Source: Argopecten irradians
Lineage: Eukaryota; Mollusca; Bivalvia; Pectinida; Pectinidae
Assembly (NCBI RefSeq): GCF_041381155.1
Contig: NC_091134.1
Location: forward strand, 11,844,008-11,908,007
DNA length: 64,000 nt
Direction of reading: 5' to 3'
Shown here one piece after another: positions 1 to 64,000 of the stretch; the stretch's first letter is position 1, and each line of letters starts with the position of its first letter. A model generated the notes under the pieces. It saw only the letters and a program-made list of their open reading frames with translations, made no database searches and was not told the DNA's origin. The translations under genes were made by a program, and so were the position numbers.

Positions 1-540
1 AACGTGCAGCAAATCTGCACCAACCGTGATAAAACGTAGGAAAAACGCAACAGAACGTGACAAAAACTGAACAAATTCATCGTGAGATTCCGGGGAACGT
101 GCTTGCTGCCCGTTCCACCACGGATCGTCTGGAAGTTTTGTTACGTCCTCGTACGCACTGTTACGTTTTGTTACGTTAATCCCGTTTTATTACGTCCTGT
201 GGCGTTCACCATCTGTACCGTGACTGCCGTGGCAAATTTTTTGACAGTTTGAAAATCTGGCACGGCACCCACGGTAATCAGATTCACGGTCGCTCACGTC
301 TGTCTATCACGTTTTTCTGCGTTGTCTCACGTTGTCTCGCGGTCACAATATTTTGTTCAAGGTAGCCTGCCAATCGGATACCCTCGGAGAAATTTCCGGT
401 AACCTTCGGAAATATAACAATATATTTCCGAAGATTCACGGAAATTACTCCGAGGTGTCGCGATTGGGTAGCCTGAAACGGGGCTGCCGTGGCTGCCGGG
501 AACATAGTGTAAACCTAGCTCAACCGATGACGTAAATCGA
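1..540. repeat. Palindromic repeat block, partial at window edge
   Basis: The block repeats short words such as TTGTTACGT and CGTGACAAAA, and holds a clear palindrome at about 365-475. Its arms read CCTCGGAGAAATTTCCGGT outward and return as ACGGAAATTACTCCGAGG around a short AT-rich centre. This looks like the fold-back end of a non-autonomous DNA element cut by the window edge. No coding sequence is recognisable; the open frames here are short and unlike known proteins. The family is not identified. Confidence 0.5.
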
Positions 541-1330
541 CTTCTTTATTTACATCCTACCAACACTTGATGAACCGTATCAAACAAGATATGTAGTAGT
601 TCCTTTTACAAATATCAAATAAATGCAAATTATAAGAAGAACGATGGTCATAGGCTGTCACCCTGAAGGTACACGAGTAAATATTTTATATATGGAACTT
701 CACGGGACCATGTATTAGTCAATGAGAGTAGCAGAAAATTAATCACAAATCTAATATCTACTCTCAGGTGCGTACATGTAGCTGAAGGATGTTGGCCGTG
801 TAAGCACTTCTTAGAGGCGAGCGCCGCAGGCGCAGGAAGAAGCTTGGAAGGTGGCCCGGGGGAGTTCCCGGGAAAAAAATATAAATTTAGATTTCAAATG
901 GTGCCATTTGGTCGCTTTTGACAGTTTTTGCGTGATCTACAATCATGCATATTAAAGAAACAGATGAATCGGTCTTATCCATATACAGAGTGAGCATCAC
1001 CACGTCAAAACTCAAACACTTACATCAAGGATTTATAAGTGAGAATATACGTCATTGCTTACATGTATGTTCTGTGAGTCCATACAATGATCTCTAATCC
1101 ACGACTTCCAAACCTGAAATGCCTAGAATCAAATTAAAGTTCCTCTCAGGCCAAAAAACCCATTACCTTCCTAAAAATTCTAATCATGAGGTGATGAGGG
1201 AACTCCATGTAATCTCACCAAAGTAGCTTTTTGACATAACATTACGCTATTTCTTTGCTGTTCATACGGATGCGAGCTAGGCTAGTCGCGAATATTACAG
1301 GTAAAACAATATACAGTTTTTATACATGTA
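541..1330. other. Intergenic, nothing recognised
   Basis: AT-rich sequence without a supported gene. A GC-rich patch near 815-870 (gcgccgcaggcgcaggaaga and cccgggggagttcccggg) resembles a dispersed repeat fragment, but I see no second copy in the window. Confidence 0.4.
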
Positions 1331-1334
1331 TATT

Positions 1335-1695
1335 AGTTCCCAATACTTTTAGATAGATTTTGACAGATTGGTTCCAAAAAATGCAAAATGCACAATAAGA
1401 CCCCTAGGGGGTACCCACATATACAATTTGAGACAAATTGCTTAAGTATTTTATGAGATCTATATTCTTGTCCGATTGATCCCAAAATGCAATGTGTATA
1501 ACTAAGGCCCTAGGGGTACCTACATGTGAAATTTGAGAAGGATAACCTACATGAAATAAGATCCCTTAAGCCCTTTCTGAGAAATAGTGGTAACAAGCAA
1601 TGTTAAAGGACGGAAGAACGGATGGAAGGACGGACGTTGGACCACGGACGAAAAGCGACTTGAATAGCCAACCATCTGATGATGGTGGGCTTAAA
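1335..1695. repeat. Interspersed repeat, CCATCATCAGATGGTGGGC family
   Basis: Units with phrases such as CCCTAGGGGGTACCCACAT and GATTGATCCCAAAATGCAAT end in ACGGACG words and CCAACCATCTGATGATGGTGGGCT (1668-1690). The same phrases occur in opposite orientation at 59495-59850 and as tandem units at 30430-30960, so this is one dispersed family. No coding capacity is visible. Confidence 0.6.
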
Positions 1696-1699
1696 ATTC

Positions 1700-2330
1700 A
1701 GTATTGGCAAAATAACTTGATAACATAATAACTGTAAATCGGATGAGGCTACAGGTACATGTAGTCACATGTAAATATCGATTTCATTATGGGCTTTCAA
1801 AGCTACACAAAAAAATGGCTGTGTATTGATTTGAAATCAGACACAACCATTAAGTGCCATAATACAGTTCTTTTGTGATTTTATAATTTAAAAAAATGTT
1901 GTAACGGTAAGATCAATGGACGTAACTATCATTTTAATAAATAAAAAAAAAAGAAAAAATATCCCTGTCCTCACTTAGGATCAATATTTGTGTTTTGTTA
2001 AACTTTATTTTCTATTGTGTGATCATTTTTCTGACCAATACGGATTGTTAAAAACCATTTTGATCCTAATGACATACAAAGGTACCTTAGTTAGCGAGAT
2101 ACTCAAAGTGTGTTCTTTTTAACACCTAAACAGAATAATAACAATACGACACTTACATCAGGAAAGCCTTTCATATTTTGATTGTGTTGGGTATATTTAT
2201 GCACGTATATTGTCACAATAGTAAGTTTTCTATATAGCGTACCATTTATTGGTGTTCGTGCCGGGGGAATGACTGTACAAAGCGACCCATTAGGTCCATA
2301 CAATACCCAATACACAAATGAAATCTATGT
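1700..2330. other. Intergenic, nothing recognised
   Basis: AT-rich sequence with homopolymer runs. No gene, array or inverted repeat is evident. Confidence 0.4.
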
Positions 2331-2706
2331 TTAAAGATGCTCCACCGCTGACAAATGGTAATTTTTCTCTATCAAAAACAGGAGCAGACGATTTAGTATT
2401 TTTCTTCAATAATAAAAAGTTACTTACTTTACACCATTACCACTATCGAAAAAAAATACCTTCTTATTTTACTTCAAAATAAAAATATCAAAAATAATTA
2501 ATTGCATCCCGAAAAAAAACCGTGGCACTTAATTAAAAAATGTCCTATATGGAATACAGTACCGATTGTGCATGCACCAAAAGCAAAATAAATTATTTTA
2601 AATCACTTTTTGTGTTGATTTGACATAGTATATACACAATTAAACACCAATCATTGCTCAAATGATGGGTATCATTTATGCTCTGTCAGCGGTGGAGCAT
2701 CTTTAA
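2331..2706. mobile_element. MITE, TTAA-flanked family, copy 1
   Basis: The ends are inverted repeats TTAAAGATGCTCCACCGC and GCGGTGGAGCATCTTTAA about 375 bp apart. The TTAA at each border fits a target duplication of the piggyBac type. The interior is AT-rich and non-coding. Three other copies lie at 38023-38358 (opposite orientation), 41908-42246 and 50640-51011. It is non-autonomous; the transposase source is inferred only from TTAA. Confidence 0.75.
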
Positions 2707-2999
2707 TTTAATGTCTTTGAAATAAGCTACACATGATAAAATTTTTTTTTTTTATTTATCACTACTACTTTACCCTCTTCCTTTAATTAAGAAATATGTT
2801 TTATTTGTAATAGCTTACAAAGAAAGCTAGAAGACAACTTGAAATAAATTGAGATTACTATTGAACTACCACAATGTGCCAATACCACACGGTCACATTA
2901 AAAAACAATGGGCCTTATTGTTGTCTCTGTTAACACAATATATGGTAGAATTGAATTATAATTACACAGTAACTTGTATGTTTACAGATTTTGGCGTTT

Positions 3000-3300
3000 T
3001 AGACCCCTCTGACCTTGAATGAAGGTCAAGGTCACTCATTTGAACAAACTTGGTAACCCTTCATCCCAGAATGCTACAGGCCCAATATCAGCACACTGGG
3101 CTACACAGTGCTTGAGCAGCACACTCCATCATCAAATTATAGTGCTAGTAAAAACAAGAAAGTGTATATTTCAGTATCATGTATGTGACCAAAGAAACCT
3201 TAGATTACATGAATGTGTAAGAAAAAATGTTAGGTATGTTGCAAGGCCCATTGTAAAAAATGGACTTGCCAGACACAACTTCAGAATTCATTCATAATGC
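3000..3300. repeat. Interspersed repeat with GACCTTGAA / TCAAGGTCA
   Basis: Carries GACCTTGAATGAAGGTCAAG followed by CCCTTCATCCCAGAATGCTA. Close relatives occur near 16045-16330, 28870-28940, 51410-51470 (reverse) and 58270-58450. It includes an exact TCAAGGTCA (3026-3034). Probably a remnant of a dispersed non-coding element; the open frame over it is incidental. Confidence 0.5.
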
Positions 3301-5125
3301 AGTTTTCATAAACGTTGTATATTCAGGTTATCATGGTGTGAAAATAAAGAAAATCCAAGCTTGGTCCAAAAATGGCCCTTTATGCTTCTAATCCTTTTGC
3401 TGACAGTTTATCCCACTCCAGAATTAACAGTCAAGAATAGAAACAAAAAATTACTTTGATAGAAAAGAAAAAAATACAACATACAAAACAAATGTTAAAA
3501 TTAATATTCTATTTATTATATTAATCAACATTTTCAATACAAAATGTACTTGACATTTCCTGCATGTCATAGTTATGTAAAAGTCAAACAAAATTGAAAA
3601 AGTATCAAGATGCATATTAACAATAAAATGTGGACGGATTATTTAAGCTTAATTCACAATTTGAGATTTATTTTTAGATGAACTTGCATAGAGAAAAAAA
3701 CACTGTATATGAATGTATATCGTAAAACGGAGAAATAGAACCTGAGAATTTAACGTTTTTTGAAAATAAATTTCATCTACAGGGGTCACAGTGACTGAGT
3801 GGTTAATATGTCTTAACATATTGCCACAAGTCCTCCTCCTCCAGACCATGTGGGGCAGTTGCCAGGAATTGGCTGCAGATCAATGGTGTTTCTTCTTTCA
3901 ATACACCTCCATGGTTTTTTTTTGTATGGAAACAGGCAAATTGACCCCTTTTGACCCCATTCCTCAGGCCTCCATGAGGTCAGCATGGCCATTTGTACAA
4001 TTTCAAGTCTGACCAGCAGTTATGAAGAAGAAGTTGATTGTTGATGGACAGATGGATGGAATGGACGGCACCATGGTACAACATACCAGTAAGCTCACCC
4101 GGCCAGACCAATGTGGTACCAAGTCTCCCAAGGATGTTTCAGACTAAAAGTTGGTTACAATATACATTTGTTGACCGGGTTTGAGGTCAACATGTGCTAT
4201 GCTGAACTAGAGGACCAAACAGTTCCTTCCAAGACTTCAACATGACACGTACATACTCATCGAAAACTCATTTTACAAATGTTTTGTGTTACCTCTATCA
4301 TGCGTTTAAATATTAAATAATTTCATTCATTACATTAGTACATGTATAATTATAATTAATGGTAATAAAGGAATTTAACACAGCCATTTTAGTTTTGAAA
4401 TTAAATTCTTAACAAGAATGGAATAATGAACTTGTGAACTATTCCACAGTAAACCGAATGATAGAAAATTGATAAAAAAAGTGATTGTGATTCTCTCTAC
4501 AGACTAATTCCATCCTGTGTATGGTATCTGCCGAGAAGTAACGAGTGCCACAATTGGTTTACTTATTGAAGTAAGTTGCTGAGTAATTAGTACAGAATAC
4601 TATTGAATTGTGATGTCATCATAACGTAAACAGTCAACACTGTCAGCAGTTCTCAGGAGCAAACATCTGAAATATTGTGTTTTTACTAAAGAATAGTATA
4701 AGGAATTCAAAGTAAAGGTAGATCTATGAAAACGTTATGAATTGATGAGTTGTAGTGAATTAAAGGAAATGCTGATGGATGACAATGGATGGATGCTGTG
4801 ATTTGAATATATCTTTATAATTATTATATAAGTAATATAATTATCTGAAGGTTAATCCAATGCTAATAGTAAGTATACTAAAAGCGTTTACGATTTGACT
4901 ACTTAAGCATGCATATCATCGGTATATATTTACAATAAATGAGAGTACAAAACAAATCAACATTGCATCACTTCTGATAACGGTGATACATATATGTATG
5001 AAACATGTCCTGCATGTTTATCGTACAAAAATTAAAGTGTGAATTACATAGGCATCAATTGAAAATAATAGTCCCATAATAGAATACGTTTGAGTTTTAT
5101 AGAAAAATATTCTAGTCATTGTAAA
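3301..5125. other. Intergenic, nothing firm
   Basis: AT-rich stretch. Around 3780-4080 there is repeat-like sequence (ACAGTGACTGAGTGGTTAA, then GACAGATGGATGGAATGGA), but no gene structure, array or inverted repeat can be supported. Confidence 0.4.
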
Positions 5126-5126
5126 A

Positions 5127-5515
5127 CAATGACATATACTCCGAAAAATACAGAGCAGTACTCCCTATCCAGTCACATTATAGTGCTAACACAATGAGCC
5201 ATACTCCCAAAGATACAGAGTAGTACACCCCATCTGGTCACATTATACTCCCAAAGATACAGAGTAGTACACCCCATCTGGTCACATTATAGTGCTAACA
5301 CAATGAGCCATACTCCCAAAGATACAGAGTAGTACACCCCATCTGGTCACATTATAGTGCTAACACAATGAGCCATACTCCCAAAGATACAGAGTAGTAC
5401 ACCCCATCTGGTCACATTATAGTGCTAACACAATGAGCCATACTCCCAAAGATACAGAGTAGTACACCCCATCTGGTCACATTATAGTGCTAACACAATG
5501 AGCCATACTCCCAAG
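5127..5515. repeat. Tandem array, 65-bp unit, about 6 copies
   Basis: Unit begins TGAGCCATACTCCCAAAGAT and contains TGGTCACATTATAGTGCTAA. Starts at 5304, 5369 and 5434 give an exact 65-bp period. The first copy is diverged and one has an internal deletion. It lies about 250 bp beyond the stop codon of the minus-strand LRR gene, so it may be in or just past its 3' untranslated region. Confidence 0.9.
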
Positions 5516-5707
5516 ATATATAGCAGTAAAAAACAAATTTGGTTAGCATTGTTTTTCACAGGCTCACAAAACCACAAATATCTGACTTGTCCAAAAATGA
5601 ACACTGCACATAACAATTACAAATGTTGTGTAGATAAAAATATTTATACTTTTGTATTGGTGTTATCTAAGATAAAAAACTATCGTGTACATAATCAAAG
5701 CCTACAC

Positions 5708-5713
5708 TTTATT
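5708..5713 (-). promoter_or_regulatory. Candidate polyadenylation signal of LRR gene
   Basis: AATAAA on the minus strand about 50 nt after the LRR stop codon. The hexamer is common in AT-rich DNA, so only its position supports it. Confidence 0.4.
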
Positions 5714-5763
5714 TTACAGAATTTTTCAAATCTGCTGTACTCTGCTACCATAAAGGTATAATT

Positions 5764-5887
5764 TTAAGCAATAACACAGCGGCTAGGTTCTTGATCAGGA
5801 ATATCCTCTTCATCTACAAACTCATCATCATCCTCTAACTTTGGAATTCCATCCAACACTTGCAGGTGAGGCAGAATTTTGAACACC
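5764..5887 (-). CDS. LRR gene, last coding exon
   Basis: Acceptor TCTATTTTCAG at 5888-5898 on the minus strand, then 124 nt to TAA. It encodes VFKILPHLQVLDGIPKL, an LRR-cap motif, then an acidic stretch (EDDDEFVDEED) and the ending SRCVIA. The first base completes a codon with the two bases left by the 11494-11558 exon (CA+G = Gln). Confidence 0.8.
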
Positions 5888-8800
5888 CTGAAAATAGACA
5901 GATTATGACATGCAATATTATCTCAAACATGTATTTTCCTTCGAGTAAAATACCTGGTATTAAGCATTCATAGCCAATGAAACTCGAATTACATGGATGA
6001 AAATCACGGAGATAATCACATATCATTAAGGTAGGTCCATACTTTTGAAAACCGCGCCAGTTCATATGATGCTAAACCGGAAGCTGCCGAGGTTGTTTTG
6101 AATTCCAGAGTGGTTTCCGATACGCTATGCTACATTCCACTTGGATATTTTTTTCAATAGGTGAAAATTGTTTACATATAATATTGAAAAGCTTAAAATC
6201 TAGCTTTAGGTCAAGTTGAACTTACAATGGAACTTACTTAGGTTGTACGTACACCTATACAAGGGAACGCTTACTTAGGTCTGTAGTTGAAACACCTATA
6301 CAAGGGAACTTACTTAGGTCTGTAAGTTGACACCTATACAAGGGAACTTACTTCGGTCTGTAGTTGACACACTATACAAGGGAACTTACTTAGGGTCTGT
6401 AGTTGACACCTATACACAAGAGATAACTTACTTTGGTCTGTAGTTGACACCTATACAAGGGAACTTACCTATAGAACGTCTGTAGTTGACACCCCTATAC
6501 AAGGGAACTAACTTAGGTCTGTAGTTGGGACTAAACTATACACATGGAACTTACTTAGGTCTGTAGTTGGACACCATACAACAGAACTTACTTAGGGTCT
6601 GTAGTTGACACTATACAAGGGAACTTAACTTAGGTCTGTAGGATTGACCACCTTTTACAAGGGCAGAACTTACTTAGGTCTGTATGTTGACACCTATACA
6701 AGAAGGAACTTACTTAGGTCTGTAGTTGACACCTATACAACAGAACTTACTTAGGTCTGTAGTTGAACACCTATACAAGGGAACTTACTTAGGTCTGTAG
6801 TTGACACCTATACAAGGGAACTTACTTAGGTCTGTAGTTGACACCTATACAATGGAAACTTACTTAGGTCTGTGAGTTGACACCCTATACAATGGAACTT
6901 ACTTAGGTCTGTAGTTGACAGCCTCTATACAAGGGAACTTACTTAGGTCTGTTGACACCTATACAATGGAACTTACTTAGGTCTGTAGTTGACACCTATA
7001 CAATGGAAACTTACTTAGGTCTGTAGTTGACTCACCTATACAAGGTAACTGTACTTAGGTCTGTAGTTGACACGTCTATACAATGGAACTTACTTTACGG
7101 TCTGTAGTTGACACCTATTTTACACGGGAACTTACTTAGGTCCTGTAGTGACACCTATACAATGGAACTTACTTAGGTCTGTAGTTGACACCTATACAAG
7201 GGAACTTACTTAGGTCTGGTAGTTGACACCTATACAAGGGAACTTACTTAGGTCTGTAGTTTGACACCTATACAACAGAACTTACTTAGGTCTGTAGTTG
7301 ACACCTATACAATGGAACTTACTTAGGTCTGTAGTTGACACCATAGGTCTGTAGTTGACACCTATACAAGGGAACTTACTTAGGTCTGTAGTTGACACCT
7401 ATACAAGGGAACTTACTTAGGTCTGTAGTTGACACCTATACAAGGGAACTTACTTAGGTCTATAGTTGACACCTATACAAGGGAACTTACTTAGGTCTGT
7501 AGTTGACACCTATACAATGGAACTTACTTAGGTCTGTAGTTGACACCTATACAAGGGAACTTACTTAGGTCTGTAGTTGACACCTATACAAGGGAACTTA
7601 CTTAGGTCTGTAGTTGACACCTATACAATGGAACTTACTTAGGTCTGTAGTTGACACCTATACAAGGGAACTTACTTAGGTCTGTAGTTGACACCTATAC
7701 AAGGGAACTTACTTAGGTCTGTAGTTGACACCTATACAAGGGAACTTACTTAGGTCTGTAGTTGACACCTATACAATGGAACTTACTTAGGTCTGTAGTT
7801 GACACCTATACAAGGGAACTTACTTAGGTCTGTAGTTGACACCTATACAAGGGAACTTACTTAGGTCTATAGTTGACACCTATACAAGGGAACTTACTTA
7901 GGTCTGTAGTTGACACCTATACAACAGAACTTACTTAGGTCTATAGTTGACACCTATACAAGGGAACTTACTTAGGTCTGTAGTTGACACCTATACAAGG
8001 GAACTTACTTAGGTCTGTAGTTGACACCTATACAAGGGAACTTACTTAGGTCTGTAGTTGACACCTATACAACAGAACTTACTTAGGTCTGTAGTTGACA
8101 CCTATACAAGGGAACTTACTTAGGTCTGTAGTTGACACCTATACAAGGGAACTTACTTAGGTCTGTAGTTGACACCTATACAACAGAACTTACTTAGGTC
8201 TATAGTTGACACCTATACAAGGGAACTTACTTAGGTCTGTAGTTGACACCTATACAACAGAACTTACTTAGGTCTGTAGTTGACACCTATACAAGGGAAC
8301 TTACTTAGGTCTGTAGTTGACACCTATACAAGGGAACTTACTTAGGTCTGTAGTTGACACCTATACAAGGGAACTTACTTAGGTCTGTAGTTGACACCTA
8401 TACAAGGGGAACTTACTTAGGTCTGTAGTTGACACCTATACACAGCGGAACTTACTTAGGTCTGTAGTTGACACCTATACAAGGGAACTTACTTAGGTCT
8501 GTAGTTGACACACCTATACAACAGAACTTACTTAGGTCTGTAGTTGACACCTATACAATGGAACTTACTTAGGTCTGTAGTTGACACCTATACAAGGAAC
8601 TTACTTAGGTCTGTAGTTGACACCTATACAATGGAACTTACTTAGGTCTATAGTTGACACCTATACAATGGAACTTACTTAGGTCTGTAGTTGACACCTA
8701 TACAAGGGAACTTACTTAGGTCTGTAGTTGACACCTATACAAGGGAACTTACTTAGGTCTGTAGTTTGACACCTATACAACAGAACTTACTTAGGTCTGT

Positions 8801-11800
8801 AGTTGACACCTATACAACAGAACTTACTTAGGTCTGTAGTTGACACCTATACAATGGAACTTACTTAGGTCTGTAGTTGACAACCTATACAACAGAACTT
8901 ACTTAGGTCTGTAGTTGACACCTATACAAGGGAACTTACTTAGGTCTGTAGTTGACACCTATACAAGGGAACTTACTTAGGTCTGTAGTTGACAGAACTA
9001 TACAAGGGAACTTACTTAGGTCTGTAGTTGACACCTATACAAGGAACTTACTTAGGGTCTGTAGTTGACACCTATACAAGTTACTTAACTTACTTAGGTC
9101 TGTAGTTGACACCTATACAAGGGAACTTACTTAGGTCTGTAGTTGACACCTATACAAGGGAAACTTACTTAGGTCTCTAGTTGACACCTATACAACAGAA
9201 CTTACTTAGGTCTGTAGTTGACACCTATACAAATGGAACTTACTTAGGTCTGTAGTTGACACCTATACAACAGAACTTATACTTAGGACATCCTTCTGTA
9301 GTTGACACCTATACAACAAGGGAACTTACTTAGGTCTGTAGTTGACACCTATACAACAGAAACTTACTTTAGGTCTGTAGTTGACACCTATACAAGTTGA
9401 GAACTTACTTAGGTCTGTAGTTGACACCTATACAAGGAACTTACTTAGGTCTGTAGTTGACACCTATACAAGGGAACTTACTTAGGTCTGTAGTTGACAC
9501 CTATACTAAGGGAACTTACTTAGGGTCTGTAGTTGACACCTATACAACAGAAACTTACTTAGGTCTGTAGTGTTGACACCTATTACAAGGGAACTTACTT
9601 AGGTCCTATAGTTGAAAAACACCTATACAACAGAACTTACTTAGGTCTGTAGTTGACACCTATACAACAGAACTTACTTAGGTCTGTAGTTGACACCTAT
9701 ACAATGGAACTTACTTAGGTCTGTAGTTGACACCTATACAAGGGAACTTACTTAGGTCTGTAGTTGACACCTATACAACGGAACTTACTTAGGTCTGTAG
9801 TTGACACCTATACAAGGGAACTTACTTAGGTCTGTAGTTTGACAACCTATACAAGGGAACTTACTTAGGTCTGTAGTTGGACACCTATACAAGGAACTTA
9901 CTTAGGTCCTGTAGTTGACACCTATACAAGGAACTACTTAGGTCTGTAGTTGACACCTATACAAGGGAACTTACTTAGGTCTGTAGTTGACACCTATACA
10001 AGGGAACTTACTTAGGTCTGTAGTTGACACCTATACAACAGGAACTTACTTATGGGTCTATAGTTGACACCTAATACAAGGGGAACTTACTTAGGTCTGT
10101 AGTTGACACCTATACAATGGGAACTTACTTAGGTCTGTAGTTGACACCTATACAAGGGAACTTACTTAGGTCTGTAGTTGACACCTATACAAGGGAACTT
10201 ACTTAGGTCTGTAGTTGACACCTATACAACAGAACTTACTTAGGTCTATAGTTGACACCTATACAATGGAACTTACTTAGGTCTGTAGTTGACACCTATA
10301 CAATGGAACTTACTTAGGTCTGTAGTTGACACCTATACAAGGGAACTTACTTAGGTCTGTAGTTGACACCTATACAACAGAACTTACTTAGGTCTGTAGT
10401 TGACACCTATACAAGGGAACTTACTTAGGTCTGTAGTATGACACCTATACAACCAGAACTTACTTAGGTCTGTAGTTTGAACACCTATACAATGGAAACT
10501 TACTTAGGTCTGTAGTTGACACCTATACAAGAGGAACTTACTTAGGTCTGTAGTTGACACCTATACAACAGAACTTACTTAGGTCTGTAGTTGTCTGTAT
10601 GGTTAGACACCTATACAATGGGAACTACTTAGGTCTGTAGTTTGACACCTATACAAAGTGGAACTTACTTAGGTCTGTAGTTGACACCTATACAATGGGA
10701 ACTTACTTAGGTCTGTAGTTGACACCTATACAAGGGAACTTACTTAGGTCTATAGTTGACACCTATACAATGGAACTTACTTAGGTCTGTAGTTGACACC
10801 TATACAACAGAACTTACTTAGGTCTGTAGTTGACACCTATACAAGGGAACTTACTTAGGTCTGTAGTTGACACCTATACAAGGTTAAACTTTACTTAGGT
10901 CTGTAGTTGACAACCTATACAAGGGAACTTACTTAGGTCTGTAGTTGTACGTTGTTGAAACTTACTTAGGTCTGAAGTCATTTACTTAGGGAAAGAAATC
11001 CGAATCCATTATAACAGAATCTACGTAGGCCATGTTGACACTATAGCTAGTGATCCTGTAGTTAAGTCTAGTTAGTCCACACCTATAGCCAGAAAGCCAT
11101 GTAGTTAGTCGTCTGTACCATGTAGTTAGCTATACAACATGTAACTACTTAGGTTATACATGTAGTTAGCTATTAGCCGAGGTAGTTTAGCTAGTTGGGG
11201 CATGTAGTTTAGCTAGTTAGGGCATGTAGTAAAGGAACTAGACATGTAGGTTAGCTATGTAGTTAGCTATTAGACATGTAGAAAGTCCACAATGCAGCCA
11301 TGCATTATCTTACATTCCTGTTATAGAATATTGAAATCACTTTCTAACTTGCAATTTACTTCACACCTAATTCACCCAATTTTTGCAATCGCATAGTATT
11401 TTCGCAAAATAGATTTGATCTCTACGAATTACTATCAACATCTTGTAATATACTTATGGTCTTTACAGTGACACCTATACGAGGGAAACTTACTGAGGTC
11501 TGTAGTTGACTTCAAATGTGAATGGGATTTCCACGGAGATTTTTTGGTGTTTTTAGAACTGGAGCCATTTGTAAAATGTATTTTAAAAGTCTATACATTT
11601 GTTATAGAGTCAGTTTGAATAAATGTAATTTTGTTATACAATGCCAGTTTGATAAAATTATAGATACGTGTATAGATCCAGTTTGTGAAAAGTATTTTAA
11701 AGTTTATATTGTATATAGCCAGTTTGTATAAATTGTAACTTAAAAGTTATTACATTGTATGTTCAGTTTGTAAGTCAAAGTTATACCATTGTATAGACCA

Positions 11801-14800
11801 GTTTGTGAAACTAGTTTTTTAAAGCATACATTTATAGACATGAAATGTATTTAAAAGATACGATTTATTCCAGATTTGTGAAATTGTATTTAAAGTATAC
11901 ATTTGTATAGTGGCAGTTTGTAAAATTGTTAGTTTCAAGTTGTATTGAGGCAGTTTGTGAAATGTATTTTAAAGTTATACATTGTATAGAGCCAGTTTGT
12001 AAAATGTATTTTTTAAAGTTATACATTGTATAGAGTCAGTTTGTGAAAATGTATTTTAAAGTTTTATATACATTGTATAGAGCCAGTTTGTGAAATGTAT
12101 TTTAAAAAGTTATACATTGCATAGAGCCAGTTTGTATAATGTATTTTTAAAGTTATACATTGTATAGAGCCAGTTTGTGAAATGTATTTTAAAGTTATAC
12201 ATTGTATAGAGTCAGTTTGTATAATGTATTTTAAAGTTATACATTGTATAGAGCCAGTTTGTGAAATGTATTTTAAAGTTATACATTGTATAGAGTCAGT
12301 TTGTATAATGTATTTTAAAGTTATACATTGTATAGAGCCAGTTTGTGAAATGTATTTTAAAGTTATACATTGTATAGAGCCAGTTTGTATATTGTATTGT
12401 AAAGTTAAACATTGCATAGAGCCAGTTTGTGAAATATATTTTAAAGATATACATTGTATGTGCTGTAACTGCGCAACAATTTTGACATGTAATTTTAACT
12501 TCAGTTATCTCTTGAAAACCATCAGATTAGATGAATTAAGTTGTGAAAATCGTTCACATTGGGAAACACATATGATGCTGTACAGTCATTTTGCATCAAC
12601 ACATTCATATTTTATGTAATGCAATAGTTTTTATGCTTAATTTATGTTTAGGATGAACACATATCTGAAGAAGTAACTATATAATGTACAAATATCATTG
12701 TAAACATGTAAAATGGAATTGTTGACCACAACTTGTCATCTTGGTTTGACCATGTGTAGTCATTTCACTGCAGTGTGCACTAATATCATCATTTTTGGCA
12801 GAACTGCCAAAATTCATTTTGAAATTTTATCTGACTTTATAAAATTAATGCATTGTATGTATGTAAGTCTCAAAATGATGATTACATTTGGTGGTATATG
12901 AATACATGTATCAAAAGCTCTTCTTGGTTTGTGGGTAAAAAAAATATTGCACATATAACTTAAAGCTTACCTTAAACGATGAGATAAAATTCTTGTTCAA
13001 ATTCAACACTGTACACCTGTTTTGTTTAGAAAGGGAGAAAAAGGAAAAAAAATAATAAAAATATTTCAAAAGAATAAATTCATTTCAGATGAAAAAACTT
13101 AGGATTAAGACTGAGCACTGAGACAAATCCAGACAATTACATTGTATCTTTTGAATTTCATGAGATTTTAATTGTGAAGTCCTAAATGATTATATTCCAA
13201 CAAACTCGACCATTTTAGTGATGAGCTGTAATCTTACTTTGGGAAGCTGTAAGAAGAAAGAGTTGTGATGTTGTTGTCGACGAGGTATAGTTGTTCCATG
13301 CTCTTCAGGTTGCCAAGGATACGAGTTAAAAGTTGTCTTTCTGATAGTTCCTTGGTGATGATTCAAAGTTCAAAAAACAGTTCTGGTAACACATGGCTGG
13401 CTAGACATTGTTTTTTATTATTATTAATGAAAATGGGGGCATGGGGGATCAAAGTGGGTTAAAGGTAATATAACTAATAAAAATAAATAATTCAAAAACA
13501 GGTTCAAAGACTACCTTGGAGCTGCCACCATACAGGATAATTTTTTTATTTCAAACAAGAGGCCGCAAGGGCCTTTTTTTTTATTTTTTATTTTGCCAAA
13601 CGTGGGACCATGATCATTTTAACAAATCGCAAAACTACATTTGCGTGGTACATCAACCCGAAAAATACGATAAAAGTTGCATTTTCCTCAAGTTTCATCT
13701 TGAGAAGATAGTTTGGCGGCTGTGATTGAGAAGAAGTTCAAAATGTGTTTTCAAGATGGCGGCTGTGGCGGCCCGTCTTGCATTTTGGATCGACCCGAAA
13801 AAATTAACAACACTTTGTCGGGACCATGTCAGGATCATATCATGCAAGTTTCAGTCAAATCGCACTGGTAGAACTTGAGAAGAAGTTCAAAATGTGTTTT
13901 CAAGATGGCGGCTGTGGCGGCCATCTTGGATTTCGGATCGACCCGAAAAATAACAACACTTTGTCGGGACCATGTCAGGATCATTTCATGCAAGTTTCAG
14001 CCAAATCGCACCGGTACAACTTGAGAAGAAGTTCAAAATGTGTTTTCAAGATGGCGGCTGTGGCGGCCATCTTGGATTTCGGATCGACCCGAAAAATAAC
14101 AACACTTTTTCAGGACCATGTCAGGATCATTTCATGCAAGTTTCAGTCAAATCGCACTGGTAGAACTTGAGAAGAAGTTCAAAATGTGTTTTCAAGATGG
14201 CGGCTGTGGCGGCCATCTTGGATTTTGGATCGAACCCGAAAAATTAACAACACTTTGTCGGGACCATGTCAGGATCATTTCATGCAAGTTTCAGTCAAAT
14301 CGCACCGTTAGAGAACTTGAGAAGAAGTTCAAAATGTGAAAAGTTAACGCACGGCGCACGGCAGACGGCGCACAGCGGACGTTGACGGACGAACAATGAT
14401 GACTATAGGTCATCCTGGACCCTTTGGGTCAGATGACCTAAAAAAGGGACAAAATTGGATATCAGTTCACAGATACACATAGTGCAAGCATGACACATGG
14501 AAAAACAAGATATGTATAAGTAGCTATTTCATTTCAATTTAAAATGTGGACAAACTGTTAGGGGTTTGCAAGTTCAACTATCCATTTTTTGCCTATCATT
14601 ATTGAATCTATATTAATTTTTTTTCTCCTTTACCATAAGCTATATACTTTTGAACACAGTAATATTCTTTTAAAGAACAGTATTTAATGAAATCGAAAGT
14701 GAAACTGAGAAAGTTATATTCTGATATGAAGTTTATGATTTTTTTGTAATACTAGTATTGCTGAAAGCTCTTCTTAAAACAAATATTGTTCCATAATATA

Positions 14801-17800
14801 TCCATGTTGATCATTGAAAATATATATTAGGCCAAAAAAAATAAAAGGGTCACATTGGCAAAAAAAAGGGGTCGGTAGGTCAGCATGTTTTTTTTTATTA
14901 TTTTTTTTTAGTGTCTTTCACTCTAAAATAATGGCCAGAACTGAAGTCCAAGATCGAAATCGCAACTTTGATTTTTTTTTCTCGTAGAGAAGTGGAAAAA
15001 AATAGGGTCGGGGGTAAAAAATTAGGGCCGGTCGGGTAACCCTAAACAGACATATTTTTTTTTGTTTGGCCTTATATGTACACACACATTGTGTGAACCA
15101 GTACAAATACAACCAGGTTCTTTAAACACTGTGACCAGATGTCATTGGGATGTTCGATTTCAACAATGTATAACATTGTACAACATTGTATCTTTTGCCA
15201 ATGGCTACAGAATGGTGGGCAGCATTAACTCCCATACGTCAGGCCAAAAAAAAAAATCTGTTTAGGGTTACCCGACCGACCCTAATTTTTTACCCCTGAC
15301 CCTAATTTTTTTTCCACTTTTCTACGAAAAATGAACAATTGCAGATGATGATAATCAGGAAGTTACATACTGTAGCTGCATTCCAGTCTTCCAGAGTTGT
15401 TCGATGTTGTACTCGCTGGCGTCCATGTAGGGAATGGTGTATATTCTTATTATCTTCATCTTTTAACAAGTAAAAAGCTTTCTCTTTCTCTGCTGGACCT
15501 AAGAGAAATCAAAACATTCAAAATCATACAACAAAATTATCTCTCTAAGCATGCAGACAAAGTATATAATAATAATCACTTATTACTAACCATGAAGCTA
15601 ATTTGAAAATGTGTTTTCAAGATGGTGACTGTGGTGGCCATCTCGTATTTTGGATCAACCCGAAAAATCATAACACTTTGTCAGGACAGTATCAGGATAA
15701 TTTAAGGCAAGTTTGAGCCAAATCCCACCCGTAGAAACTGTAGAAGAAGTTCAAAATAAGTCTTCAAGATGATGGCTGTGGTGGCCATCTTGGATTTCGG
15801 ATCGACTCAAAAAACCACAACACCTGGTTTGGACCTTGTAAGCCAAATCGCAATGGTAAAGAACTTAAGAAGAAGTTCAGAGTGTGTTTTCAAGATGGCG
15901 ACTGTGGCAGCCATCTTTGATTTCGGATTGCAGAATGAATAAAACGCATTGTCAGGACCATGTCAGGATCATTTCAGGCAAGTTTCAGCTAAATCACACT
16001 TGTAAAACTTGAGAAGACGTTCAAAATTCAAGATTTCAGAATATTTGACCCCCGTGACCTTGAAAGTAAGCCAAGGTCATTCATTTTCACACCTTTGGTA
16101 GCCCTTCATCCCAGCATGCTACAGGCCAAATATGAGTACATGTTCTCAGGGCCTTACGGTTATTGAGAAGAACTCGTTCAAAGATTTTAGCCTATTTGAC
16201 ACTGGTGACCTTGAAAGTAGGTCAATGTCGTTTATTTTCACAACCTTGGTAGCCCTTCATTCCAGCATGCCACAGGCCAAATACTTTGGGCTTTATGGTT
16301 ATTGAGAAGAAGTCGTTTGAATGAAAAGTTTACGCACAGCGGACAATGGCTGACGGTGCATGACTATAGGTCATCCTGAACCTTCGGGTCAGATGACTTA
16401 GTAAAATGGGATCTTTTTATTTTCTGTGTTTAAAAATGATATGGGGACGGTGTAACATTAATCCTGATGTGCTTTTGAGATTTTTTTTTTATCATAAATC
16501 ATATCTATGACCTGCTATCATAAGTACTAAGGAACATACATTACATATATAAATCCATATTTGTTTTTGTCCTAACATTACCTCAAATCTCTCTAACAGT
16601 CGATAATAGAGCTTAATTATGTGGTGTCCCCTTTAAGATTTATTTTTATTTATCAATTTACAACACTTTTACCTTCTCTGACGCGAGGAGCTTTGAGTTG
16701 TGTCCCCTTTAAGCTGACCGAACGAAGATCATGCCAAACTGAATACTGGAACCTATGAGATTGGCAGCTGAAAATTAAAAAAAACACATTTGATAAGTGT
16801 TTTACCCTCATGATTTTAGGGATCTTCTGCATTGAACCAGATGTAAATGATATATGTGTACTTATTTGTTAACTTTGAACCTAGAAGAAATTATGAAAGT
16901 ATATTGGAACCTATTTCAAAAACAAACTGACAGAACAAAATCAAAGTATGATATTGGATCCACTTCCACTATAGGGACCAGCGACAGGACTAACTTAGAA
17001 GCTAAATTCCTTCATTCTTACACAGCAGTAAAGTATTTGCTATTAATTTCCGTATTGGGCCCGCCCTCAAGGCCCATAGGAGATTCAGGACCAACGTTTA
17101 TATCAATGTGGATCCCCTTCCACTCTACGAAGCTTTCAGACCCAAAATTTAGAATTACTATCCCTTCCATTTCTACAGGTGAAGATAGGTATTTTAACGA
17201 ATTTTTCTAATATTGCTCCTTATTTGGGCCACACATTTCTCACTGGGCAAATGGGCGGGCTAGGATCACCATTTATACAAAGATTGGTTTCACTTCTCCC
17301 AAGGAAGCTTCAGACAGACCAAAATTAGAACTAAATCACCTTCATTTCTACAGGAAGAAGAATGGATTTTTAAGAAATTTGCTATATTTTCCCATAATGG
17401 GCCCCGCCCTCCAGGCCCCTGGGGGGCCGATCCAGGGTCACCATTTTTATACAAGATGGTTTCCTTCACCCAAAGAAGCTTCAGAACCAAATTAGAACTA
17501 AATCCTTCAATTCTCTACAGAAGAAGACAAGGATTTTAAAGCAATTTGCTAATCATTTCATCCTACTAGATGTTAATTGGGCCCATGATCCCTCAGGCCC
17601 CTGGGGGCCAGGCGTCACCGTTCATACAAGATTTGGTTCCTCTTCACACAATGGAAGCTTGCAGACTCAAATTTGGTGAAAATCCCCATTCAGGACGTTT
17701 ATGCCTAGTAGTGTGATTTTTGTGAAAACGTTGACAAACGACAGACAACAGCGACGCCAAAGCTGGACAAATCGGACGCACCGGCCCCATTAACATAAGC

Positions 17801-20800
17801 TTCATATATATAACATATAAGTGTGCATGCTGAATTCTTCCATATTATTTTAGTAGATTCAAAATTTAATATGTAAATATTTGCCCTTCATATTTACCAA
17901 TATTGTCGTTGGCGAGTCATTTATTACATTCAACCTACGTCATCTCGGTAGCTTTCTCATTTTCTAACCAAAAGATTTACATTCATACACAATGTAATTT
18001 CACGTCATCAACTAAATGTTAACAAAATGATATAATACATATCACGATACATTGATCATATTGTATTGCAATTATATATTCTATTACAAAAAAATGTTCA
18101 TGATTATATTACTCATCTGTCTAACACAAAAAAGTATTGAAAAAAAAATATTAAATATTGGACATGCATCAATGAATTTTGTGCTAATCAGCAGTAATTG
18201 CATGAAACAAAGAGCCTGATAGACTCAAGTTAAATATTACCTCAAAGGAATTGATTGTGACACATCAATTATTTTTATAACATCATTTGTTATACAGTAA
18301 CTGCAGTATTTTGTGTTCTTTATCGATGGTGATTTATAATGCTCCATTACCAAATATAATGACACATGATAATTTACTTTCCGTTGTTTCAAAATAAGAG
18401 GTGATTGCTTCCACAAAACTTAACAATCCATAATCCATAAAAAAACACTTCACAATGTATCACAGCAAAACCTTATGCTTCACCCGCCCGATCAGAAGCA
18501 GATAAACGATACTCATCTCTCCGTGAACAATAATTGTTACTTTTTAACTTGCATTGTCAGCGTTTAATCAAAAGCAGCTTATATTTCTTGATACACAAAT
18601 TTCAATTACCTGACGAATATGTTGCAGATGAAACGGTCCATCATACATCACCTGTACATGCAGCCACAAGCATACTAACATTCAAATGTGGGGAAGTTGT
18701 TTTCCATCACTCTGATTAAAATTGTTTACAGAGTTAGCTCCCCTTGCGGGTAGGGTATCACAATTGTTACATCATTATTTTGTGTTTGTGGGATTTACGT
18801 CATTTTCTATCCGAAACTTATGACGTTACCCTCGCAACGGCACATGACGTCATAATCAATACTACCCGCAAGGGCTGATAATACGGTAATATGCAAATAT
18901 AGAATATTAAGATTTGGTCCAAATTTCCTCCCTCTTCTATATCCCCCACTCCTTTCACATTCTTCCTGTGGGCTTGACTTATGTTGTGCTATGGCTATGT
19001 AGACTAGTACTGTTGCTACGACTGGTAGCAAATAAAGACAAATAAAGATAACTGGTTACAAAGCAGAAATATTAGAAACAGTTATTTGCAAGAACTGCTT
19101 CAGAATAAAACTGAAATAACTGGAATTTTGATACAGTGAAAAAATTCCAGTCAGTTTATCTTTATTTTTTTTTCAGCCGTTAAAACAAGGTCTGCCGGAA
19201 AAAAGTGTATTTTTACAGTAAACACATAAATTCACAGTAAACAGTTATTCTTTGCTAAGGGTTATTACCTTGTTAACTTAAATTTTAATGACAATAGTAT
19301 ACATATTATCCTACAACATACACACCTCTGGAAGTTCATTGGTAGGGCCCTGGAACTTCCTCTGTTGCTGTAGATGCTTGTAAGCTCCGCAGGGACACTA
19401 TGGCCAGGGGAGTGACACGGCTGATGATAAACCCGGTGTTACTGCCTGTTTGTCCCCACTAACAGCACTCTCTGCATTGAATGGACACACTACACAACAT
19501 AAATCACCTTGTTACTAATGTTGTAAGAAACCAGAGCATTAAAAAAAATGAAAAAATTAATATGTGTTGGTGATTTTGGGCTTACTAATTAAACATTAAG
19601 TGAATATTTTGGAATTATTATAACTCAAGTGAGAATCCTGCATGCATTCAGAATTAAAATGAAAGGTATTTAGCACTTTCAAATTTCACTGCATAAAGCA
19701 GTTTAGAACAATTGGAGACAGGCATACACGATCATAGCAACCCCCAAACAGGGGAGTGGAAGGAGGCTTGGGAGATGAAGGACAATGGGGGAGGTGATGG
19801 ACAGGGGTGCAGGGGAGGTGCTAAGAGACTGGGGAGGTGAAGGAGGCTTGGGGAGGTGAAGAAGAGAATGGGGGAGGTGAAGGAGGACTTGGGGGAGGTG
19901 AAGGACACTGGGGGGGAGGATGAGGGGGAGGCTGGGAGGGAGGTGAAGGAGGCTGGGGAGGTGAAGGAGGCTGGGGAAGGTGACAGGGAGAGGAGGGGAT
20001 ATGGTGGAAGGACGAAGGGGGCTGGGGGACGTGACCGTGAAGGACGGCTGGGGGAGGTGTTGAGAAGGAGGCTCTGCTTGGGGGAGGTGAAGGACGCTTG
20101 GGAGAGGTGAAGGAGGCTGGGGAGAGGGTGAAAGGAGGTTCTTGGTAACATGATGGGAGAGGTGAAGGAGGCTGGACGGGGGAGTATGAAGGAGGGCTGG
20201 GGGAGGTAAAGGAGGCTGGGGGGAATGTAGAAGGTCGCTTGGTTGATGAGGTAACAAGCTGAAGGGGGAGAGGTGCTAAGGAGGCTGCTGGGGAAGGTTT
20301 AAGGAGGCTGAGGAGAAGGTGAAGGAGGCTGTGGGAAGGTGAAGGAGGTTGGGGAGGTTGAAGGGAGGCTGTGGGGGAGGTGAAGGAGGTTGGGGGAGGT
20401 GAGGAGGGCTTGGGGGAGGTGAAGGACGCTTGGGGAGGTGAAGGAGGCTGTGGGAAAGTGAGGAAGGAGGGATGGAGGCGGTGGGAAAGGTGAAGGAGGT
20501 TGGGGGAGGTGAAGGAGCTCCATGGATGGATGGGGGGAGGTGAAGGATGGCGGGGGGGAGGTGAAGGAGGCTCCCGTTGGGGGAGGTGGTCTGCGGGGAG
20601 TTAAGGAGGACTCCATGGAGGAGATGGGAGGTGGGGGAGGTAAAGGAGAGATCCATGGGGGAGATAAAGGAGGCTGGGGCTGGTGGGGGGGGGCTGTAAA
20701 GGTGGGCTGGGGGAGGTGAAGGAGGCTCCAATTGGGGAGGTGAGGAAGGAGGTGGGGGAAGGTGAAGCTGATTTTTAGTAAAAGGCACAAATACAGTAGA

Positions 20801-21375
20801 TTCGAATTCGTATGGAATACCAATGGTACGAATCCTGCAATATTGAAGGCACAGCTAATGTTGTATTCCAGAAAACGGGTATTTAAATGACAAATAGAAC
20901 ATCAAAAATTTGAAGCGGTGTGCTCAGAAATAGTGCGATGGGCCTATTTGAAAAACGAAATCATCAGGAAAACTTTAGTGAAAATATTATGCGGCTGAAA
21001 GTGTATAAATAATTTTCTATCAAGGTATGCCAAAATTGGCTCAAAATCCATCTGGTAATCACTGATAAATCACTACCGGAAATTAGATCAGAGAAAATTC
21101 GTCAAAGAAAAAAACGCGATAAGATAGTCTAACATGGTATCAGTACTGAAGCATGTAACATTGTTAATGAATAAGAGGCGTACAAATACTTATGTCCAGG
21201 TACTGTTTCAGTATATTGCAACTATCAATAAATTCGAAAATAGTAGTGATTCATTATGTACGTGAAAGTGTTTTAGTACATGTAGGTTAGCCGATTCACT
21301 TTTAACTATTAACCTGTCCGACATTTCTCTTGCCAAGTGCTTGCCAAACTGTGTAATCATGTGTACTTACGTCAT
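5764..21375 (-). CDS. Leucine-rich-repeat protein, nine exons (gene span)
   Basis: The exons (high to low coordinates 21375-21371, 20834-?, 19420-19326, 16767-16673, 15459-15371, 13350-13238, 13016-12971, 11558-11494, 5887-5764) join with compatible phases into roughly 235 residues plus an uncertain exon-2 end. The N-terminal half is polar and not recognised. The C-terminal half holds LRRs: a unit with MEQLYLVDNNITTL, one with CTVLNLNKNFISSF, then a typical LRR cap with NYRPQVFKILPHLQVLDG, an acidic tail, and a terminal CVIA that resembles a farnesylation (CaaX) box. LRR proteins of this size are usually binding scaffolds; no partner is evident. The reading frame is disturbed in the 65-nt exon, and the exon-2 donor is not found because a polypurine array begins there. 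I cannot name an orthologue. Confidence 0.75.
5888..6223 (-). other. LRR gene intron, unique part
   Basis: Intronic sequence between the final acceptor and the 37-bp array. No further exon is visible. Confidence 0.5.
6224..10975. repeat. Tandem array, 37-bp unit, about 128 copies, carrying a splice donor
   Basis: Plus-strand unit: GGGAACTTACTTAGGTCTGT then AGTTGACACCTATACAA. On the minus strand each unit reads GTCAACTACAGACCTAA then GTAAGTTCCC, matching the end of the LRR exon at 11494 (GTCAACTACAGACCTCA then GTAAGTTTCC). Each unit thus copies about 17 nt of exon and 20 nt of intron with a strong donor. Three variants alternate at one position (CAAGGGAAC, CAATGGAAC, CAACAGAAC). Many single-base indels at 6230-7200 and 9050-10700 suggest sequencing or assembly noise. 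It fills most of the last LRR intron. Confidence 0.95.
10976..11465. repeat. Degenerate spacer with short repeated words
   Basis: Words such as CATGTAGTTAGCTA recur between 11040 and 11290, then unique AT-rich sequence follows. It separates the main 37-bp array from the founder-like copy at 11467-11512. Confidence 0.5.
11494..11558 (-). CDS. LRR gene, 65-nt exon between two arrays
   Basis: Flanked by acceptor GGCTCCAG and donor A|GTAAGT. Its length (65 nt) fits the phases of both neighbours, and it ends TTTGAAGTCAACTACAGACC (FEVNYRPQ), leading into VFKILPHLQVLDG. In this phase the second codon is TAA. A shifted frame reads NLRGNPI, the usual LRR residues at this point, so two small compensating indels are likely. 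This may be assembly error or real decay. The donor end is the apparent source of the 37-bp array. Confidence 0.65.
11559..12455. repeat. Tandem array, 42-bp unit, about 20 copies, abutting an LRR acceptor
   Basis: Plus-strand unit GTTTGTGAAATGTATTTTAA then AGTTATACATTGTATAGAGCCA. The first copy starts directly at the acceptor of the 65-nt exon (GGAGCCATTTGTAAAATGTA). On the minus strand, the sense strand of the LRR gene, the consensus unit has no AG dinucleotide. Because 42 is a multiple of three, both strands show long repetitive open frames, which I take as by-products. Confidence 0.9.
12456..12970 (-). other. LRR gene intron, unique sequence
   Basis: AT-rich intron between the 42-bp array and the next upstream LRR exon. 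No other feature is visible. Confidence 0.5.
12971..13016 (-). CDS. LRR gene, 46-nt exon
   Basis: Acceptor CTAAACAAAACAG and donor AAG|GTAAGC. With the AA left by the previous exon it reads K-CTVLNLNKNFISSFK, a textbook LRR core (LxLxxNxI). Ends in phase 0. Confidence 0.85.
13238..13350 (-). CDS. LRR gene, 113-nt exon
   Basis: Follows AG in CATCACCAAG and ends CCAAA|GTAAGA. It encodes ELSERQLLTRILGNLKSM and then EQLYLVDNNITTLSSYSFP, that is the first visible LRR. Starts in phase 0 as required by the 15371 exon and leaves two bases for the 12971 exon. Confidence 0.85.
13551..14445 (+). repeat. Interspersed element with internal 146-bp tandem units (AACAAGAGGCC ... GGTCAGATGACC)
   Basis: Begins AAACAAGAGGCCGCAAGGGC and ends GGGTCAGATGACCTAAAAA. 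It holds about four units near 146 bp, each with TTCAAGATGGCGGCTGTGGC followed by GGCCATCTTGGATTTCGGAT and GGGACCATGTCAGGATCAT. Units also occur at 15605-16025 and, reversed, at 63553-64000. AAGATGGCGGC and its inverted copy match the YY1 motif. The open frames here are repeat artefacts. It lies in an LRR intron. Confidence 0.8.
14446..15370 (-). other. LRR gene intron with homopolymer-rich inverted repeat
   Basis: Two inverted blocks, about 14835-15068 and 15240-15320, both carry GGGTAACCCTAAACAGA or its complement beside the words TTTTTTACCCC and GGCCAAAAAAA. They look like the ends of a fold-back element around 15070-15240. Confidence 0.5.
15371..15459 (-). CDS. LRR gene, 89-nt exon, polar linker
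   Basis: Follows TTACTTGTTAAAAG (a modest acceptor) and ends GCTACA|GTATGT. In phase with its neighbours it encodes DEDNKNIHHSLHGRQRVQHR then TTLEDWNAAT. No domain is recognised. Another frame is also open, but only this one joins both neighbours in phase. Confidence 0.65.
15605..16390 (+). repeat. Diverged interspersed repeats, CCATCTTGGATTT and GACCTTGAA units
   Basis: Diverged copies of the 146-bp unit (TTCAAGATGGTGACTGTGG, then GGCCATCTTGGATTTCGG) run into two units of the GACCTTGAAAGTAAGCCAAGG family and end near GGGTCAGATGACTTAGTAAA. Same family composition as 13551-14445, but older. Confidence 0.65.
16673..16767 (-). CDS. LRR gene, 95-nt exon, polar N-terminal region
   Basis: Good acceptor (AATTTTCAG) and donor GAAG|GTAAAA. 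Encodes CQSHRFQYSVWHDLRSVSLK then GTQLKAPRVRE. Phase fits both sides (one base in, one base out). No known domain. Confidence 0.65.
16900..17770. repeat. Interspersed repeat, about 160-bp units, in LRR intron
   Basis: Four to five units with GGGCCCCGCCCTCCAGGCCC, then an AAGCTTCAGACCAAAATT-like segment and CATTTCTACAGGAAGAAGA. It ends in ACGACAGACAACAGCGACG. The GGCCCCGCCC motif also occurs, in the other orientation, in the element at 23893-25135. Confidence 0.65.
17800..18725 (-). other. LRR gene intron, nothing recognised
   Basis: AT-rich intronic sequence without visible exon, array or inverted repeat. Confidence 0.4.
18726..18890. mobile_element. MITE with TGACGTCA core, copy 1
   Basis: Inverted ends TTACAGAGTTAGCTCCCCTT... 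and ...CAAGGGCTGATAATACGGTAA enclose CACATGACGTCATAATC. Copies at 34487-34638 and, shortened, 61170-61296 share GTATGACGTTACGCTC and ACCCGCAAG. Non-coding. Confidence 0.65.
19326..19420 (-). CDS. LRR gene, 95-nt exon (tentative)
   Basis: Acceptor GGTTTATCATCAG and donor CAGAG|GTGTGT. Reads PCHSPGHSVPAELTSIYSNR then GSSRALPMNFQ with two bases left, which join the first base of the 16673 exon to make Ser. It starts in phase 0. Low-complexity composition makes it less sure than the LRR exons; upstream of the chosen acceptor the frame meets a stop. Confidence 0.5.
19741..20775. repeat. Polypurine/polypyrimidine minisatellite, about 18-20 bp unit
   Basis: About 1 kb of GGGGAGGTGAAGGAGGCTG-type units: purine-rich on plus, CCAGCCTCCTTCACCTCC on minus. 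Strand asymmetry is strong and G-runs are frequent, so triplex or G-quadruplex structures are possible. It begins within or just after LRR exon 2 (AAAATCAGCTTCACCTTCCC on minus). Proline/serine-rich open frames across it on minus are repeat-driven. Confidence 0.9.
20766..20834 (-). CDS. LRR gene, exon 2 (3' end uncertain)
   Basis: Acceptor TTCAATATTGCAG. With AC from exon 1 the G gives Thr: M-TIRTIGIPYEFESTV then FVPFTKNQ. The sequence then runs straight into the polypyrimidine array with no GT donor at the border, so the end given is where unique sequence stops. The array may have copied over the border or be translated as a Pro/Ser-rich stretch. Confidence 0.5.
20835..21310 (-). other. LRR gene first intron
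   Basis: AT-rich. GTGCGATGGGCCTATTTG near 20933 resembles the ends of the fold-back element at 21613-22018, so it may be a remnant of it. Confidence 0.4.
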
Positions 21376-21660
21376 TAACGGAAGGGAAACAAGATAGTGA
21401 CGGAGTAGAAATAGATAACGACTCTGATTGTTGAAATAATACATGCGGGAGTTGTGAATGATTGCCTCTCTTTAGCGCCAAGAGTGTGGAGCCTTACTAG
21501 ACCTAGACGGGCATCAACGAAAACCCGATCTAGAAATCATTATTGGCATTCAGCAACTAAATTTGGGTGAGGAAAGCATACATTTACAAAATGAAATGTA
21601 TCTTAGTTGAAAATAGGACCATGCGAAATAGCGCAGGAGCCTATTTAGTAAATGCAAATA
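21311..21660 (-). promoter_or_regulatory. Duplicated promoter-like block, copy A, with candidate LRR exon 1
   Basis: On minus, GTTAATGAC|GTAAGTACAC gives a start codon (ATG at 21375-21373) five bases before a strong donor. ATG-AC plus G of exon 2 makes Met-Thr in frame. The block is repeated near 22333-22720 with shared words TCTCTTGCCAAGTGCTTG, AATCATGTGTACTTAC, GGCATCAAC and TTGGCATTC. The copy-A equivalent of the CCAAT box is imperfect. Confidence 0.5.
21371..21375 (-). CDS. LRR gene, exon 1 coding part (ATG AC)
   Basis: Only five coding bases. Chosen because it is the only nearby ATG followed by a consensus donor with the phase that exon 2 needs. The 5' untranslated part continues to higher coordinates; the transcription start is unknown. 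Confidence 0.45.
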
Positions 21661-22018
21661 ATGCTATAAATTCGGAACAAATATCGCATAAAGTAAGCAG
21701 TAAATCTCAAATGATACAAATGTTCTTATAGACACGCATAAGGTCTTGTAATATGAAAGAAACTTACAGAAAAAATATAGTTGACCGATATGTTTTCGGC
21801 CAAAAATGCAAATTTCCGAAAAGACCTCAAAGTCCACATTTTAACTATTTGTTTCGTAAATAGTCTTCTTGTCATGTTCAGAGTACCTTATAGTGTATAT
21901 AAGAGCACTTGTATCAATTAAAATGTCTTCTTATATGCTATATTTGTGATCCGCCATTTTTTTAAGTAGCCATTTGCATTTACGGTACAATAGGCATCCT
22001 GCGCTATTCGTGGTTTCG
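21613..22018. mobile_element. Fold-back MITE inserted between the promoter copies
   Basis: End 1 has ACCATGCGAAATAGCGCAGG then CCTATTTAGTAAATGC; end 2 returns GCATTTACGGTACAATAGG then CCTGCGCTATTCGTGG. About 400 bp, interior non-coding. Confidence 0.6.
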
Positions 22019-22332
22019 AAATTAAACAAACTGTTGGAGTACCGTGGCATAATTCACTACTGAACACGATAAGCATGCTTATTTGGTGCCATCAATGCAA
22101 TTCACAAAAGTACATGTGAGCAAAATATACATTTTTGGGCCTTATTTTACTGAAATTTACAACGCAGCTTAACTAACTTAAATATACACCAGTGAGGACT
22201 GACAGTTAAGCAGGTATATACAAAACAATTTATGAAATTAGTTTTGTTACAATTGCTTTTTCAGCAACAGTAATGAGTTATAGGACTTGGCAAACATATC
22301 ACTGGGTAAAGCCATTACATGAACCTTAAAGT

Positions 22333-22720
22333 ACCTGTTCCGACCAGTTTCTCTTGCCAAGTGCTTGCAAACCTGTTGTTAATCATGTGTACTTACGGTC
22401 ATCCATTATAGTATTGTTTCCAACGGAAAGAGAAACTATGTTAGTGAACGGGAAGTAAATTGTTGAACTGGTACTCTGATTGGTTGAAATAATTAATGCA
22501 GGGAGGTTTGTGAATGATACTCACAATTTTGCGCCTAGAGTGTGGAAGACCTCTAGGTCATAGTCGGCATCAACAGAAAAACCCTTTTTCTAGAATCGAT
22601 GATTGGCATTCTGCAACATTAATTTTGGGTGTGAGAAAGCATAACTTTTTCATACTGAATGTATCTTAGTTGATTTTATATATGTTAGGACTAGGCCTAT
22701 GTCGAAATTGCAGCGGCATT
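22333..22720 (-). promoter_or_regulatory. Duplicated promoter-like block, copy B, with CCAAT box
   Basis: Second copy about 1.03 kb from copy A. On minus it has AACCAATCAG (22476-22485), a perfect CCAAT box about 85 bp upstream of ATGACC|GTAAGTACAC. The extra C changes the phase relative to copy A, so a transcript from here would need another start or exon. It could be an alternative promoter, or could face the kinase gene. Confidence 0.45.
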
Positions 22721-23725
22721 TAGTTTGACTTAAAAATTAAATGTCAACATTTATGGTATTGCTGACATTTCACAAATCTTACAGTAAATACTGAATATAT
22801 TAGCTCGCCGAGCGCTGAGTTTTTTGAATGATTTTGAAAGAAAATTACCGAAAAATGTTATATAGGCTAGTACACAATATTTGATTTGGAAAAAATTACA
22901 GATTAAAAACCTTTGCTCAATGTTGTTATTTTTGGATTTTTGTAGAAATAACCGGACACGGGTGAGATGCATGCAATTGTTCAAGAAACTACTTCAAACT
23001 AAAGGTACTTCCATCAACTGTAAGCATACATTACCATTCAATATGTAATAATGGATAATGTATTAGACGAGTAGACGTTTTTTTTTTTTTTTGTTTTTTT
23101 TTTTAATTAACGTTGTTTTAAAAGAAAAATTAATCCACAGCAATATCCTATGGGTCGCGTACATTGAATTGCTAATTGTAAAAGTTTTGATGCATGCAGA
23201 CAATAAAGGCCCTTTGGTATAAAATGCATCATTATTTGTTTGCACAGAGATTCAAAATTTTAACTTTTCTCAATGACATCATGGGGTCGCGCATCTTTTT
23301 ATTTTTGCTAATTTTTTTCATAGGCTTAATTGTAAGAGTGCTTTGTGATAATTACTAAAAAAAACTACAGGTCTGAGAGCAATATAATAGGCCTTTGGGC
23401 CTCTTGTTTATTTCTGAACACTGATAAATTTAATATGATGGTGATATTTTCCCATTTTCTTTAAAAAAAACTGATTAATAATTTTCCAATATTCAATTTA
23501 CATTGCTCAGGTGAGGGTCCTTTTCCAAAATAGCTTGCAAAAATCCTGTTTTCAGATACAAGAAACTTTAATGGCCGAATATATATTTAAAAGTGGAAAT
23601 GGATTGTCAATATTTAAAAGTGGAATATTAAATGTATATGAATAACAAATTAATAATTATTATCAGAGGCTATGTGATAATGTATATTGCTTATGTCATG
23701 CTGAAGAATCTGTACATTTTTGTAG
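22721..23725. other. Between LRR gene and kinase gene, nothing firm
   Basis: AT-rich with long T runs at 23080-23105. GGCCTTTGGGCCTCTTGTTTA near 23391-23410 is an end-type motif of the AACAAGAGGCC repeats. The first exon of the kinase gene (start codon) should lie here or be missing; I could not find it. Confidence 0.4.
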
Positions 23726-23800
23726 GTGGCAGTCGCAAGGTAATATTTGGGAGTGGAAAATCTAGTCTTTCCTGACGTTCTTCAAAAAAATTCCCTTGAA
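23726..23800 (+). CDS. Kinase gene, P-loop exon (frame disturbed)
   Basis: After acceptor TTTTTGTAG the sequence GTGGCAGTCGCAAGGTAATA then TTTGGGAGTGGAAAATCTAG is readable as VAVEGNIGSGKSS if small indels are allowed; TTCTTCAAAAAAATTCCC follows (FFKKIP). GNIGSGKSS is the ATP-binding P-loop. Three or more indels lie in 75 nt, more than in other exons, so it could be a poorly sequenced or a decayed exon. The donor GAA|GTTGAG is weak. Confidence 0.6.
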
Positions 23801-26800
23801 GTTGAGTTTAATAATTAGTCGAAACATTATAAGTGTAATAAATATAAATGTTTTTATATTAAAAAGTGGAAATAGGCATAACTGTTACTTTTTAGCTCAC
23901 CTGGCCCTTGGTGAGCTTATGTCATGGCACGGCATCGTCTTCTGTCGTCAAAATTTCCTTTAAATTGCTATTGCTCTGACACCCAGCGGGGAAGGAGAGG
24001 GCGGGGCCCAATAGAGGAAATAGAGGTAAATCCTATAAATACACTACTGTGTCCTAGAGTTTTCTACATGGATTGTAACCTAAATTTGGCACACAAATAT
24101 CCATGGGGGACGGGGAACAGAACTTGTATAAATTTTTGACTCTGACCCCCCAGGGGACAGGAGGGGCGGGGCCCAATAGGGGAAATAGACGGTAAAATCC
24201 TATAAATCACTACTTTGTCATACAGTTCTGCATGGATTGTGACCAAATTTGGCCACAAACACCATATGGGGCAAAGAAGGAACAGAACTTGTATAAAGTT
24301 TGGCTCTGACCCCTGGGGGCAGGGTAGGGGCGGGGCCCTGAGGGCCCAATAGGGCAACATAGAGGTAAATCCTAATAATATCGCTAACTTGTCTCATAGT
24401 TCTGCTGGGATTGTAACCAAATTTGGCACACAAGACTTCATCCTTGGGAGAAGGGGATCAGAAACTTGTATAAATTTTGGCTTTGACACCCCGGGGCAGG
24501 AGGGGCGGGGAACCAATAGGGGAAATAGAGGTTAAATCCTATAAATCGCTACTTGTCCTAGAGTTCTGCATGGATTGTGACCAATTTGGCCACAAACATC
24601 CATGGGGAAGGGGAACAGAACTTGTGTATAAGTTTGGCTCTGACCCCGGGGGCAGGGGAGGGCGGGGCCCAATTGGGGAAAATATAGGTAAATACTATTA
24701 AATCGCTACTTCGTAGGGTCTACTGCATATGGTTTGTAACCAAAATTTGGCCCCACACAAACATCGTTTGGGGAAGGAGGAACAGAAACTTGTATAAAGT
24801 TTGGCTTTTTTTTTTCTGACACCCGGGGGCAGGATCGAGGAGCTAGGGCCCAAAAGTGAAAATAGAAGTAAATCCTACTTTCCTACTGGAGTTCTGCATG
24901 GATTGTAACCAAATTTGGACCACAAACATCGTTTGGGGAAAGGGAACAGAACATTAGTGTACTAAAGTTTGGCTATGACACCCCGGGGGAGCAGGGGGGC
25001 GGGGGGGAGCCCCAATAGGGAAATAAGAGGTAAATATTCGAATTTACTTCAGAAAAGAAACAATGAAACTGTATTTAGAACATTACTTGGCATTACATAC
25101 CAGGTGACCGATACAGGCACTCTGGGCCTCTTGTTTAAGTTAAAGACTAAAAATTTTAAACAATCAAACCGGAGTGAAAGGTTATCAGCTCGGATTAGTT
25201 GAGATTTTGTCCTACCTTTGCTGATCAATCAAATTCCGGTCAAAAGTAAAATGGGATTTTAAGTTAGTTATAGTTATATCATTAAACTTAATCTAGTTTA
25301 CAGTAGCTCTTAACAAAATAAAATATAAAGCAATCATTTATAACTGTACTTTGATTGTGATTGCCTTTTATCATCAGGTAATACCTGAACCAGTCAACAA
25401 GTGGAAGGATGTGGATGGCTTCAATACACTGGTGAGAATATCGTAAACTGAGATATTTTAACGTCGGAAAATTTAGTGTTTTTATTAGGTCACCTGAGAC
25501 GAAGTCTCAAATGACCTATTCTAATCGCCTTTTGTTGTCATGCGTCGTGTGTCAGTAAACAATTTACATTTCCAACTTCTCCAAAACTGCTGAAGCAAAT
25601 TCAATGAAATTTTGCACAAACCTTCTAAGGCATAAGGCCAATCAAAATTGTGAATTATATAGCCCCCACCCCCCAAGGGGCTATGGGAGGGGCCAAAAGG
25701 GCTAAAATTTCAAAAATCTTCTCCACTCGCAGATGTGGTAGAATCAAATAGTCTTCATAGATTGAAAGGTCCCAATTAAATAAGGCCTTCTACAAAAATT
25801 TTGAATTTCATAGCCTGGGGGTCTCAGATTTTTTCCCTGGGGAGGGGTCAAATTTACTATAGTTTATATAGAGAAAAAAACCAAATTCATGAGCATTATT
25901 TGCTCAATTTTCATAGGAAATGAGTCAAACTTGGTTAGAGTTATTGGCCTAAGATAGCAGTTTAACATTAAATCCATCTAGGTCCTAGCTGACCCCCAGG
26001 AACCAGTGGGGCGGGGCCATAAATTCAAATGAATTCAAAGATATGATGGAACCAAATACTCTCTATATTTTAAAAGGTCTCAAGGCCCTCTTCAATATTT
26101 GTGGCTCTGTGGTCTCAGGGATGCTGATCAATTTGATAAAAATTTTGAAAGATTGTCGCTGGGCCAACTGTGTGGTCAATTTTGGTGTGTTAATCTTTGG
26201 CACTTTCATGGCAAACACCAAATAAACCAAATTAGTACATCACGTGAAAGAATACAGGATTCTGATTGGCTACACACAGGCGGGCACTATTGAAGTGGTG
26301 CGATATTGTAATTTGTAATTTCTATGTAGGATCTGATGTTTAACCATTTGTAATTTCTATGTAGGATCTGATGTTTAATCATTTGTAATTTCTACGTAGG
26401 ATCTGATGTTTAATTTCATTTGTAATTTCTATGTAGGATCTGATGTTTAATCATTTGTAATTTCTATGTAGGATCTGATGTTTAATCATTTGTAATTTCT
26501 ATGTAGGATCTGATGTTTAATCATTTGTAATTTCTATGTAGGATCTGATGTTTAATCATTTGTAATTTCTATGTAGGATCTGATGTTTAATCATTTGTAA
26601 TTTCTATGTAGGATCTGATGTTTAATCATTTGTAATTTCTATGTAGGATCTGATGTTTAATCATTTGTAATTTCTATGTAGGATCTGATGTTTAATCATT
26701 TGTAATTTCTATGTAGGATCTGATGTTTAATCATTTGTAATTTCTATGTAGGATCTGATGTTTAACCATTTGTAATTTCTATGTAGGATCTGATGTTTAA

Positions 26801-29003
26801 TCATTTGTAATTTCTATGTAGGATCTGATGTTTAATCATTTGTAATTTCTATGTAGGATCTGATGTTCAATCATTTGTAATTTCTATGTAGGATCTGATG
26901 TTTAACCATTTGTAATTTCTATGTAGGATCTGATGTATAAAGATGCTTCCCGCTGGAGCCTGGCATTCCAGTCCTATGTACAACTCACAATGGCAGAGGG
27001 ACATAAAAAAAAATAAGGTCTGTTTCAAATATATCCGTACTGTTTATATCTGTATATCTCTGTCTGGGATCCATCAATTTAGGGGTTTGCTCTTAAATCC
27101 TTTTCACTGTTTAAATTTGATAAGCTATCCCAGATTAGATACTCAGCTCACTTCGAGTCTTTAGTATGAATTATATACACAACATATCAAAGAAACACAA
27201 TTTTAACAAAGCATGACAATTTATTGACTCGTGCCCTATCCGTTTTTAGCCAAACATAGCTGCGCCTTCTACCACTGCGCAACATCCACTGTAGGCGCAG
27301 GTATGTTTGGCTAGGCGATTGGGTGCCGTAGATCGTGATTTCGAGGCCCGGATAGGGCACGAGTCAATAAATTGTCATGCTTTGTTAAATTGTGTTTCTT
27401 TGGTATTTTACATTATATATATACATGTAGACTAACAGGAAAAAAACTTCTATGGTAGGTGATCACCCCCATTAGAATTACATTCCCATTGCATGATTGT
27501 ATAAGGTAATTAGATTGGGGACCTTTTGTTTTCTGTCCTTCCTTAAACCGTATTTTTTCTAATGGAATTTTCGTAAATGGTGGGGGGGTGGAGGGTGTGG
27601 GAAGCATTTCATAGAACACATTTTTGAACTCAAAAGTTTGTCAGATAAACCATATCAAATACACGTATACGGCCATCGGTGTTGTAAGTTCAGGGGTTTC
27701 TTTATCTTTCAGGAGAGGCGGTACAAATTGCAATTTCAGGGGGTACTTTTCTATACCATCTGTATGCAGCTATCTAATGTAATTTAGCCTAATATTGGCC
27801 TGATGTTGAAACCCCTGAAGTTCATTTTTGAAACATTGTGAAACAAATCAAAAGATTTCTTGGTCTGGATGTTTGAAAATGCATTCACATTTCATAACTC
27901 ACCCGCCGGTAGTATGTGATCGGAAGAGAGGTTAAGAGAGTCAAAATTGAATTCATGTAAACTGGCAATTCACCATAAGACGTGATTTGCTTCTGTTGTT
28001 ATGGATAAATCAAAATTAACTAGTCAGCCTGCAGTTGCTTTGTAAGTGTATGAAAATAGCGGCAGGTTATGAAGTCTTACAATCACTGTGCCTAAACTGT
28101 TTTTGAGAATTACACTAGTATTATGTGGATACGGCAAATTATCTTTATAATAGTGAAAATTAATGTAAACATCAACTGCATTGAAACACTTTGGTAGGTA
28201 CTATGTTTGTAGCTTTTAAATTTATTCATTGTGTTTCTTAATTTTCTTTAGAACAAAAGTGTCAAGATGATGGAAAGGTCACTGTTCAGTGCGAGAAACT
28301 GCTTTGTTGAAAATCTCTACAAAGGGTATTTAATTTTTTGGTTTTCTCCTTGCTCATGTTACTTTGAAATAAGTTTGAAAGTAAACTCAAAACTCAGAAT
28401 CTACACAAAATGTCTCTTGTTTCTGCAGGTAATTGTTGACAATGTTTATACATAAGATTCTATAATTTAAATTTCAGTTTAATTCGTTCTGTCTGTTAAA
28501 TCTGTAATTTATTTGTCTATATAATTTTGACTGTTAAGGCTCTTTCTTGGGCTGATAAAGAATGAGTGTAACATTTAAGATTTGATCTGTAGTGGTCTGA
28601 TGCCAGAGGTCGACTACGCCATCCTGTCAGAGTTTTATGGCTGGATAACGGAGAACGAGGACACAAATATAGATTTGATTGGTATGTGAAGTGTTCAATA
28701 TTGTGTCACATAATCAGCCTGATATGCAGTGACTTTGCCATGTAATGTTTTTCAATTTAGGTCATCTGACCTATATAAATAGCCATCGTGCTTCATCCGC
28801 TGTTGTACACATCAGTAACATTTCATTCATTCAGACAACTTCTTCTGAATAACCGATTGTACCGTGGTACCCATATTGGGCCTGTAGCATGGTTGAATGA
28901 AGTGCTTCCAAGTTTGTTCAAATGAATGACCTTGACTTTAAGGGACTAATAACTTTGAATCATTTCATAGGGTCTTTATAATTTCCTCTTGATGAGACAA
29001 TTA

Positions 29004-29040
<37 letters not shown>

Positions 29041-32000
29041 TTACAATAAAATATCTGACAGTACTTTTTAACAGAAACAAATATTTTTTTCTTTTTATCA
29101 TTTCAGAATCCAAAATAATGTTGCCATATCTTATACACCAAAAGTTTAAGGGGGCAATTCAGTCTATTACATTAAAATTTGCACATACAAATGTATATTG
29201 AAAACAAAACAGTTGTAATGAAAGTGACATTAATTGATTTTACTGTGATATGCCAGAAAAGCACACGTGTTGAAATGTGTGTGAAATGTACGTATTACGG
29301 TATACAAACTTGCTTGCTGTCAGCCATTACACATTGTGGTCAGATGTCTTGTATACCAAACTCTGACCGTTGCTAATGGAGTAAAATAATTTATGTCTTG
29401 AACCAATCAAATCGCTCATACAGTTTTGTGTTAACCGTATTATGTGCATGCTCCTGTTTAAAAAAACAATTTCATCAACTCCTTGATAGTTATGTATTGC
29501 ATTTGTTTAACTATGTAACATTTGCTCGGGTACAAGTTCAGTGTACATATTGTACCTACTGAATGGTATTGTTACATAATTTTGAATTTCAACTGTTTCT
29601 ATTAAAATACTTTGACACAATGTCATGGATTTCTTTTTCAATATTTTAGGTTTATATGTTTCATAAGAAATGTAGAACAATACATTCGTGCCATAATTTT
29701 CTTAGTGGTTATGTAACAGAATAAGCCTTAATTTGATTTGTCCCTTTAACATTTTGAAAGTGAAACACAATTATGCCACACTTTATTTCAGTGTATCTGC
29801 GTGCAAAACCAGAAGTGTGTCAGAACAGGATCCGAATGCGGAACAGAGCCGAAGAAAAGGGAGTTCCTATTGTAAGATTGATATTATATTTTTATACACT
29901 TGATAACTAGGTCACTATACACTGGATTTGTAAAATGGCCAATGACTAATTTAGTTTTGGGTTAATTTGTCTCAACTTTCATATGTAGCTTTCTCTATGT
30001 CTCTAGTTGTGCATATTACATTTTGCAAACAATCAGTCGACCAGCAATCTAATTAAAATTAGGCTTGTAATTCCGCTCCACTACAATACTCTACGTTATA
30101 TGCTCCAATACAAGATCTAACGATGTCCCGTTCGAGGTCACCTCAGTATGACCTCTGGCCTAGAATCGGAACATCTCGGGACATACTATTATCCGTTTAC
30201 ACTTCCGAATGAATCAACCACACCGAAGATTCCGTAGGTGACCCGCTGATTGGCTAACCATAGGGGTCGTGCTGAGGTCACCCCGAACCGGGCATCGTTA
30301 GATCTTGGATTGGAGCGTAACGTAGAGTATCGTAGTGGAGCGGAATTACAGGTCTAATTTTAATTAGTTTAGGTCGACCAGATGCATGGCTGACAAACCA
30401 TCATTGTGGATTTTGATAGTTAAATTTTGTTATCACTATTTTTCAGAAAGTACTGAAGAGATATTTCTCAAACGTCATATGTAGGTTCCTCTAGGGGTCT
30501 TGTTGTTCATGTCACATTTAAGGACCGATCAGTCATCAAGATGGCCGACAGACAGCCATCTTGGATTTTGATAGTTGAAGTTTGTTATTTCTCTGAAAGT
30601 ACTGAAGGGATCTGTCTCAAATTTCATATGTAGGTTCTCTTGGTACCCTAGATATGCATATTGCATTTTGAGATTAATCGGTCAACAAGATGGCTGACGT
30701 GCCGCCATTTTGGATTTTGATAGTTAAAGTTAAAAAAGCAGAGAAAAGATCCCTCTTTTCATTGTCCATTTCATATGTAGGTTCTCTTGAGGCCCTAGTT
30801 GCGCATATTGCAGTTTGGAATTAATTGGTCAACAAGATGGCTTACATGGACATGCGGCCATTTTGGATTTTGATAGTTAAAGTTAAAAAAGCAGAGAAAA
30901 GGTCCCTCTTTTCCATTATCAGATATAGATAATTCTTGGTCGCAATATCCCTCTGGGATCTCTTGCTTATATTTTTATTTCTTCATTGATTTTACTTCAC
31001 TCATCTTGTGATACTTACCTCTCAATATTTCCCTTTTATTTGCCATTTGGAATAATGGGGCCGAAATTCACTCCAAATCATTCTAAAAAAGCTCTAGAAT
31101 TATGTACATGAGGACAGTCTGATCCAGAAGGCAAAAACAAATTCAAATTTTATAAGCCGTATTTTCCATTTTAGGATTACCTGAAGTCACTGCACTCTTT
31201 ACATGAAGACTGGCTCATAGAGGAGAACAAATTCAAGCTTCCTGCCCCCCTCTTGGTAAGTCCCATACTAACCAAAGCTTCTATGACCAAATAGGGGTGA
31301 TGATTATCAGGGTCCCATGGCCAGGAGCACGTGCCAGTTGGTTTTCTTTTCTCAGAAGTTCTGCTTCCTATAATGGTGGGTGTTCTCCATTGTCAGTGAA
31401 TTAAACTCAATGAAAAAAATTCCCTGGTTCCTCTATTGGTTTAAATTTGCTAGTGGCATAATATTGAAAGAAATATCACAGGGGGCCAACTCAATGAAAA
31501 TGGATGTTGTCATACATTTTTTTTTTGTATTTGGAGGATGGACTGATGAGTATATATGACAGTCATGTGATTTTTTTTCAAAAAATACGAGATTTGAAAA
31601 AATTATTTAAAAATCGGGATATATTTACTATAAAACAGAGAAAGGGACGACAGTCGCCATATTGGATTTTTTACCCCCACCTCGATTAAAGTTAATTTTT
31701 TCACAATAGTATACCTTTTTTCCTAGAGTCATAATCACGCATCAGTCCTCCGATAATCCATAATCACACACAAACCATGCAAAGGCATATAAACGATGCC
31801 TATATAGTCAAACGCAATATTTTAATCCAAAATTACCGGCGCTTTCTGACTTGTGACATCGAAAGCAACGTCCTAGTGAAGAGCGATTAGAGTGACTTCC
31901 CCTGCAATGTCATTCAATGGGTTAAGTCAGAGGTATTCCGATACGTTTTAATATTCAAATTTTCCGCGAAAACAAACGTATCGGAATATCTCTGATTAAA

Positions 32001-33397
32001 ACCAATTGAATTACACTTGTCATTAACAATCTAACAAATTTATCAAATTTGTCAAAAGTACCTTTGCAATGAATAAATAAAATGATACTGTGGTAACTAC
32101 AAGAAAAACAACTAAAATGATTCAGATTTCCTGCAATTTTTACTTCATCAAAAGTGTCAAGGTCCTTTTTTTTTTTTTTTTTTTTTTTGCGAAATAAAAT
32201 TCATTTACGGGTAAAACAATGTCATGTCATCATTCAGGGGAGGTCACTCTTGAGGTAACTTTATGTGACAGCACCCGTCACAATTAGATATAGTTAAATA
32301 TTAACTAATATATATTATACAATGTATATATAAGTAGGGCTGAAACGATTAGTAATTTTTGTATTCGATTATTCGGTCACATGTAATCGATTACTAATCG
32401 ATTAATCGTTTGAATTGAAGGCAACTATATTGTTTCACTACTGACCAATGAAAACGTCCGCCATGTTTTGTTATCAACTAATAATAATACCTACTGTATA
32501 ATATGACAGAGGACATGCCTTATATAATATAAGCCTACCAACAAAAAAAATAGATTTATTGACAAAACATACATATTTTATCCCAAATAAGCTCTGAATT
32601 CCGTTCCTGTATCGTCTTCCGTCACATTGTTTAAATGAAGTCTGCTATTTTGACGTGACCTTCACACGTACGACTAATCAACCAAATCTGGATCGCCACG
32701 GAGCGACATGACCAAATTTTCGTCAATGAACTTTTTTATTTCCGTGATCAAAAAAAATAAAATAAATCAACAACTCTTATCTTCAATTAGATTATGATAA
32801 AAAAAAACTTTATATGATAAACACATGCAAAAATTTAAATGTTTAAGATTACTGCTCCTTCCGCTCCCGAGCGTCCCGGTGGTGATTAGGCCTCCGTGAC
32901 ATAACGACATGGAGTCGATCGCTAGTGAAAATTGGCGAACTGCGTGTTGCAAGCTTTCTCAATGACATCCACTATTTCATTGATTAATGACTTTTAACTT
33001 CCACAGAGACGTAATTTAACAAGTATTTCTCACATCATATATTCTTTGTTGAGTTCAAAACATGTACATAAAGAGATGAAACTCCAGTCTGAATGGCTTA
33101 CTCAGAAATCCATGATCTGTCAACGTGTTTAGTCAGCTTACAATGCACTGGCTATGCATGTTAATCTTTAATCGATTATCAGCGATTAGCTTCATTAATC
33201 TAATCGCCTCCGATTATTCGACTAATCGTTTCAGCCCTATATATAAGTCTAAGGTGGTTCCTTTCTGACAGCAGGTTTGTATTCACTATTAAATAACTTT
33301 TTCTCTATTTTAGATTATTGATGCCAACCACGACATTGCAGATTTGTATCCCAAGTTTGAAGAAGCAAAAGATGAAATATTCGCAAAATTATCCTGA
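23726..33397 (+). CDS. Deoxyribonucleoside kinase, TK2/dNK type (gene span)
   Basis: Eight exons (23726-23800, 25378-25431, 26927-27017, 28252-28325, 28593-28681, 29792-29871, 31175-31255, 33314-33397) give about 209 residues. The family transfers phosphate from ATP to deoxynucleosides in the salvage pathway, in cytosol or mitochondria. Order of motifs: P-loop (degenerate here), EPVNKW with substrate-contacting Glu and Trp, QSYVQLTM, ERSLFSARNCFVENLY (catalytic-site Arg region), LIVYLRAKPEVC, the arginine-rich lid RIRMRNRAEEKG, and LHSLHEDWL. This matches human TK2 and insect dNK closely; length is right except for a missing N-terminus. A separate start exon, with or without a mitochondrial signal, is not seen. 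An extra A in a run and indels in the P-loop exon disturb the frame, probably sequencing noise. TK2 versus generalist dNK cannot be settled. Confidence 0.9.
23893..25135 (+). repeat. Interspersed element with about seven 150-165-bp units, in kinase intron
   Basis: Begins TTAGCTCACCTGGCCCTTGG and ends GGGCCTCTTGTTTAA. Inside, units repeat GGGGCAGGAGGGGCGGGG, ATAGAGGTAAATCCTATAAA, TTCTGCATGGATTGTGACC and GGGGAACAGAACTTGTATAA. Units are ragged by small indels. Short open frames over it are repeat artefacts. Confidence 0.75.
25378..25431 (+). CDS. Kinase gene, EPVNKW exon
   Basis: 54 nt between TTTATCATCAG and G|GTGAGA, encoding VIPEPVNKWKDVDGFNTL in phase 0. EPV(x)KW is the conserved substrate-binding stretch of the TK2/dNK family. 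Confidence 0.9.
25486..26235 (+). repeat. Interspersed repeat with terminal hairpin, in kinase intron
   Basis: Starts with a hairpin, AGGTCACCTGAGAC-GAA-GTCTCAAATGACCT, followed by TTCTAATCGCCTTTTGTTGT. Inside are diverged units with GCCCCCACCCCCCAAGGGGC and GGGGCGGGGCCATAAATTC. Non-coding dispersed element; the far end is unclear. Confidence 0.6.
26312..26940 (+). repeat. Tandem array, 35-bp unit, 18 copies, carrying a splice acceptor
   Basis: Unit: GATCTGATGTTTAATCATTT then GTAATTTCTATGTAG. First GATCTGATG at 26330, last at 26927, which is the true start of the next kinase exon (GATCTGATGTATAAAGATGC). Each unit therefore copies an acceptor (TTTCTATGTAG) and about 14 nt of exon. Copies are nearly identical. 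In the gene's phase each decoy reads GAT CTG ATG TTT AAT CAT TTG TAA, so use of any but the last acceptor brings a stop. Confidence 0.97.
26927..27017 (+). CDS. Kinase gene, QSYVQLTM exon
   Basis: Starts in the last copy of the 35-bp array. Encodes DLMYKDASRWSLAFQSYVQL then TMAEGHK, the segment with the conserved Gln. A run of nine A near 27005-27013 makes the exon one base too long for the next phase and creates TAA; with eight A it reads HKKNK and joins NKSVKMM. Donor AAG|GTCTGT. Confidence 0.85.
27188..27402. mobile_element. Fold-back MITE with about 55-bp inverted ends, in kinase intron
   Basis: Arms CAAAGAAACACAATTTTAAC ... GACTCGTGCCCTATCCG return as CGGATAGGGCACGAGTC ... TTAAATTGTGTTTCTTTG. 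The centre has GCCAAACATAGCTGCGCC and GGCGCAGGTATGTTTGGC, a second inverted pair. A solo fragment of one end sits at about 59285-59322. Confidence 0.8.
27403..28251 (+). other. Kinase intron, nothing recognised
   Basis: AT-rich intron without visible exon or array. Confidence 0.4.
28252..28325 (+). CDS. Kinase gene, ERS exon
   Basis: Acceptor TTTTCTTTAG; 74 nt encoding NKSVKMMERSLFSARNCF then VENLYKG with two bases spare. ERS-x-SAR-x-FVENLY is the hallmark of the family; the Arg of ERS sits in the active site. Donor GG|GTATTT. Confidence 0.9.
28593..28681 (+). CDS. Kinase gene, MPEVDY exon
   Basis: 89 nt between TCTGTAG and ATTG|GTATGT. Encodes GLMPEVDYAILSEFYGWI then TENEDTNIDLI. Strong match to the PEVDYxxLSEWFDW region of TK2. 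Phases fit both sides. Confidence 0.9.
28755..28965 (+). repeat. Interspersed repeat, TTTAGGTCATCTGACC end, in kinase intron
   Basis: Begins TTTAGGTCATCTGACCTA, includes TTCATTCAGACAACTTCTTC and GGGCCTGTAGCATGGTTGAA, and ends with AATGACCTTGACTTTAAGG. Related to 58135-58625. Confidence 0.55.
29792..29871 (+). CDS. Kinase gene, lid exon
   Basis: Acceptor TTTATTTCAG; 80 nt encoding VYLRAKPEVCQNRIRMRNR then AEEKGVPI. The Arg-rich RIRMRNRAEE is the flexible lid that closes over ATP phosphates. Donor ATT|GTAAGA, phase 0. Confidence 0.9.
30049..30367. mobile_element. Fold-back MITE with long inverted ends, in kinase intron
   Basis: Left arm TTAGGCTTGTAATTCCGCTC then CACTACAATACTCTACGTTA; right arm returns TAACGTAGAGTATCGTAGTG then GAGCGGAATTACAGGTCTAA. 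Flanked by CTAATTAAAA and TTTTAATTAG. Centre non-coding, with GAGGTCACC words on both sides. Confidence 0.8.
30430..30965 (+). repeat. Tandem interspersed-repeat units with inverted CCATCTTGG pairs
   Basis: Three units of about 150 bp with TCATATGTAGGTTCTCTTG, then ATTGGTCAACAAGATGGC and GCCATTTTGGATTTTGATAG. Same family as 1335-1695 and 59495-59850. Ends TCCCTCTGGGATCTCTTGC. Confidence 0.7.
31175..31255 (+). CDS. Kinase gene, LHEDWL exon
   Basis: 81 nt between CATTTTAG and TTG|GTAAGT. Encodes DYLKSLHSLHEDWLIEEN then KFKLPAPLL. The Glu of LHEDWL corresponds to the sugar-contacting residue in the family. Phase 0 on both sides. Confidence 0.9.
31256..32334 (+). other. Kinase intron; palindromic patch at 31910-32010
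   Basis: AT-rich intron. GTCAGAGGTATTCCGATACG is mirrored by CGTATCGGAATATCTCTGAT within 80 bp, a short palindrome. A T/G homopolymer run sits at 32167-32189. Confidence 0.45.
32335..33239. mobile_element. Non-autonomous hAT-like DNA transposon with 8-bp target duplication
   Basis: Ends TAGGGCTGAAACGATTAGT and ACTAATCGTTTCAGCCCTA. It is flanked on both sides by the identical 8 bp TATATAAG (32327-32334 and 33240-33247), the target-site length of hAT elements. 905 bp; no transposase is recognisable, so it depends on an outside source. The perfect target duplication suggests a rather recent insertion into the last kinase intron. Confidence 0.9.
33314..33397 (+). CDS. Kinase gene, last exon
   Basis: Acceptor CTCTATTTTAG; 84 nt encoding IIDANHDIADLYPKFEEAK then DEIFAKLS and TGA. 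IIDAN(H/N)D is the family's final conserved strand. Confidence 0.9.
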   Translation: MIDANHDIADLYPKFEEAKDEIFAKLS

Positions 33398-34486
33398 TGA
33401 TCGTCTGATGTTGAATTATATATTGTATTTAAACTTTGCTGGTATGATAAGTAAGATTATTTTTGTGCTTACTCTTGCATGAAATATGAGACAAAAATGA
33501 TGTACTGGTAAATTATTGCTATGAAAATTAATATGTTGAAGCAAGAATTTTATCACTTGATCTATCTATATATATGTTGACAGCTGTTGATGTTAGCTTC
33601 ATGATATTGCTCCATTTTGGCACTAGAAGTAGAGCAGTGCATGGGAATATGTGTATGGTTTAGTCCATTTTTAGCCCCCAGATCCATCAATTTTTTGAAG
33701 TAAGTTTTAAGAAATTAAGTTAATTGTTATATTTAAAATATTTAGTACATCCCTGATTCAATTTTAGTGGCATATTTCTCATTTTGCAGCATTATATGAC
33801 ATGGTAACCATTTAAATATGCATAAATTATCTGCTAATTTGAATATTTTCTCGTTTTTTGCCTATTTTTGATAATTTTGTCTAAGAAACAATAAAATGCA
33901 ATCATGAACAAACAAATAATGACTGAGAATATGTAAAGCACCTTAGATACATCTCTAGAAGAACAAATATTCACTGAAAATATGTAAAGCACCTTTAAGC
34001 TTAGATACATCTCTAGAAGAAATTAAATTAATGATGCACTCTGGTGTCTAGATGAAAAACTTTGCATGATCGATACCTGTTTACAACGGTTACCATAACA
34101 ACTTCAGCCCCAATGATAGACACATCATCATACCTATTGCATCACGGATGTACTTAATATATTTGAAATTCAGCAATTAAATCATTTTGGCCATTACAGT
34201 CCTTTGGTGAATATTTTAAATGCATGTAGATACCAGAAATCAATCTACAATTTTGTGTTACATTTTGATTATTCATATCAACTTATAAATTGTAAACCAC
34301 TTAAGTTATTCACGTCATCATCATTATCAGCTTTTCGTGAGTAGGTACTGCATGGCCAAATGTTGTTCAGTAGTTAATTTCACAAAAACATCTTGTTTAC
34401 CATGTTGATATGTGTTATAAACATCAAAGAACCATTGACACTTTCCGTCCACGATACCTTGTGTTCCAGTATTCTGTCTTTGCATA
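33398..34486 (+). other. Kinase 3' untranslated region and flank
   Basis: AT-rich, no further coding. A short duplicated phrase, AATATGTAAAGCACCTTAGA at 33929 and again at 33979 with small changes, lies downstream of the polyadenylation signal. Confidence 0.5.
33890..33895 (+). promoter_or_regulatory. Candidate polyadenylation signal of kinase gene
   Basis: AATAAA about 490 nt after the stop codon. The 3' end is not otherwise defined. Confidence 0.35.
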
Positions 34487-34638
34487 TTACAGAGTTAGCT
34501 CCCTTGCGGATAGGTATCGATTATTACATCATTATTTCGCGAGAGCAATTTACGTCGTTAAATCCCAAAAGTATGACGTTACGCTTGCAAACACATGACG
34601 TCACAATACCTACCCGCAAGGGAAGATAACTCTGTAAT
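34487..34638. mobile_element. MITE with TGACGTCA core, copy 2
   Basis: TTACAGAGTTAGCTCCCTTG ... CAAGGGAAGATAACTCTGTAA, about 150 bp, with ACACATGACGTCACAATAC inside. The best-preserved copy of this family in the window. Confidence 0.75.
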
Positions 34639-34639
34639 G

Positions 34640-35180
34640 CATGTATGCAAATACTGAATATGACATGCAGATCAATTTCACCCATCATTCGGATCATATT
34701 GTAAGCTTACTTTGCTCAGGTGTAACCTATACTTACAAACATTTAAACATCAAAAAAGTTTTTTGGTGGCAACACTGCAAGCTTCAGATTAAAACTTGTA
34801 ATACTATATCGTGTAAATAGGTAGTAAATGATCATCAAGATTTGTCGATAGTAAGGAGCAATGTGAATATGCCTGTAGATATTGAGTTATTTGCGAAATT
34901 TGTATTTGAGTGGTCGTGAGAAATTGCACAAAAATTTGTATTTCACTAAAAACAAAGTGGTGTATAGCATACGTCTCATTACTTTGATATAATTATTGTT
35001 TTTTCTTCTTTTTTTCATTTTTAATCAAAATCGTGGGCCCAATTAAATTGCCATATAACTACTATAGCAATATAACTCTCTCATGTTCGAGGCTTTAACT
35101 ATGACTTGTTCATTTGAGTCTTATCTACATTTAGATTTATGGGATGCCAAATGGGAGTATTGTTTTGAGTGCTGTATAGC
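34640..35180. other. Intergenic, nothing recognised
   Basis: AT-rich, no supported feature. Confidence 0.4.
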
Positions 35181-35189
35181 AGTGGAGGA

Positions 35190-35645
35190 TCCAGATGTTT
35201 TTGGGGGGGTCTTCGGTATCAACCCTGATGATTATCCCTCGCTTTCACCGAAATGGGGGATATTAAATTGGGTTTGTCCATCTGTCTGTCCGTCTGTAAT
35301 GCTTTGGTTTCTGTGCAATAACTGTCACAAATCATAGTGATTATTTTGTAACTTGGTCACATGGTTAAATGTTCCAAGGTCTCAGATGAGTTTGTCTGTC
35401 ATTTTTATCTGACCATATTTGGCGGAATTATGGCCCTTTGATTAACAAAAAATGGCATTTTCGATTGTTTCGTTTTAATAACTCTTGCAAATATTACCAG
35501 ATTGTCTCGAAAGTTACTAACATGGTTAAATGTCTCAGGGCCTTGGCCAAGTTCGCTGGGCACTTTCATTGGGCCCTATTTGACAGAGTTATGGGCCTTT
35601 GATTAATGAAAACAGGGGATATAAATTCCATGAACTTGCTTGTTT
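35190..35645 (+). repeat. Interspersed repeat, two units of about 180 bp
   Basis: Two related units share ACATGGTTAAATGTYYCA, TTATGGSCCTTTGATTAA and GGCCAAGTTCG/CAGATGAGTTTG-type segments, preceded by TGTCCATCTGTCTGTCCGTC. Non-coding dispersed repeat. Confidence 0.55.
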
Positions 35646-35649
35646 TCTT

Positions 35650-38022
35650 TTAAATTCATGTGTTTTTTTCTCAACGTTTTTCTCATTTTTTACCCTCATG
35701 GAAGCCATACAGAAATGTTCTGGATCTGGCACTGTATAAATACCAGTGGATCTAGCACTATAGCTACTACCAGCTGATTATATAGTTGTATGTCTAAAAA
35801 CTCTTTAATTATCTGGAATATTCATTTTAATGAAATAGATATTGTATTTTTAATTTAACAAAATGTTTAATATATTAAACAGTCTGCTAACTGATTTTTT
35901 AAATTAAATGGGTTAAAGACTTCTTTTTTTAAAAACGCACGCAATCATTCAGTATTTTACAAAATTGTTTTACTGTGAAATATTTTACACCTACCCGTAC
36001 AATTTTATTTAGATTTATCAATCTGATGTAATGGTATTTTTTACTGTAATAGTGCTATTACCTATTCATTCCTTTCAAATTTTACATCTAAAATATGATA
36101 TTTTTCTTTTAAGATATCACATTGTTCATTGTGGAACCTTTTTAAGATACTGGTAATTTGATACAGTAGAAATTCTTTCTTTTTAGCTTTTCTTTCTTTT
36201 GTTCCTGTACATGGGAATGTTAATGTATACGTAACTTGCCTTTTTATTATAACTGTACAGTGCTTAATTATTTATCATATTTTATCACTTATGTCTATTA
36301 TCTGTAAAATGTATCCTGAACTTTGTTCAGTTTTTTTTTTTTTTGGCCGAATTAATATGATGAGTATTTTGATTGTTAAGCAGTGTAGTGGACTGGACTA
36401 TCTCGTTTAATCAAAAATTTGTATGGAATCTTATATGAATTGTGAAATTATGGATGTATGTGGATTTGACCTCCAAACTTTGTTCATTACAATGCATTGT
36501 ATTTTATTTTTGCCATCATTTTGTCTCCCTTTGCATTGCTGCTCTGTGATAAAGCAACTTGCGTGAATGTCTATAAGTATTATTTGATTTGTCTGTACAT
36601 ACTGTACCTTCTCAGTTATATAAAACTGACCAATATATTCACAGCATCATGAGAACCTACATCAATTCTTTCCTGGCTTGAAAAATGAAGTGTAAGACAA
36701 ACACCACTCCAGACAAAGGCCCTTCCAGACTAACTTTAATCTTCAAATCGGTGATGTTCAACATAGGCGCAGAAATGTACATGTAATTACCTAACCCCCT
36801 TAGCCTTCTAGCTGATACTCCTCATCCATCAATAAAGCTCGGATGAGGGTGGGGGATTTTCCTCAATACAAATTTTTGTAACATTGATACAAAAAAATTG
36901 TAACTTATTTTAAGGATTAACTTTAATAGATTTTTTTAGATGGAGATAGAACACAAAAATCTGTTTGTACTCTAAATATACTGTGAAGCAGTTTACAATG
37001 ACAGTACACACAGATTATATATAAAAACAGATCATAGTTTAGAATAATTGTGTAAACTTATCTTGAAACATTATAGCATTAAAAAAATCAAATCGACAAA
37101 AATGAAGATAAAAAGTAACCAACATCAGTTATCTACAGATTGTTAAATTTCCACAGTGATGACAAGTTTAAATTCTAGCTCCATTAGGTGGCCGGGGTTC
37201 GTTTCTTAGAGCAAATGGCATTATTATTATTTTTTTTATTTTTTTTTTTTTCGTAAATATATTATGGAAACATGAATAAAAATTAAAAAAATAATATTAT
37301 ACAACTCATATGGTATTAAAAAAAAAAAGAATTAAAGAAAAATAAATTATATCATGTGATACGTGTAAGATATAATAAGCAAATTCTGATACATTCATAT
37401 AATGTTAATCTTTACAAAGTTGATTTATTGTTTGCAATATACAGGCATTTGGTAAAAATCTTCAACTTCGGTATTTTTCTTATACTCAATTGGCTATTTA
37501 GATATATATATAATTACCAGTTTAATTATCATTAGTTCTATAATTTTAATTGTACATTTTTGTATATCAATGACTAAACTTAATATTTTCTATCACATTC
37601 TAAAAAAATGTCATACCTCTAATTGATTTTTTCTTCAAAACAGGACACCTTCTTAATTAAGTAAGCCTATTGTTATGTAGTTTTGTTACATAAAAATTGT
37701 AAAATACAATTAGATTAAAAAAAATCTGGTAAGGGCTGGTACATTTAGTGCTATTGCTACAAAATGTATAATTCTATATCTGAATGGAAATGCTCATTAC
37801 AATAAAAATTGAATTATTAAGTGACAATCCAGATGTATGTATTAAGATACTGTTAGATTGTGAAAATTCACAGATGACATTAATGTTTATTTTATAGTAA
37901 ACAATCCCCTTCGACGGGCAGCTATATATTGTCAGTATATGGTTTCAAATAAAAAGGTGAATGTTATTGTGGTACTCTGTTGTTTGTGCCTATCAGATAG
38001 TATGCTAATCTGTTACCATCTT
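35650..38022. other. Intergenic, very AT-rich, nothing recognised
   Basis: Long AT-rich stretch with homopolymer runs (for example 37220-37250 and 37317-37330). I find no conserved coding segment, array or inverted repeat. Confidence 0.45.
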
Positions 38023-38358
38023 TTAAAGATGCTCCACCGCCGACAGAGCATAACTGGTGTTTAATTGTGTATATATCTGTCTAGTAAACACAAAAAAATA
38101 ATATAAAATAATTTGTTTTGCATTTGGTGCATGGGTAATCAGTACTTCATTCAATATAAGATATAGTGCCACGGAATTTTTTCGGGATGCAATTATTTTT
38201 TAGATTTTTAACTTGAAGTAAAATTAGAAGCTCAAACTTTTCAATGTTGGTAATAGTGTAAAGTAAGAAACTTTTGTAACTGAAGAAAAATACTAAATCG
38301 TCTCCTTTTGTTTTTGATAGTGAAAAAATACCATTTGTCAGCGGTGGATCATCTTTAA
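38023..38358. mobile_element. MITE, TTAA-flanked family, copy 2 (inverted)
   Basis: TTAAAGATGCTCCACCGCCG ... GTCAGCGGTGGATCATCTTTAA. The interior order (GACAGAGCATAACTGG first) is reversed relative to the other copies, so the insertion is in the opposite orientation. Confidence 0.75.
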
Positions 38359-38699
38359 TATAAATGCTGAATGCAAATAAACGCCAAAAACAGCTGTATT
38401 TTGAAAATTGTTTGACAATTATTACATTTAGTCAAAACTTAGTTCTCACCAACAAAATCGAGGAAATTAAAATCTTTAATAAATCATGAAAAGTTAGATA
38501 TCAATGGAGTTTTCGAAGCTTTTCCTAAAATTTCCAGATACCAAATATTGATGGATTTGAAGCTTTTTCCGGAGAGATAGAGCAAAAAAAAAATAGATTG
38601 AAAGGAATTATCATATACACGACACACAAACTAGGACCCACGGAAATGTCAATCAACAAAATATTAAATGAACAATTATGGGTTAAAACAAATCTTGAT

Positions 38700-38940
38700 A
38701 ATGGAAACATTTACTATTAGGTGCCTGTACAGGAGTTCAAACAGCTAGAACAACAACATCTGTGCGCCCTACTATATAAAGCACTTGTCAGACCACATTT
38801 GGAATATGGCGCCTGCATATGGAACCCGTACTTACAAACACAAATAAACGAGATAGAAAATGTACTGAGGATCCTGAAGTTACCTACATTAAAACACAGA
38901 AGGCTTTTAGAAGACCATGTATTTGAAAGTATATGAATCT
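38700..38940 (+). mobile_element. LINE reverse-transcriptase C-terminal remnant
   Basis: Translation contains ALLYKALVRPHLEYGACIWN then PYLQTQINEIENVLR and LPTLKHRRL, the region after the RT domain that is typical of Jockey/CR1-like LINEs in animals (usually LVRPxLEYGxxVWxP). Only about 70 residues are left; neither end of an element is visible. 5'-truncated copies like this are normal for LINEs. Confidence 0.8.
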
Positions 38941-39990
38941 GCATAAAGCAATTTACATTCGAGTTTACAACGGGAATCAAAAAGAACATTGACAAAAACC
39001 ATGTTTGTCAAAGGTCAAGGTCTATGAAGATGGAGCAACTACATTGTATACATATGTACATTTATAAGTAAATCCTAGTAAAGTATCGTAATATCATGAT
39101 ATGGGAATACAACGTTCATAATCGAATATTTAATGTAACACTGTAGACGAACTTTAAACCTAATGATTGGCTAAAGGGGTAGAAAATTAAATAGTTATCA
39201 ATCGATCCCGAATACTTTATATAGCATGTTCCAATATAGTTTGCATGATCCTCATATCAATTAGTAAAACATCTGCAACACATACACACGTAAAATAATG
39301 GCCCATACAATATTTGACTTTTCAGATTTTCCCCAGTCGTACGTCATCTTATAAAAAACATTTTAAAGTTATTCATATCCTCTTGTGTTGAAAACGAATG
39401 TGAATATACCGTATTTTTGCGCGTATAATGCGGACTTTTTTTGATAAATTATCAAGTGAAAAAAATGTGGTGTGCACTATTCGCAGAAACAAGGCATGAT
39501 TGTCCAGGCTCCGGGTGATGATCAAAGACTGGTGTAAGTCATGCTGTCGTGATAGGGTTATGATTACATTTATACATTATAGAATTTCTGTCGAAAGTCC
39601 GTATTTATAAATGGTGCCAAGATTGCCTTTCTAATCAAGAGAACATTATACGTGTATATAATATACATGTACACACGTACTAGCTCTTATCTTCGGACTG
39701 TTGGCACAATAAAATGTAGGACATTTTTCATGTTGCAGAATGAAAGTACTGCATGACGTTTATACAGATTTAGGCTAGTGTAAAATATTGTATAATATAT
39801 TAGAGTATACAATTAATTAGCAGTAACCACCACTCGTAAGAATAGTGGATGGTATAAAATAAGGAAAACGAATTGAAAACAGATATATATATAAACGAGA
39901 ATCAGAGATAAAACTTGATTCGGTTGATAAATCATCACAGATTTCAATGATTAGGTAACCCTTTTTGTTGAATTTTACAGTTATGACTAG
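38941..39990. other. Intergenic; CGTATTTTTGCGCGTATAAT motif
   Basis: AT-rich. ATACCGTATTTTTGCGCGTA at about 39407-39426 resembles a MITE terminus, but I see no partner end. Confidence 0.35.
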
Positions 39991-40635
39991 ACCTATTTTC
40001 AAAATTACGCATGCGAAAACGGTAACCGGTATGTACATGTACACTAAACAACTTACAAGCTAGGCAGTAGATACATATTATTACCTATATCATTTCTTCG
40101 GGTTTTTTTCTCAGTAGAATAGTACTTTCTGCCCCTATTGCATGATTGATATCATGTGACCTAATCCGATAAACAGCGAAATTAAAATGTTGGGGAACAA
40201 TCTAGTTTATACTTGTGAACTAATCATATGCTAAGAATGCATTATTTTTAAAATATAACGAGACATACAAGACGAACCGGTTGCGTTCCAACGGAACGTC
40301 GTGTTCAATATTTGACGGAGCGTCGACAGGATCTTTGAGCAGAAACGTTTCTCTAACTGGGACATGCTGGTAGGAATTTTTGGGACTATCAAAATTAAGC
40401 GAACTTGGTCCGTTTCCATAAGAAAATTTTAATTAGATTCGAACAATTAAACTATTGAAATATCGCGTGTATACGTGTACATATATGTTGTGTTGTCATG
40501 GAAATGGCTTTTGACTGAAGAAATTATATATTTTAAGAACTAATATCTACTGCCTTGCATATTGTTTCAAGTGTTCCATATGTACGTACATCTATACCAG
40601 CGTTTTCGCATGCGTAATTTAGAAAATATAGTTTT
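39985..40635. mobile_element. Probable fold-back element with ACGCATGCGAAAACG ends
   Basis: Left AAAATTACGCATGCGAAAACG with nearby ACCGGTATGTACATG; right GTACGTACATCTATACC then CGTTTTCGCATGCGTAATTT. About 650 bp apart, opposite orientation. Interior non-coding; exact borders uncertain. Confidence 0.6.
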
Positions 40636-40879
40636 CAACCATGATATGACATACCTGTCTATAAAGGACAAAGTCTAAAATCATAAAACACCATTTTTTC
40701 TTCTACGCATTGTTGAAACACTCTACTGTTCCGTGGGCAACTTGTATTTTTGGATTCTTAGCCGTGAGTTGAATAGCGAGCAAATTTATATCACGTAACG
40801 CTCCTCTAAACGACATTTTTTTATGTAAAAAGGAGCGTTTCCACGAGCGTATAAAAGCGACGATCTTGTACTTAATCAC

Positions 40880-41070
40880 CCGGTTATATATATATATTGC
40901 TGTCACGTGATCTCGATCATGTGAGTGTTATTGCAACACGTACGCTGTACAAAATGGCAGACCTGTCAACGTGTGTTTACAACCGGATGTAACACGCCTT
41001 TTTCATTTATGTCTTTCGGGGAATAGTGAACGACCATAACTTTTCTGCGCACATTGGTTTGCTGCTACAG
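40880..41070 (+). promoter_or_regulatory. Candidate promoter and untranslated first exon of the transporter gene
   Basis: A TATATATATATA run (about 40885-40897) and a palindromic E-box TCACGTGA (40903-40910) precede a stretch ending TTGCTGCTACAG|GTAAGAGATG, a near-perfect donor at 41070. The first coding exon of the transporter at 50143 begins with an acceptor inside its 5' untranslated region, so an upstream non-coding exon must exist. This is a candidate 9 kb away; the link is inference. Confidence 0.35.
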
Positions 41071-41610
41071 GTAAGAGATGTTTATATGTACTCCATAATA
41101 TCTTAAAACAATGTTTATTAAACAGGATACAATACGTGTATACTGGATGTATGAATGATAGTAACAGCTGTATATTTATGATAAATAAACTTCTCCAACA
41201 ATATTATTGTTTCTAGATTGTATTAGACTTAAAGTACGATGTGACAATTTTCAACCATTTCGTGTCATTGTATCTAATTTCATCCTTGATGCTCAGGGGT
41301 TACTATCACTGACGTTATACCCACCCCTGGAATACAACTGTATGTCATAGTGAAACTTGAGGCATTATATAGAAGACACAGGTAATTTGATCTTTTGATA
41401 TATGTCAAATGAATTGTATAACAGTACGCTGTGGTTGACCATGTAGCTTTAACATTCAACATCTCTCTCTCTCTTTAATCTTCAAAGGAAGTCTCTGAAA
41501 GCATGTGATTGATCACTTTTTTCTCCTGAACTAACTCCTGGACTCAGTCTCATGAACATTCCTTAACTTTAAGAAATTCCTAGACTTAATGCTGTACTTA
41601 ATGCTGTACT

Positions 41611-41754
41611 GAACTGAGGAGAAATTCGTTTACCTTCAGAGTAGTGGATAGTTGGAACAATTTACCAGAAATAGTCGTGAACGCTGAAACCACAAAAGAC
41701 TTCGAAATCCTCTTAGATAACTACTTAAAGGACAACATTTATAATAATTATTGA
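41611..41754 (+). mobile_element. LINE 3'-end remnant (ORF2 C-terminus)
   Basis: Reads RRNSFTFRVVDSWNNLPEI then VVNAETTKDFEILLDNYL and a stop. RVVDxWNxLPExVVNAxxxxxFxxxLD is the common C-terminus of animal Jockey/CR1-like ORF2. May be the same family as 38700-38940, but about 2.7 kb separates them and they need not be one insertion. Confidence 0.8.
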
Positions 41755-41907
41755 TATATGAGCTAACAAATACCTGTACCATTGACACAATTGTCATGTA
41801 TATTTTGATGTTTTATGATATGGACATAGAGGCTTCTAGCCTACGTCCATTAACTTCAATTAAATCAATTAAATTTAAATTTCATCATAGAAAAGTATTA
41901 CAAACAG

Positions 41908-42246
41908 TTAAAGATGCTCCACCGCCGACTAATGGTATTTTTTCTCTATCAAAAACAAGAGCAGACAAATTATATTTTTCTTCAGTTACAAAAGTTACTT
42001 ACTTTACACCATTACCACCAATGAAAAGGTTGACAGCTTTTAAGTTAACTTTAAGATAAAAATAGGAAAAAATAATTAATTGTGTCCCAAAAAAATGTCC
42101 TCTATGGAATGAGGTACTCACTAACAGATTGTGCATACACCAAAGGCAAAACAAAATTATTTTATATTATTTTTGCGTTGATATTTAGACACATAGATGC
42201 ACAATTAAACATCAGTTATGCTCTGTCTGCGGTGGAGCATCTTTAA
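41908..42246. mobile_element. MITE, TTAA-flanked family, copy 3
   Basis: TTAAAGATGCTCCACCGCCG ... CTGCGGTGGAGCATCTTTAA, same orientation as copy 1. The open frame across its first part is incidental. Confidence 0.8.
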
Positions 42247-43415
42247 GGAAAATATCTTATGTAAAGAAGCCTTCTTTAAAATCTGAAATGCTGTCCTATG
42301 GGGAATTTTAAGTTATGAGATTCCTTAAATTTTAAGGAATGTTCATGAAACTGGTCCCAGTTTTACTATGAGATGGTCCAGGGGTGGATAATTATCCCTG
42401 GAGTTAATTGAGGATGGTTAAACCTCTAACTTCTGATAGGCAATTTACAGGATGCTGAGGGTTACCTTTTCAACATTAGATAATCAAGCATATGTGACTA
42501 TATATATATACATTGTTGTATATTATGTGTTGTGTTAGCTGTATTCAGTTGATTGTCACGTATTCAATGAACGATAAAACAATTAAGACATACATTGTAT
42601 AATATTATGTAAGGTCCAGGTCATAATCAGAATTTTATTTTAGTCATCTGACGAACAAGTGTGCTGTCAACATCGATTCTCTCCTCCGATGGCCAAATTT
42701 AATCCACTCGTGTGGGCAAGGGGACAAATAAATATCTCCAGCACTGCTACAAATTTAGAATGCATAGTTTTGGTTAAAAAAATTCATGACAATACAGTGT
42801 ATTTTTGAATGTTAACGAAAGTACCAAGCTCTATAAACTAGACACCTGTATAGGCCAAATATGCTGGACCTGTTGACATCTGATTTAAATATATGTGGTA
42901 ATGTTATATGTTGATTCATGAAAATATCTCATACCTACAAATATATTCAGAAATTGAAATTTAACAAAGGTAAGGCCATACAAACAAATGTTTGTGTTTC
43001 TGGTAACCAGACCGACCCTGTTTGCCTGATTAATTCCTAACACCAATTAACACTATATGTGTATATTTATATATATCTGCACTCCTCAGGTTCAAGTGTA
43101 CTTATCATGTGGTGGTATTATGATAAGTGATATATAAAACCCATCTCTATGATCATACATACACCATTACCTTACCTGGCCTAGATACCTGGTCACTTAG
43201 CTTTGTTTTAGTACATTACACATCATGTTCATGCATTATCCTTGATCTGGATGTGTGGTTGGTACATTTGACAGTACCACTTGTACAGACTCCAACAGAT
43301 TTGAGACCAAATTAAGTATCAGTTTGAGTGAGATATCTTTAATTTGATCTTTAACATTATCTTCTAAGTCAGTTCTGTAGTTTCCTTTTTCATCATTGAT
43401 ATTCTTCATATTAAA
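42247..43415. other. Gene-free, nothing firm
   Basis: AT-rich. Repeat-like GTCATCTGACGAACAAGTGTG at about 42644 may be an end of another dispersed element. No gene supported. Confidence 0.4.
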
Positions 43416-43439
43416 TTAGGCTCATTGAGGGATATTATA

Positions 43440-44440
43440 GAGAGAAAAATGGGTGAGGGGTTATTTAATATCATACAGAAAACTGGGTGAGGGGGTTATC
43501 ATACAGAAAACTGGGTGAGGGGGTATTCATACAGAAAAATGGTTGAGGGGGTTATTATATGTAGTAAATGAGTGAGGGGGTTATTATACAGAAAAACTGG
43601 GTGAGGGGGTTATTATACAGAAAAATGGGTGAGGGGTTATTATACAGAAAAATGGGTGAGGGGTTATTATACAGAAAAATGGGTGAGGGGTTATTATACA
43701 GAAAACTGGGTGAGGGGGTTATTATATGTAGTAAATGAGTGAGGGGGTTATTATACAGAAAACTGGGTGAGGGGGTTATCATACGGAAAACTGGGTGAGG
43801 GGGTTATTATATGTAGTAAATGAGTGAGGGGGTTATTATACAGAAAACTGGGTGAGGGGGTTATCATACGGAAAACTGGGTGAGGGGGTTATTATATGTA
43901 GTAAATGAGTGAGGGGGTTATTATACAGAAAACTGGGTGAGGGGGTTATTATATGTTAGTAAATGAGTGAGGGGGTTATTATACAGAAAACTGGGTGAGG
44001 GGGTTATTATACAGAAAACTGGGTGAGGGGGTTTATTATATGTAGTAAATGAGTGAGGGGGTTATTATACAGGAAATCTGGGGAAGAGGTTATTATACAG
44101 GAAAAATGGACGAGGGTTTTTATTATACAGAAAAACTGGGTGAGGGGGTTATCATACAGAAAAAATGGTTGAGGGGGGTTATACAGAAAAAATGGTTGAG
44201 GGGGTTATTATACAGAAAATTGAGGAAGAGGTTATTATACAGAAAAAACTGGGTGAGGATTTATTATACAGAAAAAAAAAATGGGTGAGGGGGTTATTAT
44301 ATACAGAAAATCGGGAAAGAGGTTATTATACAGAAAAACTGGGTGAGGGGGTTATTATACAGAAAAATGGGGAGGGGGTTATTATACAAAAAAATTGAGA
44401 GTAGTGGGTTTTATTTACAGAAAATTGAGGATTGGTTAGG
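43440..44440. repeat. Tandem array, 28-bp G-rich unit, about 35 copies
   Basis: Unit GGGTGAGGGGGTTATTATAC then AGAAAACT. A second variant (TATGTAGTAAATGAGTGAG) alternates regularly between 43555 and 44070, giving a higher-order pattern. The edges decay. Each unit has GGG and GGGGG runs on the plus strand, enough for quadruplexes across adjacent units. Open frames on both strands are repeat-driven. Confidence 0.93.
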
Positions 44441-45850
44441 TGGGTTTTTGAGGAGAGGTTAGGAGAGATTTTGGCTGGTCTGAACCTGAGGCTTGCCGAA
44501 GGTTGACAGCCAAAATCTTTTCAGGAGGGTTGAGATATCCCTGTCCACATGACAGACTAATGTTAGATTCTTTTTCTCTCATACTTTACCGAAACATGAT
44601 GAAAATACAATTATAGAGAAACATTTCCAAAGCGCCAAAGCATTCATAGGAATGTCGCAATGCATCATGTAATGATGACATCAATTCATTGCCTAGCACG
44701 TGTGAGTTGTCCTTTCCCTACCCCGGTAACAGACAGAGTTATCTTTTCCCTAGCAACCGCAGGATAACCCTATCAAGTATGGGAGAAAAAAATGGAAATA
44801 TACCTCCACATGAAAATATGTGTACCATTGTGATGCCTGTTTGCATACAATTAAAAAACAAAAGCTGATATATGTCTACAGAGGAGACACAGTCACAGAT
44901 TGCGCACCAAATCAGGACTCAAAATTGTACCAATGGTGAGCCCCAATAGTCTGAGGGATGCCGCCAAAACTTTCCTAATTCGATTTGTAAGAGTTTTTTG
45001 TGAAAATTTCTTACATAAACCATGTGGGCCTGTTGTTAAACAAATGTACATATAATGCTTCAAATAAATATGTCTGTATTATTCTAGACTACTGATATAT
45101 AAAAGTTTTTTTGTATTTAATACCCTTTAATACCTATAATGGTATGTTTATTTCTCAAGAAAACTGTGATTTGATTCAGAAGGCCAAAACGTTATATTGT
45201 TGGAAAAGGTCTAGTGGTTGTAACTGATACCTATCCAGAGATTTTTGCTTATCCCAACTTTAACGGGTTACGCAGAGGAAAAAGCTTATATGATAGATTA
45301 AAGATAAGTTATGGATGAAACATAGCATTCTAGGAGAGGTCAAGCAAATTGATATACCTAGGTTTGCACAACAATTACCAGCATGTTTGTAAGTTCAATG
45401 AATCTTGTTGACAAATAACTAATTCATTGTCAAGCCAACAAAATCGAACAAATTTACAAAAATTGAAATCTTTTTATATGTGAAGGTAAAGATATAGATA
45501 AAGAATAGTCGCAAAAAATGAATCCTAGTACATTAGGAGAGTCAAGCAATACATGTTATATGGATAGATTACCAGCTATGTAAAACATATCAATCAACAT
45601 ATATCCCAAAGCGAGTTATAACCATGAAAACATTCCTCCTCTATGTAAAATATTCGACTGTAATGATCCACAGTATTCATGTATATCTCACTGTAAGGTA
45701 CAATAACATTAGAACATATCATCCTCTGTTGTCTCTTTAAATAGTATAGACATAAACAGTATGAGTCTGCAAGTCCAACCTGTTGCCAACTATGTAACAT
45801 GTCAAGTATGAACCCTGTTGATCCTTAAAAATGTATGCACATTGTATGAA
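44441..45850. other. Gene-free; hairpin at 44470-44520
   Basis: GAGATTTTGGCTG and CAGCCAAAATCTTT face each other about 30 bp apart and form a stem. The remainder is AT-rich without supported features. Confidence 0.45.
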
Positions 45851-45854
45851 CAGT

Positions 45855-47140
45855 GTAGAAATGTCCTCACAGAATGAACTGAAGCTGACTTAGGATGTGC
45901 ACAGTATGAATTATTAAATAGTGTCCACAGTATGAACCTGAAGTGTCCACAGTATGAACCCCTGAAAGTGTCCTGCAGTATGAATCTTAAATGTACAGTA
46001 TGAACCTGAAGTGTCCACAGTATGAACCCTGAAAATATTCACAGTATGAATCCTGAAGTGTCCACAGTATGACGGCCCTGAAAGTGTCTGCAACAGTATG
46101 AAATCATGAGAATGTCCTACAAGTATGAACCCTGAAATGTCCAAGTATTTGAACCCTGAGATAACACAGTGTGACACCTGAATGAACCACAATATGAACC
46201 CTGAAATGTCCAAAGTATGAACCCTGAGATGTCCACAGTATGAACCCTGAAAAGTCCACAGTATGAACCCTGAAGTGTTCCACATGTATGAACCCTGAAA
46301 ATGTCCCAGTATGAACCCTGAAATGTTCCACTGTATGAACCTGACGTGTCACCCAGTAAGAAACTCCTGAAATGTCCACTGTATGAACCCTGAAATGTCA
46401 ACAATGAAATGTCATACCTGAACCCTGAAATGTCCACAGTATGAACCCTGATGTCCACACGTATGAATCCTGAAATGTCCACAGTATGAACCCTGAAATG
46501 TCCACAGTATGAACCCTGAAATGTCCACAGTATGAACCCTGAAATGTCCACAGTATGAACCCTGAAATGTCCACAGTATGAACCCTGAAATGTCCACAGT
46601 ATGAACCCTGAAATGTCCACAGTATGAACCCTGAAATGTCCACAGTATGAACCCTGAAATGTCCACAGTATGAACCCTGAAATGTCCACAGTATGAACCC
46701 TGAAATGTCCACAGTATGAACACTGAAATGTCCACAGTATGAACCCTGAAATGTCCACAGTATGAACCCTGGAAATGTCCACAGTATGAACACTGAAATG
46801 TCCACAGTATGAACCCCTGACATGTCCACAGTATGAACCCTGAAATGTCCACAGTATGAACCCTGAAATGTCCACAGTATGAACCCTGAAATGTCCACAG
46901 TATGAACCCTGAGATGTCCACAGTATGAATCTGAAATGTCAACAGTATGAACTCCCTGAGTTGACCAAGTATGAACCCTTAAATGTCCACAGTATGAACC
47001 CTGAAATGTCCACAGTATGAACCCTGAAATGTCCACAGTATGAACACTGAAGTGTCCACAGTATGAATCTGAAGTGTCCACAGTATGAACCCCGACATGT
47101 CCACAGTATGAACCCTGAAATGTCCACAGTATGAACCCTG
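45855..47140. repeat. Tandem array, 23-bp unit, about 55 copies
   Basis: Unit AGTATGAACCCTGAAATGTC then CAC. Very regular at 46490-46920, ragged at 45850-46420. No stop codon occurs in any of the three minus frames of the consensus, so long overlapping open frames (up to about 250 residues) cross it on minus. The repeated translation (ILWTFQGSYCGHFRVHTVDIS-like, 23 residues per three units) looks like no known protein, and I regard it as non-genic. Confidence 0.93.
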
Positions 47141-47615
47141 AAATATTCTCTAAACTGTCATTGATTTCTCACCTTCAGAGCAGGATGATAAAGGTTCGAT
47201 GGACCTGTGACTTGTCTAGACATCACTGATACGAGTTCCATATCATCTTGCATGAAATGAGGTCAAACCATCAGGCATAGCTGTCAAACCAAGTCATCAG
47301 TTTGATGATACCATGTAGTATGTTGCATCATTGTATGAAATAGGTCTTCCTTTTCATAATGACTCCATTTATTTCATCAGCAGATTTACTGATATATGAG
47401 AATATTCTGCTGGACAATTAAAGTGGTATTGTGCTGACTAAAACTGACTGATTGATCAAGGGACCTAACCACTACAAGGAATTGGACAAGTGTCTTGGGA
47501 GGGAAAAATAATACAGCAATCAGGCGGAAAAAGTGTTGGATGTATCATACTCAACCTTGTTAAATAAGGTACTCCCCAATCTGAACATCAATATTTTTCA
47601 TGTCTCTGCTATATA
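47141..47615. other. Gene-free, nothing recognised
   Basis: AT-rich sequence between the 23-bp array and the palindromic element. No feature supported. Confidence 0.4.
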
Positions 47616-47617
47616 TA

Positions 47618-48088
47618 CAGTCGTGTGCCAAAAGTAATCGAAATTTTTATTTTTCCCTATATACTCCATGTATTTTTACATTTCTTCTTTGATTTTTCCT
47701 GATCTCCTCTATTGGCGGATTTTAATCAATGTTGGCATCCTTGTAGAAAATTTTATCTTCACTTTCAGCTCATAATGTTTGTATAATTTTGCGATATTTT
47801 TTTTTTTTTTTCAAAATATATTATTCTTTGTGCACCATTTAAACTTATGACGTCATTTCCTTTTTTGTTCTTACCAAAATAGCAACGAAATAGTTTTTCT
47901 CAAAAAGTGCATAAAGGAAAATTATGTTACTATTATGAGCTGAAAGTGTAGATAATTTTCTACAAGTATGCCAAATTTGATTAAAATCTGCGCCTAGATG
48001 AGATGAGGAAAAATCTAAGAAAAGATGTAAAAATTCATAGACTATATGAGGAAAAATAAAAATGACAAAGACTTTTGGCACACGACTG
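47618..48088. mobile_element. Tc1/mariner-like MITE, near-complete palindrome
   Basis: Ends CAGTCGTGTGCCAAAAGT and ACTTTTGGCACACGACTG are flanked by TA on both sides, the Tc1/mariner target. The similarity of the two halves continues inward (for example TTTTTCCTGATCTCCTCTA against GATGAGATGAGGAAAAAT), so the 471-bp element is a long imperfect hairpin. No transposase. Confidence 0.85.
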
Positions 48089-48371
48089 TAGTTTGTTATG
48101 GAAGAACATGATACATTGGTTTTCATCTAAGCTATAATCATACATGCCTCAAAAGATGTAAAAAAATATATAATATTTATTAAGTTATATAAGGTATAAT
48201 TGGGTGAAAATTTTTGACACGTTAAGTTTTCTTCAGTACTGTATTGAAATTCATGAAGTTTGATAAATAAGCCGTGAAAATCATTGGAATGGACAAACAA
48301 ACATGTATGATGCCTGAAATCATTAGTATGCACAACACTGAATTTATGAACTGACTTGGTCGATCATCGGT

Positions 48372-48600
48372 GACCAGGTAGCTCAGTCGGTAGAGCACTT
48401 GGCTAGTGTTTGGAGGGTCCCGGGTTCGAATCCCGGTCTGGCCGCTACATTTTCTCCTCTCCTGTTACAAAATTGGTGCCCAACTAAATAACCCATGGTG
48501 GTGGTGTTTGAAAGGGTCTCGAGACTGTCTTATGTGACTTTCCAAGTGACTGATACATATAAGTCACATAAGACAGGGAGTCACTTAAGTCCAAGTTCAT
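48372..48600 (+). mobile_element. tRNA-derived SINE (tRNA-Thr-like head)
   Basis: 48372-48444 resembles a tRNA: acceptor GACCAGG, A box TAGCTCAGTCGG, T arm with perfect B box GGTTCGAATCC. The anticodon loop CTAGTGT would read AGT (Thr), but the anticodon stem CTTGG/TTGGA has only wobbles and one mismatch, and the acceptor has an A-C mismatch. A non-tRNA tail follows (TCTCCTCTCCTGTTACAAAA...) with an inverted pair GTCTTATGTGAC / GTCACATAAGAC. Best read as a SINE, not a working tRNA gene. Confidence 0.7.
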
Positions 48601-48613
48601 CCGCAACATCACT

Positions 48614-48924
48614 GTCAGTTTTTCATTTTTCCATAGTGGAACCGGATGGGGGTTACATATTTTTCAATTAGATAATGGGATAAAAGAATTCAATTAATTT
48701 CGATTTTATAGCTGAAAATCATTACAGTTCTGATGGATTAACTGGCAAAATGTTCTGAAAATTGAATAGAACATGTTTGAAAAATTAATAATTTTGTATT
48801 GCATATTTATTTTTCGAACATGCTTTATTCGTTTTTCATAAAATTTTGCCAGTTAATTCATCAGCTGTTTCAGCTTTAAAATTGAAATTAATCCCGTTCC
48901 ACTATGGAAAAATGAAAAACTGAC
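48614..48924. mobile_element. Fold-back MITE, palindromic
   Basis: GTCAGTTTTTCATTTTTCCA then TAGTGGAAC at the left; GTTCCACTATGGAAAAATG then AAAAACTGAC at the right. The inner arms also pair (TTAACTGGCAAAATGTTC against TTTTGCCAGTTAA). 311 bp, non-coding. Confidence 0.85.
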
Positions 48925-50142
48925 CTGTTCAAATATTTGATAAAAAAGAAACTTAAATCTCACATTATAAAGAACGCTCCATTATGGCGGTAATATATAT
49001 CTGCCAAAGGATTTTGCAATCTGATTAATCACAAAATAGATATTCACATTTTTAATATTTAAACATAGGGACTAAGCCAATTTGAGAAGCTTAGTCAAAT
49101 TGACACTAAATGAGGATTAGTTCGACCTCACATCTATTATATTTGGGTAGATCTTGCTATAGTGGTCACTTTTAAGTGAGAATAGCCTACATAGAAAATG
49201 AATTAATAACTATCTTAACATTTCAGACGGTATTAACTGAATAATTCTTGAATAAAAAATACAAATTATTCAATTTGGACTTCAAAATAACTTGAAAAAC
49301 GCCAACATACCAACTTTGAGCAACCGTGTTATCTCAGCTAGTGAACGCAAAAGGGTTTACTTATGAAGCATTTAATCAACAAATTTTATTTCAAAAGATT
49401 CCGCCAAAATGAGTATCAATGGTATTGTTAATTATTACAGTTTCTTGTCTTAACAATCCAACAAAAGCTTATTTGGCTGTTACACAGACATAATTATGCA
49501 ATTTTCATATCGTCATACTTTTTCCCTGTGTTGATTTCAACTCGTATTTTTGGCAATCTAGCTGTGTTGTCCTTGAAATGTTCTTACCATACAGTAATTT
49601 TCTAGTATCTCATGATAACCATTTAAGTTCATATTTCACTTCAAAGTTGGACACTTAAGCAAATATCCATATTTGTCTGATTTTTTGTCGGGTCCAGTCA
49701 AAAACACTTTCCAATTTATTTTTATTTGTGGTCACTTTTTTTCTTGTATAAAACAAAGTCAGATCTGTATGAAAAAAACAAAGAAAAAATTCTGTTGCAA
49801 TTATTTTAGGGTAACACCCAATCTTTACTGGACTATTAATTAATATGTACCATCATCACTGGAGATACCTTATAGTTCTGCACAAGCATTATGAATTATT
49901 CCCATTTGCTAAAGGAGAGAGAGAGAAAAAAACATGCTTTAAAGCCCAAAATTCTCATTCACTAAGTTTCAGTTGAAGAGTTGAATCATAGATATTCTAA
50001 GTACTTCATGATATTATACAAAAATGTTAATGTACCTAAGTCTGCTGATATATGCATTAAACATATGGTATTTATGATGACATAACAGAATAATTAGTTT
50101 TATATATGTACCTGTTACCATTGTATTTATTTATCATTATAG
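48925..50142. other. Upstream of transporter coding region, nothing recognised
   Basis: AT-rich. Probably transporter intron if the candidate first exon at 41070 is correct. No other feature supported. Confidence 0.4.
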
Positions 50143-50276
50143 ATCTTTTCTGGTTGTGACTGACAAGATGAGTAGCTTTGGACAGAAACTGCTGCGAAGG
50201 AAGTTTGTGGACTTATCTTCTGTAACAAATACCAAGTTAGCTCGATGTCTGACAACTCTAGATCTAACTGCGCTAG
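50143..50276 (+). CDS. Transporter exon with start codon
   Basis: Acceptor TTATCATTATAG, short 5' leader, ATG at 50168. Encodes [20 protein letters not shown] then [16 protein letters not shown] and one base. QKLLRRK and RCLxTLDLxALG match the CAT N-terminus, which fixes the start. Donor CTAG|GTTAGT. The 3' end of this exon and its donor recur three more times downstream. Confidence 0.88.
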
Positions 50277-53200
50277 GTTAGTACTTTTAGGAAGTGAGAG
50301 ATGATTTTATAACATGTTAATACCAAGTGATCTCGATGTCTGACAACTCTAGATCTAACTGGGCTAGGTTAGTACTTTTAGAAAGTGAGAGATGATTTTA
50401 TAACATGTTAATACCAAGTGATCTCGATGTCTGACAACTCTAGATCTAACTGGGCTAGGTTAGTACTTTTAGAAAGTGAGAGATGATTGTATAACATGTT
50501 GTCTGACTTAACTCTTGATCTGACAGCTAGCGCTAGGTTTGTACTTTTAGAAGGTGAGAGATATCTACATGTAGTTTTATCAGTTAGGAGTCTGTCTTAA
50601 CAATGTTTTATAGCATTTTAATTTCCGAAAAGGAGTAAGTTAAAGATACTCCACCGCCTACAAATGGTATTTTTTCACTATCAAAATTAGGAGAAGACGA
50701 TTTACCAGTAGTATTTTTCTTCAGTTACAAAAGTTACCTACTTTACACCATTACCAACATTGAAAAGTATGAGCTTCTAATTTTACTTCAAGTTAAAAAT
50801 ATGAAAAATAATTAATTGCATCCCAAAAAAATTCCGTGGCACTATATCCTACATGGAATGAAGTACTGATTGTGCATGCACCAAAGGCAAAATGAATTAT
50901 TTTATATTACTTTTTGTGTTAATTAGACATATATATATATACAATAATACACCAATTATTGTTCAAATTATGAATAGCATCTATGCTAATTCGGCAATGG
51001 AGCATCTTTAAGGTGGAGTAACTTACTTTTAGATTCTTTTCATTCTGTTACTATTCACAGAAATCATATACCGTATTAATATTTAAGATAATATTTAAGT
51101 ATTGATTTGTGAAAACCATCTGAATAAAATGTTATCCATTGCTATTTGTAAATACCGCTACCGACAGTAAAGTATGAAGTATTGGAGAAAAAAACTTTCC
51201 TTGAATTCTGTTATGTTTCTGATATAAATTTAATGCTAATAGAATTAATGTGACAATTCAGTTTACATGTTTACAATGTGGGTGAGCAGGGAGATCTAGC
51301 TCTGTACATAGATGTATTTGAAGGCCCATTAGGATGCAGCTTCAAGGTGCACATTGAGAATTAACACATAATCTTTAAATTTGCACATCCTTCTGAAATC
51401 TCAATTTTTATCAACCCACTTAATGACCTTGACTTTCATTCAAGGTCACAGGAGTCAAATAGGCTAAAATCTTTAAACAATATAGCTTCTTCGAATTCCT
51501 AATAACAAAGTTAATTAACTCCTCCTAAACTTTGGCACAGTTTCAAGTATGCTGGGGACCATGTGTAGATGTGCAAGAAGGCTTTAATGTAAATGTTGGT
51601 GGATATAGTAACCAGGTTTTTATCCAGAATTTTGTAAAATGGCCATTTGTCTTTAGATCACTTGTGTTAAAATATGGTCAAGCTTTTATGGATACTACCT
51701 AACCGTTACTATTTCACATATCACATGATTTAAGAACAGTTAATATGGAAACATATTGGAGGTTTTAGATTGGTCAAAATTTTGACATTGTTTGATAAAG
51801 CTGTATATTGCTATGAAGGGGTTTGTATGACAAATACAATGGTTGCAGTTTCCAAAACATCAGATGTCATTTGGTTGCCATGGTCACCAAATAAAACGTC
51901 AAAATAAACAAAATTTCTGCATGGGTCACAGTGAGCATATATCAGTCTTATATAATAAAAAAAACCATATTATTTGATCACCATGGATTCAATTGAAATT
52001 TTTTCTATCTTATTCATCTAGTGATGAGGGAATGATTCTCAAATATGTTTAAAGGATTAACATGTCTGACAGTCATCTTGGATTTATGTTGTTTTTAGGT
52101 ATTGGCAGTACCTTAGGGGCTGGTATATATGTTGTTGCTGGGCAGGTTGCTAAGGAAAAGGCTGGACCTGCAGTGACCATTTCATTTCTGATCGCAGCAC
52201 TAGCATCTGTTCTAGCAGGTAATGTAAATCAACAAGTAATGTAGAATTACACAACAGGTAATGTAGAATTACACAACAGGTAATGTAGAATTACACAACA
52301 GGTAATGTAGAATTACACAACAGGTAATGTAGAATTACACAACAGGTAATGTAGAATTACACAACAAGTAATGTAGAATTACACAACAGGTACTGTAGAA
52401 TTACAAAACAGGTAATGTAGAATTACACAACAGGTAATGTAGAATTACACAACAGGTAATGTAGAATTACACAACAGGTAATGTAGAATTACACAACAAG
52501 TAATGTAGAATTACACAACAAGTAATGTAGAATTACACAACAGGTAATGTAGAAATTACACAACAGGTAATGGAATTACACAACAGGTAATGTAGAATTA
52601 CACAACAGGTAATGTAGAATTACACAAAGGTAATGTAGAATTACACAACAGGTAATGTAGAATTACACAACAGGTAATGTAGAATTACACAACAGGTAAT
52701 GTAGAATTACACAACAGGTAATGTAGAATTACACAACAGGTAATGTAGAATTACACAACAGGTAATGTAGAATTACACAACAGGTAATGTAGAATTACAC
52801 AACAGGTAATGTAGAATTACACAACAGGTAATGTAGAATTACACAACAGGTAATGTAGAATTAAGAATTACACAACAGGTAATGTAGAATTACACAACAG
52901 GTAATGTAGAATTACACAACAGGTAAATGTAGAATTACACAACAAGTAATGTAGAATTACACAACAGGTAATGTAGAATTACACAACAGGTAATGTAGAA
53001 TTACACAACAGCAAATGTAGAATTACCACAACAAGTAATGTAGAATTACACAACAATGTAGAATTACACAACAGGTAATGTAGAATTACACAACAGGTAA
53101 TGTAGAATTACACAACAGGTAATGTAGAATTACAAAACAGGTAATGTAGAATTACACAACAGGTTACATGTAGAATTACACAACAGGTAATGTAGAAATA

Positions 53201-56200
53201 CAAAACAGGTAATGTAGAATTACACAACAGGTAATGTAGAATTACACAACAAGTAATGTAGAATTACACAACAGGTAATGTAGAATTACACAACAGGTAA
53301 TGTAGAATTACACAACAGGTAATGTAGAATTACACAACAGTAATGTAGAATTACACAACAGGACATGTAGAATTACACAACAGGTAATGTAGAATTACAC
53401 AACAGGTAATGTAGAATTACACAACAGGTAATGTAGAATTACACAACAGGTAATGTAGAATTACACAACAGGTAATGTAGAATTACACAACAGGTAATGT
53501 AGAATTACACAACAGGTAATGTAGAATTACACAACAGGTAATGTAGAATTACAAAACAGGTAATGTAGAATTACACAACAGGTAATGTAGAATTACAAAA
53601 CAGGTAATGTAGAATTACACAACAGGTAATGTAGAATTACACAACAGGTAATGTAGAATTACACAACAGGTAATGTAGAATTACACAACAGGTAATGTAG
53701 AATTACACAACAGGTAATGTAGAATTACACAACAGGTAATGTAGAATTACACAACAGGTAATGTAGAATTACACAACAGGTAATGTAGAATTACACAACA
53801 GGTAATGTAGAATTACACAACAGGTAATGTAGAATTACACAACAGGTAATGTAGAATTACACAACAGGTAATAATGTAGAATTACACAACAGGTAATGTA
53901 GAATTACACAACAGGTAATGTAGAATTACACAACAGGTAATGTAGAATTACACAACAGGTAATGTAGAATTACACAACAGGTAATGTAGAATTACACAAC
54001 AGGAAATGTAGAATTACACAACAGTAGAATTACACTACAAAACAGGTAATGTAGAATTAACTCAACTCGGACATGTAGAATTACACAACAGGTAATGTAG
54101 AATGAATACACAACAGGTAATGTAAAAATACAAACAGGTAATGTAGAATTTACACTTACAGGTAATTGTAGAATTAACACATACAGGTAATGTAGAATTA
54201 CAGGTAATGTAGAAATACAAAAAACATGTAGAATTACACAACAGGTAATGTAGAATTACACAACAGGTAATGTAGGAGATTACAACAACAGGTAATGTAA
54301 AAATACACAACAGGTAATGTAGAATTACAAAACAGGTAATGTAACTACACAACAAGTACTAATGTAGAATTACAACAACAGGTAATGTAGAAATTACACA
54401 ACAGGTAATGTAGATTTACACAACAGGTAATGTAGAAATACAAAACAGGTAATGTAGAATTACACAACAGGTAATGTAGAATTACACAACAAGTAATGTA
54501 GAATTACACAACAGGTAATGTAGAATTACACAACAGGTAATGTAGAATTTACACAACAGGTAATGTAGAAATACAAACAGGTAATGTAGAATTACACAAC
54601 AGGTAATGTAGAATTACACAACAAGTAATGTAGAATTACACATCAGGTTATGTAGAATTACACAAAAGCAAATGTAGAATTACACAACTGGTAATGTAGA
54701 ATTACACAACAGGTAATGTAGAATTACACAACAGGTAATGTAGAAATACAAAACATGTAATGTAGAATTACACAACAGGTAATGTAGAATTACACAACAG
54801 GTAATGTAGAATTACACAACAGGTAATGTAAAAATTACAAAAACAGGTAATGTAGAATTACACAACAGGTACTAAATGTAGAATTACACAACAGGTAATG
54901 TAGAATTACACAACAGGTAATGTAGAATTACACAAACAGGTAATGTAGAATTACACAACAGGTAATGTAGAATTACACAACAGGTAATGTAGAATTACAC
55001 AACAAGTAATGTAGAATTAGCACAACAGGTAATGTAGAATTACACAACAGGTAATGTAGAATTACACAACAGGTAATGTAGAATTACACAACAGGTAATG
55101 TAGAATTACACAACAGGTATGTAGAATTACACAACAAGTAATGTAGAATTACACATCAGGTTATGTAGAATTACACAAAAGCAAATGTAGAATTAACACA
55201 ACTGGTAATGTAGAATTACACACAACAAGTAATGTAGAATTACATAAGTATTATGATTAGAATAATTTAGATAATACTATAGAAATAGATAATCAATAAA
55301 TAAAACAGTGTAACTTATGTGTAAGAATTATAAAATGTTGTCACCATTGTTGACACAGTCAACAAACAAACCAGTTTATATACATTCAACTATAATGTGA
55401 TATATGTGTCGTGGGTCAGGTAAGTAATATCAACAGTTATTTTATTGGTAATGTATGTGTCCCTATACATATTTTTACCATGATAATACTAGAGGACAAT
55501 TCATCAATTAAAAATACTAATGACAAATAATTTCATTAAAGATAGACCAATACAATGGCATAGCCATAACTTTGATGCTTATATACAGCAGTTTCGTTTT
55601 CGTATTAAAATTGATATAAAATTGTTGCTTTCAGGGTTGTGTTATGCAGAGTTTGGTGCTCGTGTACCTAAAACTGGTTCTGCGTATGTGTACAGTTATG
55701 TTACTGTGGGAGAGTTTATAGCTTTCATCATTGGCTGGAACCTTATTCTGGAATATGTCATAGGTAAGCGGGTGTGCTCGATTCATAATTATGGTTGTCC
55801 CTTAAATTCACTGAATCTCTTTGTGATAAAGGATTTTTAGTGCGAGTGTACTCGCATTATTATTTTGCTTGTCGGGTGTAGAGTCTGTGTACATCTGCTA
55901 TGCGCAGATTCCAACTGCGCACGCGGTGCCGGAAGACAGTGTCTTATACCGACTTTAATAGATTTCGCCATGATTTAGTGACACGAAACTTTCAAAAACA
56001 TATATTAAGATATACTTGTCAGCGATAATATACTATAAATTAACAACAGTGACATTATACAGTGCTAACTGCATTTGTTTTGTGTTTTTGATTCACTTTT
56101 TCTATGGGATGTTTCGATTACATGAAGTTTTGTAATTTTCAGTTCATTTACCCTGTGAATAACGTAGGCCTTTGTTGCAATTGGCATCTGACAATATGAA

Positions 56201-59200
56201 AGTTGTGAGATGTTCAAAAGTTAAAAGTGCAGCTGCAGTTACATATAAGTCCACATCTACAAATTGTGACAAATAACTAAGATGAATCTTGGATATGATA
56301 ACAATTACAGCCTTTTGATACACAGTTTTATTGACCAAGTACATAGAACCCAATGGTGGGTATATATGTAACTACAATGTATTTACGATTTGTTTTGACA
56401 CAGGAACAGCTAGTGTGGCGCGGGCTTGGAGCTCCTACTTTGACTCTCTCATAGACAAAGTCATTCAGAAGTTTTTCCAGGACAACATGCCTATGGATAT
56501 AACCGGCTTCTCTTCTTATCCAGATTTCTTTGCTCTGGGGATCACACACTTTTGTTAGCTGTATGTCGCATGATATATTACAAATAAAAAGTTATCGGTA
56601 CATTTATAGATATGTATAAGCATAAATAAAAATATGAATTTATAACATTTAATTGCACACATGGGATGTATGCCAATGGGGCATTATATCACTCAATAAT
56701 GTATCCTAAGTTGAATTTGCTGAGCTGAATCAGGACTAAATTTCAAGCTAATTAATTGTAATCTGTATTGTAGACTAAATATTTGCATAAGTTACGTCCA
56801 TGAAATGAAAATCAAGGCAAAATGTCGTAACTTATGGTGGATCAACGTGCAGCAATTATACCGCTATAAAGGAATATGTATGGTTTAGACCCCTTTTTGG
56901 CATGGCCCCAAAAAATGAACTTAAATTTTTCGAAAACTTTTTGAAATACTAAATTCATCAAACTATTATTCTCAGTTTTTGACACAGGAACAGCTAGTGT
57001 GGCGCGAGCTTGGAGCTCCTATTTTGACTCTCTCATTAGACAAAGTCATTCAGAAGTTTTTCCAGGACAACATGCCTATGGATATAACCGGCTTCTCTTC
57101 TTATCCAGATTTCTTTGCTCTGGGGATCACACTTTTGTTAGCTGGTATGTCGCACAGTATATAACATAAAAAGTTATCGGTACATGTATAGATATTCTAT
57201 CATAAGTAAAAATATGAATGATTATAACATTTAATTGGCACATCTATGGTTATATAATGTATCCTAAGCTTGAATTTGCTGAGCTGAGATCAGGACTAAA
57301 TTTCACTAATTAGGTTGTAAGTCTGCATGTAGACGTAAATATAGACATAAGTTACGTCGAAGAAAAGTTTCACAAAATGTCGTAACTTAACGTGCAGCGA
57401 AGTTATACTACTAAAGGAATATGTATGGTTTAGACTCTTTTTGGCCCCCAAAAACCTTAAAATTTTCGAAATTGGTATTTAGTGATTAAATTGCTATTAT
57501 TCTCAGTTAATATCAAGTTTGTTCAAGAATGCTCTCTCTATGGTCTTGGCAAAAATGACCAAAATTGTCAAAATTTCAACATCATATAATTTATGCATAT
57601 TTTGGATGGTAATTATATAACCATGGCAACTAAAGCTACAAAATTAGAAAAAGAAAATAATTACAATTAAATCATGCATGTACTACATAGTAGTTTTGAT
57701 TAATTGAAGGATTTGGGGGCCAAAAAGGGCTCAAAGTCCAGTTCTATGTATATTTATGTCAATTATAATGTCCAAGTCTAAAGCCAGGATTAAAGGACAC
57801 TCGGTCTTCACATAAATTAATTGAAGAATTCTTGTTTACAGTTATTCTGGCAGTAGGTGTCAAAGAGTCGTCAACTTTTAACAACATTTTCACGGGGGTG
57901 AATTTACTTGTGGTGACCTATGTAATTATCTGTGGATTTTTCAAAGTCGACATTCACAATTGGCAATTAAAGCCTTCTGAGGTATGTATATAAATATGTG
58001 ACACTCCTTCAGTTCTGTAGTGATCACAAATTAGTAACCTATTCTGTGTCCTTACTTACTCAATTATAGAGATGACCATCAGAAAAAGGAAAAAAAAGAA
58101 CAGAAAACTAGAAATTGTCATTGGACTTGCTTTTCATCAGGATAACTAATATTACTGATCAGGCCAATACCCGGCTTTATTTTTATCATGCATCGTCCAT
58201 CGTTGTGCGCTGTGCGAAAACTTTTCATTCAAACAACTTTTTCTCAATAACTGAAAGGCACAGGGTACTGATATTTGGAATGTAGCATGCTGGGTTTAAG
58301 GGCTACCAAGTTTGTTCAAATGAATGACCTTGATCTTCATTCAACGTCACAGGGATCAAATAGGCTAAATTCTTGAAACGATTTCTTGTAAATAACGAAG
58401 AGGTCAGTAGAGACTTGATATTGGATTTGTAGCATGGTGGGGATCAAGGGACCTTCATTCATGGTCTATTTCAGCAAATAAATCAGAACCTGAACTTCTT
58501 CTAATAAAAGAGTTCTTTTGTATTGCCTTAATTGTTTGCCATTACTATATTCTTTGTGCTGCTATATTGTGCCAATAGTCAGATGACTGTTACGGCCCAT
58601 ATGCCTCTTGTTTTGTTTGTAATGGAATGAATATGAAAACAAAAACAATATAATACCAAAAGCTGGTTTTTTTGTTAGAACAATAACAAAAGTAGAATAC
58701 CTGGCTGATGTTTCTGTATGTAGCTGTTGTTTGATTGGTTTAGCTGCCTGGCAATGGTACAGACAGTGGAAGTGGAGGCTTCATGCCTTTTGGCTTCTCC
58801 GGGATGATGTCTGGTGCTGCTACATGTTTTTATGCCTTTGTTGGGTTCGACTGTATAGCAACAACAGGTAAATTCAACATTCATATTAATGATTTATCTT
58901 ATAATGGATGTGATTTACTGTATTCGACCCAATAAGCGCTCATGTCCCTATAAGCGCCCCTCCCCCTTTTGAGGCTTCAATTTCAATTGCCCATGCATAA
59001 ATAAGGACCAAAATTACATAAAACGGTATAGATTTGCAATAATTTCGACTTGTTAGCACCTTTTAATTTTTATCAATTTTTTAAGCGCCCTGGGCGCTTA
59101 TTGGGTCGAATACCGTATCTTATAATGGATAAATGCACATGTAGCTCACCATGATAATGTAGCTTGTGTACAATTTGCCTCGACATTCAAATGTTATTCA

Positions 59201-62200
59201 ATTTTCCCAGTTTTAAACAGCTGGTAATTTGTACAGGGACCTAGCAAAAGCAAAAAATTTTTCCAACAGAAGGGCACATTGAGTGAATTAATTGTCATGC
59301 TTTGTTAAATCTTGTTTCTTTGATATTTTATATGTATAACATAGTTTAGATACTATATATATATACATATACTGTTGGTAAAAAATTGTGCCAGGTCCCT
59401 GTGGTAATTTGTATTGGGTTTCTTTATTTCAAAACAAATGATGTCCTTTCTGTCCTATCTGTTCTGTCTCAACATTCTCATACATTTTTATCCCACCATC
59501 ATCAGATATGGTGGGCTATTCAAATTTCTTTTTGTCAGTGGTCGTTGTCCGTCCGTCCATCTGTCCATAAACATTTCTTATTACTACTATTTCTCAGAAA
59601 TCTGAGAATGTTGTTCATGTAGGTTCCCCTAGGGCCCTAGTTGTGCATATTGCATTTTGGGACAAATCGGTTAACAAGATGGCCACTGAGTAGCCATCTT
59701 GGATTTTAATATTTGTAAGTTTGTTATATTACGGCTATTACTCAGAAAGCACAGAAGGGATCTCTCTCAAATTTTACATATAGGTTCCCCAAGGGCCTGA
59801 GTTGTGCATATTGAATTTTATCTCAATAGTAACTCCGTTATGATTTTTGTAATACCAAAAACCATAAGGGTTTGCATAGATTTGATCTATTTCTAAATAC
59901 TTTGCAGATCAATTTATTGGTACCATAGCAATGTCTCATGTAAATACCTTCCACTGGCTACATTTGTATATATATATGATTGGTACTTTGATACAGGTGA
60001 GGAGGTGAAGAACCCTCAGAAGGCTATTCCCATCAGTATAGTCATATCGCTGATCGCCATCTTTGTGGCCTACTTTGGGATATCAGCTGTGATGACATTA
60101 GATGTGTCCCCCAAATGGTATGTTATCTGCTGGACAGGTGAGGAAGATGCTCCATCTTCCGGATCGTATTTGGGACCGTGTGGGTTGGGGGGTGGCCAGA
60201 TATATCATCGCTGTCGGTGCCATTTGTGGTCTGTCTACTAGGTTTGTATAGTTTTATCATTTAAGCATTTACGTCACTATTTTTCAATTTCATCGCGGTA
60301 TGAGAACTGTGTGAATTTGTATATAGGCGTAATCTCACAAAAGTTGCAAATACACCGATTTACAGTTTGAAAACAAAACTTATTTCATAACCCGATGAAA
60401 AAAATAGTGATATCAAATGACATCAATGCTTATGATTACTTTTTCAGACTAGTTTTTGTTTATTAAAATATAAGCCCTGTCATAAGTTGATATTTTTGAT
60501 ATTTAATTGCAAACATAGGTATATATACATAATCCTGACTGCACAACTGGCAACAAACAACATTCAAAACAAATGTAATGATTGAGGTGAGGAATAATAA
60601 AAATAAATTTAATGAGTAACACCATCAAGTAGCGCTACAGAAAATCGGGAACAGATAAGTTGAAAAACTAAAGAGAAATTTTAATGATGTGATGACATCG
60701 TTTTTCCACAGTTTGCTGGGAGCCATGTTTCCTCTGCCTAGAGTGATATATGCTATGGCTAGTGATGGTATTGTTTTCCGTTCCCTAGCAACCATTAACG
60801 AACGTTTTAAAACACCTCTGTTTGCTACAATAATATCTGGAATATTTGCAGGTAATTCAGATTGATATCTTTGACCTAAAGTGTTACAATATAAGATTTA
60901 GAATAGAAATAACAATGATGAAAATAATTCTCATTGTAAATGATGTAATTGTTGGATTTCTTTTTGTTATCTTTATCTAACCTGTATTTAGAGATTTTAA
61001 AGGTAGGAGTTTGCTTAATTTCTTAGTTTTATTATAACGAATAGAACATACATTTGTAAATCAAAAGTTTATATGTTCATTAAGTCAATTAAAAGCTTGA
61101 TCAGATTCTGTTGCAATGTATTCCGTCATTGCACATAACAGAAACGTCATTGTTTTGCGGGTCATTGCACATAACAGAAACGTCATTGTTTTGTGAGCGC
61201 AATTCACATCGTTTTCTCCGAAACGTATGACGTTACGCTCCCAAACACATGACGTCACAATCAATACCTACCCGCAAGTGCAGATAACGCTGTAATATGC
61301 AAATTCGGAATGGCATTATTTTACCAGTAGTGGTGTTGTATCGTACCAGGTGTAATGGCGATGATGTTCGACCTGTCTGAGTTGGTGGATATGATGTCGA
61401 TCGGAACTCTTCTTGCTTATACGCTGGTAGGAGTCTGTGTTCTACTATTGAGGTAACGTATTTTAACAATTAGTTAAAATTACTGTGAACAATCATTTCA
61501 TAGTCGTTTTTGCAAAGTACTCTGTTTCTGGCAGGGTATAAATCCATCCCATTGGCGTTATTCTATTCAAATACACTATTTGGCATGTTTGATTTTTAGA
61601 ATTCAAGTTAAAATCTGTGACTTTATATTTCTATCTGTGGCAGCCTCAGCCAAGAGAGCTGTGTCAGCCATTAAAATGTCCATGCAAACATGATTTAGAC
61701 ATGAAGATGGGAAAATAAATAATTGGTTTATGTAAGAAATGTTGGATGTTGATGAATTTAAATGAATTTAAATGAAAATTTAGTTGATAGACTTGAATTA
61801 TATTATTTTCGCAGCTGGACATTTTGCAACAGTCAATGGGACAGAATGGTAGCTCTGATGACGTTCAAAATAAATCTGTCAGAAATGTGAAGTCTGGCAT
61901 TCAGAGCTACGTCAATGACACAATGTGTATACTTTTGTAAAGTAAAATCTGGTCAATAGTACTTGTGTACTTGCTACAGACACTAGAAAACTTAATAGCA
62001 TGGTTATTTAGGAAAAGATATATGATAAGAACCTGCTTCATGTTTTTCCTTAAACGTACATTGTCTTGCATATTTTGTCAGTTACAAGGTATTCAGAAAA
62101 TAAGAGCTATGGTTAACCATAATGCATATCAAGACCTCTGTTCAGCTGTACCAAGAAGCATTTTAAGCTTACCAAATACAATTTATCATCAGTCTGAGAT

Positions 62201-63494
62201 AAAAGGGGACTATAATACATGTTAGATCTTGTGGTTTTTTTCAGATATAGAGTCAAGGTGATGAAGACAACGTCTGATGCTGATGATACGTAAGTTATCG
62301 ATGAACAGTTACCATTTAATTATTTGTTATTTATTTATAATGATCTCAATATAGTTCTCAATTTAAGAGTTGCGTGTGTTTGTCGAAATTGCTCCATTTT
62401 CAATTATCCCCACTAAATACTGACCATAATTTTCATAAAATTGCAATCTTGATTTATACCCCTGTCAGAAACAGACTTTCGAAGAATTTCAAAATTTCTG
62501 TGGACATTTTATATCTATGTGTATTATACCCAAGCGCTTGCAACACTTACTGTAAGCTTGCATGTTGGTAAGAATTCTTGTTATATAACCAATTCGAAAC
62601 TGTTAACTCAAGATAACAGGCCTAGGTATGACGCGTGTCTGGCATGGTCTTCTTTGGTTACCGATATGGGTGAACATGATTGCTTTTTACACAAATTATC
62701 GGATTATCTAGCGAGACTGAAAAGTATTTTTGTTTGCTTATCAGACTTTAGTGAGTGTAATAAAATATTATAACAATCAAATTCCATGGAAACACATAGT
62801 TTATGTAATAAACATCACAGCTTTCTTTATCACCGTATGAAATGGTTTGCATATATTAAGAACCGACTTCCATAATTATTCTGCATTTTACGACTTTATA
62901 GTTCGCTGTTCTCGAGTATTTTTTAAACTACAGACTGAATGCTTCAGCCATATGCGTACAAAATGTACCATGTAAATGTACATTTTGTACCTCGGTATCG
63001 GTTCAACAGATATACATACATGCATGAACATGTACAGTGTATGTGTTGAACTGCTCTTTAGGTTAACATGGTTTCCCTTAGTCAATCATTACACAAACAG
63101 TCTAATATATATACAAGTCCAATTATTCAGTTACCGGTTAGCAAACTTCCGATCGAGGAACCAGTTAACCGTTGACAACTCTACTATTAAGTGACTTTTA
63201 AAATTATTTTGTCCTTGAGAAGTTTTCTTTTGAAAACAACATGTAGAAATTGTACATTATTTTTAGTAGCTATGTAAAGTGACGATTGTGGTGTTTTTTG
63301 TAGAAGTAGTATAAACCAGAGCAGTAGTGACGATTGTGACGTAATGTCGCCGACGCGGATACCTGTCCGGGAGTCTGACCCGTTAGTTAGCGGAACTTCC
63401 TACAAAGTCTGGCTCAAAGCAATGATCAAGTGTGAAGAGAACCAACCCACCCCGCTAACGGAGAAGTTAGCACAGTTCAATGTTATCATTATAT
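50168..63494 (+). CDS. Cationic amino acid transporter, SLC7A1-4 type (gene span, 3' part outside window)
   Basis: Eleven exon positions (50168-50276, 52099-52218, 55635-55763, 56404-56560 or 56988-57144, 57842-57981, 58744-58867, 59997-60241, 60712-60851, 61350-61452, 62245-62289, 63304-63494) give about 500 of the usual 620-660 residues. The family imports arginine, lysine and ornithine across the plasma membrane with 14 helices. Visible: start [12 protein letters not shown], helix-1 motif [12 protein letters not shown] (the APC GxG substrate site), [16 protein letters not shown] with the Glu needed for transport in mammalian CATs, [73 protein letters not shown]. After this comes a polar loop ([19 protein letters not shown]), where the window ends. 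Members with 14 helices include the arginine transporters and the less understood SLC7A4/14; I cannot choose. Frame slips occur in exon 4 (both copies) and exon 7. Confidence 0.9.
50226..50560 (+). repeat. Tandem 91-bp repeat of an exon end with its donor, about 3.6 copies
   Basis: GTTAGTAC donors lie at 50277, 50368 and 50459 (exact 91-bp steps), with a decayed copy at 50537 (GTTTGTAC). Each unit repeats ATACCAAGT...CTCGATGTCTGAC then AACTCTAGATCTAACT and GCTAG|G. The copies read AAGTGATCT where the exon has AAGTTAGCT, which puts TGA in the exon's frame. Confidence 0.93.
50640..51011. mobile_element. MITE, TTAA-flanked family, copy 4
   Basis: TTAAAGATACTCCACCGCC ... CGGCAATGGAGCATCTTTAA in transporter intron. 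The most diverged ends of the four copies. Confidence 0.75.
51012..52098 (+). other. Transporter intron with a repeat fragment
   Basis: 51345-51560 holds a reverse copy of the GACCTTGA family (TGACCTTGACTTTCATTCAA, GTCACAGGAGTCAAATAGGC). The rest is AT-rich with no exon visible. Confidence 0.5.
52099..52218 (+). CDS. Transporter exon, helix 1-2
   Basis: Acceptor TTGTTTTTAG; 120 nt encoding [19 protein letters not shown] then [21 protein letters not shown] and G shared. Contains the APC-family substrate motif in helix 1. Donor GCAG|GTAATG, which is then copied about 137 times. Confidence 0.92.
52219..55250 (+). repeat. Tandem array, 22-bp unit, about 137 copies, carrying a splice donor
   Basis: Unit GTAATGTAGAATTACACAAC then AG. 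It begins at the donor of the preceding exon (CTAGCAG|GTAATGTAAATC) and each unit repeats CAACAG|GTAATG, a good 5' splice site. Unit order is very regular at 53400-53960 and ragged at 54000-54400 and near both ends. Read-through in the gene's phase meets TAG within the second unit. The array fills most of this 3.4-kb intron. Confidence 0.97.
55635..55763 (+). CDS. Transporter exon, [16 protein letters not shown]
   Basis: Acceptor GTTGCTTTCAG; 129 nt encoding [20 protein letters not shown] then [20 protein letters not shown] and VI. The Glu in CYAEF corresponds to the transport-essential Glu of mammalian CAT1. Donor ATAG|GTAAGC. Confidence 0.93.
55764..56403 (+). other. Transporter intron, nothing recognised
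   Basis: AT-rich with a GC-richer patch near 55905-55950 (GCGCACGCGGTGCCGGAAGA). No feature supported. Confidence 0.4.
56404..56560 (+). CDS. Transporter exon 4, first copy
   Basis: Acceptor TGACACAG; encodes [20 protein letters not shown] then [20 protein letters not shown] and FFALGIT. The frame is intact through most of the exon, but ACACAC has two extra bases near the end and the donor lacks a G (GCT|GTATGT against GCTG|GTATGT in copy 2), so the join to exon 5 is out of frame as written. Confidence 0.75.
56988..57144 (+). CDS. Transporter exon 4, second copy
   Basis: Same residues as the first copy (TASVARAW ... [13 protein letters not shown]) with a correct end and donor GCTG|GTATGT, but one extra T at CTCATTAGAC breaks the frame near the middle (157 nt where 156 fit). 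Either copy, with one correction, would join exons 3 and 5. Both could not be included together without lengthening the protein by 52 residues. Confidence 0.75.
57842..57981 (+). CDS. Transporter exon 5
   Basis: Acceptor TTGTTTACAG; 140 nt encoding [20 protein letters not shown] then [20 protein letters not shown] and WQLKPSE. Matches GVKES...NxxFTxxNxLVxxxxxxxGFxK..NW of CATs. Donor GAG|GTATGT, phase 0. Confidence 0.92.
58135..58625 (+). repeat. Interspersed repeat, GGCCAATACC ... CCTCTTGTTTTG, in transporter intron
   Basis: Contains CATTCAAACAACTTTTTCTC, TGTAGCATGCTGGGTTTAAG, AATGACCTTGATCTTCATTC and ends GCCCATATGCCTCTTGTTTTG. Related to 28755-28965 and to the AACAAGAGGC-ended elements. 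Confidence 0.65.
58744..58867 (+). CDS. Transporter exon 6
   Basis: 124 nt encoding [20 protein letters not shown] then [20 protein letters not shown] and T with one base over. [34 protein letters not shown] is the best conserved segment of the CAT family. Donor ACAG|GTAAAT. Confidence 0.95.
58917..59117. mobile_element. MITE with GTATTCGACCCAATAAGCGC ends
   Basis: GTATTCGACCCAATAAGCGC at the left is mirrored by GCGCTTATTGGGTCGAATAC at the right, about 200 bp. Non-coding. Confidence 0.85.
59285..59322. mobile_element. Solo end of the 27188 fold-back family
   Basis: GTGAATTAATTGTCATGCTT then TGTTAAATCTTGTTTCTTTG matches the right arm of the element at 27188-27402. No partner arm nearby. Confidence 0.6.
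59495..59850 (-). repeat. Interspersed repeat, CCCACCATCATCAGATATGG family
   Basis: Starts CCCACCATCATCAGATATGG, then CGTTGTCCGTCCGTCCATC, GGTTCCCCTAGGGCCCTAG, and GATGGCCACTGAGTAGCCATC. Reverse of 1335-1695 and related to 30430-30965. Confidence 0.65.
59997..60241 (+). CDS. Transporter exon 7 (one-base slip)
   Basis: Acceptor GATACAG; encodes [20 protein letters not shown] then [20 protein letters not shown]. After GEEDAP the frame slips by one base near 60155 (CCATCTTCCGGATCG) and continues in the next frame as [19 protein letters not shown] then VGAICGLST. Length 245 where 244 fits. Protein conservation on both sides of the slip argues for a base-calling error. Donor AG|GTTTGT. Confidence 0.85.
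60242..60711 (+). other. Transporter intron, nothing recognised
   Basis: AT-rich intron, no feature supported. Confidence 0.4.
60712..60851 (+). CDS. Transporter exon 8
   Basis: Acceptor TTTTTCCACAG; 140 nt encoding [20 protein letters not shown] then [20 protein letters not shown] and ISGIFA. [19 protein letters not shown] is a strong CAT signature. Donor GCAG|GTAATT. Confidence 0.95.
61127..61296. mobile_element. MITE with TGACGTCA core, copy 3 (shortened), with a small duplication
   Basis: GTATGACGTTACGCTCCCAA, ACACATGACGTCACAATC and ACCCGCAAG match copies 1 and 2. The left end is replaced by two tandem copies of a phrase with GTCATTGCACATAACAGAAA (period about 35 bp). Confidence 0.6.
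61350..61452 (+). CDS. Transporter exon 9
   Basis: Acceptor GTATCGTACCAG; 103 nt encoding [20 protein letters not shown] then [13 protein letters not shown]. Matches the FDLxxLVDxMSIGTLxAYxLVxxCVLxLR helix. Donor GAG|GTAACG. Confidence 0.93.
61453..62244 (+). other. Transporter intron, nothing recognised
   Basis: AT-rich intron; an open frame near 61965-62225 does not resemble any protein I know. Confidence 0.4.
62245..62289 (+). CDS. Transporter exon 10
   Basis: 45 nt between TTTTTTTCAG and GATAC|GTAAGT, encoding [14 protein letters not shown] with split Arg and Thr codons. Phases fit both sides. This begins the large cytoplasmic loop. Confidence 0.8.
62290..63303 (+). other. Transporter intron, nothing recognised
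   Basis: AT-rich intron. ATGTACCATGTAAATGTACA near 62963 is a short palindrome. No exon supported. Confidence 0.4.
63304..63494 (+). CDS. Transporter exon 11 (last in window)
   Basis: Acceptor TTTTTTGTAG; encodes [20 protein letters not shown] then [20 protein letters not shown] and [18 protein letters not shown]. This is the polar loop before the C-terminal helices. The end is set at ATAT|GTGGGT, a plausible but unproven donor; the remaining exons lie beyond the window. Confidence 0.75.
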
Positions 63495-63552
63495 GTGGGT
63501 ATTTTTACTTATTTCTAATGATGGTACTACAATCTTTTCTAGAATTATTTCT

Positions 63553-64000
63553 AGGTCATCTGACCCAAATTCTACTGGTGCGATTTGGCTGAAACTTGCC
63601 TGAATAGATCCTACCATGGTCCCGACAAATTGTTTTTATTTTTCGGGTCGATCCGAAATCCAAGATGGCTGCCACAGCCGCCACCTTGAAAACACATTTT
63701 GAACTTCTTCTGAAGTTCTACCCGTTGCAATTTGGCTAAAATTTGCCTGAATTGTTCCTTTGTCCCGACAAAGTTGGGTTTTTTTCGGGTCGATACCAAA
63801 TCCAAAATGGCAACCACGGCTGTCATCTTGAAAACACATTTTGAACTTTTTCTCATGTACTACCAGTGCGATTTGTCTGAAACTTCAAATCTTTCTGTCT
63901 TGAGAAAGTGTTGTTACATCTCTGGTTGATCCGAAATCCAAGATGGCCACCTTGACACCATATCTATTTGATATAAAAGGAAGTCAGATGACCGTTAAGG
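63553..64000 (-). repeat. Interspersed element, reverse copy of the 146-bp-unit family
   Basis: Starts TAGGTCATCTGACCCAAATT and contains GGTCGATCCGAAATCCAAGA, GGCTGCCACAGCCGCCACC and CACATTTTGAACTTCTTCTG, the reverse complement of units at 13720-14340. The last 20 bases include GTCAGATGACCGTTAAGG, probably its other end. Confidence 0.75.

Follow-up and report, generated by a model that had tools for sequence, protein, structure and literature searches.

Four of the 11 tandem arrays in the window (the whole stretch of 64,000 nucleotides analysed here) are composed of units that copy a splice junction of the adjoining exon, as was found for the arrays of 37, 35, 91 and 22 bp, affecting three donors and one acceptor in three genes. 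We regard it as very probable that these arrays are junction-spanning minisatellites of the type called 'mirages' in amphioxus, born by local tandem duplication. The claim of the original prediction that arrays in this region are founded on splice junctions was largely upheld; the four junction-copying units compare with an expectation of 0.29 under random placement.

Gene models and inventory of tandem arrays

The window has a eukaryotic look, with spliced genes, and three gene models comprising 22 exons and 42 junctions (the duplicated transporter exon C4 counted as two) were placed in it. Exons B1, B4, A2-A3, C1-C3, and C5-C7 were based on database matches, and the remaining, putative exons were placed from splice signals, open reading frames, and characteristic protein motifs. 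The modelled genes and exons are as follows.

5764-13350, minus strand: LRR gene, with exons A2 (13238-13350), A3 (12971-13016), A4 (11494-11558), and A5 (5764-5887), the model being partial at its 5' end
26927-33397, plus strand: deoxynucleoside kinase gene, with exons 26927-27017, 28252-28325, 28593-28681, 29792-29871, 31175-31255, and 33314-33397
50143-50276, plus strand: transporter exon C1, from a database match
52099-52218, plus strand: transporter exon C2, from a database match
55635-63494, plus strand: transporter exons C3-C11, without a junction-spanning array; C4 duplicated

For the LRR gene, the best PDB match was LRRC23, followed by other LRR proteins, and the Pfam LRR hits were under the cut-off. 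The deoxynucleoside kinase was recognized by a PDB match (E 1e-5) and by Pfam dNK above the cut-off, and its exons starting at 28252, 28593, 31175, and 33314 were placed by protein motifs and are presumed on that basis. A Pfam search for its 5' exons over the plus strand at 14.9-19.7 and 20.85-26.0 kb returned zero matches. The plus-strand transporter gene matched high-affinity cationic amino acid transporter 1 in PDB (E 1.1e-51) and Pfam AA_permease_2, identifying it as a cationic amino-acid transporter; an initial Pfam search across 50-64 kb, covering two of the three plus-strand frames and including the arrays, gave no transporter match.

The expected frame is interrupted by stops or frame breaks in exons A4, B1, C4, and C7, suggesting either that the genes are damaged or that the assembly is unpolished. 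When A4 is read in the frame of its neighbouring exons, a stop appears at the second codon, and a frame break is suspected there. Weak acceptors were recorded for A2 (0.1 bits) and B3 (3.4 bits). In addition, exon C4 occurs twice in tandem (56393-57471) at an offset of 584 bp, with the exon copies alike at 153 of 159 aligned positions and the introns after them at 293 of 384, which looks as if the assembly had placed two haplotypes one after the other, or as if the exon were truly duplicated.

For the placement test, 46 TRF rows were merged by hand into 11 arrays, with rows of about two copies and a homopolymer excluded, including a 147-149 bp pair at 30437-30913 and a 142-bp pair at 63578-63885. 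Six of the 11 arrays (65, 146, 20, 28, and 23 bp, and a short 22-bp array) lie away from any modelled junction. Among them, the 28- and 23-bp arrays were screened for units resembling splice sites. The unit of the 28-bp array (43433-44430), upstream of the transporter, includes an acceptor-like site (7.9 bits); the array has no known exon beside it, possibly lying at an unseen 5' non-coding exon. The 23-bp array (45658-47144) contains long minus-strand open frames with no known exon near, and the 20-bp array (19751-20572) is G-rich, with strong G/C skew, long antisense open frames, and no known junction near. A dispersed repeat of 142-146 bp with AAGATGG and TCATCTGACCC motifs was also seen by eye, in tandem copies at 13726-14338 and 63578-63885. 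A dispersed-repeat pattern taken from the window matched nothing in viral contigs, and the style of the dispersed repeats suggests that the host is probably a bivalve mollusc. Moreover, a tRNA-like sequence with an unreadable anticodon lies at 48372-48445, possibly forming the start of a SINE.

Arrays at the exon edges

The arrays next to modelled junctions, together with the features flanking exon A4, are as follows.

6223-10947, minus strand: 37-bp array, its unit copying the donor junction of exon A4
10948-11457, minus strand: stretch of about 510 bp separating the TRF array end from the founder copy, in which only two clear partial copies occur, 10959-10978 and 11034-11087
11458-11510, minus strand: founder copy of the 37-bp unit, comprising the last 17 nt of A4, its donor, and intron
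11494-11558, minus strand: exon A4, with a suspected frame break
11565-12459, minus strand: 42-bp array, cleaner at the far end and degenerate toward the A4 acceptor, its unit without an acceptor copy
26311-26940, plus strand: 35-bp array, its units containing the acceptor TTTCTATGTAG and 10 nt from the start of exon B1
50228-50562, plus strand: 91-bp array, with three clean units and one degenerate unit, starting inside exon C1
52219-55244, plus strand: 22-bp array, starting at the first intron nucleotide after exon C2 (donor at 52218), with the unit CAACAG/GTAATGTAGAATTACA

TRF itself called these arrays at 6223-10947 (37 bp), 11870-12459 (42 bp), 26311-26940 (35 bp), 50228-50500 (91 bp), and 52230-55244 (22 bp). 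In all four junction-copying arrays, the unit copies sit on the intron side of their own exon and the unit consensus reproduces the adjoining exon's own letters, with an exonic share of 3 nt (22 bp), 10 nt (35 bp), 17 nt (37 bp), or 49 nt (91 bp) in addition to intron. In the 35-bp array, the acceptor is followed by the initial 10 exonic nucleotides in 18 of 18 full units, and the last unit enters the exon at 26927. The first unit of the 91-bp array consists of the last 49 nt of C1 (donor at 50276) and 42 nt of intron including the donor. The 22-bp unit shares only CAG (3 nt) with exon C2, and its exonic content is weakly supported.

On the minus strand, the best match of the 37-bp unit outside its array, in the whole window, was the real A4 donor (11458-11510, score 37; next best, 23), and the unit includes this donor together with the last 17 exonic nucleotides, 16 of them matching. 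On the other side of A4, the near edge of the 42-bp array by TRF is 311 nt from the acceptor, with degenerate copies reaching 11565, about 7 nt off; its unit, read in gene sense, has no AG and does not carry the A4 acceptor. A single exon of 65 nt is thus flanked by an array on both sides.

The original prediction had each array starting at an exon edge; the 37-bp array was instead seeded at 11494, and position 6224 is its far end. A copy of the junction is carried clearly by the units of the 35-, 37-, and 91-bp arrays, whereas the exonic part of the 22-bp unit is weak. The 42-bp array, which had been described as ending exactly at a junction, approaches it through its degenerate copies but has a distant TRF edge and no acceptor.

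Units vary within arrays. Decay is stepwise in the 42-bp array and in the 37-bp array, where it affects both ends. The array edges next to the exon are clean in the 22-, 35-, and 91-bp arrays, and only in the 42-bp array are the exon-proximal units the worst. Furthermore, the units of seven arrays proved unrelated, as none of the 21 pairs exceeded the maximum of 60 shuffles.

Placement tests and decoy splice sites

The chance tests were post hoc, on one window picked for the pattern. Under random placement, a TRF edge overlapping a junction was found for 2 of 11 arrays (expected 0.34, P 0.042), an edge within 12 nt for 3 of 11 (expected 0.42, P 0.0075), and an edge within 50 nt also for 3 of 11 (mean 0.60, P 0.0175). 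When the founder unit was scored instead, by dropping one unit per array, it spanned a junction in 4 of 11 arrays (P 1e-4), and the P value was 0.002 with the 22-bp case left out (at least three arrays); with placement confined to the spans of the genes (6 or 5 arrays), it was 1e-4 or 2.5e-5. These results support enrichment at junctions, short of proof. The earlier argument that random placement is unlikely is supported by the founder-unit test, and is weaker by the strict TRF edges.

In a separate scan, copies of each junction's own edge were sought within 1.5 kb for all 42 junctions, with 600 controls drawn away from arrays. Seven junctions scored high, of which five lie at arrays and two are the sides of the C4 duplication that face each other, and the other 35 scored at most 14, against a control median of 12. 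The score of the C1 donor was reached by 0 of 600 controls, that of the B1 acceptor by 1.2%, that of the A4 donor by 4.3%, and those of the A4 acceptor and the C2 donor by 9.2%, the long control tail being due to the commonness of dispersed repeats.

Splice sites were scored with position matrices from the window's own junctions (17 donors and 20 acceptors, both small sets). Over the four arrays, 245 sites equalled or exceeded the score of the real one, with 121 in the 37-bp, 106 in the 22-bp, 16 in the 35-bp, and 2 in the 91-bp array, and the density of strong sites was 7 to 35 per kb in arrays compared with 0.5 to 4.2 per kb in the array-free background. Most strong sites of the 37-bp array (111 of 121) scored 9.3, compared with 6.4 for the real A4 donor. 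Past the real donor, the first in-frame stop occupies intron nucleotides 3-5 (C1), 24-26 (C2), and 2-4 (A4, where the frame is uncertain), and the full-strength repeated copies start at intron nucleotides 91, 39, and 528, respectively. The decoy acceptors of B1 are followed by a stop ahead of the exon in 17 of 17 cases. Because a stop lies between the real site and the full-strength repeats, among the repeated copies only the exon-proximal one can yield protein, and this site is probably the one spliced. An unrepeated strong site of 7.2 bits also lies 5 nt past the C2 donor, ahead of the stop.

Splice-core columns, compared with other columns, were more variable in the 22-bp array (134 of 138 units retained) and less variable in the 37-bp array (116 of 139 retained), units with more than six edits being excluded. 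Given these opposite trends, no claim is made for conservation or purging of the decoy cores.

Origin of the arrays and comparison with known systems

A founding event by replication slippage or unequal exchange would duplicate a segment over the junction, and the usual minisatellite turnover would then account for growth. The exon-proximal copy would retain the splice site and the coding frame while extra copies fall in the intron, which is why duplications of this kind would survive; the spliceosome would have to pick the exon-proximal site and pass over the other copies, and any leak would lead to an early stop codon. As the units are unrelated and each is local, the arrays are accounted for by separate local duplications that then grew as minisatellites do. 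Tolerance alone predicts fewer junction hits than the founder-unit test shows, and slippage or unequal exchange combined with selection tolerating the copies remains the best account. R-loops, which had been offered as a cause, lack general support, as most of the 37-bp array shows almost no G/C skew, although the skew is positive (about 0.13-0.14) over the 22-bp array.

That dense minisatellites merely landed at a few junctions, with the coincidences picked out afterwards, is unlikely. Such a reading draws on the six of 11 arrays in 64 kb that are off modelled junctions, on the strict edge tests with P values of only 0.0075 to 0.042, and on the 35 of 42 junctions that show nothing in the own-edge scan, but it is opposed by the founder-unit result, with or without the 22-bp case, by the 10-49 exonic nucleotides in three of the units, and by a matching pattern published for several amphioxus genes. 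It is very unlikely that the decoys have a selected function in regulating splicing, for example as a U1 snRNP sink or as alternative donors, a role that repeat units reportedly play in IFI6; the predominance of sites stronger than the real donor in the 37-bp array would fit such a function, whereas the position of the full-strength repeated copies beyond an in-frame stop and the inconsistent conservation of the splice-core columns argue against it.

An assembly or sequencing artefact, by false tandem expansion or the joining of two haplotypes, would be in keeping with the broken frames of A4, B1, C4, and C7 and the haplotype-like doubling of C4. It is nevertheless highly improbable, as units differ within arrays, two arrays decay stepwise, the pattern recurs at four separate loci, and the PGBD5 mirages of amphioxus are reported to have held up on re-sequencing (PMC3902484). 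Least credible of all is a mobile agent or targeted process inserting arrays at AG/GT, which had also been put forward and would be compatible with three donors and one acceptor being affected; we dismiss it as extremely improbable, due to the lack of relatedness among the units of the seven arrays compared and the origin of each of the four arrays from its own exon edge.

Beyond local duplication and tolerance, it is conceivable, though doubtful, that junctions are general birth hot spots of minisatellites in animals beyond lancelets, providing a sizeable share of the intronic arrays here. If so, some property of the junction would be responsible, such as pausing, nascent-RNA contact, or donor-like motif pairs seeding slippage, and spliceosomes would cope with more than 100 stronger decoys near a real donor. 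Were junction-seeded arrays common, they would offer natural tests of splice-site choice, in which the real donor stands beside rows of others that match or surpass it in strength and only the proximal one can give protein. They would also be relevant to intron lengthening and to the gain of introns by duplication.

The original prediction held that no described process produces such arrays, which is contradicted by the junction-spanning minisatellites published as 'mirages' at both intron boundaries in amphioxus. In two papers (PMC3087553, PMC3902484), they are described from Adh3, the globins BflGb6 and BflGb9, TnC, and PGBD5 (with PGBD5 added and TnC cited in PMC3902484) as minisatellite-like tandem duplications over the intron-exon boundary, 5' and 3', with units of 10 to 160 bp and with AG/GT signals in many of them, splicing being reportedly undisturbed; the globin and PGBD5 mirages have 2-7 copies (PMC3087553, PMC3902484). 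Similarly, the unit here spans the boundary with exonic and intronic letters, clearly in the 35-, 37-, and 91-bp arrays and by 3 nt in the 22-bp array, whereas the 42-bp unit does not span it. Splice signals are likewise kept in many units, and both donor and acceptor boundaries are hit. The escape of cluster edges from homogenisation, a trait described for mirages, gives a mixed picture: the 42-bp array shows it, as does the 37-bp array at either end, but it is absent on the exon side of the 22-, 35-, and 91-bp arrays.

Other described systems share parts of the pattern. The human IFI6 (6-16) minisatellite also offers splice donors from a tandem repeat, with two downstream units serving as donors (PMC4526556, citing Turri et al. 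1995), but its units are reportedly used and give protein isoforms, whereas the full-strength copies here lie beyond an in-frame stop. Intron gain in ATP2A1, in potato RdRp, and with fission-yeast 24-bp AGGT repeats (PMC4974935) likewise involves local tandem duplication of a segment bearing splice signals; in those cases, a new intron was reportedly made, whereas the copies here sit in an existing intron.

A literature search located no bivalve or mollusc case in titles among the matches listed, most subscription papers being outside its scope. The arrays very probably represent a further, dense set of mirages, likely from another phylum, in a host that is probably not a chordate. What is new is the host, which is probably molluscan, and the copy number, which is far above that of the globin and PGBD5 examples; one array reaches 4.7 kb. 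The window thus contributes four cases to the mirage type, two of them far longer than those amphioxus examples.
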